64,000 bases of DNA, from NCBI GenBank assembly GCA_023091665.1, contig JALJCQ010000024.1, forward strand, positions 372,001-436,000, in the 5' to 3' direction. The notes beneath the pieces were generated by a model that was given only the letters and a program-made list of their open reading frames with translations, did no database searches and had not been told where the DNA came from. The first letter of the stretch is position 1, and every line of letters begins with the position of its first letter. The position numbers and the translations under genes were made by a program. Origin of the DNA: Pythium myriotylum (Eukaryota > Oomycota > Peronosporomycetes > Pythiales > Pythiaceae). Shown here one piece after another: positions 1 to 64,000 of the stretch.

Positions 1-540
1 CGCATCGAGAACGACAGCTCCGAGTCACCAGCGATGGAACTTAACCTGCTATTCCGCAAAGATCACTATGACAGCCTCCATGACGAGACTCAGCTCAACA
101 ATGTTCCTCGACTCTCGACGACAGTGGCGCTGGCGAATGATGCAGTCGAGGAAAACGTTCAGCCCCAGGTCGTCGTGGAAGAAGCTAAGGTTGAGACAAA
201 GAAGAAGAAGAAGAAGGGTGTCGTCTTTATTGGTGAGCAAACCCGCGTGGAACGTGTCGAAGTCGAACCGGTAGAGGTCACCGTACAGGTGCCTTCTCGA
301 TTCGTTGTCCGGCGCGGGAAGGTTTGGAATCCAGAGGAAGCCCCGCTGGATGAGGATGACAGCGTTGACACAGACAGCCTTCAAACCTTAAGTATTTGCG
401 GCAGTGAAGAGTGGCCTGCGTCGGAGCCTGTCTCCGAACCTGTGTCACCGCCACCATCAAACAACCAGCCAGAGCGCGAGCTACCAGTGGCACGCGTGAA
501 GCGCGTCAACTTTAAGCGTGGACGTCGCGTTGAAGCATGA
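1..540 (+). CDS. C-terminal part of an unidentified protein (5' end outside window)
   Basis: The reading frame is open from base 1 without a start codon and ends at TGA 538-540, so the first in-frame ATG (34) is probably internal. About 179 residues are visible. They are low in hydrophobics, with a lysine run (K-rich around 195-218), a Val/Glu-rich stretch, a Ser/Pro-rich stretch and a basic tail ending in V-K-R-V-N-F-K-R-G-R-R. No domain is recognisable. The composition fits a disordered tail of a nuclear or cytoskeletal protein. Product unknown; the coding call rests on an open frame to the edge and on the basic C-terminus. Confidence 0.5.
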   Translation, partial: RIENDSSESPAMELNLLFRKDHYDSLHDETQLNNVPRLSTTVALANDAVEENVQPQVVVEEAKVETKKKKKKGVVFIGEQTRVERVEVEPVEVTVQVPSRFVVRRGKVWNPEEAPLDEDDSVDTDSLQTLSICGSEEWPASEPVSEPVSPPPSNNQPERELPVARVKRVNFKRGRRVEA

Positions 541-847
541 TCGTTGATTAAACATATTGTGTGATGTATATAGTGTAGAAGTGTAGGAGAATCTACTACC
601 AGGCACGATCGAGTGTCTGATCGACGCTGCTTTGTTCCCAAGTGAACGGCAAGGCAGCAAGTGTACATGTCTAGTTCAGTTTAAACAACTATATGAAACG
701 AATTGAAACGGGAACTCGTCGGAAGGTTTCCAGCCCAAACTTACACTACGTAGTACTTCACAGGTCACTCGTTCTCTAGGAAGAAACGGTTTTAGAGGCG
801 GCTATTGTAGAAACTCCGCAAAGAACCAGTGAGCTTCGAGGAACACG
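541..847. other. Intergenic region
   Basis: 307 bp between the partial upstream gene and the coiled-coil gene. It must hold the 3' end of the first and the promoter of the second. I see no convincing TATA box, repeat or RNA gene. Confidence 0.4.
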
Positions 848-3199
848 ATGGCAGAGAAAGCTGGTCTCTTGTCTCGGCTTCTTGAGAACGACTCTGCACT
901 CGGAATCATTGCTGGGCTCACAACGCTCGTAGTCACCGATCAACAAACTGACGATGACGGAGATGAAGAGGATGCTGGCAGATCAGGTGGTTTGGACCAG
1001 GGGTCTTCATCGCTTGGTAATTGTGGAGAGAAGAGAAAGACCACCAAGTCATCCTCTCGAGTCGGAGTCGGAAGTGTGGGCTCGCCCAATGAAGGGGTCG
1101 GTTCACAAACGATACTTTCAGCCTCGGCGAAGAAGTACTCAGTGCAGGAGCAACGAGACGTAATTCGACAGATCCAAGAGCGCAATCAGATCCTCAAACA
1201 GGAATTATCGATCGAGTCCCGCGACGCGAAGCAATTGCTCGCGAACGAGAAACGACAGCGGGTCGAGTATCTACAAAAAACCATCGAGTGTTTCGTGAAA
1301 AAAATTGAGGCTACAAAGAAGACGATAAGCAAGCTAGACGAAAGTATTGCCAAGAAGGAGTACGAGCTGGAGGCTCTGCGACAGCAACAATACCATGGTG
1401 CAAGCGGGGAAGGATCTAGGCAGTCAATGTCAGAAGGAAGCCAATCTTCAACCGTGGGTGAAACAGGGGCAGCAATCACGCGACGAGTCCGATCACTGGA
1501 GAATCGACAGGAGCTGTCACTCGTGAAAAGGAACGAGATGGACTCAATCAATAAGCACTATCGATGGCAGATCGAAAAGGTCAGAAAAGATCGGGTCATT
1601 TTCGACGGTATTTACAAAAAGCTGGAGAAAGAGCTGAGCGACTTCCAGTCTCGCTACGATGCCTCGGTGGGGGAGTTGAAGAAAGCAACAGACGCCAAGG
1701 AGCACGTCACTCAAGAGATTCAGCAGATCAAGGAACAAGCTGAGAAGGAGCAGCATCAATACGATCTCGAATTTAAGGAGCTCCGACATGTGATTGAGAA
1801 TGCTATGTATGATGTACAGGAGGGAAATGCACGCCTCGGAGATATCGGTGCTATCGGGCTATTTGGTGAACGAGAAGAACCTATCAAGAATCAACAACAT
1901 GGGATCATAGGATCTATGGCCCCAATATCTACTGCATCTCCATCCCCGGGTGATAGCCCGCTCAAGCGCATTACAGCGTTGTCATCGTGGAAAATCGGAT
2001 TTGACAAAGCTCTAGCGACCACCAGCGACTGTATCGTCTCTAAATACGACCAGATCTTTGATGGAATCAAGAAAACTACTGGCATCAATGACATCACGAG
2101 AATCGCCGAAGCAATCATGTTGAAAGATGAGGAGAATTTCAAGCGATTCAAGCACGTTGAAGAGCTTCATCGAGAAGAGGCAGCTCTCAAAACTCAGGTT
2201 GAGCAGCTCTCCCAAGCCATCGAAGAGTTTAAGGCGAAAGAAGGTATCGCGACCGGAGCGACTCAGAAGCAGCAATATCGCACTCTAGAGACCAAGTACC
2301 ATCAAATGCTGGAGAAGAACAGAACTTACGATGTCGAGTACGAAGAAACCACGAACAAACTGACGCGAATCAAGAGCTCAGTGCACTCTATCCACTCAAT
2401 GCTCGCCCATGCAAACTGCGCAAAGAATGCTGACCAGTTTAGTGTACATGGTGGCCCTAACCTCTCTCTTGGCTCCCACTCAGCTCGGGATGTCACGGAC
2501 ACGAACATCTTGGAGTACTTACAAGCCATCGAGATCTTCACGAGCAGCTTGATGAAAGAGAACCATGACAACGCCGTAGCTGACTCATTCGATGGATCTG
2601 TTCAAGGTGGAAGTGCAGATGTGAATGCATCAGCATCGTCGCCGATAGGACAAGGCCCATCAACACTTCCGTCTGATCCAGCTCAACAGCTTCGCGTGCA
2701 AGTGCCTTCTTTTGGTGGCCTCAACGGAGTCATCATCCTACCAGCTAGCACGTCCTCGACTCATCAACACGAGACTCAAGGACGCCATTTCTCAGCATTG
2801 AATCTGCAACAACACCCGCAGCTCCAGCAGCGTAAGAAGACCAACCGCTTCGAACTGTCGGCTCGAAAGTCGCTCTCTCAGCAGCAGTTTGCTGCCGCGC
2901 TGGCAGGGTCGCCAGCTTCGAGCACACTGAACCCCTCTTCAGCTGCTTCTGGCAGCTCGGCCGCCTCAATAGACGACTCGAATCGCCCACAAACGCCTCT
3001 CGTGGCGACTGCATCCTCTATCATGACCTCTGCCTCCAGCCTTCCATCGACTGAGGACGACGACGCGGAGCGCGCGTATACTTACGAAGAACTGCGTGCC
3101 TTCGCCGCGAGACACACCACCAAGAAACGCGACGACGCAGCGACGAGGCTCGCTGTGCGTAGTAGCGGCGGCGCTGCGTCGTCGACGAGATCACGATAA
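848..3199 (+). CDS. Outer dynein arm docking complex coiled-coil protein (ODAD1/CCDC114-CCDC63-like)
   Basis: 783 aa, single exon, ATG at 848. Long heptad stretches cover roughly residues 95-180, 205-330 and 415-510. The segment near residues 215-270 (leucine/glutamate helix followed by K-V-R-K-D-R-V-I-F-D-G-I-Y-K-K-L-E-K-E-L) matches the signature block of the ODAD1/CCDC63/DC2 family, where RVxFDxIYKKLExEL is nearly invariant. Family members link outer dynein arms to ciliary doublets. The N-terminus is acidic and Ser-rich; the C-terminal ~200 residues are low-complexity Ser/Ala/Gln. The nearby adenylate kinase 7 and PACRG genes are also axonemal, which fits. The assignment rests on this one motif and the coiled-coil layout, so a different axonemal coiled-coil family remains possible. 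Confidence 0.72.
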   Translation: MAEKAGLLSRLLENDSALGIIAGLTTLVVTDQQTDDDGDEEDAGRSGGLDQGSSSLGNCGEKRKTTKSSSRVGVGSVGSPNEGVGSQTILSASAKKYSVQEQRDVIRQIQERNQILKQELSIESRDAKQLLANEKRQRVEYLQKTIECFVKKIEATKKTISKLDESIAKKEYELEALRQQQYHGASGEGSRQSMSEGSQSSTVGETGAAITRRVRSLENRQELSLVKRNEMDSINKHYRWQIEKVRKDRVIFDGIYKKLEKELSDFQSRYDASVGELKKATDAKEHVTQEIQQIKEQAEKEQHQYDLEFKELRHVIENAMYDVQEGNARLGDIGAIGLFGEREEPIKNQQHGIIGSMAPISTASPSPGDSPLKRITALSSWKIGFDKALATTSDCIVSKYDQIFDGIKKTTGINDITRIAEAIMLKDEENFKRFKHVEELHREEAALKTQVEQLSQAIEEFKAKEGIATGATQKQQYRTLETKYHQMLEKNRTYDVEYEETTNKLTRIKSSVHSIHSMLAHANCAKNADQFSVHGGPNLSLGSHSARDVTDTNILEYLQAIEIFTSSLMKENHDNAVADSFDGSVQGGSADVNASASSPIGQGPSTLPSDPAQQLRVQVPSFGGLNGVIILPASTSSTHQHETQGRHFSALNLQQHPQLQQRKKTNRFELSARKSLSQQQFAAALAGSPASSTLNPSSAASGSSAASIDDSNRPQTPLVATASSIMTSASSLPSTEDDDAERAYTYEELRAFAARHTTKKRDDAATRLAVRSSGGAASSTRSR

Positions 3200-3570
3200 G
3201 TGTCCTCCATAAGATCTATGCTGTGGTACACACTACTTGCACTCACTCTGTGGATCACTCATGTTGTCCTCTTCGCCTTGGATGATTTGATGATGCAGTC
3301 ATCATTTTGATTATGACCATGCAACAATCAAAATTCAACAGCATCCGATCCATCAGTGTGTGCTGCGGTGCAACCATGCAGCTTAGCTCTGCCATATTGG
3401 ATTGTGAGAGCTAACACAAGTTTCTATCCCTTGAAGAGGTATAAGACCTCATTGCTGCTTGGAAGAATCAAACGAGCTTGTTGGATACTACCATCGAATC
3501 TTATGAAATGGGGTGGTTTATACTGCAAGGAACTGTACGAACGTGCTTTTAAATAGGGCGAGGAGGCATT
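3200..3570. other. Intergenic region between convergent genes
   Basis: 371 bp between the stop of the docking protein gene and the stop of family gene A on the other strand, so only 3' ends are expected. A 66-codon frame here (3356-3556) has no recognisable content and I do not call it. Confidence 0.4.
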
Positions 3571-4164
3571 TCAGCACGAGAACGGCATCGGCTCGCCGCC
3601 ATAGTAGATGAGTGCGTCGGGGTGGGCAGGGAACTCTTCAAAAATACAGTCGTCTTGGGCGACAGTCATGAGCGACGCCGGTGGCGAAACACAAGCCCCC
3701 ATGTACGGCTCAGGCTCGGTAGTCATTGAGTGGCCGACGAGATGTGCGTGGACGAGCTCCTTCAGTTCTTGGATCCCTTTGGACGCGGCGTCAACTTGCT
3801 GCTGAATGCCATCCACGACGCCCTGCAGTTGGGCCACTTGTTGGTGGCGCATGGCCTTCTTCTTGGCCGCAGCGCTGCTCCCGCCGGAGCCCGACGCCGC
3901 GCTCTTGCTCTTGGGCTTCTCGGGCATCGTTTTCTTCATCGGCGACTCCATGTTCTCGATCTTGACCATGCCAGTGGCCACCGCGACCTCGTAGCCGCGC
4001 TTGGTCTCCCGTCGCAGAGACTTGGCGTCGGCTCCCACAGGCGACAGGCGTTCCATCGATGCGTCAGCAGAGAAGGGAATTAGCGAATGCGTGGTGGTGG
4101 AAATGGCGCGCCGATTGACGGGTGCCTCTCGGTGCCGGTTCGTCTGGAAGTTCGCAAGTGACAT
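3571..4164 (-). CDS. Family member A: short basic/coiled-coil protein
   Basis: 197 aa, single exon, ATG at 4164. Residues ~75-107 are a Lys/Ala/Ser basic patch. Residues 109-141 form one amphipathic coiled coil with core positions L113, V117, I120, V124, A127, I131, L134 and V138, followed by an acidic/aromatic tail. The same register, the same alanine core position and the same E-L-[RK] close are found in genes B (24515-24865), C (30757-31299), D (32257-32673) and E (52516-53037). Upstream on the coding strand, 60-145 bp from the ATG, lie two CCGACC-repeat elements. No known domain is recognised. By size and layout it could be a nuclear dimerising factor, but that is inference. Confidence 0.7.
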   Translation of the reverse strand: MSLANFQTNRHREAPVNRRAISTTTHSLIPFSADASMERLSPVGADAKSLRRETKRGYEVAVATGMVKIENMESPMKKTMPEKPKSKSAASGSGGSSAAAKKKAMRHQQVAQLQGVVDGIQQQVDAASKGIQELKELVHAHLVGHSMTTEPEPYMGACVSPPASLMTVAQDDCIFEEFPAHPDALIYYGGEPMPFSC

Positions 4165-5153
4165 GTTCCCCCAGCCTGTGCGCCGCCGTCATCATCTCCA
4201 TCGACCACGGTGGAGTTCGAGAGCCTTGTCGGTCGGTCGCGCTCTTAAGACTTCTTGTACTTGATATTTGTATAAATCTCGATGGAGCCATGTGGTGGTC
4301 GGTCGTTGGAAACCGTGGAAGATGAGGTTTTTCGAGCCGACCGTAGTAAAACCTTATTTGACGTGTCTTGACACGTCGGACGCATCCTGCTCGCGGCGGC
4401 CTGATCGGCTCGAACGATTGGCCTCTCTCTCGTGGCTTGCTCTGTGTTTGCCTGTTCCACTTCCCCGTCGGAGGTCGGATAGAAGCGGCTCTGGACATCA
4501 AAGAAACCAGAGCGGAAGTCGGTCGCTGGGCCTCGGCTCTTCGCAGCCAGTCACCAACCGCTTCAACCACACAAGGGACCGTCGTGCGATCGACCTTGTG
4601 TCGCATACAGCACCCCCATGGTCTCCCGATTTCCCAGTCCGACCGGTAAGTAAGGTACCCTACGGCCGAGTACCTGAGGTGCATCCCCTCGCTCCACGCC
4701 CGAAAGATTATGACCTCGTCGCGTCCGCGCACCCAGCGGGTGTGCCACTTCCGTCACCCTGCGTGTTGTGAGCTCTTCGCGAGTCCCACGCAACCATCTG
4801 CGTGTTTCGTGATCATGAGATATCGAAGCTTTGTCAGATTTGCCTGCGATTGGTTTAAATCCAAATCCGATCCATCGATTGGCTGAAATAGCGCGGGATG
4901 CCACTTCAACTGCAACGAGGAGCTAATCCTGGCCTGCTCGCCTTACTTACCGCTCACGAACACAATTGAGACCCCTCATCTCCATGATCGAGCTATTAAA
5001 GTATGACGATGCGACAGCCACGCTTAGCACTGAACGTAGCTTCTGACGCTCTGCCGTCCGATTGATGCCGGCTCCAGGTCCCCTTCCTCCGCCGACTCTT
5101 CGCCGGGATCAATCAAGCACATCTGGTATACATGCATAGCTCGGTGTCTCCCT
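4165..5153. other. Divergent intergenic region, family gene A / kinesin
   Basis: 989 bp between two divergent start codons. Apart from the CCGACC elements near gene A I see no gene. Open frames here (for example 4268-4771 and 4563-4904) overlap each other on both strands and look like chance frames in G+C-rich DNA. Confidence 0.45.
4228..4305 (-). promoter_or_regulatory. CCGACC-repeat promoter elements of family gene A
   Basis: The plus strand reads GTCGGTCGGTCGC at 4228-4240 and GGTCGGTCG at 4297-4305, i.e. CGACCGACC on the coding strand of gene A, 64-141 bp upstream of its ATG. Between them lies ACTTGATATTTGTATA (4258-4273), close to the A/T half-element fused to the repeat upstream of gene B. 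Function is inferred only from recurrence. Confidence 0.55.
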
Positions 5154-7130
5154 ATGGCCGCAGAAGACACTGACGTGCGTGATCCCTTTTCTTCTGGTTC
5201 AGCGGTAGGACAGCTTGGTGGCCGACGAGTCCGAACACCCGACCCGTCTCCTACACCAAGGGATACAATCCAGACAAGCCGTCGCTGCCCTGTTGGGGGC
5301 CCTTCGGCTACGAACTATGAACCCTCTGCGGGGAATGTTCGTGTTGTCGTGCGCTGTCGCCCCATGAATGCGACCGAGAAGGCTCGAGGCGATTCGCATT
5401 GCTTCCGTTTCGTACACAATGAGTCACATGAAATGCAAGTCGTTTCGTCTACTGGTCATGGGCGCGAACTTGTGCGCAGTTTTCAATTCGACTTCTGCGC
5501 GAGTGAGGACCTGTCACAGGGGAATTTTTTCCGCTCTTGTGGGGTGATTCCACTTCTTGAATCCGTCGCGGATGGCTACCTCGCCACTGTCTTCGCGTAC
5601 GGCCAAACAGGCTCAGGCAAAACATACAGTATGTCTGGTATCGAGGAGGTTTTGGCCATGGCACGAAAGAGATCTACAGACGTAAAACCGCAACGAGGTC
5701 TCAATGAAGTTGAGTTCTCAGATGGGATAGTCCCTCGGGCACTCAAATATTTGTACACCCTTTTTGAGCGTGCTCCGAAAGAAGTCAAGTTTGTTGTGCG
5801 TGCGTCTTACTGCGAAATCTACAATGAGCAGGTCTTTGATCTGCTCAATCCTGCGTCTGGCTCGCTTCATGTGCGATGGAATGAGCGTAGCGGATTCTAT
5901 GTGCAAAATTTGCTGGTGGTTCAGTGTGACACGCTCGATGATCTCATGGCAGTCGTCCATGAAGGACACCGAAACAGACGCGTTGGAACCCATGACATGA
6001 ACAAAGATTCAAGCCGTAGTCACTCCATTATGACGATCCATGTAGATCGAGAGACAACCGACGTAAACGACGGTCATGTCGTGACGAAATTCGGGAAAGT
6101 CTCATTTGTCGATCTCGCTGGGAGCGAGCGCCTGAAAGAAACCAAGTCGTCCAACACGGAAGAGACAAGCAACATCAACAAGAGCTTGCTGACGTTGGGC
6201 AAAGTCATTTCAGCTTTGGCGTCAAAAGACAGCGCTAACTTCATTCCGTACAGAGACAGCAAGCTCACCAAACTTTTAATGGACTCTTTGGGCGGGAGTG
6301 CGCTGGCGCTCATGATTGCGTGTGTGTCTCCATCCTCTGCCTCGCTAGAGGATTCTCTCAGCACGCTGAACTACGCAACACGAGCGAAGAATATTCAAAA
6401 CAAACCCACAGTTCAGGTTGATCCCATGGAATTTGCGCTCAGCAACTTGCGGAAGGAGAACCACACATTACGGGCTGAAAACGAGGCACTCCGAATGAGG
6501 CTTCGGTCACTGACGGCTGGAGTGAAGGGGAGCGGACAAGCGAATAATTTAACACACATACAAGACGAATCTGGGCGTCTGGGTCTGGGTACCAGTTCAA
6601 CGACTGCGAGACTGCTTCCACCGCTGCTGACCGAGTCGTCCCAGTTCTTACCGACTATTCAGTCCAAAGAGCGCCGCTCAGGGACAGCAGCCTCGACCTC
6701 TTCTCAGTTCAACGGCAGTCCAACAGCACGAGTGCATGGCGTTGATGCGTTCCGGAACCAACTTGCGTCTCTTCAAGAAGAAAACGACAAGCTTCTGCGC
6801 CACGCAACTCAAGCTGATCAGAAGCTTCGACAACTCCAAGAGGAGAACGAGTCTTTGCACAGCAAGCTGGCGCAACTGCAGCCCAAGAATCCAACGTCGC
6901 CAACGACAAAGACGTCCCCGGCCAAGAGTGGTCGACGCGTCGCCGGCGGCGAAGACCCCCAAGCAGCCGTCCAACAGCTCAAAGCGCAAGTGCAACAGCT
7001 GCAGCAACGGGAGCAGGAGCTCATGCAGGCGCTGGTACGTATCTCTCAATGCGGCGATGGTTGTCTGCCGACGAGCTCACATGCTCTCTGCCTCCAGGCA
7101 CGACGGAGTCGCGGTAGTCGCGAGAGCTGA
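5154..7130 (+). CDS. Kinesin motor protein, KIF12-like
   Basis: The motor domain runs from about residue 60 to 430. It carries the P-loop G-Q-T-G-S-G-K-T, switch I N-K-D-S-S-R-S-H-S and switch II D-L-A-G-S-E, all intact, so it should be an active microtubule ATPase. The stretch reading VRWNERSGFYVQNL before switch I resembles the KIF12 group (kinesin-12 related). A coiled coil and a polar tail follow the motor. The last exon is probably split: GTACGT at 7035 and CTCCAG ending at 7097 bound a 63-bp in-frame intron. With it removed the tail is ...ELMQAL-ARRSRGSRES, 637 aa; unspliced it is 658 aa. ATG at 5154. The gene lies between axonemal genes, but the motor alone does not prove a flagellar role. 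Confidence 0.9.
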   Translation: MAAEDTDVRDPFSSGSAVGQLGGRRVRTPDPSPTPRDTIQTSRRCPVGGPSATNYEPSAGNVRVVVRCRPMNATEKARGDSHCFRFVHNESHEMQVVSSTGHGRELVRSFQFDFCASEDLSQGNFFRSCGVIPLLESVADGYLATVFAYGQTGSGKTYSMSGIEEVLAMARKRSTDVKPQRGLNEVEFSDGIVPRALKYLYTLFERAPKEVKFVVRASYCEIYNEQVFDLLNPASGSLHVRWNERSGFYVQNLLVVQCDTLDDLMAVVHEGHRNRRVGTHDMNKDSSRSHSIMTIHVDRETTDVNDGHVVTKFGKVSFVDLAGSERLKETKSSNTEETSNINKSLLTLGKVISALASKDSANFIPYRDSKLTKLLMDSLGGSALALMIACVSPSSASLEDSLSTLNYATRAKNIQNKPTVQVDPMEFALSNLRKENHTLRAENEALRMRLRSLTAGVKGSGQANNLTHIQDESGRLGLGTSSTTARLLPPLLTESSQFLPTIQSKERRSGTAASTSSQFNGSPTARVHGVDAFRNQLASLQEENDKLLRHATQADQKLRQLQEENESLHSKLAQLQPKNPTSPTTKTSPAKSGRRVAGGEDPQAAVQQLKAQVQQLQQREQELMQALVRISQCGDGCLPTSSHALCLQARRSRGSRES

Positions 7131-7270
7131 CGAGCTCGCCAGCGGGTCCGTCGCCTCGTTTGTTGCTGTTGTCCTTGTCGTCGTCAAGCGAGTTCGTTCT
7201 CGCAACCTTCGCGCAACATCCGTTCCGCTGAGGTTTTTCCCGTGGAGCCGATTTGGGCGCGCATCTTTCC

Positions 7271-10200
7271 ATGACCACAGGAACCGCGGAAATGGACGCG
7301 GCGGCGGCGGCCTCTCGCGGGCTCTCGGGCGCCGTCAAGAAGAAGAACATTCTGGCGTTCAAGCGCATGCTGGCGGACGACGACGACAGCAGCGACGACG
7401 AGCCGCCCAAGTTCGAGCCGAAGGCGCCCGAGCCCGAAACCGAGACGCCCGCGAAGAAGGCGCCCAAGGCCGCCAAGGACAAGGACGTCAAGGTGCGCAG
7501 CGAGCGGCTCCAGCTGCGCGCCGCCATCATCGAGTCGACCACGGGGAAGAGCGACGCGAAGAAACCCTCGACGCCGCGCAAGCGCCAGCGCGCGAGCAGC
7601 GAGTCGCCCGAGCCGGAGAAGAAGGAGCGCGCCAAGGACAAGTCGGCGCCGAAGCGAGTGCGACTGACGCGCAAGGACTCGCGCGAGACGCTCAAGAAGA
7701 AGAGACAAGACGAGAAAGCACACGTCGAGACCGACCGCGAAGAGAAAGAGACAGCGGTCGCCGCCCAGCAGGACACCAACCAAGTGACAGCCCCTCCGCG
7801 TCAGGAAGCGGAAGAGACTGGGGCCCAGCGTGGAGAACAAGCGTCGCGCGAACATGCGGATGCTGCCGCGATTGCTAGCGTACGACTAGAGGCAGACATC
7901 GTACCCAAGGATACGTCGACACTAGCGAAGCGACGCGACGCAAATGCCAAGAAGACAGTCGTGGGACCCCTAAAGGAGAAGGAGCGTACCAAGCGTCAAT
8001 CAAAAGATGATCAGAAGGAGAAGGAGCCAAAAGCGGTTCGGGACGAAAAAGACACCCCAGCGCCCGCCAAGCGACGGTCTCGCGCCATTTCGGAGGATGA
8101 CGTAGGGAATGAACCGACATCTCCCGCCTCTGAATTAGAGAAAGTGGCTCGGGCTACGAACGGAGAGGATAAGAAACGAAAACGTCTGAAGCGACCGCTC
8201 TCAGAGGCAACAGCCTCTGAGAACGGATCTCATGACAGGAAGCAAACAAGTAACGAGACTGCACCGAAGCGGAAGCCAAGCAAACGACTCTCCCCGACAG
8301 AGCGCCGAGACAAGACATCTGGTATTCAGCGCGATATTCAGATGAATGATTTACGACGTGCTAAGACGACAGGCAAAGTGCGACGTGGTGAAAATAACGA
8401 AAAGGCGACAAAATCTGACTCGCTAGATGATTTTCTGAAGAAAGAGAAGAAGTCGAAAGCTGGACTCGGTGATGGTATCAAAGTGCAGTCAAAGAAACCT
8501 AGTCGTGGATCAGGCAGCACATCTCTAGACGACTATATGAAACAACACAAGAAAGCTCACGAGTCACGAAATGTCCCTGGCGACGATCAGAGTAAGACTC
8601 TCAACGACGAAACGGATCATGCGGAGGGAGGTGGGATGACTAGCCCTCATAGCCCCCATGAGACTACAGTCGATATAGATTCCAAAGCGACCTCACAAGA
8701 AGGTTTGGATGTCTCTGAAGGAGAAAGCTTTGAAGATCTCGCGAAGCGTGAGGGGTCTTCAGAACACACAAGAAACGACGCCGAGGTCAGTAGCGCCACT
8801 GCTCGCAAGACCACGGAGGAGGGAGAAGAAGTTGAAGAAGAAGATGGTGCTGTGTCTGACCACGAGAATGGATCGAAAGCTGACGCATCACTGAAGGGTA
8901 GTGATGAGGCTTCTAAGGAAGAGCCAGCTGCTGATCCCTTGTCTTTTGTGATTCCGAAGAAGCGTGTCGTGGCTGAGAATCTGGGTCAGCAGTCAGCCAA
9001 GAAGGAGGCTCTACCCGGTGAAAAACCGGCGCCACTGCAACCTCGGTTAGAAGGGACTATCGCACCGATTCCTGTGCCATCTCCGTCCCCAGTCTTCAGT
9101 GTTGACATGAGCTTCACACCAGCCAACGAGACAGTTACGAAGAAACCCCGCAAGAAAAACGTCGTTCCGCCGAAATTGATGCCTTTGACTCAGCGGGAGA
9201 AGGACTTCATGAGACTTGCAAAGAAGACCAACTCACTCCTAAAGGCCGCGACAGTTTCCGGAATGCACAGTTCCAGTGTTCAAGTAACCAAGTTGTCGGC
9301 GTTTGGTTGTACAAGCGATCGTTATGGTGTTCTTCTCGAGTCTGGGAGCACCTATTCTGAACCAACCACTCGAATGGCGTGTCCGACTCGAAAGAAGATG
9401 CAGGATGGAAATCATACACCAGATTACTTCGGAGTCGCGATGAAGGTACCTCCCTGTGCCGTGAGCAACGAATCAACCGTCTCGGAAGACGTCAAGAACG
9501 TGGAATCCAAAGTACCTTGCTATGAGACGCTCGACTTCGATAGGCCTGAGGATCGCGCTTGGTACCAGAAACGGATGTACGGTACACCATTCGTGCCACA
9601 GCTTTTGCGTGAGCGAATCACGCTCGTCATGCGCAATGCGCGATATGTGCGAAAGTCTGCAGGGCTCCAGTTCAATATGCAGCGCGATAAAGAAGAGTAC
9701 GAGACACAGCTCGCAAATCGATACAAGATGAACAGTACAACGCCGCGATGCGACATACTGTACAAGAACTGGCAGCTGCTTTCAAACGGAAGAACTAGTT
9801 TCGTATTTCTTCACTACATGAATCGGGAAGATGCCTTGCTTGCTCGAGCCCGCTTCAGAGACGATGACGGTCAGCCCTTAATAATCAAGGGTGAATCTCG
9901 AGCGAACGAACTAGCTGCGAACGGTAATACTCGAGCTGGGATCTCCCCCGGCTTATCCCCACCCCCGCAAGGGTCGCCACAACCAAGGCGTCGTTCGCGA
10001 TCGGGTTCGAATAGCCGCTCACCATCGAGACGACTTGATCAGCGAGGACGTGGAGGAAGGGATCGACTTCCACTCCAACGTCAAGCCGAGCGTGGTCCAC
10101 GGCCACCGCGCGATCGCAGCAGAGACCGTGGAGGTCGTCGACCGTCTTTCAATGGTCCAGAGCACCGTAATGGCGGTTACTATGGTCCTCGTTCGCCATG

Positions 10201-10819
10201 TCGTCGTCCAACTCGGTCTCGTTCACGATCGCCAACCCAATTGCGGCATGATCTGAGTCAACACGATCGCGTAAGTCAACCCAGCGTTGTGGGGTCCAGC
10301 CAACCAAGTGACAGTCAAGATGATAAGTCGACAATCACAACGAGTCAGCCGTCACAAGAATCACATTTTCCAAGCCAAGCAAGCAATCAAGAGCATTCAT
10401 TGGAGGAAGGTGAGAGTTTAAGCCAAGAGCCTCTGGATCAAGATTCACAGCACCCCGGGGGTGAACATCAACGTACCCGAGGGCGTTCTCGTTCTCGATC
10501 TCGGCCGAGATTGCACGACGAAAGGCACCCACCATTGCCCCCACATTCAATGCGAAGGGGGTCGGAGGATCGTTCCTTTCATAGAGATAGACGCAACAGT
10601 GGCGAATTTTTCGGTCGTGCCCGGGAAGGAAGACGGGGTCGATCTCCACCCCCACCACCAGGTCGTGATAGCCGCGAGCATGGCCGCTATAACGACCACT
10701 ACCACCAGCAACAACATCACGACGATTGGCAACCGCACCCTCGTGACTTTGACCGGTACAGTCACCACGATGCTGACCCTCATCGACGCTCCTATCAAGA
10801 CGGACGGCGTTTCCATTAG
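7271..10819 (+). CDS. Large RS-rich nuclear protein with two UAP56-binding-like motifs
   Basis: 1182 aa from ATG 7271; the frame is open upstream but without an ATG. The N-terminal half is almost purely Lys/Glu/Arg/Ser, highly charged and predicted disordered. Two short repeats, S-L-D-D-F-L (residues 384-389) and S-L-D-D-Y-M (418-423), resemble the UAP56-binding motif of mRNA-export adaptors such as ALYREF and CHTOP. A more globular block (about residues 740-880) contains W-Y-Q-K-R-M-Y-G-T-P-F and a pattern that I do not recognise as a named domain. The C-terminal ~300 residues are an RS/RG domain with many S-R and R-G dipeptides. A role in mRNA processing or export is inferred. It starts 140 bp after the kinesin stop on the same strand. 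Confidence 0.8.
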   Translation: MTTGTAEMDAAAAASRGLSGAVKKKNILAFKRMLADDDDSSDDEPPKFEPKAPEPETETPAKKAPKAAKDKDVKVRSERLQLRAAIIESTTGKSDAKKPSTPRKRQRASSESPEPEKKERAKDKSAPKRVRLTRKDSRETLKKKRQDEKAHVETDREEKETAVAAQQDTNQVTAPPRQEAEETGAQRGEQASREHADAAAIASVRLEADIVPKDTSTLAKRRDANAKKTVVGPLKEKERTKRQSKDDQKEKEPKAVRDEKDTPAPAKRRSRAISEDDVGNEPTSPASELEKVARATNGEDKKRKRLKRPLSEATASENGSHDRKQTSNETAPKRKPSKRLSPTERRDKTSGIQRDIQMNDLRRAKTTGKVRRGENNEKATKSDSLDDFLKKEKKSKAGLGDGIKVQSKKPSRGSGSTSLDDYMKQHKKAHESRNVPGDDQSKTLNDETDHAEGGGMTSPHSPHETTVDIDSKATSQEGLDVSEGESFEDLAKREGSSEHTRNDAEVSSATARKTTEEGEEVEEEDGAVSDHENGSKADASLKGSDEASKEEPAADPLSFVIPKKRVVAENLGQQSAKKEALPGEKPAPLQPRLEGTIAPIPVPSPSPVFSVDMSFTPANETVTKKPRKKNVVPPKLMPLTQREKDFMRLAKKTNSLLKAATVSGMHSSSVQVTKLSAFGCTSDRYGVLLESGSTYSEPTTRMACPTRKKMQDGNHTPDYFGVAMKVPPCAVSNESTVSEDVKNVESKVPCYETLDFDRPEDRAWYQKRMYGTPFVPQLLRERITLVMRNARYVRKSAGLQFNMQRDKEEYETQLANRYKMNSTTPRCDILYKNWQLLSNGRTSFVFLHYMNREDALLARARFRDDDGQPLIIKGESRANELAANGNTRAGISPGLSPPPQGSPQPRRRSRSGSNSRSPSRRLDQRGRGGRDRLPLQRQAERGPRPPRDRSRDRGGRRPSFNGPEHRNGGYYGPRSPCRRPTRSRSRSPTQLRHDLSQHDRVSQPSVVGSSQPSDSQDDKSTITTSQPSQESHFPSQASNQEHSLEEGESLSQEPLDQDSQHPGGEHQRTRGRSRSRSRPRLHDERHPPLPPHSMRRGSEDRSFHRDRRNSGEFFGRAREGRRGRSPPPPPGRDSREHGRYNDHYHQQQHHDDWQPHPRDFDRYSHHDADPHRRSYQDGRRFH

Positions 10820-10888
10820 ATGATCGTGTTATTTATTTATGCAGGAATGAGTGTCGAGCGAAATACTAGGGAAACCAGGTTCGATGGA

Positions 10889-13261
10889 TTATGAAGAAGC
10901 TTTGAGCTCCAGATCGCGTCCCTTTTTGAACAGGAACTCAGCCAAGTAGTCAATTGGGTCGTCCGGCTGCACCTTTACTACCTCCAGCATGCCTTCGGTC
11001 AGCGCTGGTAGCACTGTGTCCATCAGGTACGTTCGCAGAGGCTTAGCTCGCGCCTCTAATAGTTCGGCTTCTTCTCTCTGAATGATCTCGAGTCGCGCTC
11101 GATCCGCCTCGAGTCGAGTATGGTGCATCGCCTGGTCGCGCTCGTCCTGCTCGATTTCCTGCTGCTTGAGTCGCACCTCGTCTTCCTGCTTCTTGCGTGC
11201 GTATTCACGCTCCATCTGCCTGATTTCATCTCGCGTCGGGTGGAAGTTGTGGGGTTTTCCTCCACCTTGTTCCATGTAGCTTTTCACCGGAGACTGGAAG
11301 ACGTCGCCATCCGTAAAGCTCGCTTCACTCTCCAAGTGAAGCTCCAGTACTTCGACCCCATCGCCAATTGCCGTCGACTTTTGCTCGAAGAACAAGATGA
11401 GTGCTTCCGATTCAGCTGCGAACAGCTGATGTCGTGCGGAAAACAAGGCCTGTGTGTTGCCTGTCGCAATCGCAATTTCTTCGCTCAGCAATTGAGCTCG
11501 CTTCTCCAACAGGTCTTGGGGGGCAAGAAGAACAATGACGCGGTTTGGAAACTGAATCTGCCTTCTTGGACGGAGTCTGTCCAGAATCGCCTTTGACCTT
11601 GATTTGGAGAGGGTACCCGCCTTGCCATCTGCATTATCGTCACCGTCGCCGCTACCAACGTCATCTACTGCGTTTTCGGACTCTGCCTTTGCCTCAACGT
11701 TGGCTTCCGCTGAATCGTCACCGCCATCGCCACCATCACCATATCCAATCAACTCAAAGATCTTGCCAGCTTGAGCTGCAGATACTGGTAGACCATCCAG
11801 TACGTATCCCTGATTTCGGCAAACCGCTTGTGTCAGCTTCCATCGCAGCAAAGAAATAACTGTCGTCTCCGGTAGTTCTTCCACACTCGCAGGCTTACTA
11901 TCGTCACCGGTGTCTCGCCACGCTTTAAGTTCAGCCCGAACCTGCAGTAGCAGAGGATCGTCATTCTCAGCTTGCACTTCATTCCCTGTCGTATCTTCTT
12001 CCGGTTTCGCCTCAGCAGCTGCGTCGACGTGCTGCTGATGGGTGGTAGTGTCCACCGACAATACCTCCTCTGCAATGGACTGAAGGGTGAGATGCGGCAG
12101 GTAGTATTCCTTTGCAATCCGCTGGCTCAAAAATGTCTTCCCTACACGAGGAGGTCCCAGTATGACGGTCTTGAGCGGGCGAAGATCCATCGAAGCGATA
12201 TAATCGTCCACGTAGAATGCCAAGTTGCTCAGTAGCCCTGTCGAGATGTGCTTGTATTCCTCGACTGGCACGATTGAAGTTATTGCGGTTGATTCACTGG
12301 TAGAATCGAATGTCAAGTGAAGCTGCAGCGCCGCCACGAGGCCGCCTCCACTATCCACAACCTCTTCGTCATCGCTTAGAAGGAGCGTCTCGACTTCATC
12401 CTCTGTGAGCTGGTCACGAATTCTGCCATTGCCGAGGAGAACGCTAAGACCGATGCACAAATCCCTCAACGTCGTGCTCTGGCTGGCCCTATCGATGGCG
12501 ACAATGTAATTCTTCGGGACTGACGAGGTAACGGCGATGCGGCTGACGAGCAACGCCAGATCGTAGACGCTCACCATGGGCAGTAAGTTCTCGCCTCGCG
12601 TAGCTGATGAACTCCCTGGCAATGCCGGCACAAGCAATTCTCGGTCGGGATACATCCACGCGTTGCGGAAAAGTGGGGACAAGCTGCTTTGGGCTCCTCC
12701 ATATATCAGCCCTGAGGCCACAACGAATGTCTCCAACACGTCGGCTTTGTTAGCGCTCAGTATCTGGGTCTCGGCGGTTTTGAGTTCAACGTACTTTTTG
12801 GCGGGCTTGCGTGTCTTGAAGTCGTCTTCGCTGTGGCCACGCTGTTCTTTCTGGTTAGCAAACGGAGCGTTCTTGCTCCACGTGAGCACGCTTGAGATGG
12901 CGACAAAGCGCCTCACAGTCTCCGATGCAGCATCGTCCTCATCCCCAGCCGATGCAGCGGCCTTCTCGAACAGCTTGAGCAGGTCCATTGCAGTTTTGAT
13001 GTCTTGCGCAAATCTCGTGGCGACAACGACCTCGGCTTTTTGGACCAGTTTCGAGATTGATACTTTGTCGCTGATCGTTGCGACAGGATCTTTCACGGCC
13101 TCTTCACGATCACTTGATGGGTGGACAAGGAGCTTGCGTTTCGCTGTCTGAACAAGTGATTTCGATGGGACCGAGCCCAACACTTCGTGGTCAGCATCCT
13201 GTAAGTGACGCGCGATGGCGGAACCAAGCGTAGTGTGTAAGTCGGTGACGAAGACCCGCAT
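10889..13261 (-). CDS. AK7: Adenylate kinase 7 (axonemal)
   Basis: 790 aa, single exon, ATG at 13261. Three modules occur in the order seen in AK7. An N-terminal NAD(P)-epimerase-like Rossmann region starts M-R-V-F-V-T-D-L. An adenylate kinase domain has the P-loop G-P-P-R-V-G-K-T near residue 367 and acidic insertions. A Dpy-30-type dimerisation motif lies in the last ~45 residues (Y-L-M-D-T-V-L-P-A-L-T-E-G-M, then DPIDYLAEFLF). AK7 interconverts adenine nucleotides (2 ADP to ATP + AMP) in motile cilia. A long Glu/Arg/Gln helix precedes the Dpy-30 motif. The gene is head-to-head with PACRG, another axonemal gene, with 368 bp between start codons. Confidence 0.9.
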   Translation of the reverse strand: MRVFVTDLHTTLGSAIARHLQDADHEVLGSVPSKSLVQTAKRKLLVHPSSDREEAVKDPVATISDKVSISKLVQKAEVVVATRFAQDIKTAMDLLKLFEKAAASAGDEDDAASETVRRFVAISSVLTWSKNAPFANQKEQRGHSEDDFKTRKPAKKYVELKTAETQILSANKADVLETFVVASGLIYGGAQSSLSPLFRNAWMYPDRELLVPALPGSSSATRGENLLPMVSVYDLALLVSRIAVTSSVPKNYIVAIDRASQSTTLRDLCIGLSVLLGNGRIRDQLTEDEVETLLLSDDEEVVDSGGGLVAALQLHLTFDSTSESTAITSIVPVEEYKHISTGLLSNLAFYVDDYIASMDLRPLKTVILGPPRVGKTFLSQRIAKEYYLPHLTLQSIAEEVLSVDTTTHQQHVDAAAEAKPEEDTTGNEVQAENDDPLLLQVRAELKAWRDTGDDSKPASVEELPETTVISLLRWKLTQAVCRNQGYVLDGLPVSAAQAGKIFELIGYGDGGDGGDDSAEANVEAKAESENAVDDVGSGDGDDNADGKAGTLSKSRSKAILDRLRPRRQIQFPNRVIVLLAPQDLLEKRAQLLSEEIAIATGNTQALFSARHQLFAAESEALILFFEQKSTAIGDGVEVLELHLESEASFTDGDVFQSPVKSYMEQGGGKPHNFHPTRDEIRQMEREYARKKQEDEVRLKQQEIEQDERDQAMHHTRLEADRARLEIIQREEAELLEARAKPLRTYLMDTVLPALTEGMLEVVKVQPDDPIDYLAEFLFKKGRDLELKASS

Positions 13262-13629
13262 CGTGGAGGTGGGAGACTAGCAGTGGCTCTGGGAAGCTGA
13301 AGCGTCGTTTGGGCGTCGGGACTTCAGTCAGTTGCAGCTTGAAGATAACGGCGGCGCTGGTTCAAAATAGCTTGCGCACAAATTCGACGTCACGCTGGTC
13401 AATGCGTGGAGAAGGGGTTCTATCTTTGAGCTCTTTGAAAGTTGCCCTAGCTTCTCCCGAGGCCCGCCAAACATATTCAACGTGCATGTGGGGATGCCGT
13501 GGGAAAGCGGTTCCATGGTCGCAGGCTCACCAAGCAACAAGCGCAATGGTGCGTTTGGTCTCCGCTTTTCATCGGAGATCGAAGTGTCTGATCATGCTTC
13601 ACTGTTCAGTTGGCGTCTTGGAAGTCAAA
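13262..13629. promoter_or_regulatory. Bidirectional promoter between AK7 and PACRG, with an X-box-like site
   Basis: 368 bp separate the two start codons. GTTGCCCTAGCTTC at 13441-13454 matches the RFX X-box left half (GTTGCC) and spacing, but only part of the right half (AGCTTC against RGCAAC). X-boxes drive ciliary genes in animals; whether oomycetes use them is unknown to me. The frame of PACRG stays open through part of this region, so some of it could be coding. Confidence 0.4.
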
Positions 13630-14535
13630 ATGAAGCAAAGACTCGAGCAAGACCACGAAGCTGTGGCAATAGGATCCCTTCGCCACTCGCCGTCAAGGTC
13701 CGATAACAACCACCACCATGTCAAGCGAAGCAAACGTGTCCATAAGCTGCCTCAGCTGCAGCACTCGCGGTCTGAACCCGACGCCCGGCCACCGTCTTTC
13801 GAAGTAGCGCGGTCTCAAGTCATGGACGGACTGGACCTTCCATCTCCCACGCGCTCGCTTATCGAAAAACATGTCGAACATGCCAAGCACGAAGACGAAG
13901 CACGGAAGAACGCGCTGCCACCAGTTGCTGGGGCTTTTAAGAAGCGTGCGGCCCCACGCTCGCTGTTCCCACAAGCATACCAACGCGGGGAATTGCCTAT
14001 CATGGTCGAGAGCAAAGCCGGGGGTCAAACGCTGCGATGGACACAAGACATCAAGACGCTCGACTTCGCAAAGTTGCTTCCCCTCTTTCTCAGTGGAATG
14101 CGGGAGACGAGTTTCCCGTTCAGCTTCATGGCCCGCGAAGGCGCGTTCCAGTTGCTCCAATTTGGTCACCAGTACCCAGAGCGCGTGCTCGACTGCCTTC
14201 CGCAGACGATTCCGGCCGTTCGGTCAATCCTCGATCTGAGAGAGGCGCAGCACATGCGTGATGCACTTCTAGTGATTCAGAGGCTCGCGCGGATCGACGG
14301 TGTCGGGCTAGCGCTCGTGCCGTATTATCGACAGTTGCTACCGACGCTTAATCTATTTAAAGCTAAGCGACGAAACATGGGCGATTCAATCGATTTCCAG
14401 CAGCACAGCGCAAAGGACGTGGGGGAGATGATCGTTGAGACACTTGAGTTGCTTGAAGCTGTGGGCGGCCACGACGCCTATGTAAATATCAAGTACATGG
14501 TGCCGACGTACGAGGGCGCACAGATGCACAAGTAA
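13630..14535 (+). CDS. PACRG: PACRG, parkin co-regulated gene protein (axonemal inner-junction protein)
   Basis: 301 aa from ATG 13630; a further in-frame ATG at 13546 is possible. After a variable basic N-terminus of ~120 residues the protein matches PACRG. It has an F-x-x-A-Y-x-R-G-E-L-P-I segment, a central helical block with L-P-L-F-L-S-G-M-R-E, the phrase LVPYYRQLLPTLNLFK, and the end GGHDAYVNIKYMVPTYE. PACRG binds the inner junction of ciliary doublet microtubules. It is divergent from AK7 and converges on ATG5, with only 32 bp between the stops. The start is the least certain part. Confidence 0.93.
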   Translation: MKQRLEQDHEAVAIGSLRHSPSRSDNNHHHVKRSKRVHKLPQLQHSRSEPDARPPSFEVARSQVMDGLDLPSPTRSLIEKHVEHAKHEDEARKNALPPVAGAFKKRAAPRSLFPQAYQRGELPIMVESKAGGQTLRWTQDIKTLDFAKLLPLFLSGMRETSFPFSFMAREGAFQLLQFGHQYPERVLDCLPQTIPAVRSILDLREAQHMRDALLVIQRLARIDGVGLALVPYYRQLLPTLNLFKAKRRNMGDSIDFQQHSAKDVGEMIVETLELLEAVGGHDAYVNIKYMVPTYEGAQMHK

Positions 14536-14567
14536 GAGCGTCGAAAAACATGAAAATGCTTGAATTG

Positions 14568-15518
14568 TTAGAGGGTCGAGACCACGGCAATGTGTAGGAA
14601 ACCGTCTGGGTAGGCGAAACTCTCATATAGCGCGAGGAGCGGCACGTTCGTGGGGATCGCAATCCCGTGCGAGATTGCTTCGTATTTGGACTGAGATGGC
14701 TCAGAGAAGAGGTCAGGAAGGAGCGAGACAAGAGCATCCCCGAGTGTCTCGAGCGTCGGGCTCACAGGCATTTGGATGACGACGGGGTCGTTCTCCACGT
14801 AAAGACGTAGTGGCACGAGCCGCAAGGACGACGACGCAAGCTGGAGATCTCGGGTGGCAGTTGCAAACGAAGCGAGGTCGTCTGTACCGGCTACCTAGTT
14901 AGTGGACAGTTGATTGCAAACAGAATGGAATGGATGCAGGAACGCACTCTGCACGATGCTGGTCCAGATCTGGGTCTGCTGGGCCTCGGGCAAACCCATG
15001 ATGAGCTTGGTCGAGCCCGTGCGCAGAAACGTCGACTGCTTGAGCGCGTGCATGAAGTGGGACTCAACCACCTGCTCATTTTCACACGGCAGCACCTACA
15101 GCGTGCGAGACAGTCAGCAAGCGCATTCCAGCAGGGTTCTCCGAGCCAGTCGCTAGCCAACCTCGTCTGCTGGGAAGCCAGAGAAGTGGACGGTGATGCG
15201 CCATGGCAGAAGAACGCTCTCCTGCGCGTCTGCGTGCGGCTGAAGGAGGTCGAAGAGCAGACCGCACGGCAGATGCCACTTGAGCGGCTTGCCGTTGTGC
15301 TCGAACCAGATCGAGTTGCCCGGAAGGCCGGCAATGGGCGGCGCGGCGTCGCGAAAGTACTCGATCACGGCGCGTGTCTGCGAGACGAGGTAGCCCATGC
15401 GCGGGAGCATTGCATAGAACGGACGAGGCGCATGGAGTGTCGTCACGTCGGCTGGGTGGAGTGTGAAGAGCACAGGCACGCGGCCGTGCCAGAGCTTCTG
15501 CTGGAGCGCCGTCGCCAT
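14568..15518 (-). CDS. ATG5: Autophagy protein ATG5 (three exons)
   Basis: Exons run 15518-15162, 15095-14948 and 14881-14568. Both introns are 66 bp: GT at 15161 to AG at 15096, and GTGCGT at 14947 to ACAG at 14882. They join in frame to 272 aa, close to the ~275 aa of animal ATG5. Recognisable blocks are W-H-G-R-V-P-V-L-F-T-L-H near the start, the LPRMGYL segment, GNSIWFEHNGKPLKWHLP, PWRITVHFSGFP and the C-terminal YPDGFLHI. Lys138 in H-A-L-K-Q sits where ATG12 is conjugated in the family. ATG5 with ATG12 and ATG16 promotes ATG8 lipidation on autophagosome membranes. The ATG at 15518 follows an in-frame open stretch with a possible splice acceptor at ~15541, so a short upstream exon is not excluded. 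Confidence 0.92.
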
Positions 15519-15686
15519 CTCCACGTCGTGCGGATCTGCAATTGCTGATGAGAAGCTCCAAGTTCCACCTGAATCTGATAACACAACCAATCAACTGATC
15601 TGTTGTAGTCTGATAAATGATTCGTTAGTGGTCCACATAAAAGTAGCTGAGTCAGCCCCGACATGGCTTCATTCCAGTCGAGAGAT

Positions 15687-17543
15687 CTACGTCACGAAAG
15701 AGCCTGCACGTGTCTTGCTGGCCTTGGACGGCGGCACCAGAGAGGGCGGAAGCTCATCCGGAATCGTTTCGCCTTCCTTGGCCTTGCCGCAGAGGTACAT
15801 GGCGACTGCAAACTCCTCGGCGTCGAGGAACCCGTCCTTGTCCACGTCGGAGATGTCCCAGATCGCCTTGAGCGTCTCCTGCGGACAGCCTGTGGCTTGA
15901 AGCGGGGCCATGCACACGGCACCAGCTGCTCTCCCTGTTGCATCGACGCGTAGGGCCTTGAAGACGGCATCATACTCAGCCTTGTAGGGAGTAACCTCCC
16001 ATCCGTACTGGTCGGCCGGGATCGCAAACGGATTCGTCATCACCGTATCCGAACTTTCAGCCTTGCTGCCTTCTCGCTTCGGCAGCAGTGCCATGAGCTT
16101 TGGGATGTCTTTGGAGAGAAGCTCGTCAATCTCCTGGATGGCCTTGATGTTGAGTCCAGTAAACTTGTATAGCTTGCGCTCACTGCATTTCCTCGCAAAC
16201 TCGTCAATGTTGGGGAAGTCACCCGGTGGCAAATGGAACTTGCGTTGCACTTCTCGAAAGATCTCGGCCATGTTATCAATCAGTTCGCGCTGCTTCTTCT
16301 CCTTGCCCATCATTGCCGGCATCTTATCTTTTAAGTGGCCGATCAGGTACGAGTGTACTTTGGCGAGTCGTGCGCGCTTGACGAACTCGTTGATCTTGCG
16401 CACAGCCGCGTTCTGGGGCAGGTTGCGCAGCTCCGTCATGAGATCTTTCTCCTCGGCTTCGAACAGTGCTGCATTATCCGTGTGGAGCAGTGGCTGGTCC
16501 CAGAACGAACCGATGAACACGCGCATGACCTCGGGCGTCTTGAGCACCTTGCCCATAGACCACATTAACGCACCGTAGCTGCAGAACACACATATCGTCA
16601 GTATGCTACGAGTAGAGATAAACAATCATGAGGGCCGGTCGTGATCAGATGCCGTCTGCTACACGTGGTGAGCATCAGGCCGCTTGGCTGGTTTCATGAG
16701 AGAACTGAGTTCTCTTCAGAACCCCTGCGCATCGGTTCCTTTGTGCATTTCGTCACTTCACGTCCAGCCCTCTTTAACAAGATTGTTCGTGATGCAAACG
16801 TACACTCGCATGAGCCGTTGCTGGTCAATCTGGTCGGCCTTGTTCAGCACGCAGCGGATCTTGTCGTCGTGGCCTTTGAGCACCTCGATGACGCGCTGGA
16901 ATTCGTCAGAGATGTCGAGCTTGTGGGCATCGAAGAGAAGCAAGATCATGTCCGAGCGCTCGGCGAACCAGCGCGCTACCTGCACAAAGTCGTAGCCGCG
17001 TGCGATGCGTTGCTTTTCGCCCGAGAGAATGCCCGGCGTGTCGATGACCGTGATGTTCTCCAGCAGTTTGCACGGCATCTGCGCGGCCTCGAACTTGTTC
17101 AGAAAGGCCGTGCCGAACATTGAGAGGCCGCCGTAAGGCAGGTCAGGCGAGACCGCGACGGCGTTGCCTGGCACGACGCGCTCTTCGTCGCCGTACATGA
17201 CGGCGATGAAGCGGTCGGTGGTCGGCTCAGGGCCGATGCGCTGGCCGGGGAACGACTTGCCCAGCAGGTACTCGATGAAGCTGGTCTTGCCGACCGAGTA
17301 CTGGCCGATCATGAGGATCTGCGGCTTGGCGTCGAAGTCGGCGTCGCTCCAGAGCGGCGAGTGGAAGTCATCGAAGCCGTACTTCTTCTCGAGCGGCCGC
17401 AGCTTGGCGGCGTAGAGCCGCTTGAGTCCATCGATGACGGCGCGGCTCCGCGCGGCGATGTCATTGCCCTCGCCCGAGAGTAGCGCGGCCGACGTGCTCG
17501 TGCTCGCGCTGCGTGGCGATGGATCCGCGGCTGTTGGCATCAT
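15687..17543 (-). CDS. EHD: EH-domain-containing dynamin-like ATPase (EHD)
   Basis: Two exons: 17543-16804 and 16578-15687. The 225-bp intron is bounded by GTACGT at 16803 and CTGCAG ending at 16579. The join gives 543 aa, the usual EHD length. Residues 80-88 are the P-loop G-Q-Y-S-V-G-K-T-S. The GTPase-like fold continues with V-I-D-T-P-G and N-K-A-D, then the helical region (YGALMWSMGKVL, EVMRVFIGSFWD). The C-terminal EH domain is intact, with an EF-hand loop D-V-D-K-D-G-F-L-D-A-E-E-F. EHD proteins tubulate membranes and act in endocytic recycling. The N-terminal ~25 Ser/Ala residues are a lineage-specific extension. The intron is much longer than the others in this window. Confidence 0.94.
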
Positions 17544-17935
17544 CTCCCCAGCAGCTCCCCCCTTGCCGACTGGCGCGCGTCACGCTGAGCCGCCGTGCGC
17601 GACGTCCCAGCATGCCCGCGCGAGCCGAAGCGGCGCGGAGCCGCCTTCTCGTGGCGCGCAGTCCCATGAGCAGCGCATGTGTGGAGCTGGTGTGGTGGGC
17701 GGCGCGAGATGTTGGAGCGACACTCGCGCGACACGCGGTGATGGCTTCTCCGCGAGTCTTCTGCTCAAGCGTCAACAAGACTGAGATAATCGGCGCAGGA
17801 TGTCCCACAGCGACGGAGGAGAAAGTGGAGAACACGTGTGGAAGAGAGGTGCATGGACATTGCAATCTTACGGAGTCTTTCTTAGCAAAACCTAATAAAT
17901 GAAGAACTAGAGGATTAAATCACTGCGCATGGGCT
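17544..17935. other. Intergenic region
   Basis: 392 bp upstream of EHD and downstream of the triple-repeat gene. Frames here are open on both strands (for example 17461-17865 minus), but none has recognisable content and the DNA is simply G+C-rich. Confidence 0.4.
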
Positions 17936-20041
17936 TCAGTACGCGACGCGTTGATACCGCATGGCCGCATCGTGGTGGTCGTAGGCGCCGGGAGGACTGG
18001 ATCGATGCGCGTGGTGGTGGTGCTGGTCGTGCGGGGCCGAGTAGTCGTCCACGACGATCCGCCGCATCTTGAATGGGCTGGCGGGCGTCACGCCAGCCGT
18101 GCGCACCGGAGAGGGGCTGTCGCTGTAATGGCGACGTGTCTGCTGGTGGCTGTACTGCGAGTCGAAGCGTCGCTCGGCCAGGGGCTGGTCGTGGTCCTCG
18201 CGAGTATGCTTGTTGCCGATGACGCCCATGACGATGTCCTCTTTCAGGTGCTGCTCCGAGAGGCTCTTGTGCTCGAGGTGGCGGAGATGCTCCTCAGCCG
18301 ACTGGCGCTCAGCATTCGATACACCGTCACGTCGCACGTACGTAGCCGAGCCGAGTTTCTTTGGAATCTTCACGTCTGCGATCGTGTGGCTCGCAAGCTT
18401 CTTGGAGATCCGCATTGGGTTGCAGTTGAGACGTGAGGTGAGGAACGCACGCAGCGTTGTGCCTTCTGTGATGTCCAGCACACCGCGGAAGAAGCAGTCA
18501 ATGAGGCCTGCAGCGTACTCTTCTTCGTGGCGAGACCATGGGCCGCTGCGAGAGTAAGAACGAGGAGCATTGTTCGGACTCTTGGAGCTCGGCGTCGAGG
18601 ATGAACCCGACGGCTCAGCCTTAACTCGGCGCGAAGGCGTCGACACGGGAGACGACGCAACCGAGGCCTTCTCCTCGACATCCTCTTCCTCGTCGTCTTC
18701 ACCGTTAGTGTCGGCCTCAGCCTGAGCACGAGCATCTTCGCGAGCTTGAAGCCAGTTCTGGCGAAGCTCGAACACGTGGGCCTCGGCTTCGAAGATTTCG
18801 GACGACGAGTCGTCGTCGTCCTTTCGCGAGTACGTGATACTGCCAATGTTCTCGGGGAACTTGTGCTCGCCCATCTTGCGCGGCGCAAGTTTCATGGAGA
18901 GTGTCTTGGCTGAGCACTCGAGCTGCTCGCAGAGGTATGCCACGAGTCGTGTGTCGTCGCGTAGTTCGAGCACACCGTCGATAAAGTACTCGACCAGCGC
19001 CGTGGCGAACTCTTCTTCCTCGGGCGAGTCGAAGCCTGTACGGATGATCGTCGGGTGGCGGCGCTTCACGTGCGGCGGAGGCGATGCCTTCGGGTTGGAC
19101 GCCACCGACGGACGGCGGGATTTGCGTCGAGCCGGAGTGGCCAACGAGAGCTCAACGGGCGAACGGCTGCCGTTCTTGAGACCTTTGGAGCCGAGCACGA
19201 GCGGAGACACGGGCTCTTTGGCGGAGCTGCTGCCCTGGCGAGGCGTCTTGTCGGTCTCGTCATTCATCTCGCGGAAGCACTCACGACGCAGTCGGTCGAG
19301 CACTTCGACGACTTCCTGGCGGTCAGCGTCGCTGGGCGCGGGCTTGAGCGACACGAAGACCGAGGCGCCGACCTTGCGAGGGATCTTCTTGTCGGCGATG
19401 GTCTCGGTCGCGAGCTTCATGGAGACGCGGCGGCGGTTGCAGCAGAGCTGTTCGGCGAGGTACTTGCGCAGCGTCGTGCCCTCGGCGATGGGCAGCGCGC
19501 CACGGAGAAAGTAGAAGATGAGCGCGGCCGCGTACTCTTCCTCGGCGCGCGTCCAGAAGCCGCTGCGCAGGTACTTTGGCGACGAGGACGGCGTCGCGTT
19601 CGTGTCTTGGTCGTCGTCGTCGTCTTCCGGGTCGTCGTCGTCTTCGTCGGCGACGCGCGCTTTCCGCGTCTGCTTGGCGGGCTTTTTGGCCTTCTTCGGG
19701 GCTTTGGCGGGGCGCATCTCGGGGCTCTCGCGTTTCTGGATCATGGCGTCGGCCTGGAAGAGCAGATCGAGGCCGGAGAACGCGGCGGGCTGCGTCGCGG
19801 GCGGCTGCTGCTGTGGCGCTGGCTGGCGCGCGCGCGCGCGGAGGTCGAGCTCGTCCTCGGTCTCGTCGTCGTCGACGTCGTGGGCGCGCGCCGCGGGCGC
19901 CGGCAGGTCGCTGAGGATGGCGACGGCGTGGCGCATCTCGTCGACGCTCCACCGCGTGGAGGCCTGTGGCGAGGGCGCCGGCGAAGGCCCCGGCGACGCG
20001 GCGTCGTCGCCGTCGTCGTTGAGGATCATGGCCAGGTCCAT
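17936..20041 (-). CDS. Protein with three copies of an unnamed ~75-residue helical domain
   Basis: 701 aa from ATG 20041. The frame runs further upstream to 20179 but only with a GTG there. Three repeats share the pattern [ST]-G-x-[WD]-[ST]-x-x-E-E-E-[YF]-A-x-x-L-[IV]-x-[YC]-F-x-x-G-x-L, then T-x-L-R-x-[FY]-L-x-x-x-L-x-C, then a [RS]-[IVL]-S-x-K-L-A helix, then K-[IF]-P-x-x-[IVL]-G. They lie near residues 165-245, 340-415 and 505-580. Acidic or Lys/Pro-rich disordered linkers separate them (DDDDPEDDDDD, KAPKKAKKP). I have a general memory of similar C-x-P-M-R-I-S-K-K modules in oomycete and diatom proteins, without an assigned function. Helix pattern, basic linkers and lack of a signal peptide suggest a nuclear, possibly DNA-binding, protein. 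Confidence 0.85.
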   Translation of the reverse strand: MDLAMILNDDGDDAASPGPSPAPSPQASTRWSVDEMRHAVAILSDLPAPAARAHDVDDDETEDELDLRARARQPAPQQQPPATQPAAFSGLDLLFQADAMIQKRESPEMRPAKAPKKAKKPAKQTRKARVADEDDDDPEDDDDDQDTNATPSSSPKYLRSGFWTRAEEEYAAALIFYFLRGALPIAEGTTLRKYLAEQLCCNRRRVSMKLATETIADKKIPRKVGASVFVSLKPAPSDADRQEVVEVLDRLRRECFREMNDETDKTPRQGSSSAKEPVSPLVLGSKGLKNGSRSPVELSLATPARRKSRRPSVASNPKASPPPHVKRRHPTIIRTGFDSPEEEEFATALVEYFIDGVLELRDDTRLVAYLCEQLECSAKTLSMKLAPRKMGEHKFPENIGSITYSRKDDDDSSSEIFEAEAHVFELRQNWLQAREDARAQAEADTNGEDDEEEDVEEKASVASSPVSTPSRRVKAEPSGSSSTPSSKSPNNAPRSYSRSGPWSRHEEEYAAGLIDCFFRGVLDITEGTTLRAFLTSRLNCNPMRISKKLASHTIADVKIPKKLGSATYVRRDGVSNAERQSAEEHLRHLEHKSLSEQHLKEDIVMGVIGNKHTREDHDQPLAERRFDSQYSHQQTRRHYSDSPSPVRTAGVTPASPFKMRRIVVDDYSAPHDQHHHHAHRSSPPGAYDHHDAAMRYQRVAY

Positions 20042-20343
20042 GGCGAGCGAACGGGGAGGAAGAAGAAGAGTCCGGAGGGGAGGAGGAGGGGGTGAAAAAC
20101 CCAGAGTGGAAGGTAAGGTGGAGCTGACTTGCGACTGGGGGGGACGGGGAGGGAGGTGGCAACACGACGCACTCGCCACCCGCTGGCTTAAAGGGCCCGT
20201 CCAGCGCCCGTGAGGGGCTGTAATCTGAGTTGCACTTTGGCGATGCCGCGACTGAACGCACCAAGTGCGAAAAACCCCGCCGGCTCGTCTGTCGCGGGGC
20301 AGCAGAAAAAAGGGCAGGGCGTGCGAGCGTGCGCGACGTCACG

Positions 20344-20366
20344 CCCCCCCCCCCGCCCGCCCCCCC
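20344..20366. repeat. Poly-C tract
   Basis: A run of eleven C (20344-20354) is followed by interrupted C runs to 20366, in the gene-free stretch upstream of the triple-repeat gene. It is a simple repeat prone to length variation and assembly error. Confidence 0.85.
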
Positions 20367-21168
20367 AGACTGGTACCTTGTTGCCGCAAAGTCACGGCAA
20401 CGGCAACGAGGTACAGTACCTACCGAGAAAGGATGACGCATCGCAGCGCGCAAGGGGAAGGGCAACCGCGAGAGCAACTGCCGAGTCGAGTCGGGTCCAA
20501 GATGATACCGAGAGACGTGGGGCCGGCGCACTGATCGCCCGTGGGTGGAAATGGAGCTCGCTTGCTGAGAAGGGATGGAAGCGATGGAGAGACGAGTGGG
20601 GATGATGCTTTGCTTGGCGAGCCCTCCGGCTCTGAAGGAGACGTCCGTATCATGGGCGTGGGGCGGCGAGGCGCCCGAGTCGGTTCGCCGCGAGCGCCGA
20701 TCTTGGCGAGTGGGCAGGTTTCACCAGCGCATCAAAACCAGATGCTGCGATTTGCTCGCCCGCCACCATCACTGTGGTGTCCATCTGAACCGTCTTGTCG
20801 TCAGGCTCCAGACGTGTCACAAGCGCCGCTCGACGCCGCGCGGCGAACTGAGCAGGAGACCATCGGGGGAGGACACCGGCACTCTACGGCGGCACGCGCG
20901 ACGGCGCGTTCGCCTCGTCCTTTGCCTCGCGGCTCGCGGCGGCGGCGAAGCGGAGAAGAGGGAGCGCGGATCGGGGGAAGGGGCTTGCGTGATGATGGAA
21001 GTTGTCGACGTTGCAGTGCTTTTTCCATGAGCAGACTCTTTAGGGCTCGGGGAATCATGCCGTACAATCCATCTTTCTCTTGACCGTGGCACTGAGCAGG
21101 GGTGTTAAAGCCCGGACCGCATGTTCTCTTGAAGCGAGCCCGAGTGAGAAGCTCACGCGTGTGTGGGG

Positions 21169-21204
21169 TGAGCGAGAGCGAGAGAGAGTGAGAAGAGAGA
21201 GGGG
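21169..21204. repeat. GA-rich simple repeat followed by an isolated CCGACC element
   Basis: An imperfect (GA)n tract occupies 21169-21204 and runs into GACCGACCGAG at 21204-21214. The latter resembles the family promoter element, but no family gene follows on the plus strand. Confidence 0.7.
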
Positions 21205-24200
21205 ACCGACCGAGATGTGACACATCAGGGCGCAAACTGCGAGGCTGTCGCTCGACGGCGCCGAGACGATGACAAGGCCGCTGCGATCAAAGCCTCGGGG
21301 CGCTCGGAGGCTCACGGCAACTCGTGCAAGCGGCGACTCGTCCTCCGAGATGCAGATCGAATTTTTAACCCCGTGGAATTTTTGGAGCCGAGGGGTGGAG
21401 AAAGAGCGTCGAGGTGGGGTCCCCACCCCATGGAGCTCAGCGTCGTTTCGAGAAGCCGCCCACCGCCTTCTGCGAAATGTCGTCAGCGCGGCAGCACTCG
21501 GAGGCTGCAAGTGGATGCACCGGCAGCAGAGGGCGCGACTGCTGGCTTCCACGACTTCCCGACGCCGCGCCAAGTAACCCACCATCAAGATTGTTTACCG
21601 TCTCCCTGGTCCGTGACGGACTCTCCTAACGACGGAGGTAGGACTCCACCCCCCATGACTCACCCCTCGACGAAGGTCGTTGAGTCGAGCATGCTCGGGT
21701 CGCGCAGAGCTCCGTCGTGATGATGACGGAACCGAAGAGGTCATACACAGCCAAGACCCAAGGGAAGGACCATGGGACAGTGCACGGCGACAGTTGTCGA
21801 CACGACGGACGTCCTCCACTCAAGTGGCTGCCTACGATTGGACTTTAGTGAGTATGGGTACGCGACATCTTTCATCCAATGAAACATGACCGAGAAGCCA
21901 GCCTCGATGGGTGACGAGAATGGGGTGACACCGTCACGGATGGTCGATCGTGGGCCAAATGTCTCTAGCCAGACATGGCGACGCTCAGCAAGCAGCAACG
22001 TGGAGACAACTGGAGCATGATCCTTCACTTGCCGAGAACGGCACGAGAAGAGGCTCGTTGTGCCGTCGTTTCTCTATGGAGAAGCAGTCGCATGGATTGC
22101 TGAAAATGTCCTTCCACGACTTCACGCTGACACTTTCTGTCATACTGGCACTCTGTCTCTGGTCGATGAACACTCCCTCTGACTCTCTTGTTATCTCTGT
22201 TCATGGACGAAAGCCAGGACATCATTCGCTCACTGAGATTCGGCAATCTGATCATCACCGCATTCCCAGTCGGTACCGAGGACTCAACATGGGTAAAATC
22301 TCTCAAAGCTCCGCGATGATGACGTCGCACTGGAGTCTGTTGAGCTGCGACACGAGATAGAATACTGGAACGTACAACAATGGTAGAGACCGAGGGACCC
22401 ACGCCAAGCAAAGATCCTGGACGTATAGAGTTCGGAGGCACAACAAGACGGCGGTTATGTAACATGGCATCAGAGTTGGCGGAAAGCTGGGTGCGGATCT
22501 CCTGTGACCTCTTTCGGTGAGCTTATGGGAAAGTCGTGGTTGAGCTCCTTCGCCGTCCCACACTTGCTGTTGTGGTGCCTTTGCTGGTGCCAAACGACGG
22601 GGCTGATCCTGCTACTCTTCAGCGATGAGTCACGCGATAATGTTGAAGGCACGCGATGCAGATCCTGTCATCATCTAGCCCCTCGACGACGTGGTGACTT
22701 CAAAGTCACAGTGTCCGGGCGTCATACGCAACTCGGATATGCACAGCTCCTTGAATACGACGAGTCCTTTACTGGGCTCATGCGAGCCACTCCGTGCTTT
22801 CCAGTCACGGTCCGGCTGAGCCTAGGCAGGCGCACTTCTTCGAAAGCGCTTCGTGTGGGAATTCTGGACACATGACGGCCTGGCGCGTTCAACGTCGACC
22901 TTCCTTGGGCGGATATGCCTACCAAATTATTTTCTGGAGCTCTATGATCAGCTTCGAGGATCCAACAACCACAAACAATTGGTGTGAGACTCGTTGCCTA
23001 CTCAACAGCCTGCCAAGACGATCTCGACAAGGGAGGTAACATCAATGTTATTGATGGCGCCGCGCTCGTTCCTACGACAACGCCGTGGCATTACGCTCCG
23101 AGGGATGTCGGACCCCGACTAGGTTATCATCATTCTACTGATCAGGTGTCGCCGCGATCAGCACAATGAAATGACAATCCAGTTCTTTACCCCACCTGCA
23201 GATCCTGTTATGCATGAGGCTCGTTGCATCCGATCTATATCCCCGGGTGTCTGGCCACGGCAATGAAGGAACGCACAGAGCACCAGCTAGCCACTTCTCT
23301 ACTGTTATCTAAGACAATAAGATGATTGCTCTGTTTATGCCAGCTAGCTGAACGACGCGTTTTGGGAAGACAAAGTATCCACGTGTACGACGGCGAAGAT
23401 CGCAATTTATGCGCACAGCGGCAGCTAAGTCTTGAATTCCGCATCTCGGCCGGAGCATCATAAAACCGCCAGTTCTCAGGGATAGCTCAATGGAGAAGTG
23501 AAGTGCAATCCGAAGGTGGGGGATCGGCTGTACGTTTGTAAGATACCTCAATTCCTGTTCCAATACTGACACAGCCATTGAGCTGATTTATAAACCAGCA
23601 CGATGGCTGTGTCGTTCGGCAGCAAGAATGAATTCATCTCGTCAAAACAAGTCCTGCTTTGAGTTTGGCGACCATCTCATTTCCATGTCAGCACAAATTG
23701 TCCGTTTGTCAGTTGTCGCAACAAGGCGTAGGATAGGTTGTATTAGGTGTGATAAAATGCAAGCGTCCGCCAAGTCATCGAGTTCACGGTCCTATGACCA
23801 AGTGTGGTTGAGTTGACTCAGGTCACTACTAGAACTAGGTCAACTGCAATACAGTCTCGATACGAGGCCAGGAAGGAGACGAACCGGTACCGGTAGTGTA
23901 CAGTTCTGACTGTAAAGTCCACACTTCTTTCAGTTCTGTCTGTTCAAGGTCTCGTTCGAGGCCGTCCCATCCTTCGTGAAGTCTACAGTTCCTTCGGCTC
24001 TTTCTGCTGAAGCGTGGTCTTTGGTTCAACACATCGTTCGAGAAGGTCACAGTTCTCCCAGCTCTCAGTGTTCTGTTCACTCGTTCGACAGTTCATCCAG
24101 AAAGAAGACTTCTCCAAGGCGAGGAATCGGCTGATCGAAACTGACTCATGCAAAACCGGTAGAATTCAGCGTCCTTGTCGAGACTTCAAGGTTGTTCTAG

Positions 24201-24514
24201 CTACCTCTACTTCTAGGAGAACCACTTCATTGTTGTGATGTCTGCAACTTCGTAGCACTCTATCTGCCTTCCTCACACTTCTCTGCGGGAGGAATTTGTT
24301 CCAAGCGCTCCAGACTGGCGACGACTGTGACCACGACTGACAGCGACCATGATGGAGGCGCGCTTGAAGAGGTACATACCGATTGGAAAGACATGCGGCA
24401 TGTGCACTTCACGAATGGTTCATAGGCTAATCTTACATATTAAAACTATAGTTACACGTCTAGCTTCCATGGCTCGAAGGCGGTTCACGCAAAAAAAAAC
24501 CGATCCATGCACAT

Positions 24515-24865
24515 CTATCGGCTCTCTGCGTATTGCTTCAGCAGTTCTCGCAGCTCGTTAATGCGCGTAGCGGCCAGGCTCACCGTCGCCTGCATTTCGT
24601 TGACAGCGCCTTGCATCAGCTTGACTTCAAGGTTCAGGTCTTCTGACGCAAGAATTGGCAAGTCGACGCAGTCTGCTTCGACCTCCGCAAAGGGCTCGCT
24701 GGTGCTCACTGAGTCCTCGAGGTCCGAAGCGACGTCGACTGGCGAAGACGGCTTGAAGGCGATTTCATCCTCCAGCGCGATTTGCTTTGCGCGCTTCGTC
24801 ATGGTCTCGACGCTGAGAGCCTCGTTGCGGCTGCGCTTCTTTGGAGAGGTCTGGACTTGGCACAT
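24515..24865 (-). CDS. Family member B: short basic/coiled-coil protein
   Basis: 116 aa, single exon, ATG at 24865; the shortest member. Residues 8-30 are basic (P-K-K-R-S-R-N and T-K-R-A-K). An acidic centre follows, then one coiled coil at residues 80-113 with core V81, M84, V88, M91, V95, A98, I102, L105 and L109, ending six residues before the stop. The basic clusters look like a bipartite nuclear localisation signal. Upstream are four full or strong partial CCGACC elements (25041-25315). The minimal size shows what the family conserves: a basic patch, an acidic spacer and the coiled coil. Function unknown. Confidence 0.72.
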   Translation of the reverse strand: MCQVQTSPKKRSRNEALSVETMTKRAKQIALEDEIAFKPSSPVDVASDLEDSVSTSEPFAEVEADCVDLPILASEDLNLEVKLMQGAVNEMQATVSLAATRINELRELLKQYAESR

Positions 24866-25040
24866 CGTGGCGAGGAGACGCGTTGGGACACCGGCGGAGC
24901 GCAGTCAATCGGGAAATGAGCCCTTGGAGGGTGGTCGGGTGTTGATAAATTCAGTGTTGATCGACGTGGCCTGGTCTCACGTTCGGTCGAGTAGTATCAC
25001 AAAAGTAACTTGAATAAACTATGTGTAAAGAGACTAGAAT

Positions 25041-25329
25041 GGTCGGTCGGTCGGTGGAGCCGCCGTCTCTTGGAGCGAACACGACGGAAGTTCAGCGGTC
25101 GGTCGCTTTCTCTGACTAATTTAAACCTCGAATTTGTATTCAACAGTACCTACCCACGAGTTCGGAGGGTGGACGGTCGGAAATCCCAAAACGGACAGGA
25201 ATTAACGGTCGGTCGGTATCTTGATTTTTGTATGCAATTTTTAGCCGCCGGTGCTAAGGAGCGGCAACCACCAGCGGTTGGGACATTGCAACAGACTTCG
25301 TGGTCGGTCGGTATGCTAAATTTTGTATG
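25041..25329 (-). promoter_or_regulatory. CCGACC-repeat promoter array of family gene B
   Basis: Plus-strand copies are GGTCGGTCGGTCGGT (25041-25055), GGTCGGTCGC (25097-25106), a half copy GACGGTCGG (25172-25180), GGTCGGTCGGTATC (25207-25220) and GGTCGGTCGGTATG (25302-25315). The last two run straight into A/T halves of the same shape: TTGATTTTTGTATG (25221-25234) and CTAAATTTTGTATG (25316-25329). All read CCGACC on the coding strand, 176-450 bp upstream of the ATG. Confidence 0.65.
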
Positions 25330-25394
25330 GACTCCTGGGTGGGGTTTCGCAGCTTGAAGTAGAATCTGCGACTTGTGAAAGAGTTGCTTCGTCG

Positions 25395-27002
25395 TCAGCG
25401 GGACTCAACTTTCCGCACTCGCGCCTTGAGCCCATTCTTGATCGCCAGCGTGAGTCCGATCTCTTGCGTCATGTCTTGATCTGGGATCACTTCCAGTCGG
25501 AACGCCCGCAGCACCTTCGCGGCCACGAGTTTCATCTCGAGCATCGCAATGCTGGCACCCATGCAAGTTCGTGGACCAGCATGGAAAGCCATGAACTCGA
25601 ACGGCGACACGGTGATAATACCACCCGTGGATGCATCAATCCATCGTTCTGGGCGGAACTCCCCAGCGTCCTCCCCCCAAACACTGGGCAAGCGCCCGAG
25701 CGCGTAAGCCGACAGTCCGATTCGCATGCCAGCACGAACGAAAGTCCCATCCGAGAGAATCGTGTCAGTCTTTGCTTCACGAGTATTGAAGGCTGCCGAT
25801 GGGTATAGACGCAACGTCTCGCGTAGCGCTGCTTCGAGATGGACGAGCTGACCGACTTGTTCCATCGTGAGTGGCGTAGCTGGATCAATACCACCAAGTT
25901 GGTCGTCCAACTCCTTGCGGATCTCGGCTTCGGCCCGAGGATGCTGGCTTAACATGTACACAAACCAGCTGAGTGTGTCAGCGCTGGTGTCTCGTCCAGC
26001 GACGAGAAAAACCATCACGATATCTCGCAGCATTTTCGGCGAGAGAGTATCTTTCTCATCGCCACTCGAATGGTCGAGGAACAGAGAGATGATATCAGTC
26101 GTAGAATCCTTCTGCGGAGATTGCCCATTTTCCTGCACGCGACCATCCAAAGACTTCGCAACGACGTCAACGAGAATCTCATCAACAATACGAAGGTTTC
26201 GAGCGATTTCGCCTTCAGCGCCTAAACCGAGCCAGCGTTGAGTCTTCCAGAACCAACTAGGTAGTCGAAAACGAAGCAGCAACAACGGAGAAATTGCGTC
26301 CATAGCCGTGTGAAAAGGATGCTCGCGCTCTGCCCCAAGTGAGCCCATCTTGATGCCGAAAGCGATCTCCGCAAAAGTCTCGATGGTGAACTCTCGAAAG
26401 AGCCGCACAAGATCGAGAACATTGCCGTCATCTCCATTTGCACGTTCTGCCTTATCGAGGATCACAAGCAAAGTGTCTACGTGCTTTTGCACAATACTCG
26501 TCATTGAATCCCGCAGTGCACGCACAGTGACGAGATGGCGTGCAATCTTGCGCTGCGTGTACCACTTCTCCCCGTCCACTGCAATCATGCCGTCGCCGAA
26601 GAGTTCTTTGAGCGCCTGCGTCTGGAATTCGCCTTTGGGGAAGTTGTCGAACTGTGTCTTGCATACGTCCTCCATGGCCTGCGGTGTCGTCAAGACCAAC
26701 ATCTCCGGTTGCCCCATAATCGACACTCGCCAAGGTCGACCGCTGTACGCGAGGCATTGGGCTGCGATCCAGTCGTTCAGTTCATGCTCATGTTTCGCAA
26801 AGAAGTGCGTGTGACCGATGATGGGCAGCTTTCCTGGCAACTCCTGGGCCTCATGGCCACCAAGCGAGGCAAGCGACGCTCGCTTCCGCAACAAGTCGAC
26901 CCATCGGTTGAGCGTGTACACGCTCAAAGCCACCGCAAGCGCGGTGGTCCATGGCCAGAGCTGAAGCTGCTCGAGCAGCGACGATGGCGCGAAGACCTGC
27001 AT
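25395..27002 (-). CDS. Cytochrome P450, CYP86/CYP4-like
   Basis: 535 aa, single exon, ATG at 27002; the frame extends upstream only from a GTG. An N-terminal hydrophobic anchor (WPWTTALAVALSVYTL, about residues 14-30) indicates an ER membrane protein facing the cytosol. All P450 landmarks are present: the I-helix A-G-R-D-T (~residue 332), the ExxR motif as E-T-L-R in the K helix, the PERF-like F-R-P-E-R-W, and the haem loop F-H-A-G-P-R-T-C-M-G near residue 475 with its cysteine. The I-helix AGRDT and a T-R-E-A-K-T-D segment are typical of fatty-acid omega-hydroxylase-like clans. Substrate not determinable. It is divergent from the TPR-like gene, with 296 bp between starts. Confidence 0.93.
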   Translation of the reverse strand: MQVFAPSSLLEQLQLWPWTTALAVALSVYTLNRWVDLLRKRASLASLGGHEAQELPGKLPIIGHTHFFAKHEHELNDWIAAQCLAYSGRPWRVSIMGQPEMLVLTTPQAMEDVCKTQFDNFPKGEFQTQALKELFGDGMIAVDGEKWYTQRKIARHLVTVRALRDSMTSIVQKHVDTLLVILDKAERANGDDGNVLDLVRLFREFTIETFAEIAFGIKMGSLGAEREHPFHTAMDAISPLLLLRFRLPSWFWKTQRWLGLGAEGEIARNLRIVDEILVDVVAKSLDGRVQENGQSPQKDSTTDIISLFLDHSSGDEKDTLSPKMLRDIVMVFLVAGRDTSADTLSWFVYMLSQHPRAEAEIRKELDDQLGGIDPATPLTMEQVGQLVHLEAALRETLRLYPSAAFNTREAKTDTILSDGTFVRAGMRIGLSAYALGRLPSVWGEDAGEFRPERWIDASTGGIITVSPFEFMAFHAGPRTCMGASIAMLEMKLVAAKVLRAFRLEVIPDQDMTQEIGLTLAIKNGLKARVRKVESR

Positions 27003-27298
27003 GCGGAAGAACGGAGTGAACCGTCCTCTCACCGCCACGCTGGCTGGGCTTGGTCTCACGAGTGGCACATCCCGTGAGGAGGTCCAAGTGTTCCCGCCAG
27101 AATGTCAGCGTAACCCGATCCATTCTTGACGTAACCGCACTTAACCTTCAAGCGTACCTAGTAGGAACGATTCGGTAATGGATAGAGTGTTGCAAGTGAC
27201 ATGCAGGCATCCCATGGCCACCAAGTGAATGGCTTCGGGTCTCCTGCCTTGTCCGCCCATTACGCCGCCCTCCGAGTCACGCACACCGCTCGACCGCC

Positions 27299-28990
27299 AT
27301 GACCAGGAAGCCTAACCACAAGCGCAAGCGTCGCCGCTCAGCCAAGCGCGATGAGCGCGTCGCCGCCGAACTCGAAGAAGTCAACGCGATCCTCCAGGAC
27401 GACGAGCGATCCCAGAAGGAGACGTGGCAGATCGGCAAGCGCCTCAAGAAACTCATGGAGGACCACCCGAACATGGCGAAACGCCAAACCATCGACGCGT
27501 TCTTCCTCTGGGGCACGGCGCTCGCGCGACTTGCCTCGCAGAATGAGGACGCGACGCTCGCCGAGGCAGCGGCCGACAAGTTCAACGAGATGCACACGCT
27601 CTCGGGCGGGGACGACGCCGCAATTGGCGCTGTCGGATACTCGTTGTGGGCCTCGTCGTTGCTTATCATTGCACTCGAGCAGCAGAGTCGCGACGTGCTC
27701 GACCAGGCGCTCGGGAAGTTTCAGCAAGCAGTAGACGTGGATGGCGGGACAACATTCGAGACTCGGTTTCAGTACGCCCGTGCCCTCAAGGAAGGTGGTG
27801 ACATGGTCAAATTTCTTGAAGCAGAAACTGCTGCGGCTAACGAGACGAAGACTGAGGTCGAGCACCGCAAATACTACGAGCAGGCGTTGACTCTGTGCCA
27901 AGAACTCGAGAAGATCTGCGAGGAAGAGACAAACAAAGAAAAATCAGTGCCGAACAATCAGAATGAGCCTGGAGACGCCAAAGATGATGAAGAAGAGGTC
28001 GATGAAGTTGATGGTGATGACGAGGTGGAAGACGAGGAGGATACATTCGACGCTGATGAGGATGAAGTTGATCCAGACGACGATATCGTTCAGGTATCAG
28101 ATCTGGCTGAGGTTAAGCTGCTGGAAGCTATCCTCAATGGCGTTCTCGAAGAAGACTCAACAGAGAGGGAAGCTACGGCAAGCTTTGATCGCACTGTGGC
28201 TCTCTTCAAGCGGGCGATGGAGCTAGACCCAGAGAACCCAGGTGTGCTTATGGAGCTCGCGAATTACATAGCAATGAAGTGCAGCAAACGGAAGGGGAAC
28301 CGTGCATTGGATGCAATCTCATGGGATAGCGTGTTGGACTTCATGGAGACGCAGTACACGGAGGCGCTAAAGAAGGTCGAATTCGACATGGCGGAGTGCA
28401 AGAACATCTGCTTCCGCAAGGACACACAGCAAGAAGAGGAACCAGAAGATGAAGAAAGCACAGATGCGCAGGTGCCTCACTTGCTCCACGCACTCGGAAA
28501 GGCATTGGTGGCGTACCTCATTGGAGAGGCTGCGTCCAGCGACAAGCCAAAGGCCCCGAAGAAGGCAACCCTCGCTGAGCTCAAGAAAATGGGCAAGATT
28601 CAAGGAGGAGGCACTGGTGGTGGCAGCGGCGGATTCCTGAGCAAGATGAAGGGCAAAGGTAAGCTCTCTGCACTCAACAGCAAGACGGGCAAGAAGCACC
28701 CTCGCTATCTCCATACTATCGAGGTCTTGCGATCAGCACACCACTTCCATGACAAGCTCGGATGCTATCCTCTGGCATGCCTGTTTGCCTATGGCCCGTA
28801 CCAAGACGAGGCTCAGTGCAAAGAGTGGCTTGAGACGGCTGAATCGTATGGTGTGCTAGACGAAGAACTGCAGCTCGAAGATTTCGAAGCGTTCTGGGGC
28901 GCCCCGTGGTTCGCCAAGTACACGCAGCCAGTTGAGGAGGTGATTGTGGAAGATGAAGCGGAGGCGGGAACAGTAGATGCCTCCACTTAA
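27299..28990 (+). CDS. Acidic TPR-like protein (possibly Ett1/Nro1-like)
   Basis: 563 aa, single exon, ATG at 27299. It opens with a strongly basic stretch (R-K-P-N-H-K-R-K-R-R-R), a likely nuclear signal. Helical repeats follow, with a TPR-type phrase ALGKFQQAVDVDGG and a second F-K-R-A-M-E-L-D-P-E-N-P-G that matches the end of a TPR unit. In between lies a highly acidic tract (residues ~220-260, mainly D and E). The C-terminal ~100 residues are globular, with W-G-A-P-W-F near the end. Helical TPR repeats with a basic N-terminus recall Ett1/Nro1 proteins of translation termination and oxygen sensing, but I would not assign that from motifs alone. Confidence 0.82.
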   Translation: MTRKPNHKRKRRRSAKRDERVAAELEEVNAILQDDERSQKETWQIGKRLKKLMEDHPNMAKRQTIDAFFLWGTALARLASQNEDATLAEAAADKFNEMHTLSGGDDAAIGAVGYSLWASSLLIIALEQQSRDVLDQALGKFQQAVDVDGGTTFETRFQYARALKEGGDMVKFLEAETAAANETKTEVEHRKYYEQALTLCQELEKICEEETNKEKSVPNNQNEPGDAKDDEEEVDEVDGDDEVEDEEDTFDADEDEVDPDDDIVQVSDLAEVKLLEAILNGVLEEDSTEREATASFDRTVALFKRAMELDPENPGVLMELANYIAMKCSKRKGNRALDAISWDSVLDFMETQYTEALKKVEFDMAECKNICFRKDTQQEEEPEDEESTDAQVPHLLHALGKALVAYLIGEAASSDKPKAPKKATLAELKKMGKIQGGGTGGGSGGFLSKMKGKGKLSALNSKTGKKHPRYLHTIEVLRSAHHFHDKLGCYPLACLFAYGPYQDEAQCKEWLETAESYGVLDEELQLEDFEAFWGAPWFAKYTQPVEEVIVEDEAEAGTVDAST

Positions 28991-29302
28991 GCAAGTCGTT
29001 GATCGATTCATGTTTCCCTTCAGTGGTTGAGTTGTAGAATATCTCTTTTTCTGCGGGAAGATCTCGAAGGCACGCATTGTCCGAACAGGCTCAATCTCCC
29101 ACGAGGGATCTAAAAGAGCGTTCACAGAGGATGCTCAATTCTTGGCAGCACGGGTTCCTTCCACTTCATGTGGGCTTGTGGAAGTTGCCACAGTGGCCGT
29201 TTCCCTGGCGGATCCACCACGGTATCCAATCATATTGGGAATGGAGCGGGTCCACCACTTGCGTGCGTGGCAGTCGCCCATGGTGTCATTCTGCCCTCGA
29301 CG

Positions 29303-30182
29303 ATGGAAAAGGCACCATCGACACGGGAGGCCGAGTGGTTGCGCGCGCGTCGCGAGCTGTACGAGAACCTGTATCGTAATGGCCGAGAGGGGTTGAACCG
29401 CGACGCCATCCGCCACGTGAGGTACGCGAGTCTAGAACTCTGGAACTCTCTGCAGCGTTGGTCTCTGACCTACTGCAAACTCATCCAGGCAGTTCTTCTT
29501 GTCGGACGGGACCAAGTTCGTGCCGAAGCCGTACACGTTTCCGAGTGAGAATGACGCGGTTGGACTCGTTTGCGCCGCGCTGCCTCGAGACTTTGCCGAG
29601 ATCGCTGTGGGGCTTGGGGAAGAGCTAGTTGCGCTGCTGCCTCGTGAAGAGAGCTCTGGACACCTCACTGGCTATGTGAACGACGTCAACACAATGCACA
29701 TGACGCTCTTCCACACGTCACACCCCGATGAGATGCTGCCCAATGCGAGAGGACGTCAGAATCAGGACATCGCGACACTCCGTGGGCTAGCGTCGCGCTT
29801 CCCGCCGCTCGTGCTCAAGCCCCACCGAGTCGTTCTTTGCTCATCGGGTGCGATCGTGCTGCTCTACGACGTGGACGAGTCCTCCGACTCGGACCCGTTC
29901 ACCGTCGACCGTCTGCGCGAGCTCGCGGCACAGAGGTTCTCGCCGTTTCCAACGCGCCAGTCGAAGACAATCATGCACACGACGCTGGCTCGACTGCTGA
30001 GTCCGGATGTCTCGCCGGACGTTGTCGAGCAGGTGCATCGCCAGTGCGAACTCATCACGCAGCGACTCCGAGACACGGGCGTCTCGTGCGTCGTGCACGA
30101 GCTGTGGTACGTCGACGAGACCCACCACTACTGGGCAAGTGGTCCCACGACGACCATCCCGCTCGGTGCGTCAGCAAAATAG
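29303..30182 (+). CDS. 2H-phosphoesterase-like protein (two exons)
   Basis: Exons 29303-29421 and 29489-30182 join over a 67-bp intron (GTACGC at 29422, TCCAG ending 29488) to give 270 aa. The join reads ...D-A-I-R-H-V-R-Q-F-F-L-S-D-G-T and restores one frame. Two H-x-T motifs lie 93 residues apart: H110-M-T112-L and H203-T-T205-L, each after a hydrophobic strand. That pair is the hallmark of the 2H superfamily (LigT, AKAP7, cyclic phosphodiesterases), which hydrolyses 2',3'-cyclic or 2'-5' phosphodiester bonds. Sequence outside the motifs gives no closer match, so the substrate is open. No signal peptide; probably cytosolic. Intergenic DNA on both sides has nothing further. Confidence 0.7.
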
Positions 30183-30293
30183 ATTTGCGCAGAATCATGT
30201 TTTGGAACAGTGCGAAAACCTGGTTTTGAAAGAGTAGATTCGATTTAGACCTACATTCCGGAAAGAACCACGACGGAAAGAGTGATGGTGCCT

Positions 30294-30541
30294 CGACCGA
30301 CCATACACAACCGATTGCATAATCTTGATTTTCATACGAATTCCAAGTGGTTCACTTGATACGAACACGACCGTCCAGCTTGTGGAGTGACCAGCACTCC
30401 ACTTCAACAGTGGTTTGCTGTTCAATTCGTAATCTACCCTAACCGCAATGGTATCGGATTGCGCTTTCGACCGTCCTAACCAGATCTAGGAACTTCATAT
30501 ATTATAAATAAATGATTTGAAAATTTTTAGCCGACCGACCG
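30294..30541 (+). promoter_or_regulatory. CCGACC-repeat promoter elements of family gene C
   Basis: CGACCGACCAT at 30294-30304 and CCGACCGACCG at 30531-30541 lie 216-463 bp upstream of the gene C ATG, in the same orientation relative to the gene as in the other four family members. The second follows an A/T-rich half (AAATTTTTAG, 30521-30530). A separate AATCTTGATTTTCATACG (30321-30338) closely matches the A/T half-element of gene B, here in the opposite orientation relative to the gene. Confidence 0.6.
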
Positions 30542-30756
30542 CTTATGGTCGTGGATGTCGCTTCGAAGCGCTTGGATTTCGACTGATGAGCCAACCGCTT
30601 GATCGCGTCATAACCACTAGTGACGGTGGACGCAATCACGCTGTCCTACGTTGAGGGCTCGCACCAAGTCATCAGCCCTCCACGGGCCATTGCTCAATTT
30701 GCGTTGAAGTGCTCAACTCGAATCGCTCGTCGCACGACCACCACACTCTGACTGCG

Positions 30757-31299
30757 ATGGCCTCCACTGCCGGTCCCCTTGTGCCTCCCATGTCCCCTGT
30801 CGTCAAGCGATCCACTCGCAAGCGACAGAGACCGTCGTTCTTTGCTGAGGAGATCGAGGCGGCGGCGGTCGCATCGTCGTCGTCGACCAAGAAACATAGC
30901 AGCTCAGGTGGATCGCGGAGCAGCTCTCGCCACAAACACAGCACAACGCCACAGCCAACTCAACAGCATTCCCACCACCATCACCACACACGACGCGGCG
31001 GCCGCAGCCAGCTCTCGGAACTGCACGACACCGTCTCTGATCTCCGGGCCCAGATCGAGTCGGCGACTGTACAAATGCAAGAGCTGCGATCACTAGTAAC
31101 ACTACTGGCAGATCTCTATCGCGGAGAGCCCAGCTCAGCGACAGTTGACGAGCCCAAGCTTTTTTCTGCGACCTCATCTGAACAAGACTCACATGAGGAG
31201 CAAGATGTGTTCTCGTCAACTTCATCAGAGCACGATATGTACGAGGGCGAGGACGAGGAAGATTTGTTTTCAACGCCTCTGTCCCCGCTTCTGCCGTGA
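30757..31299 (+). CDS. Family member C: short basic/coiled-coil protein
   Basis: 180 aa from ATG 30757. Residues 16-24 are basic (V-K-R-S-T-R-K-R-Q-R) and probably a nuclear signal. A Ser/His-rich linker with a histidine run (H71-H77) leads to the coiled coil at 85-120, core L86, L89, V93, L96, I100, A103, M107, L110 and V114. The C-terminal 60 residues are acidic and Ser-rich. The coiled coil aligns without gaps to members A, B, D and E. The gene converges on member D, 957 bp apart tail to tail. Function unknown. Confidence 0.72.
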   Translation: MASTAGPLVPPMSPVVKRSTRKRQRPSFFAEEIEAAAVASSSSTKKHSSSGGSRSSSRHKHSTTPQPTQQHSHHHHHTRRGGRSQLSELHDTVSDLRAQIESATVQMQELRSLVTLLADLYRGEPSSATVDEPKLFSATSSEQDSHEEQDVFSSTSSEHDMYEGEDEEDLFSTPLSPLLP

Positions 31300-32256
31300 C
31301 CCAAAAATCAAATTGTGATTGGCGATATCTTGTTCTTTTGAGTATTGTTTCAGTAGTCTTTACCATAGCAGGTGTAGTGACTCCTCATGCATCCCGTTCG
31401 GAGAACTACAATAATACAAGTTGGGACGAGGTCAACATGGTGGTGGACAATGCTGCATCAACTTCATGGTCCTCCGTGCTAAGTCGTGTCTCGTGTGAGA
31501 CATCGAACACGACCTCTCTCTCTCTCACTCTCCCACCACCCCGACTCAGCGCCTCCCCTTCGTTGGCAAAGGCTCTCTCGCCCTAGATCGACTGAAATGA
31601 TACTGTACCATGCACAGGAAAGCATCTCCACCGGCCGTACATGCTCACATGTCCTTATGTTCATCATATCGAAGAGGGTGTTCAGACTCGCAGCGTTCGC
31701 AACCTGCATGGTGCTCCTGTAGGTACGTGAGGGATCCAGTGGAGCTGCTCGTCACGTTAGTTAAAGGCCGGTCGTTCTCGTAGACACGATAATCCTTGAT
31801 ACTGAATGGAATAGTCAACGATGACCCGAGTTTGACGGTCGGTCGGAATTTGGAGTCTTTCCAGCCAAAAAAGGTGAGGCGGGTCGCTTCTTTGGAACCC
31901 AGTGAGGGTCTCCTCAAAAAGCCTTCCATGGGGATTGCAAACGCTCCAACATTGAGCGCCTTGGGTTCGACATGCCGTGATCATCAGAGAAGTCCGACCC
32001 TATGATTCCACAATGCATAATTGGATGCAAGGTCGGATATTATGCTTCGGACAGCGAATCGAAACAATGGACATGTGGAAGCAGACTAGATGTGAGTGTA
32101 ACACAGTCCAGGGAACTGGACTCGAATTGACCAAAGTGAATCTTGGTGTATTACCCAGTTACTACATAAATAAAGTGAACAGCCTCTCAAGAGGTTTCAA
32201 GGAACGAGCAATCGCGCGGAAGCGGAGAATTGGGACACGGGTAGACGATGTCGGTC
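31300..32256. other. Intergenic region between convergent family genes C and D
   Basis: 957 bp between two stops. It holds a (CT)n tract near 31513-31530 and an orphan CCGACC element at 31837. Frames up to ~95 codons exist but none has recognisable content. Confidence 0.45.
31837..31846 (-). promoter_or_regulatory. Orphan CCGACC-repeat element
   Basis: GGTCGGTCGG on the plus strand is followed by AATTTGGAGTCTTT. It is oriented to serve a minus-strand gene to its left, but none is there. It may be the remnant of a promoter from a lost family copy. Confidence 0.45.
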
Positions 32257-32673
32257 TCAGTTGACGTTCCGCTCCTGCTGGGCCATGAAGATGGCAATCA
32301 GATCTCGCAGCTCGCTGATCTTCTCGGCAGCCTTTGAGACGTTCTTCTCCATCGATCGCACCGACTCTTTTAGGTTTGCGACCTCTTCGCTGAGCTGCTC
32401 TTCGGATGGCTCCGCCAACTCTACGCGATGGCGCTTGAGCATGTCCGGAGTCTCCTCGATTTCGACATGCTCATCCAGCGAGTCGAGATCCGAGTTCTCA
32501 AAGTCGACCTCATCGGCCAACATTGTGTCTTCTCGTCGGATGGCGACACTGGTAGTCGTCGTCGTTGCGACTGAGCGCCGACGCTTACGGTTCGTGGACT
32601 TGTCCTCTGGACAAATCGGCTCCATGGCGTCCTGCACATTCGGGTTACTGGGGGCGAGCGAGCGGAGGGGCAT
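32257..32673 (-). CDS. Family member D: short basic/coiled-coil protein
   Basis: 138 aa from ATG 32673. The frame continues upstream to 32931 but would then read through CCGACC elements, so the inner ATG is preferred. Residues 25-33 are basic (S-T-N-R-K-R-R-R-S), followed by an acidic region (D-E-V-D-F-E-N-S-D) and a second basic cluster (L-K-R-H-R). The coiled coil is at 97-130, core V98, L101, V105, M108, V112, A115, I119, L122 and I126. The protein stops 12 residues after the aligned block. Its promoter region also lies in front of the divergent amino-acid permease gene (33359). Function unknown. Confidence 0.72.
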   Translation of the reverse strand: MPLRSLAPSNPNVQDAMEPICPEDKSTNRKRRRSVATTTTTSVAIRREDTMLADEVDFENSDLDSLDEHVEIEETPDMLKRHRVELAEPSEEQLSEEVANLKESVRSMEKNVSKAAEKISELRDLIAIFMAQQERNVN

Positions 32674-32875
32674 TTTTGCAATACTCTTGGGGCTTTCGGA
32701 ACGAAGTCTCACGAAGCCTGTACTTTGAGTCAAAAACTGGAAATGACCAGGGGGAAGCGACCACGACAGCAGGAAGGGAGAGAAGGACGACGCGTGAGTT
32801 CTGTTGTGGTGGTTGTGGCGGTCGACTGGATGCAAATGAGACCTCTTGACGGAACTATTCGAGACAACTGTAAAA

Positions 32876-33196
32876 TCGGTCGGACGGTCGGTCAAGCGCT
32901 CCACCTTGAGTCTGTGACCGTGCTTCTCCATTTTCCCAGGAATTTTCGCACAGCACCTCGTTATAAAGACTCACGCAGTAGTTAACCACAGGCGGATGTT
33001 TCGTTCTCCTTTGTTCGTCGTGCTTCACAAAAGTGGCACATCGAACGGTCGGTCGCATTCAAGCCGTATTGACATCCCGCTTTTACTATCCATCCATACT
33101 GTCGAGGGAGACTACGTTTGGACGGTCGGGAGAGTGTCAGATGAATCCACGAGCTGACCAGCCTCGCGGTCGGTCGGGATATAAATTTCAGTATAG
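32876..33196 (-). promoter_or_regulatory. CCGACC-repeat promoter array of family gene D
   Basis: Plus-strand copies are TCGGTCGGACGGTCGGTC (32876-32893), GGTCGGTCGC (33047-33056), a half copy GACGGTCGGG (33121-33130) and GGTCGGTCGGGAT (33168-33180). The last is fused to the A/T half ATAAATTTCAGTATAG (33181-33196). They lie 203-510 bp upstream of the gene D ATG and also 163-483 bp upstream of the permease gene. Confidence 0.62.
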
Positions 33197-33358
33197 GCGA
33201 GATTAATCCAAGTGAGCGACTTCGGTCATGTTCGACGCGTCCCAGAGACTCCTCCTGGCCTTCGATCGTACTTAACAGCTTTCTACCGAACTTAGCAGAA
33301 GATCGCTTTGGCCTCGAAAGGTCGCGAGGTCGCACAACCAACTTGACCAAGGGTGCAG

Positions 33359-34930
33359 ATGCTCTCGGAGGATCGAATATGCGTGGCGCTGCTCTTTTGC
33401 GCGACCTTCGGGGTCGGATCCATGAGCTTCGGATCGATTTTCGCTGCTGCAGGCCCGCTGCTTGCTTCTCTCGCCATCTACTTCCTCTCGGCCTGCAATC
33501 TCCACGCCAGTATCGCGGTCAGCAAGACCCTGGCCGTCTCACCAATCTCTGTGCGAACGTTCAGTGATCTCGGCTATTTCGCATTTGGTGAGGCCGGGCG
33601 TCGTGTGATCCTCGCCGCGGAAGCCGGAGTGTGCTACTTGACGCCGATAGCGTTCCTGATTCTAGGTGGGACGTCACTTCTCCCACACATTTTCGACGAC
33701 GTTATCAACATGAGCTCTACTGAGTGGATTGTTACCATGGCGATCATGGTGCTGCCTATAATGTTGATCCCGACACTAAAGGGTGCGGCGCCGCTGTGCT
33801 TTATTGGGGGCCTTGTGGCAGTTACAACCGACGTGATCTGTATCGCGTACTCGCTATCGAAGCAGCCCAACTCGCCCCGTGAGACAGAGATCGAGTTAAA
33901 CAACGTGATCCCTACGTTCGGAACAATCATGTTTGCCATGGGCACAGCGATCATAATTCCTCCCATCCAGCGTCAGCACACGGATCCGAACCGCCTCGCC
34001 AACCTTGTATCGCTCACGCTCTTGTACATCACATCGATCTACATGCTGATTGGGATCATCACTTACTATCAGTACGGCTGCACCGCACCAGCAACTTTGC
34101 TGGACGAGGTGCCGCCGGGCACATGGAAGAAAGTAGCATCCTCGCTGATGCTAGTTCACGTGCTGGTGGCCTTCCCCGTGCTTTTAACGCCAACGTTGTT
34201 TGATGTGGAGCGGTACATTCTCGGAAAGGATGCAGATGTGGAGGTGCTTCATCAAACTATTGCAATTCGAGCAGCCAAACTTGGTGCCGGGAAACCTATT
34301 TTGGGCAACGCTCCATCTGTTGCAAGTCTGGATGACGACGGGTTCCTGTATGGCAGCAGTACCGGAGCTTCAGCTGCCCCAACATCCGCATATTTCCAAG
34401 CGCATTCTCCGACTCGGGCCTCGAGTGATACAACGGCAACTGCGACTCTGGCGAGCTCGTCAAACTCCAGTAGCCTTGCCTTCATGGACGAGTACGCTGC
34501 TGTCGATGTGACTTTCACGTTAAGAGACAGACTCTGCAGTGCGCTTATTCGCACAACCACTGTTGCTTCACAAGTGTTTCTCGCCATCATGCTTCAGAAC
34601 TGTTTCACAGACATTCTGAGCTTAATTGGTGCCACTGCTGTGACAGTGTCGTGCATGATAATGCCTTGCCTCTGCTACCTCAAGATATACCCAATCCCCA
34701 CGCATCTGTTTATCGGTCGCTGTGATCGTGCGTTGTGCTACATTATCATCCTTGTTAGCACACTGCTCGGGGTGTATTCGGCTGTGATTGCCGCGAATAA
34801 CATCCACGCAAACATGTCAAAGTATGAACTCTTCGCTCCAGTCAACACGTCAAGCGTATTTCCTCAAGGAGACGACAATGTAGAAGCACTGGATGAGTAC
34901 CCGTTTTGCCACGTCGGCGAGCGAAACTAA
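33359..34930 (+). CDS. Amino acid/auxin permease family (AAAP) transporter
   Basis: 523 aa, single exon, ATG at 33359. About ten to eleven hydrophobic segments span most of the length. The first contains F-G-V-G-S-M-S-F-G-S, which matches the unwound TM1 Gly-rich motif of amino-acid permeases, and a later segment holds T-F-G-T-I-M-F-A-M-G-T. A polar, Ser/Ala/Thr-rich loop of ~90 residues (about 305-395) lies between later TM segments and is predicted cytosolic. The family carries amino acids across plasma, lysosomal or vacuolar membranes, usually with H+ or Na+. Substrate and membrane are unknown. It is divergent from family gene D and may share its CCGACC array. Confidence 0.88.
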   Translation: MLSEDRICVALLFCATFGVGSMSFGSIFAAAGPLLASLAIYFLSACNLHASIAVSKTLAVSPISVRTFSDLGYFAFGEAGRRVILAAEAGVCYLTPIAFLILGGTSLLPHIFDDVINMSSTEWIVTMAIMVLPIMLIPTLKGAAPLCFIGGLVAVTTDVICIAYSLSKQPNSPRETEIELNNVIPTFGTIMFAMGTAIIIPPIQRQHTDPNRLANLVSLTLLYITSIYMLIGIITYYQYGCTAPATLLDEVPPGTWKKVASSLMLVHVLVAFPVLLTPTLFDVERYILGKDADVEVLHQTIAIRAAKLGAGKPILGNAPSVASLDDDGFLYGSSTGASAAPTSAYFQAHSPTRASSDTTATATLASSSNSSSLAFMDEYAAVDVTFTLRDRLCSALIRTTTVASQVFLAIMLQNCFTDILSLIGATAVTVSCMIMPCLCYLKIYPIPTHLFIGRCDRALCYIIILVSTLLGVYSAVIAANNIHANMSKYELFAPVNTSSVFPQGDDNVEALDEYPFCHVGERN

Positions 34931-34987
34931 GAATACAAGATTGACCGAGAGGGTCGTCTGCGTGCCCTTACTATCCACTGTACTGTA

Positions 34988-35893
34988 CTACTGTTGAGAC
35001 ACAGGGTGCACTCGTTGCTTCTCCGACTTGGAGAAGGATACCACTCGTCCGCCACCAGTCAAGTGGGAAGGAGTCGGACCGATTGATGCAGGCACAGTGT
35101 TGTGCCAACGCTGTGAGATCCATTTTAGCACCGCATCTGCGTTCTCACCCGACGACGCACTGATTTTCAGCACGTGCAATGGGCCACTGGAGCTGTTTGC
35201 ACTGAAGGCATCTGTCATAAGCCGGTCAAGACATAAATACGCTCGGATCATGGCGTCGTCCATAGTAAAACACGTGTCGATCTTGTTGAGCAGTAGGAGC
35301 TTGGGCTTTCGCCGCATGGACTCGATTCGCATAATGTTGAAGAACTCGATAGCCGCGCCTGCGACATGGCTGGGCCTCGAAATGTCAATTACGTAGATCC
35401 AAAAGTCATTGGCGTCGAAGTACGCCTTCCACATTGGCAGCAGTTGGGCACCGACCTCGCAGATCGAGAACGTCTTGCCTTCGATCGTGAGCGACGTGTG
35501 CTCGACGCCGATGGTCGGCTGCGTCTCGTGGTCGAGCAGTTTCTCCTCCTTGCCCCCTCCGCCCACTATGGCGAGCGACGGGTGGTTCGAGGCAAACTGG
35601 AGCGCATTCTGGATTACGCTGTTGGCGGACAACGCGGCGAGAGTGCCCGTCGGGTCCAACGCCGTGCCACTGACGCCCGTCGAATTGGACGAGCCACTAC
35701 TCGATGCTTGTGTCTGCGAGCTCGTCCCTCGAGGGACAAGCGCATCGGCGTTCCCGAGGCACGTCGCGCCCTGGGCAAGCGCCACGAGGCGGTCCAACAG
35801 GCCCTTGTGGTTCTTCAGCAGCTGGAGCGCGAGCTGCCGGAGCAGGAGCGTCTTCCCTGCGCCGTCGAGTCCAAGCAGCAGGCCGTGCTTCAT
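34988..35893 (-). CDS. Divergent ARF-like small GTPase (ARL16-like)
   Basis: 301 aa from ATG 35893, which places the P-loop G-L-D-G-A-G-K-T at residues 7-14 as usual for ARF-like proteins. An in-frame ATG also exists at 35971. A low-complexity insert of ~85 residues separates the P-loop from the switch I threonine (Q-P-T-I-G-V-E). The switch II WDxGGQ is replaced by C-E-V-G-A-Q, so the usual glycine pair is altered, as in ARL16 (E-L-G-G). N-K-I-D is intact. The C-terminal ~30 residues are Ser/basic. ARL16 is linked to ciliary membrane traffic in animals. A myristoylation glycine is absent. A single CCGACC-type element lies 18 bp upstream of the ATG. Confidence 0.75.
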   Translation of the reverse strand: MKHGLLLGLDGAGKTLLLRQLALQLLKNHKGLLDRLVALAQGATCLGNADALVPRGTSSQTQASSSGSSNSTGVSGTALDPTGTLAALSANSVIQNALQFASNHPSLAIVGGGGKEEKLLDHETQPTIGVEHTSLTIEGKTFSICEVGAQLLPMWKAYFDANDFWIYVIDISRPSHVAGAAIEFFNIMRIESMRRKPKLLLLNKIDTCFTMDDAMIRAYLCLDRLMTDAFSANSSSGPLHVLKISASSGENADAVLKWISQRWHNTVPASIGPTPSHLTGGGRVVSFSKSEKQRVHPVSQQ

Positions 35894-36720
35894 GGCGACG
35901 CCTCTGTTGTGGGTCGGTCGTCCAGACGTGTTGCATCTATCTTTAGACCCAGCGAGACGATGCCGGTGCATCCATCGTCGATGATCGGCAACGGCTTCTC
36001 TCTGGCAGATCCTCAAGGAACAGCGCCGAGCGAGTGTCAGCCCGAGTGGCGTCCACTGACGCTCCGCCAGTATGACTGAGATGGCGGCCGCTGTTCCAAT
36101 TCCCGGTCGTTCCCCGCCAAACTAATCGCAAAAGCTGGTCGCTGGGCTTCTCGCGCGCTTCGTAATCGCGTCGTCGCGTCGCGCGGCGGCCCATTACAGT
36201 CGCCGGCGGAGGCCGCGAGAGACCGCGCGCGTCGCCGCCTCGCGCCGTGAGTAAGCCGCTTTCGCTGGTGGCGGCGCCGCGCGTCTGCTGCGCCCACACG
36301 ACCGCGCGAGTGACTCGGTCGCCAGCGGCCGGGACGCCCCGAGTAGTAATACCCCCATGGTAATAGTACAGTACTAAACCCTCTCCTCGTCTGCAGCACG
36401 CCGGCTGGCTGGTCGTCGCGTCGTGGGCTGCACCCACCGCATGCCTCTCTCTACAAGAGAGCCCCCCGGCGCAGAGCCAGGCCCACTGGATGTGCGCGAA
36501 CCTTGAACGGGCCGGTCTCCACGCGACGATCACCCCTCCGGGCATCACAGGCCGGTCGCCCCTTCCCATTCCGCTGGAGAAGACCGGAATCCAGTTCGCC
36601 CCGACGCTGGCTCCCGGGCGCTCGGTCGTGCGTGCCTGGGTGGTCGACGCTCACTCCGCCAAGTCGTCCGCGTCCGCGGCGCCGCGGTTTTCTCAGGTTG
36701 CTCACGCGCGCGCCGAGCCC
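35894..36720. other. Divergent intergenic region
   Basis: 827 bp between the ARL16-like and FYVE/GAF starts. The right part (36490-36720) is open in the FYVE/GAF frame and may be coding if the upstream ATG is used. The rest is G+C-rich with no recognisable gene. Confidence 0.4.
35911..35920 (-). promoter_or_regulatory. Isolated CCGACC-type element upstream of the ARL16-like gene
   Basis: GGGTCGGTCG on the plus strand (CGACCGACCC on the coding strand), 18 bp before the ATG at 35893 and in the same orientation as in the family promoters. It lacks the A/T half-element, so it may be coincidental. Confidence 0.3.
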
Positions 36721-39700
36721 ATGCGCGCCTTCAAACGGACGGCACGCGACGCGCAAACCGACTCTGTCGGCTCGTCATCCACGGCAGCGTCCTTCGCCGC
36801 CACTGCGCCCATACCTTCGCGCGCGCCACACTCCGCCCCGCCGCCGGCCTCGCGCAACACCATGGCCACGGCGCGGTCCGAGCCCGCCGCCGCTTCCGCC
36901 GCCGCCGCCATGGCGCCCGACAACTACTTCAAGTTCACCGACAAGCACCAGCGGTACCTCGTGCGCCTCGCGCGCCGACACACGTCAGCGCTCGTCGTCG
37001 ACACTCTCTACGACACGGCCAAGTGGCAGTTCCTCACCGAGATCAAGCCCACGACGTCACTGGGCGACGGGGCGGTCGCCAAGACCGCCGGCGACGACGC
37101 CGGCTTCGCCAAGCATGTGACCCCCACGCAGCGCGGGCTCGAGGTCTACGAGTTGCGCCCGCAGGCGTTTGATCGCATCGCGTGCGTCGCGCCGCGCCTC
37201 GCCGCCGACCCCGAACAACTGGCCATGCGATCGCACACGCTTCTCGCCCGGACCCGTGTGCGCGGCCGACTCGACGAATTCATGAAGTGGATGACGTCCA
37301 AGCGCCGCGCCGTCTACCAAGGAATGATGAACACGCTCCACGAGGGCCATATGCAGCACTGCGATGTCTTCTCGGGCTTCGATGCCGAGAACCCACTGGA
37401 CTCGTCGCGCCGAGAGCTCGAGCAATACGCTCTCAAATATTTCGTCGTAGAGCCGACGTCCTCAGCCACCACACTCGAGTCGGTTCGCCAGACCACGTCA
37501 GCTGCACCTACCAGCGGAGGAAACGGCACCTCCCAGTCCGTGGTTGGAGCCACCAAACGAACACTCAACTTCCTGCGGCGTAAAGGATCCAGTGACCTGA
37601 ACGACCCCGTGCAGCAGCAGCAGCAGCAGGCCAAAGTGCGCCAACAACTCGCGCAAGCATCGAAGACTCCAGAGGAACGAATGCACTTCTGTGTTGGGGA
37701 GTACTCGACGGTGCGGGAAGGTGTTCTGCGACCAAATCGTACAGGAGACGATTTGACATTGACAGACAAACGGATCGGCCTTATTTCATACCATTCGGTA
37801 GAAGACCCTGAGCTGCTCCAGCTGTGTAACTCCGTCGCGAAGAAGACAACACCGCGGGACGTGAGTAAATGCACATCACGAACGCTCATGCAGTACTCGG
37901 GAATCATCGCGTACCCGGTCGCCTCGGAAGAGAACGATGGCGCTGATTACCTCGAAGTCATCATCAAGATCAGCTGCTTCGATGCGCGCGGCCTGTCATC
38001 CCAAAAGCGGGCAACCATGTTCAGCTTTATCGCAGGATTCCGCAACCTCGCACACACGATGCTCGTGATGCGGCTCCGAGCGTCGCCGTTCTTGACTGCC
38101 ACGCACTGGGTCGCCGACGAGCGCCGCAAGTGCTGTCTTGTGTGCCAGCAACGGTTCTCCTCTTTGCGGCGGCGCCACCATTGCCGCCTCTGCGGTGAGG
38201 TCACGTGCTCGAAGTGTTCGGCTGTGCACCACGTGCGGCTTGTGAAAGACGCCAAGGCCTCACTGCGCATCTGCTTGCTATGCGTGCAGGGTGTCGATCG
38301 TCCCCTGAGAAAAGAAGCTGCAGTTGAAGAAGATATCGCTGAGCAGCAAACGCGAGACCGAGACGCGTCCACACAATCGCAGCCGCAATCAGATGAGATG
38401 GAGGATCCATTATCGATCGACGAGATGACGACGCGTGAGACGGAGCCGAAGCATCTACTAACTTTCAGTCTGGTGACGGATCTGCAGAAACCCCAATCAC
38501 CGACATCTACAGTTACCGATTCTTCTTCTCCTGTCGATCCGCTAATGCAGAGCCATGGCCCCTCGGTCTCTGGATCATCTGAGGCAAGCTCAAATGATTC
38601 CGACTCGCACATGATGAACTTCACCAGCACGATCCGCGATTTCCACGACTCCGCCTTCAATCTCCCCATGAAAGCTCAGGCAAACAGGGCGAACATGTCT
38701 GTCTTGACCGACGCAATGACTGAACTTCATGAGTCGATGATGAGCTTTGACGACGATGACGAAGAGGAAGACGAGAGTGACATTGAGGACCGAATTAAAG
38801 AGATCGAGTTGGAGCCAGTGTCCGAAGTGGTCGCACCCAAGGCACAGCCGGTCCAACCGATTCGTTTGTACGATGAACCAGAGCGAAGCAGTCCGGTAGC
38901 GATCAATCGTACGATTCGACGGATATCCAACTTGGACGATGGAGACGACAAGGAAGATGAAGAAGACGCTCGACTGCACGCACTTGCTGCATTTGGGCTT
39001 TTAGAAGCTGATAACCTTGTTGATGGAGTGATACCCGAAGACATCGCGCTGCAGACCATCGTCAAAGATGCTGCGCAGCTCATGGACTGCGCTATCGCGG
39101 CCATCGGCTTTGTTGACGCCTCTCGTGACGTGGTTTCAGCTACCTATTCGGCCTCTCCACTGTGTCAAGTTCCACGTGGATCATTGCCAAAGCAGTACTC
39201 GCTCACGTGGGAGGTTATGAATCGTTGCCCGAGCTCAAAGTTCGTCGCTGACGACGTGAGCCATATCACAGTACTTGACACCACCAAGGATCCGACTCTC
39301 AAGCAGAATCCTTTCGTGCTGGATGCGCCATTCGTGCGTTTCATACTCGGCGTGCCAATCCGAGCTTGGACTGGCGTCGTGGTCGGTGCGATCATGATTG
39401 CCGATATCCAGCCTCGAACAGAGGTGACTCCGGACCAGATCTTGGCTCTCAAGAGCCATGCTGCTCTCGTGGAGACATGGCTCGAAAACCGACGCGAGCA
39501 AGTCGCATCACAACGACTGTCGGCTCGCGGCGTCAACCGAGCCGAAAAACTTCATGACCGCCTTGCTGAAATGCTCAACACATCGTACCAGACGACCCTC
39601 GAGTTGCAGATGCGAGGCCTCCAGATGCAGCAGCAAGCCCCGATGCAGCGGAAACCGCCTTCCACCTCGCCGCCAACGTCCTCAACTAAAAGCGCGCCGC

Positions 39701-39723
39701 CCATTCGTCATGTCCTCTACTGA
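36721..39723 (+). CDS. START-like/FYVE/GAF domain protein
   Basis: 1000 aa from ATG 36721; in-frame ATGs at 36490 and 36862 are alternatives. After a disordered Ala/Ser-rich start comes a ~350-residue region with the shape of the START-like domain common in oomycete FYVE proteins. The FYVE zinc finger follows near residues 462-520, with C-x2-C pairs and the R-R-R-H-H-C-R-L-C-G core that binds phosphatidylinositol 3-phosphate. An acidic, Ser-rich linker leads to a GAF-like domain at ~755-925 (H-A-L-A-A-F-G-L-L start, VRFILGVPI near its end). A six-glutamine run from CAG repeats lies at 37612-37629. Probably an endosomal adaptor; the GAF ligand is unknown. Confidence 0.88.
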   Translation: MRAFKRTARDAQTDSVGSSSTAASFAATAPIPSRAPHSAPPPASRNTMATARSEPAAASAAAAMAPDNYFKFTDKHQRYLVRLARRHTSALVVDTLYDTAKWQFLTEIKPTTSLGDGAVAKTAGDDAGFAKHVTPTQRGLEVYELRPQAFDRIACVAPRLAADPEQLAMRSHTLLARTRVRGRLDEFMKWMTSKRRAVYQGMMNTLHEGHMQHCDVFSGFDAENPLDSSRRELEQYALKYFVVEPTSSATTLESVRQTTSAAPTSGGNGTSQSVVGATKRTLNFLRRKGSSDLNDPVQQQQQQAKVRQQLAQASKTPEERMHFCVGEYSTVREGVLRPNRTGDDLTLTDKRIGLISYHSVEDPELLQLCNSVAKKTTPRDVSKCTSRTLMQYSGIIAYPVASEENDGADYLEVIIKISCFDARGLSSQKRATMFSFIAGFRNLAHTMLVMRLRASPFLTATHWVADERRKCCLVCQQRFSSLRRRHHCRLCGEVTCSKCSAVHHVRLVKDAKASLRICLLCVQGVDRPLRKEAAVEEDIAEQQTRDRDASTQSQPQSDEMEDPLSIDEMTTRETEPKHLLTFSLVTDLQKPQSPTSTVTDSSSPVDPLMQSHGPSVSGSSEASSNDSDSHMMNFTSTIRDFHDSAFNLPMKAQANRANMSVLTDAMTELHESMMSFDDDDEEEDESDIEDRIKEIELEPVSEVVAPKAQPVQPIRLYDEPERSSPVAINRTIRRISNLDDGDDKEDEEDARLHALAAFGLLEADNLVDGVIPEDIALQTIVKDAAQLMDCAIAAIGFVDASRDVVSATYSASPLCQVPRGSLPKQYSLTWEVMNRCPSSKFVADDVSHITVLDTTKDPTLKQNPFVLDAPFVRFILGVPIRAWTGVVVGAIMIADIQPRTEVTPDQILALKSHAALVETWLENRREQVASQRLSARGVNRAEKLHDRLAEMLNTSYQTTLELQMRGLQMQQQAPMQRKPPSTSPPTSSTKSAPPIRHVLY
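37612..37629 (+). repeat. CAG microsatellite inside the FYVE/GAF gene
   Basis: Six CAG units encode six glutamines between the N-terminal domain and the FYVE finger. The run is short but perfect, so length variation between strains is likely. Confidence 0.85.
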
Positions 39724-40044
39724 GGTACAACGAGAGCACCCCACTACAACCATAGAGATACCCCTAACATTAAATTATGATCATTTGTTTCAACTATTTC
39801 GAGTCTGGCGTGGAGTCTAAAGATCGCCAATGAGCTGACTGACTTGAAAAGCTGAGAACTGAATAATATCAGCGGTGATGGGTCAATGACACTGATCTTG
39901 AACGACACGTCTTGGGCTGTGATCATGAACCCAGAAGCGAAGGGAAATGAAATTTTGTAGACGCTACTGTATTGAGGCAGAGAATTGCGTTCTTCTCCGT
40001 TGAAGGACCCGGCACATAATTTAACTTAGAATACGATCAGTCGT
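39724..40044. other. Intergenic region between convergent genes
   Basis: 321 bp between the FYVE/GAF stop and the PH-protein stop; A/T-richer than its flanks, as expected of 3' regions. No feature recognised. Confidence 0.4.
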
Positions 40045-41034
40045 TCAGAGGTTGTTGTGGATCGCCTGGAGCCACATCTTGCACTCGTCGCTCGAGTTGG
40101 TGTACACGAAGAGCTGCTTGTGGTTGCCCAGCTGCAGCTTGAGGCCGTGTTCGTGGCCGTTCCAGGCCGTGGCCGAGATGATCTCGTGGGTTCGGTCGTC
40201 GGGACGACGATCTCGCTGGCGGCTGGTGATTGTCAGGTGGCCGTTGACGAGTGTCACATAGCGTTTCTTGAAGAAGGACCGCAAAAATGACGGGCCACAG
40301 CGTCGAATATATAGCCAGCCCTTCATATCAGACGGCCCCGTGTCTTCCTCTTCGTCGTCGCTGGATAACGTACTGCTCATTGAGCTGCTCGGCAGTGACA
40401 CGTCATAGCTGCCCGAGGCCGCTGAGCCGTAGTGGTACGAGCCCTTGAAGGACGGTACGTCGCTGACACGCGTCGGGCGGGAGATCGAGTCCGTGGTCGC
40501 CTTCTTGCCGGCTTCTTGGAGCACGCCGAGCCACTTGATGCGCGAGGCGCGGTCTCCTGCTTGAAGGTAGAGGACGCGTCCGCTGGAGCTGGTCACGCGA
40601 AGTCCGAACTGCGTGAGGTCGGTGATCTCGGCGCTGGCGACGCGGAGGCCTCCTTTCGCGGGCATTTCGAGGCATCGCGTGCCGACTTCGGTCTGCACGA
40701 CACAGGCCTGTGTGTAGTAGGTGAGCGTGGCGCCGTTGAGCAGGAAGAAGCGCTTCTTCCACGTCTTGAAGCTCGCGCCCTTTTTCCATAGCCATCCGTA
40801 GATGGTTGGGCCGCGCAGATGCATGGTCGGGAGCTTGAGCACCGAGGACATGCGCATCTCGGGGCCCGGGTACCTGCTCGCGCGGGGGAACTGGTGCATG
40901 ACGAGGTCCGAGACCTCGTCGTTGTCGTCGAAGGCGTCGTCATCGAGATAGACGCTCGGGCGCGGCACGGCGCTCTCGCTGAACGACGGGTCGCGCAGGT
41001 GCTGCTGGTAGTCGTACCCGGACGCGCGCTCCAT
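40045..41034 (-). CDS. Tandem PH-domain protein
   Basis: 329 aa, single exon, ATG at 41034. Two pleckstrin-homology domains are visible: residues ~78-180 (I-Y-G-W-L-W-K-K-G ... W-K-K-R-F-F-L-L-N) and ~237-329 (M-K-G-W-L-Y-I-R-R ... F-K-K-R-Y-V-T-L-V). Each begins with the W-L-x-K strand and ends with the conserved tryptophan helix (K-W-L-G-V-L and M-W-L-Q-A-I). An acidic Ser-rich linker separates them and an acidic 75-residue N-terminus precedes them. PH domains usually bind phosphoinositides, so a peripheral membrane role is likely. No catalytic domain. Confidence 0.9.
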   Translation of the reverse strand: MERASGYDYQQHLRDPSFSESAVPRPSVYLDDDAFDDNDEVSDLVMHQFPRASRYPGPEMRMSSVLKLPTMHLRGPTIYGWLWKKGASFKTWKKRFFLLNGATLTYYTQACVVQTEVGTRCLEMPAKGGLRVASAEITDLTQFGLRVTSSSGRVLYLQAGDRASRIKWLGVLQEAGKKATTDSISRPTRVSDVPSFKGSYHYGSAASGSYDVSLPSSSMSSTLSSDDEEEDTGPSDMKGWLYIRRCGPSFLRSFFKKRYVTLVNGHLTITSRQRDRRPDDRTHEIISATAWNGHEHGLKLQLGNHKQLFVYTNSSDECKMWLQAIHNNL

Positions 41035-42884
41035 GGGGCGGTTGATTGTCTATTGAGGGGCGAAGAGGCGAGCCCGCGGCGGCCATTTCCACGGAAATGG
41101 GCGAAAAAAAAAGGAACACCGCCGCCTCTGCGTGTCATTACCGGATCCCACAACCCTCATCGCAGACGCCAGGTCCCAGGTCCTCGCGGGGGCTTTTCGA
41201 GCCGACCAGCGACTTCCCACGGCTTGAACGCGCGGCGAGTGAAGGTGCCGGGGCCGAAACGACTCAGCAATTGTATGGGTCGGCAGAAATGCCATGTGAC
41301 GGCTTACGACCCTGCGACAGGCAGAGTCAGAGCAAATTCGGAATCCGCCTGTGACGTCAGAGACCAAACCGGGGAGCGGAACCCAAAAGAATCAGAGTTG
41401 GTGGCCATGGTCGCGTCGCGAGCGAGGCATGGGTGGAGGCGGCAGGAACGCGCCGAGGCGTTCATGCTCCCCGGTGGGTGGGTGGAGGGGGACGAGAGAC
41501 CCATTGGGGGGATACAATCCATACTCAAGTGCAACCAGCTGACAGTGTTAGTTCCGATTACTACCCAGTTGAGTGGCTGTAATAGTTGAGGGGTTTTGGC
41601 ATGGATACAACACGCTGTCCATCTCTTGCCCGCAGACTTAGAGGTGTTGATTGCGAGAAAACTGGAGCGCAGGTGCGACGGCGAAGGACGCCAACACAGA
41701 CGCAGACGGACGGCCACAAAGAGCGAAGAAAACTAGCCACTCGCTCTGCTCGCTGCTCTCGTCGAAAGCCACGAGACGCTCTTTACGCGAAGCTGCAGCT
41801 GCAGGATGCCTCGCTGGGAGTGAGCTTAACGGCCTCTACGCGATTCGACTAGGATGCTGGACCACTTGGAGATATCAAGCCCAGCGGTGAGAGGGACAAG
41901 CGAAGTTCGTTGTTTCCCGGTAGGAATGTCCAGTTCTTTGAATGGCCAGTCCAACAGCCACGATGGGTGGTGAGCCTTGCGATCCAACGTGTCAAAGGAA
42001 TCGGGGCGAGCTTGCGTGATTTGGTGGCAACTGGCGGAGGCGCCTCGCTGATTCCGTTCGACGGGCACCGAGAACGCCATGCATTCCGATCCGCATGGAC
42101 CATTCGGCGTGATGCGAAGGACGGCTGTGGGCGCGACTGATGGCAACATTGACGAGGGCCGTCGCAGACGCAATCCAGTGCATGGGGATGCAGCACTGGG
42201 ATGAACTGGCTTCGTACAAGCTTAGCTAACAATTGGCCTCCCGAACTAGCCCCATCTCGTACTAATTTGAGATGCGGATTTAAGAATGCATCCTCTGTAC
42301 ATTTGAAGTGTACAGTGAACACTCCAATTAGTACGAATTGATACTGAACGCACAGTGGATGCTCTTTTTTAGTACGAATTCTGAGTAACTTCCAAGAGGT
42401 GCTCATCGAACCACCTAGCACCTGCATCCGTGCAAACCAAGGACGCTGACGTCCGCGAGGCTCGTTGGCCACTCACTCGACTCGCAGACGCCGTGTTCCA
42501 GTGGAGACTGGTGCTTGGGCGCCGCGGGAGATGCGCCAACTTTTTTCAAACGATGATGCATTCACCTTCCGGTCTTGGAGGTACAAGACGGTGGTGGAGA
42601 GTGCCCCTCTCGACTGCTGCCACCGAATTCCACACATCTTCGATACGAACTGCATGGTCATTGAATGAAAACAGTTTCTTTTTGACAAATCGACTACTCT
42701 CAAATGCTCTCATTGGCCAATACCCCACCTTCCAGCTGTCAGTTTGCGTCAATGGCCGCTCTCTACCCGCCACCCCAAGCACCAATCCCAGCAGATCCAC
42801 TTCAGGGAGCTCCCGACCGCAGATTCTCTCACTCGCCAACGCGCGCCGCCGCCCTCAAGCCCCCTCCCCACTCCACCGCACCCA
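41035..42884. other. 1.85-kb intergenic region upstream of enolase
   Basis: No supportable gene. It contains the nested inverted repeats at 42258-42335 and a third copy of AGTACGAATT at 42371. The last 140 bp are open in the enolase frame, without a better start than ATG 42885. Confidence 0.45.
42258..42335. repeat. Nested inverted repeats
   Basis: Outer arms CGTACTAATT (42258-42267) and AATTAGTACG (42326-42335) are perfect reverse complements, 58 bp apart. Inside, CTGTACA (42295-42301) and TGTACAG (42309-42315) form a second perfect stem with a 7-base loop. AGTACGAATT recurs at 42371-42380. The structure may be a hairpin regulatory site or the core of a small non-autonomous element; no target-site duplication was identified. 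Confidence 0.6.
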
Positions 42885-44261
42885 ATGGCTCTCCTCTCTC
42901 GCGCGACCACCGCCGCTGTGCGCCAGACGCGCGGCGTGCGCCACGCCAGCACCACCATCAAGGCCATCCACGCCCGCGAGATCATCGACTCGCGCGGCAA
43001 CCCGACCGTCGAGGTCGACCTCACGCTCTCCAACTCGGAGACTGTCTACCGCGCGTCCGTGCCGTCCGGCGCGTCTACGGGCATCCACGAGGCCGTCGAG
43101 CTCCGTGACGGCGGTGCGCGCTACCTCGGCAAGGGCACGCTCAAGGCTGTCAACAACGTCAAGAGCATCATCGCGCCGAAGCTCCTGGGCCTCGACCCCA
43201 CCAAGCAGCGCGAGATCGATGAGATCATGAAGAACCTCGATGGCACCGAGAACAAGGGCAAGCTCGGCGCCAACGCGATTCTCGGCGTGTCGCTCGCCGT
43301 TGCGAAGGCCGGCGCTGCCGCCAAGGGTGTTCCGCTCTTCGCCCACTTCGCGGACCTCATCAAGAACGACAACGTCGTGCTCCCCGTGCCGTCCTTCAAC
43401 GTGATCAACGGTGGCTCGCACGCTGGCAACAAGCTTGCGTTCCAGGAGTTCATGATTCTCCCCACGGGCGCCAGCTCGTTCTCGGAGGCTATGGTCATGG
43501 GCTGCGAGGTGTACCACCACTTGAAGAGCGTCATCAAGAAGAAGTACGGCCAGGACGCGACCAACGTTGGTGACGAAGGTGGCTTCGCACCGAACATCCA
43601 GAGCAACCGCGAGGGTGTGGAACTGCTCATGACCGCCATTGAGAAGTCGGGCTATGCCGACAAGGTCAAGATCGGTATGGATGTCGCGTCGTCCGAGTTT
43701 TACACGGAGGACGGTCGCTACGACCTCGACTTCAAGTCGGATGGTGGTAAGAAGGAAATCCTGTCGGGTGAGGAACTCGCACAGCTCTACATCGATCTCG
43801 CGAACGAGTTCCCGATCGTGTCGATTGAGGATCCGTTTGACCAGGACGACTGGACCCACTACTCGGCGTTCACGAGTAAGATCGGCAAGCAGGTCCAGGT
43901 CGTCGGCGACGATTTGCTCTGCACCAACCCGAAGCGTATCGCCACCGCGCTTGACGCCAAGGCCTGTAACGCGCTGTTGCTCAAGGTGAACCAGATCGGC
44001 AGCGTGAGTGAGAGTGTTGACGCCGTCGCGCTCTCGAAGAAGAACGGCTGGGGCGTCATGACCTCGCACCGCAGCGGTGAGACCGAGGACAGCTACATCG
44101 CCGATCTTGCCGTCGGTCTCAGCACCGGCCAGATCAAGACTGGTGCGCCGTGCCGATCTGAGCGTCTGGCGAAGTACAACCAGCTTCTGCGTATCGAGGA
44201 GCAGCTCGGTAGCAAGGCTAAGTACGCCGGTGAGCAGTTCCGTACGCCGTGGAACGTCTAA
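42885..44261 (+). CDS. ENO: Enolase with a mitochondrial-type presequence
   Basis: 458 aa, single exon, ATG at 42885. From residue ~25 the protein is a complete enolase: [31 protein letters not shown], the metal ligands in [11 protein letters not shown] and D-D-L-L-C-T-N, and the signature K-V-N-Q-I-G-S. It converts 2-phosphoglycerate to phosphoenolpyruvate. The first ~24 residues ([20 protein letters not shown]) are Arg/Ala/Ser-rich without acids, an amphipathic helix of the mitochondrial-targeting type. Mitochondrial lower glycolysis is known in stramenopiles, so this fits. Strong G/C-ending codons suggest high expression. Confidence 0.97.
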
Positions 44262-44415
44262 GCCACTTAAGCCGCAACCTTCCGCGAGAAGATCAGGAGT
44301 GAGCTCCGATTCGTAACACATATAACATCGTTTGTTCAACTACGCTCAATCATACGTAAGTCAGCTGTGGCTTCCTCCACTAAGAACTGCAACGGTCAGT
44401 CCTGACGACCATTTC

Positions 44416-45633
44416 TTACTTCTTTCTCTCAGTTGTGTTTGACCTTGCACGTCGGCGTCGGGACAGGAACCACAGGTTTTTGCGTTGTGGGTGTAGGTGT
44501 CGTGCCAGTAGGGGGAGTGGGGGAAGCGTAGTCGATGTACTGGACGATGGGGAGACGGAAGTTGAATTTGGTTCGATGGCGCCTGGCCTAGTAGCGACTG
44601 GTGAGTCGTCAGCATCATTTCCAGTTTCCGGTGTCACCGGAATCTCGCTCATTGTCACGGGGTTGTTGCCCGGTAATTGTTTGATATTGTCAATTGCTTC
44701 AATGACTTGCGGTTTGGTTGTACAGCGCACAGCAGGTGGCTTGTCGCTAAACGTCGCCTTGAGTGGTGGGCACTCTCCCGAATTGAAATAGTTCTTGTCT
44801 GAGCACTGGTCGATTGCGTCTTGCAGCACCTGGTGATCCCAACCATTGAGGAAGTCTCCGTGGAAGCTGAAACCCGTAGGGTCGCCGTTGGAGAGCACAA
44901 ATGGGTGTTTGCCATCGACCCACTCGTCGTCGTATTTGTCAACACTATAGAATGCCTCGAAGAAAATCTTGACCATCTTCTGGTAGCCCTTGGGGCAGGC
45001 GCCACCATCAAGTCCTTCCGCGTAGGCGACATGGGATTGGTGGTCAGGAGAGTCAAGATCCTTGCCGTTCCAGCACATCGGGAAGTTGACCTGGCCACGA
45101 AGACCATGCGGGCACTTGAAGTTCGGGATGCCCTGCTGCTCAGGGTGAGGATTGTTGTAGTCAAGGCAAACCCAGGTGATGGCTCGCTGCTTGATGTCGT
45201 CGTTGCCCGAACGCAACTTCGGATTGCCCGCTAGCATCTTCAGTCCCGGTGGAAACGCGATGACCTTCTCACGATTCATAGGTCGTGGCTCATAGTAGAC
45301 GATTTGATGACTTTCAACGAGACCAAAGCCCGTGCCGTTCTTGAAGCGGACGTACATCTGGGGGACCCAGTAAGCGCTTTTATCAGCTCCGATAGGACAC
45401 GATGTGCACGTCGAGTTGAGCATGGCGTCGCCGTCGGCCGTTAGGCTGAACCCATTGCCGCCACTGACAGCATGGAGGTGTCCTGAAGCTTTGCCGAAGT
45501 TGGTGATCGGGTCAGCGCGATCCACGACAAGGTTGTTGAAGCAGTCGAAGCGGAACATCGCCTCCGTCGCGGACAAGCCGACTGCGGCCATGACCGCGAT
45601 GAGCCTCGCGAGAGAGCGAGTGGAGAGAGCCAT
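44416..45633 (-). CDS. Secreted DUF1996-domain protein
   Basis: 405 aa, single exon, ATG at 45633. The first ~25 residues are a signal peptide (hydrophobic L-I-A-V-M-A-A-V-G-L-S-A before A-M-F). Mature protein begins R-F-D-C-F-N-N-L-V-V-D-R-A-D-P-I, the conserved start of DUF1996, followed by H-L-H-A-V-S-G-G and several paired cysteines. The C-terminal ~90 residues are Ser/Thr/Pro-rich and end in a basic stretch, as in cell-wall or heavily glycosylated proteins. DUF1996 occurs in fungi and oomycetes; the function is unknown to me. It is divergent from PRP38, 475 bp between starts. Confidence 0.88.
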   Translation of the reverse strand: MALSTRSLARLIAVMAAVGLSATEAMFRFDCFNNLVVDRADPITNFGKASGHLHAVSGGNGFSLTADGDAMLNSTCTSCPIGADKSAYWVPQMYVRFKNGTGFGLVESHQIVYYEPRPMNREKVIAFPPGLKMLAGNPKLRSGNDDIKQRAITWVCLDYNNPHPEQQGIPNFKCPHGLRGQVNFPMCWNGKDLDSPDHQSHVAYAEGLDGGACPKGYQKMVKIFFEAFYSVDKYDDEWVDGKHPFVLSNGDPTGFSFHGDFLNGWDHQVLQDAIDQCSDKNYFNSGECPPLKATFSDKPPAVRCTTKPQVIEAIDNIKQLPGNNPVTMSEIPVTPETGNDADDSPVATRPGAIEPNSTSVSPSSSTSTTLPPLPLLARHLHPQRKNLWFLSRRRRARSNTTERKK

Positions 45634-46061
45634 CACGTTACGGGTTACGCGAGACGACGCAGATCCTGGAATGACTGCCTTCTCCTGATGAACTCTGTTC
45701 TGGTGATGTGCCCCTTGACAGAGTGGCGAGCGCTACGACAGCGATGTTGCTGAACACGGAGACCAGGCGGCGGCGCCATGCGGACTGGACGAAGCGATTC
45801 TGGTCGCACACTCGTGACGACCACATCGAATGAACCCACGCACGAGCAGAGACGCAACCGGCAACGGAGGAGAGAGAGCGAGAACTCAGCTCATGAGATC
45901 GATCCGCGACTGCAGCTGGTGAGCTGCTGGAACAGATCGTACTTAGTAGATTCGGACATAGGCGAGAAGTAGCGTCCACCGTAGCATCTCTGCTAAGTTC
46001 GATTACTTCAAGACACAACCAAGGCAAAGACAAGACAACCAGGAGCTCCTTGGAGGCGACA

Positions 46062-46092
46062 CCTCTCCCTCTCTCTTCTCTCTCTCTCTCTT
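46062..46092 (+). repeat. CT-rich tract in the PRP38 leader
   Basis: A nearly pure pyrimidine stretch ends 17 bp before the ATG at 46109 and includes ten consecutive CT-alternating bases. Tracts like this can act as initiator or leader signals; no more can be said. Confidence 0.7.
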
Positions 46093-46108
46093 CGGCGCGT
46101 GGGGCAGC

Positions 46109-47960
46109 ATGTCACGCAGTGCGTTGGCACGACAGGCGCAGTTAGGCGCGATGCGCGCGCAGGCGGCCGAAGAGGAGGGCGAGGAGGAGTTCCAGCGCCG
46201 CGTCAAGAATGACGAGCTGCCCATGTGAGTTAAGAGCGCAGACCGTAGCAATGATAGTGGTTTACTGACGCCAATCACTTGTATCTTCCAGCCACGGCAC
46301 CGAAACGACGTACAATTTGAACGCCCTCCTCCACCAGAATATTATGCAGTCGCCCTACTTCCGCGAGCTGTAGTACGTGATATGGACTTTGGTCGGTGAG
46401 CGTGCTTGAGCTCACGCTTAAGATTCAACAGCAAGTTCAAGACGTACCATGAAGTTGTCGACGAGATCTACTACCGCGTAGACCATGCTGAGCCTTTCGC
46501 GCCTGGTACTGCTCGCATGCCATCCACTTGCTTTTGTTTATTGTTCAAGTGCTTCACGATGCGCCTGACTGTCAAGCAAATGAATGGCATGCTCAAGCAC
46601 ACGGTACGCGTCTACCACTGGTAATAGTAAGTCTCTACATAGTGTTGCTGATGGAGGCTTCTCTCGTGTTCAGGACTCGCCGTATATCCGGACTGTGGGT
46701 TTTCTATACTTACGGTACACTTGCGATCCCGAGAAACTGTGGAACTGGTTCGAGCCGTACCTCGACGATCCGGAAGAGTTCAACGCCTCTGCAAATCCTA
46801 ACGACAAAACGTATGCATTACCGCATTTTCAGCTAGTAGGTGTTGCGCTTTAACGTGAGTGCTCATGCTTCTGTCATGTATTGCAGGACGATCGGAAAAT
46901 GGCTGAAGACTTTGCTTGAAGAAAACAACTACTTCGGAACCATTTTGCCACGTATTCCCAAGAAGATCCAGGACACCATTAAAGTCAAGGTCCGTTCCCT
47001 ATTTAATTTGTCTGCCTCGACGATGGCTGAGCTGTCATAAATGTGTAGCTTCTACTGCAAGGTCGGCGACAGGAGCGCGAGAAGGCAAATCTGGCAATTG
47101 TCGAGTATCTGAAGCCTGGGACGAAGATCCGAGCCCTTTATGCGGACGAAGAAAACGATCCTGCGGTGAGTACAAGTAATCGTATGAGGAAGTTTCAGGG
47201 TATTGCTGAATTTAAACCCTCGTAGATGTACGATGCTGTCATTGACTCCGTGGAAGAGAACAATGAGTTCTGGGTCACTTTCCCTGAATACGGTAATACT
47301 GAAAAAGTGAAGCTGGGTGACATTGAGTTTGAAAAGCCGAAGTCTTCGTCACGCGGTAGTGGAAAGCGGTCTCGTTCACGCTCGGCATCGCGGACAAGAT
47401 CAGGGAGTCGCGATCGTCGTGGCAGCCGGTCGACTCGAGACCGCGACCGCAACCGCGAGGACTCTCGGCGTCGCCGGTCTCGATCGCGATCTCGCTCTCG
47501 TGAATCTTCTCGCCGTCGTGGTCGTCGTGGATCGTCTCGCTCGCGTTCTCGTGATCGTGGTAGTCGAAGCAGTCGTCGTCGCAGCCGCTCGCGAAGTCGA
47601 AGCGCAAGCCCTCGCCACTCAAAAACCAGCAGCGGCAATTTGGCCGATGATTTGCTCGCTCAAGTCCGCGAAGAAGAGCGACGCAAGGCAGCGGCCGTGG
47701 GTAAAGACTATGCTGCCCGCCCTGCCAGCTACAAGGGTTCGCTCTCGCTCAAGCTTGACCGATATACGACTCGCAAGCAGAGTCCGACAAAGCGCACAGA
47801 GCCGCCACCGCCAAGCCGCCACGCACCGCCGCCACCAAGGGATGAAGATCCTCCAGCCAAGCCTGCTGTAGTCAGTCGGGAGGCCCAGGAACGTATGCGG
47901 AAGCTACGCGAGATGTACGGCGATGCCTCCAGCAAGGCCAACGACGACGAGGAGTACTAG
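46109..47960 (+). CDS. PRP38: PRP38-type splicing factor with an added Tudor-like domain and RS tail (seven exons)
   Basis: Exons: 46109-46224, 46292-46372, 46432-46603, 46674-46810, 46887-46989, 47049-47165, 47226-47960. Introns are 59-76 bp with GTGAGT, GTACGT, GTACGC, GTATGC, GTCCGT and GTGAGT donors, and the joins give 486 aa in frame. Residues ~40-200 are a PRP38 domain: SPYFREL, KTYHEVVDEIYYRVDHAEPF, the G-T-A-R-M-P-S-T-C-F-C stretch, DSPYIRTVGFLYLRY, NYFGTILPRIP. PRP38 acts in the B-complex spliceosome. Next comes a Tudor-like strand pattern (~220-270, Y-D-A-V-I-D-S-V-E and F-P-E-Y-G-N-T-E-K-V), then a long RS domain and an acidic end. This is the most intron-rich gene here. CT-rich leader at 46062-46092. 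Confidence 0.93.
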
Positions 47961-48062
47961 CTCAGTGAACCCATATCATATAAGACAGGATTTTTGGGCT
48001 CCTTGATGGAATAGTGACCGATGGTGTGAGTGACACGCACAGGACATTCGGCGGGGAGGACA

Positions 48063-49234
48063 ATGGCACCGGAAGTGAGTTCCTCGGCGTCGTCGGCTCA
48101 GCGCCCAGACGCCGCGAGCGTCGACGCGCCCTTCACGGTCGTGCTCTACTACAAGTACGTGCGCGTGGCCGAGTCGCCGCTCGAATTGGAGCAGTTTGTC
48201 GCTGCCCACGAGGCGCTTTGCCGCGAGCTCGCTCTCCACGGCCGCGTGCGCATCGCGATGGAGGGGATCAACGGCACGCTCGGCGGCACCGCCGCAAGTG
48301 TCGCGCAGTACATTGAGACGATGGAGAAGGACGCGCGGTTCGCGGGCATCGACTGGAAGACCAGCGGCTCGCAGGTCGAGCCGTTCCCTGAGCTGCTCGT
48401 GCGACTCTCGCCTGAGATCGTGACCCTCGAACTCCCAGACGACGAGTGTGACCCGACGCAGGGAGGCGTCCACCTCACGCCGCAAGAGTTCCACGACGCG
48501 CAACAAGCCGCACCGTCAGAGAAGATCGCGCTCATTGATGTGCGCAACAACTACGAGTACAAGTAAGTCCTGCGAGAGTGATGGAATGGAGAATCTCTAG
48601 CTGACTCGTCTATTGCTGCAGCATCGGCCACTTTGACGGCGCGATGAATCCAAACACGCGTCGCTTTAGCCAATTCCCCGAATGGGTTCGCCAGGAGCTG
48701 CCGTCGCTGCAGGAGAAAGACAAGATCCTCATGTACTGCACAGGGGGTATCCGCTGCGAGAAGGCGTCAGCGTATCTCAAGCACCTCGGACTGAAGAATG
48801 TGTACCAGCTGCAAGGTGGAATTCATCGCTACTTGGAGCAGTTCCCAGAGGGCGGCCGGTTCCACGGCAAGAACTTTGTCTTTGACCAACGCGTGTCGAT
48901 GGCTTCGAATGGCGGGATTGTTGCAGGCAAGTGCGGTCGATGTGCCGAGCCGTATGACGTTGTCTCAGGACTGCGATGCCAATACTGCCGCACTCATGTG
49001 ATGCTGTGTGATGCCTGCCGCGGCACCAACCACGACGACGAGTGGGTTTTCTGTGTTGATCACATCTTTCTCGTACAGGGGTCTGCGGAAGAGTTGGCAG
49101 CCACTGCTCAGCGTCTCGAACTCGAACTTGGCCAGGAGCGCGGCCACAGCCGGAAAGGGCGCCGCCGCTCCATACGCAAGCAACTCGACATGATCGAGCA
49201 AGCGCGGATACGAGCCCTAGCGATGCAGAGCTAG
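48063..49234 (+). CDS. Rhodanese-domain protein of the TrhO/TSTD2 type (two exons)
   Basis: Exons 48063-48562 and 48622-49234 join over a 59-bp intron (GTAAGT, CTGCAG) to 370 aa. The N-terminal ~110 residues are the ferredoxin-like domain of the UPF0176/TrhO family (Y-Y-K-Y, E-G-I-N-G-T-L-G-G). The rhodanese domain follows, with D-V-R-N-N-Y-E-Y-N-I-G-H-F and the catalytic loop Y-C-T-G-G-I-R-C-E-K. A Cys-rich tail (C-x2-C, C-x2-C, C-x2-C) suggests a zinc-binding end. Bacterial TrhO hydroxylates tRNA uridine-34; the human homologue is TSTD2. The role here is inferred from family. ATG at 48063. Confidence 0.9.
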
Positions 49235-49340
49235 TAGCCCTCTGGCTCACTGGTTCCCCAGTAATACAACCGCCCCGTCCTAACTGAAGGGTTCTTTTGT
49301 TCATCTTTCATTTTAGGCGACTGTTGAAGGTTACCGTTGG

Positions 49341-52300
49341 ATGGATCCGCTAAATCGACGTACAAGCACAGCAGCTTCCAGGCGAGGCACGCTTCTACCA
49401 GGAGGTGGTCGTCGAAACGCCGCTAGTGGACAAGCGGTCAATGTGTCCGATGAGGCCAAGACACACACTCGTAGGACGGCGCTGCTTGACGAGTTTCGAG
49501 CCCATGAGGAAGACCAGGCCGCGCGGGTGCTGCAGCGAGCAGCACGGGTGTATCTCAGTCGGAAATTCGTGGCAAAGCTTTTGCTGCAAGTGTATCGGCG
49601 TCAGTATGACCCGATCGAGAAGCAATACTTCTATGTCAACACCAACACAAACGAGACGACCTGGGAACGGCCTCTTGCACTTGACTTGTTCCTCTCAGAC
49701 TCTCAAGATGTGCCCGTCCTCGTACCCAATAGTAGCAACAATATGGCTGTGGGTGAAGCAGCCAAACGAATCCAGCGTGGTACGAGGGCGTTTCTGGCCA
49801 AGAAGCTGATGCAGCAACTCGTGCGCGAGAACTACATGAAGCTGTTCGATACATCGACAAAGACTTTCTATTATCTCAACACATTAACGGGAGAAACCTC
49901 ATCGGAGAAGCCACTGTTTTTGGGCAAAGATGACAAGAACGACATTCCGGTCGAGACGTTTTCGTTTCGCAGAGCAGTATGCAAGGTCTCGAGCACTACG
50001 AATCTGTACGGCTCGGGTGTGCTGGGGTATTTCAACACGGGGGAATCCACCCACTGGCTTTGTCTTTTGGGCGACTCCAAGACGCTGCCCGACGCTACTG
50101 TAGCTGCTACTGCCCACGTTGTCTGCAACTTCTCCCCCGACATTGGGGCGATTCCGTTTGAGATTTCACTTCGACCAGATAGATTCTTCACTACGGTAGC
50201 CGTGGACGCTGCCGAGCGCTTCGCGCTATGTGCAGTTGATCGCGAAGGGTTTCTTGAGCGAGCTGGTTCTAACTTGCAGCCGCTACGCCTTGAAGTAAAC
50301 GACCGAAAGATGGGCTGTGCAGACGCGACGCGTGGCGGGGTCAAGCCGCAGGACTATGTGGAGGTCGTGGGCCACCCGCATGGGAAGCCTCGAGTAGTCC
50401 ACTTGCGAAAACTCGCCAAGATGATTCCGCACTCGATTGCACCAGTCACGATGCAGTTCGACCGCGAGACCGAAAGCGGTGGTGCAGGAAGTGCCGTGTT
50501 CACTCGAGGCGGGAAACTGCTCGGTCTCCAACACTTTACGCCGCTCAAGGAGCCAGCTCCGCTCACGTTCTACTACATCCGTCCCATCCTTGACGCTGCG
50601 ACCGCGCTTGTGAGTACGTCGTTCCCCCTTCGAGCTCAAATCTCCCGAACATCGTTTTGACATTGCTCATATGTGCTTTAGCCCCACCTGAGCCGTTCCT
50701 GCTGACGACCTGTCTTGCGTCGACCCAGGTTCAGGTGTGCTGGTCGATCGTGCGGTGGTTCAAGTCTTTGCCGGGCCTAGCGATCGAGTTTGAGCTTGAG
50801 ATCTGTCGCCATGAGCCTTCATCACCACGAGGACGGCGCTCCTTTGACAAGTTCGAGCTCGTGTATCGAGGAGCGCGACGCAGCAAGTGCCTGGACGCGT
50901 TGGTAAGTGAGACGCTCTACTCAGTACGCGTGCGCGCGTGCAATGCCATGGCCAAGAGCAAGTGGAGTCCTGCACTGAGGTTTCGCACGCCCCCGACCCC
51001 TTCGCTAGCCTGGCGTATCACCAAGTACTGTACGACCATCCGAGAGGCCTGCGTGGGAATGCAAAAGCAAAGCAGCGACGCAGCGGCGCAGCTCAGCGGC
51101 GTCCGGTGGATCACGAGACATTTGGAGCAGCGCGGTGATCAACAGGACGACTTGTTAGGTGCCGAAAGAGAGTTTATCGCAACTCAAGGGGTCGACTGGG
51201 TGCTCGGAACGGCCGTGGACCGGTTCCCCAACGACCGCGAGCTTGTGCTGCTCATATTGCGCCTGCTGACAACTTTCGCCGACCTTCACAGTCGCCTTCA
51301 AAGTCTACTCTCGCAAGTGGCGCGCATGGAATCGATTCTTGTTCTACTGCGACGGCACCTGCCACAATATGCGGACCACCAGCAAGAGCAGGCTGGCGAA
51401 GAAGTCGAAGCCGTGAAGGATGGCATGGAGATCCCCCAGGCGTGTGTTGTGTTGCTTGGCTCGATTCTTGATGGCGACAACCATTCGGCTCAGCAAAGTG
51501 CCCAGGCTCTGGATGTCACGCCGACATTGCTAGCAATCCTCTCTTCTAACGACAACAACCTTCTACAGCATGCTCCTTTCGTCGCGGACTGTGTGTTCGT
51601 ATTCGCACGATTCACCCACAATCACGGTATGTACGCAGCCTGTTTGTCGTGTGATCGCTCGAGGAGGTCACTAAGCGCTTCTTTCGGATGTCAGTTCACA
51701 GCGCCAAGTGGCAATTCGTGGAGAATGGCCGCCTGCGCGTTCTTCGCGACATCCTCGACTTGTACGCGACCAACGGCGCGACCACGGTCCTCTACTGGAC
51801 GCTGCTCACGATCGGCAACATCGCGTACGGCTGCGCGGCCCGCGACGAGCTCGAGCGCGAGACCGACGCGCTGCACCTCGTCATGGCCGTGTGCACGGCG
51901 CGCATGCAGTTTCTGCTACGCGTCAACGAACTGGAGTCGGCGATTGCGGCAGCGCAGCGCGAGTTCGCGAGGCTCGCGGCGAGCGTCATGGGCGAAGATA
52001 TGCGCAACGAAATGGACGCGTGCGAGCACGAGGTCACCACGATGACGCGCGCGATCGAGGAGCTTCGTGCGAGCGGCGATGTCGCGCTGGCTGGGGAGTA
52101 CGCGCTGCGCTATTTGCTGACCGAGGACCAGAAGCGCGTGCAGCAGGCGTCGCAGCGACTCATGCGGAAGTTTCTCCTGCGCACGAGCGCCGCGGCGTTC
52201 GCCAAGTGGGTCGAAACGACGGTCTTCGAGCGCCACTGCGCCATCATGCGTGCGTTCCTGACGACCGTGCGCCACCGACAGCTCGGCGCGGCGTTCCGCA

Positions 52301-52437
52301 AGTGGGAGCAGTTCCTGCGTGCGTGGCGACAGCAGCACAAGTCGGCGATCGTACAGGCCGTGCTCGGCGCAGGGCTCGCTATCGACCTGAACAAGAACAA
52401 GAGAGAGCGGTACCGCATGCTCGTGCTCCAAAAGTGA
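49341..52437 (+). CDS. IQ/WW/trypsin-like/FN3 multidomain protein (three exons)
   Basis: Exons 49341-50613, 50682-51626 and 51695-52437 (introns 68 bp each, GTACGT and GTATGT donors) give 986 aa in frame. Order: IQ motif (V-L-Q-R-A-A-R-V-Y), WW domain (Y-D-P-I-E-K-Q-Y-F-Y-V-N ... T-T-W-E-R-P), second IQ (I-Q-R-G-T-R-A-F), a second WW-like segment lacking its second Trp (T-S-S-E-K-P), and a trypsin-like fold. In that fold T-A-H-V-V and G-A-G-S-A-V-F are where the catalytic His and Ser should be, and A-V-D is the likely Asp. Then FN3 (to P-A-L-R-F-R-T) and a helical/ARM-like region with coiled coils. Peptidase activity is likely but unproven. The combination seems unusual. Confidence 0.78.
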
Positions 52438-52515
52438 TTCGATCCCACTGGTGGCATTACACTATCATGCGCGATCTACGAAACTCTACATGATCGGTCG
52501 TTCGATTCTACTACT

Positions 52516-53037
52516 TCACGAGCAGAGCATGTCGATGGAGACACGCGCGGGCGACGCCTTGGACGTTCGGAGAGGCGCGAGTTGCGCGCGTGGGCGCAGC
52601 TGGCTCGACGCGGCGACGCGCAGCAGCAGCGCGCGCAGCTCGGCGACGTCGCGTCTCGCCTGCGCGACTTGGGCATGGACCTGGTCCACGCGGACCTGGA
52701 TCTGCTTGAATGGGGACGACGACGTCTCCTCCTCCCCCTCTGCTTCATCTTCTTCCTCTTCTTCGTCAGTGACTTTGCTAACGGACGACCACGACGGCGC
52801 GATCTCTTCCCGTCGTCGTCGGGTGAGATATGGGTGGTACGAGACGCGAGGCCCCATCCGCATGACATCTTCGGCAGACTCGCCGCGTTGGCGCTTGCGG
52901 AAGACGGCGGTCGCCTTGCGGCCACTGGGCGTGGGCGAGAGCGAGAGCGAGGGCGAGGCGAAGGGCGAGCGCGGCATCGTGCGGCACGAGCGAGGCGAGA
53001 TGGCAAGTGAGTTGTCCCGGCGGATGCGCGAAGACAT
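52516..53037 (-). CDS. Family member E: short basic/coiled-coil protein
   Basis: 173 aa from ATG 53037 (ATG 52977 also possible). The frame runs further upstream, but the promoter elements lie there. Residues 40-50 are basic (R-K-A-T-A-V-F-R-K-R-Q-R) and 73-76 hold R-R-R-R. An acidic run (mostly D/E, 91-105) follows. The coiled coil at 110-143 has core I113, V117, V120, V124, A127, V131, L134 and L138, closing E-L-R-A-L-L. The tail is basic, Ala/Ser-rich. It aligns gap-free to A-D in the coiled coil. The gene converges on the multidomain protein (78 bp between stops). Function unknown. Confidence 0.7.
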   Translation of the reverse strand: MSSRIRRDNSLAISPRSCRTMPRSPFASPSLSLSPTPSGRKATAVFRKRQRGESAEDVMRMGPRVSYHPYLTRRRREEIAPSWSSVSKVTDEEEEEDEAEGEEETSSSPFKQIQVRVDQVHAQVAQARRDVAELRALLLRVAASSQLRPRAQLAPLRTSKASPARVSIDMLCS

Positions 53038-53120
53038 CCGTCGCTCGCCGTCGTCGAACGCGAGTGTCGGAATTCCGGGCGCGTCAACGAAGGGTGCATG
53101 TCTTTTTCCACGTTGCTCAT

Positions 53121-53497
53121 GGTCGGTCGGTTGGGAGAGAAGTCGATCTGCTGAATTGAGTAAAGTATTTAGTGTCAAATGAGGTCGGTCGGTCGGTAAA
53201 CGTCTCGATGAACTAGCAAGTACGGGTTGAATAGTGACACCCACCTGGAAGAGATTGCGGTTTCCTCGAGATAGTGACATGGTCGTGGATCGCCTTCTTC
53301 TCGGTTCTTGGTGGATCCACCACGACAGCTGGTCGGTCGGTTTCACGATTCTGATCAACTTGTGTTGAGTATACGAGATGGCTTCACACCATCTCAATTT
53401 GTGGGCGGTCGGAAAAGCTCCTTCTCCTGAAACGAAGCTGACAGAACAACTCGTGGGACGGTCGTTCGCGGTCGGTCGGGATCTCGATTTCACTATG
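53121..53497 (-). promoter_or_regulatory. CCGACC-repeat promoter array of family gene E
   Basis: Plus-strand copies are GGTCGGTCGG (53121-53130), GGTCGGTCGGTCGGT (53183-53197), GGTCGGTCGG (53331-53340), a half copy GGCGGTCGG (53405-53413) and GGTCGGTCGGGATC (53470-53483). The last continues into TCGATTTCACTATG (53484-53497), the same A/T half-element as in genes B and D. All lie 84-460 bp upstream of the ATG in coding-strand CCGACC orientation. Confidence 0.65.
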
Positions 53498-53865
53498 CTG
53501 GAACGCTGCTCATGCGACCGAATTCGGCGGTGTTCGCTTGCTTCGTTGTGGTTCGTGACAACACCTATCGGGAGTCCATCTCTGTACTTTAGAAACGATA
53601 GAAACGAAGGAGATGGGCGATGACGGAGCTAATTCGGGCGAGATGGAACAAGGAAGAAGCCGGGAAGAGATGGGAGGGCGATCTGTCTCGTGGGCCTCGT
53701 CAGTTGCAACGTCAGTTGGCCCCAAGAGTTCAGGCGCCCGAGGCATCCCTCAACGGCCACGGACGCTGTGGATACAGCACCATCTTGTATCAAACCCATC
53801 AATACATACGCATTCGTTCAAGCAATCCGCTCCATCATCTCCTGCAGTCCATCCTTGATCACGGC
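53498..53865. other. Intergenic region
   Basis: 368 bp between the gene E promoter array and the stop of the pogo-type gene on the same strand. Short frames occur on both strands; no domain and no repeat recognised. Confidence 0.4.
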
Positions 53866-55827
53866 TTAGATCACGGCGTGGAAGTCGGGGTCTGGCAGCC
53901 TATCGTCATCACGCACGCCACTCGCTCCATTCATTGACATGCCCATGAGGCTGGCGTTGTGCGCCATGTTGAGCATGTCGCCGCTATTGAGGCCGTTGAA
54001 GGCCACGTCGCCCGGTCGCGAGCCGTGGCTCGAGCCGTTGGACGCGGTGGCGGCCTCGATCGACATGGTTGTCGTGAGGTCCGTGTCCTGACGCACCTCG
54101 TTACGGATCGCATCTTGCACGCGGCGGAGCGTGGACAGCGCTGTCTCACTCTCTGTGTCGTTGCGGTCCTTGAGCACTTGAAGGACGTCCCGGAATGCAC
54201 GCAGCTTATCTTGCAGTGTAAGGTTCGACGTGGCACTATCATCACCATCGTCCTCGACCTGGTCGTCCGGCACGTCGTCAGCTGCCTGAACAACTTCGAA
54301 GAATTCCTCGTGAATACTGTTTTCAAACTTGGCGTCGTCGTTGAGAAACTCGGAGAGTGGCATCGAGTTCTCGACGCGAAGGTACAACAGCAGATGTGAG
54401 AGTTCAGGATCCAATGCCTCAGCTTCCTGGTTGATCTGGAGATCTGCGCGAGGCTCGAGCCGGTCCGGCACAACTTGCGCCATGGACCAACCTCGTTCAA
54501 GCGTCTCGTTACTGATCTCATCCCAGCTGAGCGAGGCCCACTTCATCGCGTTGAGCACATTCGTCGAGAACGTTACCTTCTTGCCTTCATCAAACTTGTC
54601 GATCACGTGACGCAGATGGTGGCGACGATAACGCATCTTCACCGTCGAGAGGATGCCATTCGTCATTGGATTGAGTGCGGTCATACCTTCAGGCAAAAAG
54701 TACACGACGATGTTCGTAAGCTCCAGATGCGCGACCGCGTGGGATGGCGCTTCGTTCAGGATGAGCAGGATGTGCCGTTTCTGGGAGCCCATGGCAAAGT
54801 CAAGCCGCTGGAGCCACTTTGAGAAGATTACGCCAGTAATCCAGGCCTTGTTGTTCCAGAAGTACTGCAAGGAGTGCTGCTCCGCCGACTTCTTCTTGAA
54901 ACACTTAGGCTGCTCGTGGTGCGACACAAACAACGGCTGCAGCTTCTCTGAGCCGCTAGCGTTGCAGCAATAAGCCGCGACAAACCGCTTCTTGGCGAGC
55001 AACGGGTCTTCGTCGACGGCTCGATCTCCTCCTTCACCTTCGCCGAGCTGCTGTGAAAGTGATGGGTTGAGATTGTAGAGCACTCCCATTTCAGCCATAG
55101 CGAAAATGTTGTTGAGCTCGTACTTCTTTGTCTCGTTAGTCAGGGCCTCCATCGTTGTAAATTTGATCACGCGTTTGTTAGCATCACCATTGACGACGCC
55201 TGCGCCTCCAGGGACACCACCTAGCGACACCGAGTCGCCGTTGAACTTGCGAAAGCTGAAATTGTGGCGCAGTTGGAACGAGTGGAGCCACCCGTTTGAG
55301 AACTCGGGCTGCTCTTCTTCCGGGATCCCCAGCATTTTGGCAAAGTGCTTGGCCTTCTCTTTGGTCATATCGCCCTGGACTGTGATACCGCGGTGCGCGC
55401 ACTGGATGACCCAGTTCGCGAGCGCGTTATCAAGCTGCGGGTGCTGCACGACGCGGCGCTTCTTGATGCCGAGCTCGAGCGAGCTCATGTTGATGAACTC
55501 ATGCTGGCGACGCAGAATACCCGAGATGGTCGATTGCGCGGGCGTCTTCTTGAGCCCAAACTCGTGCTTGGTCCACTGCGCGAGGTCTTTCTGGGACATG
55601 ACCCCGCCGCTCTTCTGGTAGAACTCGCAGATGATCTTGCGCTGGTGGTTGGTGAGGTTCCCATTGCCGCTGGCGCTCGAGCGCTTGCCCGTGACGCTGA
55701 CGCCGCCGGCGCGCGCGAGCCCCGCGGCGCCGAGCCCGCTGCCCGCGGCCGCCAGCACGGACGGCACGTGAGCGGCGGCAGGGTTGAGTCCGCCGTTGGA
55801 AGCAGGAGTGATGCGGCGGCGGCCCAT
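53866..55827 (-). CDS. Domesticated pogo/CENP-B-type transposase gene, DDE residues lost
   Basis: 653 aa, single exon, ATG at 55827, intact frame. Residues ~55-110 form a CENPB-N/psq-type helix-turn-helix and ~115-185 a second CENP-B-type DNA-binding domain (HPQLDNALANWV ... GWLHSFQLRH). A DDE_1 nuclease fold follows, but its three acidic positions are replaced: A245 in I-F-A-M-A-E-M-G (family N-x-D-E-T-G), N358 in L-L-I-L-N-E-A-P-S-H (family L-D-N-A-P-S-H) and T389 in N-P-M-T-N-G (family Q-P-x-D-Q-G). The C-terminal ~200 residues are acidic/polar, unlike a transposase end. No inverted repeats were recognised beside it. This suggests a host DNA-binding protein derived from a transposon. Confidence 0.88.
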   Translation of the reverse strand: MGRRRITPASNGGLNPAAAHVPSVLAAAGSGLGAAGLARAGGVSVTGKRSSASGNGNLTNHQRKIICEFYQKSGGVMSQKDLAQWTKHEFGLKKTPAQSTISGILRRQHEFINMSSLELGIKKRRVVQHPQLDNALANWVIQCAHRGITVQGDMTKEKAKHFAKMLGIPEEEQPEFSNGWLHSFQLRHNFSFRKFNGDSVSLGGVPGGAGVVNGDANKRVIKFTTMEALTNETKKYELNNIFAMAEMGVLYNLNPSLSQQLGEGEGGDRAVDEDPLLAKKRFVAAYCCNASGSEKLQPLFVSHHEQPKCFKKKSAEQHSLQYFWNNKAWITGVIFSKWLQRLDFAMGSQKRHILLILNEAPSHAVAHLELTNIVVYFLPEGMTALNPMTNGILSTVKMRYRRHHLRHVIDKFDEGKKVTFSTNVLNAMKWASLSWDEISNETLERGWSMAQVVPDRLEPRADLQINQEAEALDPELSHLLLYLRVENSMPLSEFLNDDAKFENSIHEEFFEVVQAADDVPDDQVEDDGDDSATSNLTLQDKLRAFRDVLQVLKDRNDTESETALSTLRRVQDAIRNEVRQDTDLTTTMSIEAATASNGSSHGSRPGDVAFNGLNSGDMLNMAHNASLMGMSMNGASGVRDDDRLPDPDFHAVI

Positions 55828-56111
55828 TTGGCTCCCCTCTCTTATCCGATGGGTCCGGCGATCACCTCGACGTGCAGGGCGTTCGCTTTGGGCAGGGGAA
55901 CGGCGACTGGGGGCGAACGAAATGGAAGGGGAATGGAGGGGCGACCGGGCGGATCCTCTGCCGTGTGGTACTTTGATACCGGTATTTATGCGGTAAAGAA
56001 GGGGAACTATATTTCAGAGGTAAATAACCTGTGACATCTGATCTTCCACGATTTGAATTTCAGTTTGGAACGACTCCATGGTTGAGCTCATCATGACCTG
56101 GGTTGGTGCTG

Positions 56112-56721
56112 TCAAATGTCGTTGATGTACTGGGTCTCTCCATCCAGTTCAAACATGGCGAGCCTCATGAAATTCCGTATTCGTTCGCCATCAGCTGCAG
56201 ATATAAGAACCGAGGGGATCAGGACTCCCCGCCACGCAGCATACTCGTCTGCCTGGAAGACTGTGGTGGATATTCCGGATGGGATTTCTCCTGCCCCTAA
56301 TATTTGCTGAGTGACGAGATGCAGTTGTTCTTCAAAACACTGCTCCTTGTCTGGATTGCAAACAGAGCTATCAACCATTATGACTCCCACCGCTCCAGCT
56401 TGTTGCGCATGCTGAACTTTGCGCGCGAAAGCGACCTAAAGAGAATGTGTGAAGTATCACCGTATACCCACTAATCCAACGATGAATAAAGAACCCCGCA
56501 CCTTGCCGCGGTCCAACATAGCAATCCGCCCACGCACTTCATTGATGTTGAATAGTGGCCTTTCTCCTCGATTTGGGACTCCATACACCAACTCTGCAAA
56601 TATGAGCACCGACAAACCAGCTGCAAGTAAATCGATCAGCTTTTGCTACACCTGCGGAGGTGAAGTAGCCACTGGGGTTGAATGCACTCGCAAGCGCTGG
56701 GACTAGCAGCGCGAAACTCAT
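56112..56721 (-). CDS. Secreted or luminal PA-domain protein (N-terminus uncertain)
   Basis: Exons 56721-56652, 56593-56502 and 56435-56112 join over 58-bp and 66-bp introns to 161 aa. The protein is almost entirely a protease-associated (PA) domain: V-Y-G-V-P-N-R-G-E-R-P-L, then the core R-G-R-I-A-M-L-D-R-G and V-A-F-A-R-K-V-Q-H-A-Q-Q-A-G-A, then V-G-V-I-M-V-D. PA domains occur in peptidases, sorting receptors and membrane ubiquitin ligases. The first residues (M-S-F-A-L-L-V-P-A-L-A-S-A-F) look more like the start of the PA fold than a clean signal peptide. A frame upstream (from 56936) starts M-A-K-A-A-L-R-V-I-T-S-A-S-C-A-A-M-C-C, a plausible signal peptide. An extra 5' exon is likely, but I could not find an in-frame join. 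Confidence 0.6.
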
Positions 56722-57144
56722 TTATTCGACCAGGAACAGGGAAGACAAAACGGCCGACTCGTACCAAACGAGCCTTCTTGCCACGGATCCTGGCACCCAT
56801 GGCAGAACATCACCCCGTGATCCTCAGCTAAGACGACCTGTACGAGCGGAGACGTTCCAGTGGTGTCCACAGCTACTGCGCAGCACATCGCTGCACATGA
56901 CGCGCTAGTGATGACTCTCAGCGCCGCTTTTGCCATGCCAATCAGCAAGATGAGGAGTTCCAGAAGAGTCCACTCCGACGAGCTACCACACGTCGCAGAT
57001 GCACCAAAGGTCGCGAAGATATGCGGAAATGTTACTCGTAAACTACATAATGAGTCACTAAGTTCGGCTGAGTCCAATCAAGTGCGGTTTCCCTCGTCAT
57101 CTTTCCCTGTCACTCGGCAACTGCAAGGAAACGCGGGAACTGCA
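56722..57144. other. Divergent intergenic region, PA protein / FAN1
   Basis: 423 bp between the PA-domain ATG and the FAN1 ATG. Both frames extend into it (FAN1 frame open from 56860 without an ATG). It may contain a 5' exon of the PA gene. Confidence 0.4.
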
Positions 57145-60100
57145 ATGGCGTCCGCCGATCTCTCGGTCGCTACGGACGCTCCGAGTGCGAGCGCCGCGGA
57201 ACTGCCAGCTCCTCTTCCTCGTCCCGTCTATGGCGATGCGTACGTGACCCATTTCACGCTCGTGCTGCGCACCATCGTGCGCGAGCGACCGGACTTCCGA
57301 CGACTCTACTCGCCGCGGGAGCTCGCACTCGCCGAACACTTCCTCGACCGCCTCGCGCCGCTCGAGCAGCACGTGTACGCGCGCTTGTTCCAGCGGAAAG
57401 GTCCATGGTTTAAGACATCCTCACTGCTCTCGTACTTCACGCGGCGCCCATGGAACGACTCGAAGGCGGTCGAGGATTCAGCTAAGGCCGAGGAGACAGA
57501 AGATGCGGACGCCGTCGAGACAGCAGCTGACCAGTCAGCCAATTCGGAAGCTCCCGAACCAGAGGCAGAAAGCGTGCTCGGGTTTCTTCCTGAAGTTGCA
57601 GACCACCGCCAGGTCCAGACGACGATCCAGACTCTTGTCAACGCTGGTCTTCTCCTTACACCCACTCTCGTGTCCCCAGTCTTCATGTCTAGCCGAGACC
57701 AAGATGCCCAACTTCTGCTTGCTCTCGAAGCAATCCAGCGGAGCGCAACAAGTGCCGAGCTTACCGCGCTGTGGAAGAAGCTGAGTGGGGGTAAAACGAA
57801 GGTCTCAAACGGAGGCGGCGTTCGCAGTTCCGGAGCATCATCCACCCTTCAGTCTGGTAAAATCTCCAACGGTGGTAGTATCAATGCTACAGGTAATGGC
57901 ACAAACAAAGGCGAGGTATTCCAAGCTATCAAACGCCTAGTGATGTCTCAACGACGCGTGGACGGCTCGCGAATTCCTGTTGCCAAGATGATGCATTCAA
58001 TTTGGCTGGACAGCTACCCACTGCTGCAGCAGCGAAACTCGAAAGACGATATCATCCTGGTGGTTCGCTTATCGGACGCCGCTCGTGAGCTCTTCTCACG
58101 TATGCACAGACTGTTCTACTTCCAAGCTGCGATGCCTTCAAGCAGCTCACCTGTAACCATGCCTGCGTCAGCACGAATAAAGAGCTTTCAGCAGATTATA
58201 ATCGAGAAATCTGGTGCAAGCCGAAATGGGCTAGATGCTCTGACTTACGCGGGATCAGGTTCGCTCGTTCAGCAATGGCCAGGTTTGCTGGTGATTTTCA
58301 AGAAAGCAAGGTATCCCAATTACGAGATCAACATTCGCCATCCCATTTTCAGTTCGGCAGAGAGCTACATTTGTTACGAAATCGCTTCTCGACTACATCG
58401 GCTAGTCAACAGTCTGGAGCTCGAGATGATTCTCGACCAAGTTGCGAAAGACGAGGATGTGCTTCCATCGAACTGGATATTCAGTGACGACATATTCGAA
58501 AACATACCGGGCCTCGTAGCCTTCCAGAGACTAGTACTACCTCCATCTGAGAACGCAGGCCGAGATGAGTGGCAAGGCCATGCATGCGTTCAGTTTGAGG
58601 AGCTATTAGAGGAATGGACCAGCCTCGATGAGCTGGTACTTGAAGCCCGAAGGTGTTTGCGTGCGTATAACCACTACTTTTCTAAGCAAACAACCCCAAG
58701 TGAAGACAAAGATGACCCACCAGTCTTTTATATCAAGTGCAATGCTGGGTACCATCTATCTCGGGTGCTCCATCATGCAAGTGCCCTGTATGAGAAGAAA
58801 CGTCAATACGCTCGCGCGGTAGCTCTACTCCGAGATTTACTGTCATCCCCCGTGTTCTTGGTTCGTAAGCGCGCACACTGGTATGAACGCCTTGCTTTAA
58901 ATTATGAACATCTGAAGCAATACGTCGATGCCAAAGAAGTATGCGAGCAAGCTCTCAAGGATCCTGATGTTCTCGGTGCTGGTCAGCTCGCAATCCAACG
59001 ACGATTCGATCGGTTGACAAAACGAAAAGGTATGAAATCTGATACAGGTGGTCCACCAATTATCATTACCGTAGACAAACCCTCGGGAAGTCAGACAATC
59101 GATAAAAACGATATCATCGACCTGTTATCTTCAGATGAAGATGAGGACGCCTTACCATCTGAAGGCACTGGAGTCGCCGACGGCCAGAGGGGTTCAAACG
59201 GAGATAAAAACAGAGTTTACGAATCACATTCGGGCGAGACCGTTGCAGCAGAATATGAGCAGCACTATATTGTTGGAAGACCACTCAACAAGAACACAGG
59301 GGAGAAGTCTCGTTTTATCGGTTACGATGATGAACCGTGCGACGTGGAGCAACTCGTTCTTCAATACTACCACTCGCAAACTGGCGAGGTTTACACCTCA
59401 GGTGGAGGTTGGTATGGAGTCCACTGCGAAGGGCGTGTTCTGGTGAACGTTTTCGGGTTGTTGATGTGGGATATTCTCTACGCTCCTGTCCCAGATGTCT
59501 TCCAGAGTGCATACCAAGCGGGGCCACTTGATTTTGGATTCGCAAGGGCCTTTTATGGAGCTAGGCGTGACCAAATCGACCAGCTTGTTCACGATATCGA
59601 GCACAAGATGACTACGGAGGAAGTGTTGAGCAAGGTGGAAGAGGCTTGGATTGCACATGAAGGGGAAATTACACGGTTTATTGGGTGGGGTGGCGATTCA
59701 ACGTTGCGCTTTCATCAACTCGTGGTTGCAGCAATTGGAAAGCGTTCGCTTGCCAAGCTGCTACTGCATATGGCAACATCGGAAGAATTCCATCGGGCAC
59801 AAAATGGACTTCCTGACTTATTGTTGGTCAGAGCATGCTTAACCGAAGACATAGACGAGCGATGGCGAGGAATGTGCATGGACAAACAACACCCACGTGC
59901 CCTCGATGTATATAAGTTCTGTGATATGAACTACTCGACGAACTTGAATAAGACTGAGGTTGGGCTTGGTAGTAACGTGGGTTCGGCGGGGGTTGAACTA
60001 CAAAGTGACAGCAACCTGTCGCACGGTGATGCCAGGATCGGCACATCTGTACCGTTGGAGGTCACGGAGTTAGCAAGGGATGGTGCGCCATGGCAACTGG

Positions 60101-60357
60101 AGTTGAAACTTGTCGAAGTCAAGGGTCCAAGGGATCGACTTAGTGATCAACAAGTGCGATGGCTTCAGTTACTCAACGGAGAGTTTGAGATTGATGCGAG
60201 CGTGATGCACGTTGTTGAAGATGAGAAAGAAATAGAAAAACGTCAACAAAAGAGAGCAAACACAAACGGAAAATCTCCGTCGAAGAGAACTACCGGTTCG
60301 AAGTCGAAAGCGAGCGATTGTGTCGAGCGAGCCACAAAGCGCAGCCGCAAGAGCTAA
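57145..60357 (+). CDS. FAN1: FAN1 structure-specific nuclease
   Basis: 1070 aa, single exon, ATG at 57145. The N-terminal part has Y-A-R-L-F-Q-R-K-G-P-W-F, the FAN1 SAP-adjacent signature. A helical/TPR-like middle (A-R-A-V-A-L-L-R-D-L-L) follows, then R-F-I-G-Y-D-D-E-P-C-D-V-E-Q. The C-terminal VRR-NUC nuclease has G-W-Y-G-V-H-C-E-G, the Asp in G-L-P-D-L-L-L-V, and E-V-K-G-P-R-D-R-L-S-D-Q-Q, so the expected metal-binding Asp/Glu/Lys are present. FAN1 trims 5' flaps and incises DNA at interstrand crosslinks. I do not see a UBZ finger at the N-terminus, which animal FAN1 has. The C-terminus ends in a Lys/Arg-rich nuclear-signal-like tail. It is convergent with the SANT-like gene (19 bp between stops). 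Confidence 0.95.
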   Translation: MASADLSVATDAPSASAAELPAPLPRPVYGDAYVTHFTLVLRTIVRERPDFRRLYSPRELALAEHFLDRLAPLEQHVYARLFQRKGPWFKTSSLLSYFTRRPWNDSKAVEDSAKAEETEDADAVETAADQSANSEAPEPEAESVLGFLPEVADHRQVQTTIQTLVNAGLLLTPTLVSPVFMSSRDQDAQLLLALEAIQRSATSAELTALWKKLSGGKTKVSNGGGVRSSGASSTLQSGKISNGGSINATGNGTNKGEVFQAIKRLVMSQRRVDGSRIPVAKMMHSIWLDSYPLLQQRNSKDDIILVVRLSDAARELFSRMHRLFYFQAAMPSSSSPVTMPASARIKSFQQIIIEKSGASRNGLDALTYAGSGSLVQQWPGLLVIFKKARYPNYEINIRHPIFSSAESYICYEIASRLHRLVNSLELEMILDQVAKDEDVLPSNWIFSDDIFENIPGLVAFQRLVLPPSENAGRDEWQGHACVQFEELLEEWTSLDELVLEARRCLRAYNHYFSKQTTPSEDKDDPPVFYIKCNAGYHLSRVLHHASALYEKKRQYARAVALLRDLLSSPVFLVRKRAHWYERLALNYEHLKQYVDAKEVCEQALKDPDVLGAGQLAIQRRFDRLTKRKGMKSDTGGPPIIITVDKPSGSQTIDKNDIIDLLSSDEDEDALPSEGTGVADGQRGSNGDKNRVYESHSGETVAAEYEQHYIVGRPLNKNTGEKSRFIGYDDEPCDVEQLVLQYYHSQTGEVYTSGGGWYGVHCEGRVLVNVFGLLMWDILYAPVPDVFQSAYQAGPLDFGFARAFYGARRDQIDQLVHDIEHKMTTEEVLSKVEEAWIAHEGEITRFIGWGGDSTLRFHQLVVAAIGKRSLAKLLLHMATSEEFHRAQNGLPDLLLVRACLTEDIDERWRGMCMDKQHPRALDVYKFCDMNYSTNLNKTEVGLGSNVGSAGVELQSDSNLSHGDARIGTSVPLEVTELARDGAPWQLELKLVEVKGPRDRLSDQQVRWLQLLNGEFEIDASVMHVVEDEKEIEKRQQKRANTNGKSPSKRTTGSKSKASDCVERATKRSRKS

Positions 60358-60376
60358 CCGAATTAAATCCTCTCCT

Positions 60377-61718
60377 CTACGGTTCGTCTTCAGGAACTTG
60401 CTCGAGTTCAAGAGCATAACCGTTATCGGGAATGCGGAACAATCGCTCTGGGAATTTAAATTCGCCACTTTGGCGAAGTTGGTGCCCGATCTCATGTGTT
60501 AGTGCAATAAGTTTGGTACTGGATGGAGGGAGATTTGGGTTCGGTGCTTGGTGAACGCCAGGACATGTGAGAGCCGATGGTGTTTGCGAGGCGTAACTAG
60601 GAAGTGCGTCAAGACCATTATCATCTTCCCCATCTTCTACGCTTGGTATGCCGGCACCACTGGTGATTATTTCGGTGCGAGGAGGAAATCGAAGAGGAGC
60701 AGCAGGCGGAAGGCTTTCGACTTTGTGGCTCCCGGTCGTTGTCAGACGGCGCTTGTGGGTCATTGCTGGTATCTTTGCAGAAGATGTGCTTGCTTTGATC
60801 AGCTTCCTTGCTTCAGTCCAATCGTCCGAGCTGTCATCTTCATCGGATGCGTCATCTTCATTTACGACTTCCAGGCGTTTTGGTTTGCAGGCGTGATGTT
60901 TGCCATTCTCCTTCATGTCTGGTTTTCTTGGACTCAGCAGGTTGGCCTTATTAAGCTCTTGCAAGAAGTACTGGTAGTTGTCATCCTCGGATCTGTCCGA
61001 GTCGTCAAAGAGCATGTTTTTGGCCTCAGCATCACGACACGCGATATCTTGTGGACTTGTTAGAAACGAGAGTACCCACTGCATTTCACTTCCGCTCCTC
61101 GTGTCCTTTGCATCGGCATCTAAAAAGTCGTTTTGGTCGTGAACATCCTGAGAACCAGGGAGCGAAGCCAAGAGAGTGTCAAGGTCGGCGTCAGTGAGCG
61201 AAAGCTCTAGTTTTGGGCAGCCATCGGGGATTTCCAACTGCGAAGAGTTGGACTGCGAGCACTCCTCTTTTGCTGTGGGTTCGACTGGACGGGTCTCCTC
61301 GCTCCGCTCAAAGAGATTGTGCCCCTCATCTTCAACCTCATCTTCAACCGCTGCGCTGTTGTCAACCCCGTCGGTTTCTTCATCTTCCGGACTTGCGAGC
61401 GAGCGGCGCAAGTACAAGTCGTCATCATCGAGGCCATTGCTGCGCTCTCCCTCGTCACCTTCCTCTATTACCGGATTGATCGCCATCCACTGGACTTGGC
61501 ATTCATCGCTTGTGAGTGCAATCTTCTCGTCAGCTCTGCCAGAGGTGCACGATGTCAGCTTATTGGATTCTCATCTCCCAGTGGGCTGTTCGAAGCTACC
61601 TCAAGAGACGGAGCTGCTTCGCTCGACTCAGTAGCAGCTGTGAGGCCACTGTGAAGTCGTATCCGCACTCGAAGACACATTGGTTCAGCAGCGCGTCCAG
61701 CTCCGTCGTCCACTGCAT
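60377..61718 (-). CDS. Acidic protein with an N-terminal SANT/Myb-like segment (two exons)
   Basis: Exons 61718-61600 and 61535-60377 join over a 64-bp intron (GTAGCT, GGCAG) to give 425 aa. Residues 1-60 read [15 protein letters not shown] ... then D-E-C-Q-V-Q-W, the tryptophan spacing and helix pattern of a Myb/SANT repeat. The rest is acidic, with D/E runs and Ser, a basic patch near H-K-R-R-L, and an amphipathic C-terminal helix ([13 protein letters not shown]). No other domain. A nuclear role is likely. It is divergent from MtnA, 206 bp between starts. Exon 1 is identified only through the SANT pattern and the in-frame splice. Confidence 0.72.
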
Positions 61719-61924
61719 CTTTCGTCGTGACTCGATCTTTATGCGAATGGCTCAGCCAGCTCTCGCGACGCTTCAGGCTCCAATTGGCTCAGGTTCGGCT
61801 CAGAACTGTCAGGCCAATCACCGTTCGTGGATCGCCGCACGTGGCTGACACGAGCAAGCTTTGATGGTCTCAGTTGGCCCGAAGATCATTCACATTCAAG
61901 GTGTGTGGAGTGCAGACGACGACG
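61719..61924. promoter_or_regulatory. Bidirectional promoter, SANT-like gene / MtnA
   Basis: 206 bp separate the two start codons, so both genes must be driven from here. I see no repeat or CCGACC element in it. Confidence 0.4.
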
Positions 61925-63093
61925 ATGGCAGCGACGACGGAACGGATGCGCTCGGTCCTCTGGAAGGACGACGGCCTCCAGCTCATCGACCAGCGCAAGC
62001 TTCCGGCGGAGCTGGTGTTGATTCGCTGCGAGACTGTCGAGCAGGTCACGGTCGCGATCCGTGACATGACAGTCCGTGGAGCGCCGGCGATTGGCGCGGC
62101 CGGCGCGTTTGGTCTTGCGATTGCGGCCAATGCGTTTGCTGCTAGCGGCGGATCCTCAGTAGAAGAATTTCTGAAGGCGATCAAGGACGCCAAGAGCTAC
62201 ATCGACGCAGCTCGCCCAACAGCCGTTAACCTCACGTGGGGTACGTACTTCGATACTCCATCGCTCGTGAAGGATACAGACGCTCACGGCAGTGTCGTGA
62301 ATTCACCACAGCTACGGAGCGTGTCGTTCGTGAACTTCAGGCTCAAGCAGCAGCAGGCAAGGGCGTCTCAGATCTCATCCCGCACACGCTCGTGACGGCG
62401 CAGAACCTGGCGGAAGAGGATGTCGACATCAACCGGCGATTGAGCGAGTTCGGTGCGACGATTGTCAAGCAGGGCGCGAACATTCTCCACCACTGTAACA
62501 CAGGAGCGCTGGCGACTGTTGACATCGGCACGGCCATCGGCGTCATCTATGAGAGCCACAAACAGGGCAAGAACATCCATGTTTGGGTAGATGAGACTCG
62601 CCCACGGCTTCAAGGGGCCCGCCTCACCGCGTGGGAGCTCATGCGCGAGGGTGTACCGATGCACCTGATCGCGGATAATGCGGCGGGTTATCTCATGCTC
62701 TCCGGTAAGGTCGACGTCGTCCTCTTCGGTGCCGACCGTGTGGCAGCCAACGGCGATGTCGTTAACAAGATCGGCACGTACAAGCTTGCTGTTGTCGCGA
62801 ATGAGAACAAGGTCCCCGTGTACGCCTGTGTGCCTACAAGCACCATTGACTTGACGTTCAAAGAGGGCATGACCATCCCAATCGAAGAGCGTGAAGCACA
62901 AGAAGTCACGTGTGTCGGTAGTGAACGCATTGCACCGCTAGACTGCCCAGTTTTTAACCCGGCTTTCGATGTCACACCGGGCAAGTATCTGACCGGCATC
63001 ATCACGGAGGAAGGCATCTGCTACCCGCCGTTTGAAGTATCACTAGCCAAGGCCAAGGCGGCTGCGGAGAAGCGTGCGAGTGAGAAGAATTAG
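61925..63093 (+). CDS. MTNA: Methylthioribose-1-phosphate isomerase (two exons)
   Basis: Exons 61925-62240 and 62312-63093 join over a 71-bp intron (GTACGT, CCACAG) to 365 aa, the usual length. The join gives N-L-T-W-A-T-E-R. Landmarks are [13 protein letters not shown] near the N-terminus, the catalytic loop H-C-N-T-G-A-L-A-T, and [13 protein letters not shown] and [11 protein letters not shown] with the catalytic Asp. MtnA isomerises 5-methylthioribose-1-phosphate to the ribulose form in the methionine salvage pathway. ATG at 61925; upstream in-frame codons have no ATG before it. Confidence 0.97.
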
Positions 63094-63591
63094 AGCGTTG
63101 TCCCGTCAAACAGATGCCACTGAACCCGCCAACTTCAGCCATCTATAAGAATCCATGGATTCTGTTACTGACATATCCAGGAGACAGTAATCACACTCGC
63201 GGAGATAGTCCAGAGGCAGAGTAGCGTTGATAAACAACAAAAGAACTTGTCAACACAATGACCCAAAGAAGGCTGATTATCCCCTCTCATCACGGCTTTC
63301 ATGCCCGAACCCACCTTCACAACAGCCAAGCTGACCTCTCCAACATCCGAGCAACTGCAGTCAGACAAACATTTAGTCAGCTCATGTCGCCGTAATTGCG
63401 AGACTCGTCTCCACGTATTCGTATGGACGTTTTGATTGTAATATAAGGAAGGGTTTCTGCATTGACGAATATCTTGTATTAACGACTCAGACCAATTGCT
63501 GAACAATGCAGTGGTCCTTCCTTCCAACATGGCTCTACAGCGCACAAATGCTCTAACTCTCTGCAATCACCGCCCTGATGAGCCTTCATGA
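63094..63591. other. Intergenic region between convergent genes
   Basis: 498 bp between the MtnA stop and the amidase stop. A 133-codon minus-strand frame (63165-63566) has no recognisable content; nothing else is seen. Confidence 0.4.
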
Positions 63592-64000
63592 CTAGGCTTT
63601 CGGCTGGTTCAACGCCTTCTCGAGAATCGAAAAATATGCATGCGGCTCGCGTTGCTCCGTTACGTAGGCCTCTTCGATTGCATGAGCTACGCGGAGCATG
63701 ATGTCCTCTCGGTAGTGGCTCGCCTGGACCTGAACCGACATAGGGAGCCCGTGCGAGTCGTATCCAACGGGAACAGCGATTGCCGGGTTCCCGACGAAGT
63801 TGGCGTACACAGTGAATCGCATAATTCGGCCGAGAACCTCCGAGGCTAGCTCACCATACGAGAGCGCGTCCTTTGGAATAACTGGTGCTGTAATTGCTGT
63901 GGTTGGACACAAGAAAACGTCCACTCTACTGTACACTCGGTCCTGCAGCTGCCGCAACGCAAATGCGCGTACGCGCTGGGCCGCGAGAAAGTCTGTGGCA
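63592..64000 (-). CDS. Amidase-family protein, C-terminal part (5' end outside window)
   Basis: The frame is open to the window edge, so ~135 residues are visible. They show the late part of an amidase-signature enzyme: L-C-P-T-T-A-I-T-A-P-V-I-P, then F-T-V-Y-A-N-F-V-G-N-P-A-I-A-V-P-V-G, then G-L-P-M-S-V-Q-V-Q-A. The catalytic Lys-Ser-Ser positions lie upstream and cannot be checked. The family includes fatty-acid amide hydrolases and GatA-like proteins; the A-N-x-x-G-N-P-A-I-A-V-P pattern is common to both. The C-terminal ~30 residues end without a targeting signal. Substrate unknown. Confidence 0.85.
   Translation of the reverse strand, partial: ATDFLAAQRVRAFALRQLQDRVYSRVDVFLCPTTAITAPVIPKDALSYGELASEVLGRIMRFTVYANFVGNPAIAVPVGYDSHGLPMSVQVQASHYREDIMLRVAHAIEEAYVTEQREPHAYFSILEKALNQPKA

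What the first reader, a model, noticed from the sequence alone, without database searches (positions are those of the whole stretch)
3571..53037. A dispersed five-gene family of short coiled-coil proteins not recognised as a known family
Genes A (3571-4164), B (24515-24865), C (30757-31299), D (32257-32673) and E (52516-53037) encode 116-197 aa proteins with different N-termini but one coiled coil that aligns without gaps. Core positions are V/L/I-x3-V-x2-M/L/I/V-x3-V/I-x2-A-x3-I/V/M-x2-L, with Ala at the same position in all five and a closing E-L-[RK]. Each also has a basic patch or KRxR cluster before the helix. They are scattered on both strands, interleaved with unrelated housekeeping genes, so this is not a simple tandem array. 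Seen: alignment and basic patches. Inference: nuclear homo- or heterodimerising regulators, able to pair because the registers are identical.
Basis: partly seen in the sequence, partly recalled or inferred. Interest (0 to 1): 0.9.

Follow-up and report, generated by a model that had tools for sequence, protein, structure and literature searches.

The report
Coiled-coil gene family, shared upstream motif
Five small genes spread over 50 kb of what looks like an oomycete genome encode related, mostly unstructured proteins with the same coiled-coil helix, and all five carry the same one-way DNA element upstream, which suggests a jointly controlled set of proteins, possibly regulators.

Summary
All five ORFs exist (A, B, D, E on the minus strand, C on plus) and their helices align without gaps. 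With each left out in turn, a 31-column profile of the other four ranks it first among 219,703 six-frame 31-mers of the window plus 100 kb each side. An HMM supports A, B and D but not C and E. Heptad-preserving shuffles do not explain the group likeness. No Pfam family reaches its cut-off.

The strongest result was not in the finding: a strand-oriented upstream element, CGACCG[AT]CC. Of 30 copies on both strands of 264 kb, 22 lie in sense within 600 bp upstream of these five genes (2, 6, 4, 4, 6), none in antisense there, and none in the same stretch of 19 other window genes. A sixth candidate on another contig, found by helix, carries it too. This makes C and E credible members and points to common control.

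The nuclear dimerising-regulator reading is plausible, not shown. A link to the oligomerisation helix of heat shock factors was tested and stays weak. Other oomycetes could not be searched.

The parts
3571..4164 (-). gene A, 197 aa; helix core at 3748-3840
24515..24865 (-). gene B, 116 aa; helix core at 24536-24628
   Evidence: aligned with D over B residues 6-111, 31% identity, E 0.003
30757..31299 (+). gene C, 180 aa; helix core at 31009-31101
   Evidence: HMM leave-one-out not significant
32257..32673 (-). gene D, 138 aa; helix core at 32293-32385
52516..53037 (-). gene E, 173 aa; helix core at 52621-52713
   Evidence: weakest member by helix, HMM leave-one-out not significant
4231..4305 (-). 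2 copies of CGACCG[AT]CC upstream of A (4231, 4297)
25041..25310 (-). 6 copies upstream of B (25041, 25045, 25097, 25171, 25207, 25302)
30294..30540 (+). 4 copies upstream of C (30294, 30368, 30468, 30532)
32882..33176 (-). 4 copies upstream of D (32882, 33047, 33120, 33168)
53121..53478 (-). 6 copies upstream of E (53121, 53183, 53187, 53331, 53456, 53470)
24827..24841 (-). KKRSR basic cluster in B (residues 9-13)
30817..30831 (+). RKRQR basic cluster in C (residues 21-25)
32575..32589 (-). RKRRR basic cluster in D (residues 29-33)
52885..52899 (-). RKRQR basic cluster in E (residues 47-51)

Best explanation
Shown: five diverged related genes that keep one helix in the same register and a sense-oriented array of CGACCG[AT]CC elements upstream. 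Inferred: one DNA-binding factor reads the elements and switches the genes on together; the proteins enter the nucleus through their KRxR-type clusters, pair through the helix with one another or with a partner that has a compatible coil, and act as adaptors or competitors rather than as DNA binders, since no DNA-binding domain is recognised. The conserved end E-L-[RK]-x-L-[VLI] would be the partner-facing part of the helix.
For: The profile ranks all five first when left out; heptad-preserving shuffles give z 8.4 for the group; B and D are alike along most of B (E 0.003). 22 of 30 elements in 264 kb lie in sense within 600 bp upstream of the five genes, 0 in antisense there; 5 of 5 family genes against 0 of 19 other window genes carry it. 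Candidate F, found by helix A (E 0.058; reciprocal E 0.050), has the element in sense at -822/-818 and an 8-base version at -274. D and E are each predicted as a single confident helix. [RK]KRxR is in 4 of 5 family proteins, against 3 hits in 11,870 residues of 20 neighbour genes, in 2 of the 20. No Pfam family over its cut-off.
Against: C and E fail the HMM leave-one-out. Tail fits allow about 1 to 9 chance scores as high as F's in the whole genome, and F has no likeness to E, so F rests mainly on its upstream element and architecture. A has no K[KR]x[KR] cluster. Location, pairing, transcription and the element's function are untested. The element was found after looking at the upstream letters and overlapping copies are counted apart, so its binomial p (2e-43) is post hoc; the gene-level count (5 of 5 against 0 of 19, about 2e-5 by my own arithmetic) is the more cautious figure. 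The 19 genes are larger ORFs with my choice of start; one copy (35912) lies 51-59 bases inside the Arf-like ORF and would be upstream of it if its true start is a later ATG.
Confidence: 0.45

Rival explanations
1. The helix descends from the oligomerisation helix that follows the DNA-binding domain in heat shock factors (HSFs). The proteins would be HSF relatives without a DNA-binding domain that join coil-bearing HSFs and tune or poison them.
For: The genome's best HSF match (C9:1422652) has a helix-like stretch after its DNA-binding domain that scores 38.2 on the family profile, about as high as F (38.4) and the top of 25 HSFs and 18 bZIPs scanned. Its post-domain stretch finds D first among 6042 ORFs of 264 kb (E 0.012, next 11). 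By eye, many of the HSF domains end in KR or RR clusters (sequences), as the family proteins bear them before the helix.
Against: Only this one of 25 HSFs fits well; three others score 19 to 20 and the rest under 12. A heptad-preserving shuffle gives only p 0.013 for it. Genome-wide, the only other match reported for that stretch is in a 944-aa frame on C6 (E 0.0097, not examined); only two candidates were scored and no family member was among them. No HSF domain match lies in the window.
Confidence: 0.15
2. The proteins are coil-bearing scaffold or cytoskeletal adaptors, not nuclear; the basic clusters bind nucleic acid, membrane or nothing.
For: A lacks the NLS-type cluster; genes known from flagella lie around A (ODAD1, kinesin, Dpy-30, PACRG); location is untested.
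Against: [RK]KRxR clusters before the helix in 4 of 5; the Pfam matches of the neighbours of B to E are not flagellar.
Confidence: 0.2
3. The helices are unrelated coiled coils that look alike because all coiled coils do.
For: C and E are not significant by HMM leave-one-out; a bZIP zipper reaches 27.8 on the profile.
Against: All five rank first by gapless profile; heptad-preserving shuffles fail to reproduce the group score; all five share the upstream element.
Confidence: 0.03
4. The upstream elements are passive leftovers of duplication, or a short repeat, and not control sites.
For: D and E share 27 of 31 bases around one element, B and E 25 of 30 around another, so some upstream sequence may have been copied along with the genes.
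Against: All upstream matches listed span a CGACC element, with little beyond it; copy number and position vary while orientation is constant. The proteins have diverged to 16-29% identity, so passive DNA should have been lost.
Confidence: 0.12

Closest known systems
bZIP transcription factors (Pfam PF00170)
   Same: Basic residues and a coil of 4 to 5 heptads.
   Different: No N-x7-[RK] basic region before the helix and no bZIP match; the [RK]KRxR cluster lies 57 to 66 residues before the helix core in B to E.
Heat shock factors of oomycetes (PF00447)
   Same: One HSF of this genome has a similar helix. In P. infestans only 7 of 17 HSFs have a predicted coil (PMC11267843, passages read).
   Different: No HSF DNA-binding domain in the five proteins or in the window.
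MicroProteins and ID-type inhibitors (small partners that block larger factors; starts of abstracts PMC4807768 and PMC2818612 seen in the listing)
   Same: Small proteins with little besides an interaction segment.
   Different: No partner is known here and descent from a larger factor is not shown.
Heat shock factor binding protein 1 (PF06825)
   Same: Small coil-only protein (recalled).
   Different: No match of any of the five at E up to 10.

Membership tests
bZIP | Basic region with N-x7-R/K directly before the zipper (definition in PMC4046829, passages read) | tested here: not met
   0 of 5 have N-x7-[RK] in the 30 residues before the helix core
bZIP | Match to bZIP profile | tested here: not met
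   No bZIP family among matches up to E 10 for 5 of 5 proteins; none of the 22 PF00170 matches listed for the genome is on C24
HSF | HSF-type DNA-binding domain | tested here: not met
   No match in the five proteins; none of the 25 matches listed for the genome is on C24
HSF | Oligomerisation helix like that of this genome's HSFs | tested here: inconclusive
   1 of 25 HSFs scores 38.2, three 19 to 20; shuffle p 0.013; no family member among the two candidates scored genome-wide
HSBP1 | Match to PF06825 | tested here: not met
   No match in 5 of 5 at E up to 10
MicroProtein | Binds and blocks a larger protein through a shared domain | not testable with these tools
   needs binding assays
The five-gene family described here | 31-residue helix that ranks first by profile, and sense-oriented CGACCG[AT]CC upstream | tested here: met
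   5 of 5; candidate F scores 38.4 and carries the element

The most novel reading that the evidence does not exclude
A dedicated regulatory set: one activator reads oriented CGACC arrays and releases several coil-only nuclear proteins at once, which mix with one another and with the few coil-bearing heat shock factors of the cell, so that a 50-kb gene cluster sets the make-up of transcription factor oligomers in a lineage where most HSFs lack a coil.
Probability: 0.12. Interest if true: 0.8.

Novelty: new variant of a known kind. Interest (0 to 1): 0.55.

Why it matters
If true, a family defined twice over, by a protein helix and by an oriented upstream element, gives a directly testable regulon: the element predicts members, the helix predicts partners. 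If the proteins do pair with coil-bearing transcription factors, they would be a layer of control that a domain library such as Pfam does not show, because little but a coil is conserved.

Tried and rejected
Plain chance coiled coils: rejected. bZIP or HSF membership: rejected. Longer starts for D and E: rejected, no coding bias. Other genome hits of the family proteins: L028 and L031 to L033 show no family helix by eye in the plus-strand ORFs printed and were dropped; L038 to L042 were not followed up. Solved structures: only weak matches, best E 0.037, a GCN4 chimera. Prokaryote contigs with B and viral contigs with D: no relatives, as expected for a eukaryotic gene. A further family copy near the lone element at 31837: none found even with stops allowed. 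Literature: in four oomycete papers on promoters or transcription factor sites the main text holds CGACC once, in an unlike Plasmopara motif CGTCGACCCTGAYCC, and CGACC, ACCGAC, CCGAC and GTCGG not at all in the other three; their figures and supplements were not seen. A search of the paper library for three longer strings listed 30 of 363 papers, none of them by title on oomycete promoters. Searches for such a protein family or coil-only regulators in oomycetes listed 15 of 475, 10 of 213 and 8 of 32 papers, none by title on such a family. That is no proof that family or element is unpublished.

Full report
What is there. Codon bias supports each reading frame (own-frame score .072 to .258, the other five frames -0.27 to 0.06) and does not support the longer in-frame starts of D and E. 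C (.072) and E (.090) are at the low end of the 20 neighbour genes (.073 to .313), which also trained the model. The genes sit between unrelated genes: of 20 neighbour ORFs scanned, 17 have Pfam matches, among them ODAD1, kinesin, Dpy-30, PACRG, EHD, cytochrome P450, amino acid transporter, Arf-like, FYVE-GAF, PH, enolase, DUF1996, rhodanese, WW, transposase and FAN1. The genome is 58.7 Mb in 55 contigs.

Is the likeness real. The helices align gap-free with V, A, E, L and L invariant. I built a BLOSUM62 profile over 31 columns, left one gene out at a time and scored the 219,703 31-mers of ORFs of at least 60 aa in 264 kb. The left-out gene was the best non-training hit every time: A 46.8, B 46.5, C 41.8, D 43.5, E 34.0, against best outsiders of 22.8, 23.2, 27.5, 24.2 and 29.5. 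Shuffling residues only within heptad positions gives a group score of 202 with s.d. 27, against 425 observed. Other results are less kind. A local HMM finds A, B and D (5e-6, 2e-6, 6e-4) but gives C 0.78 and E 3.3, each behind two outsiders. Some single pairs (C-E p 0.16, D-E p 0.055) do not beat their shuffles. Exponential tail fits expect .03 to .13 chance scores of 34 in 264 kb, and 1 to 9 scores of 38.4 in the genome. The 31 columns were chosen after seeing the alignment.

The upstream element. Reading the 300 bases before each start showed repeats of CGAC. Counted over 264 kb and both strands, CGACCGACC occurs 23 times and CGACCG[AT]CC 30 times; 16 and 22 of these lie in sense within 600 bp upstream of the five genes, 0 in antisense there, and 0 copies of CGACCG[AT]CC in the same stretch of 19 other window genes. 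The 19 are the 20 genes less the downstream half of EHD (15687-16565); smaller window genes were not in the list, but the window holds only three copies besides the 22. Copies per gene are A 2, B 6, C 4, D 4, E 6; overlapping tandem copies are counted apart (25041/25045, 53183/53187). The other 8 are single copies: 31837, 35912 and 43709 in the window (43709 lies inside enolase, antisense) and 5 in the flanks. The binomial p of 2e-43 treats copies as independent and is post hoc; 5 of 5 genes against 0 of 19 is the safer count. All upstream matches that blastn lists span a CGACC element; the best is D with E, 31 bases at 87% (E 9e-6). An initiator of the published form YCAYTYY (PMC3599244, passages read) is found at -54 in B (and at -177) and at -73 in D, which, taken at -54 and -73, would put all their elements upstream of the start of transcription; A, C, E and F have none within 350 bp, and none of the six has the combined INR+FPR.

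A sixth candidate. Helix A finds C20:226081-226176 (E 0.058), and the reverse search returns A (E 0.050). The 254-aa open frame has RRRKR just after its first Met and the helix in the middle. It scores 38.4 on the profile. Upstream in sense lie CGACCGACCGACC (two overlapping copies, -822 and -818) and GACCGACC at -274, with no antisense GACCGACC in the 3,096-base locus. At the outside rate of 8 in about 525,000 strand-bases, the chance of one such site in 1.17 kb is about 0.02 (my arithmetic). Its likeness to E is nil (score 13, no better than shuffles). F is probable, not proven.

What it is not. No Pfam match passes a cut-off. bZIP and HSF membership fail on the DNA-binding part. The HSF lead was tested on the 25 HSF matches listed and the 18 of 22 bZIP matches over the cut-off (734 to 750 and 293 to 363 bases each, read to the first stop, introns not handled). 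One HSF scores 38.2 on the family profile, three score 19 to 20, the best bZIP 27.8. Its stretch after the DNA-binding domain finds D first among 6042 ORFs (E 0.012), but its heptad shuffle gives only p 0.013, and the only other genome match reported for it is in a 944-aa frame that I did not examine; two candidates were scored and no family member was among them. I leave this link open at about 15%. A published survey was itself surprised that only 7 of 17 P. infestans HSFs have a coil (PMC11267843, passages read), which is why coil-only partners would be interesting.

How it most likely works. D and E are each predicted as one confident helix (91-137 and 109-145) in a chain of otherwise low confidence (mean pLDDT 67.5 and 59.7). 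Core letters are V, I, L, M or F at a, with an invariant Ala in the third d layer of A to E and Leu in the fourth; 15 of 45 e and g residues are charged (my count). That would allow pairing among helices of like register. The closing E-L-[RK]-x-L-[VLI] holds three of the five invariant columns and adds a hydrophobic residue at g, so I take it as a partner-facing end (inference). KRxR clusters in 4 of 5 suggest nuclear import. With no DNA-binding part recognised, an adaptor or competitor role under common control by the CGACC array is the most economical reading. The family and the array are shown here; location, pairing, the array's function and the role are inferred.

Limits. The protein database was off, so distribution and prior naming could not be checked. 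The element has been counted in 264 kb and looked for in the fetched loci, so more members may exist.

Noticed in passing
window 848-14535: A run of genes known from flagella or cilia: ODAD1 coiled coil, a kinesin, a Dpy-30/adenylate-kinase-like protein and PACRG (the ciliary role is recalled).
   Followed up: no
window 53866-55827, minus strand: An open 653-aa transposase-like ORF (HTH_Tnp_Tc5 and DDE_1) next to the upstream side of gene E; it could be a domesticated copy.
   Followed up: no
window 15687-17543, minus strand: An EHD protein split over two ORFs, so an intron or a frame break probably lies between 16565 and 16758.
   Followed up: no
window 31837-31845, minus strand: A lone CGACCGACC between C and D with no family helix found near it, possibly the remnant of a lost copy.
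   Followed up: partly
whole genome G000: 25 HSF domain matches, several close together on C30, C20, C13 and C15; by my reading of the fetched stretches only 4 of 25 have a coil-like stretch within about 470 bases after the domain.
   Followed up: partly
window 33164-33194 (upstream of D) and 53466-53496 (upstream of E), minus strand: A longer composite of an AT-rich box followed by CCCGACCGACCGCGA, 27 of 31 bases shared, with weaker versions before B and C.
   Followed up: partly
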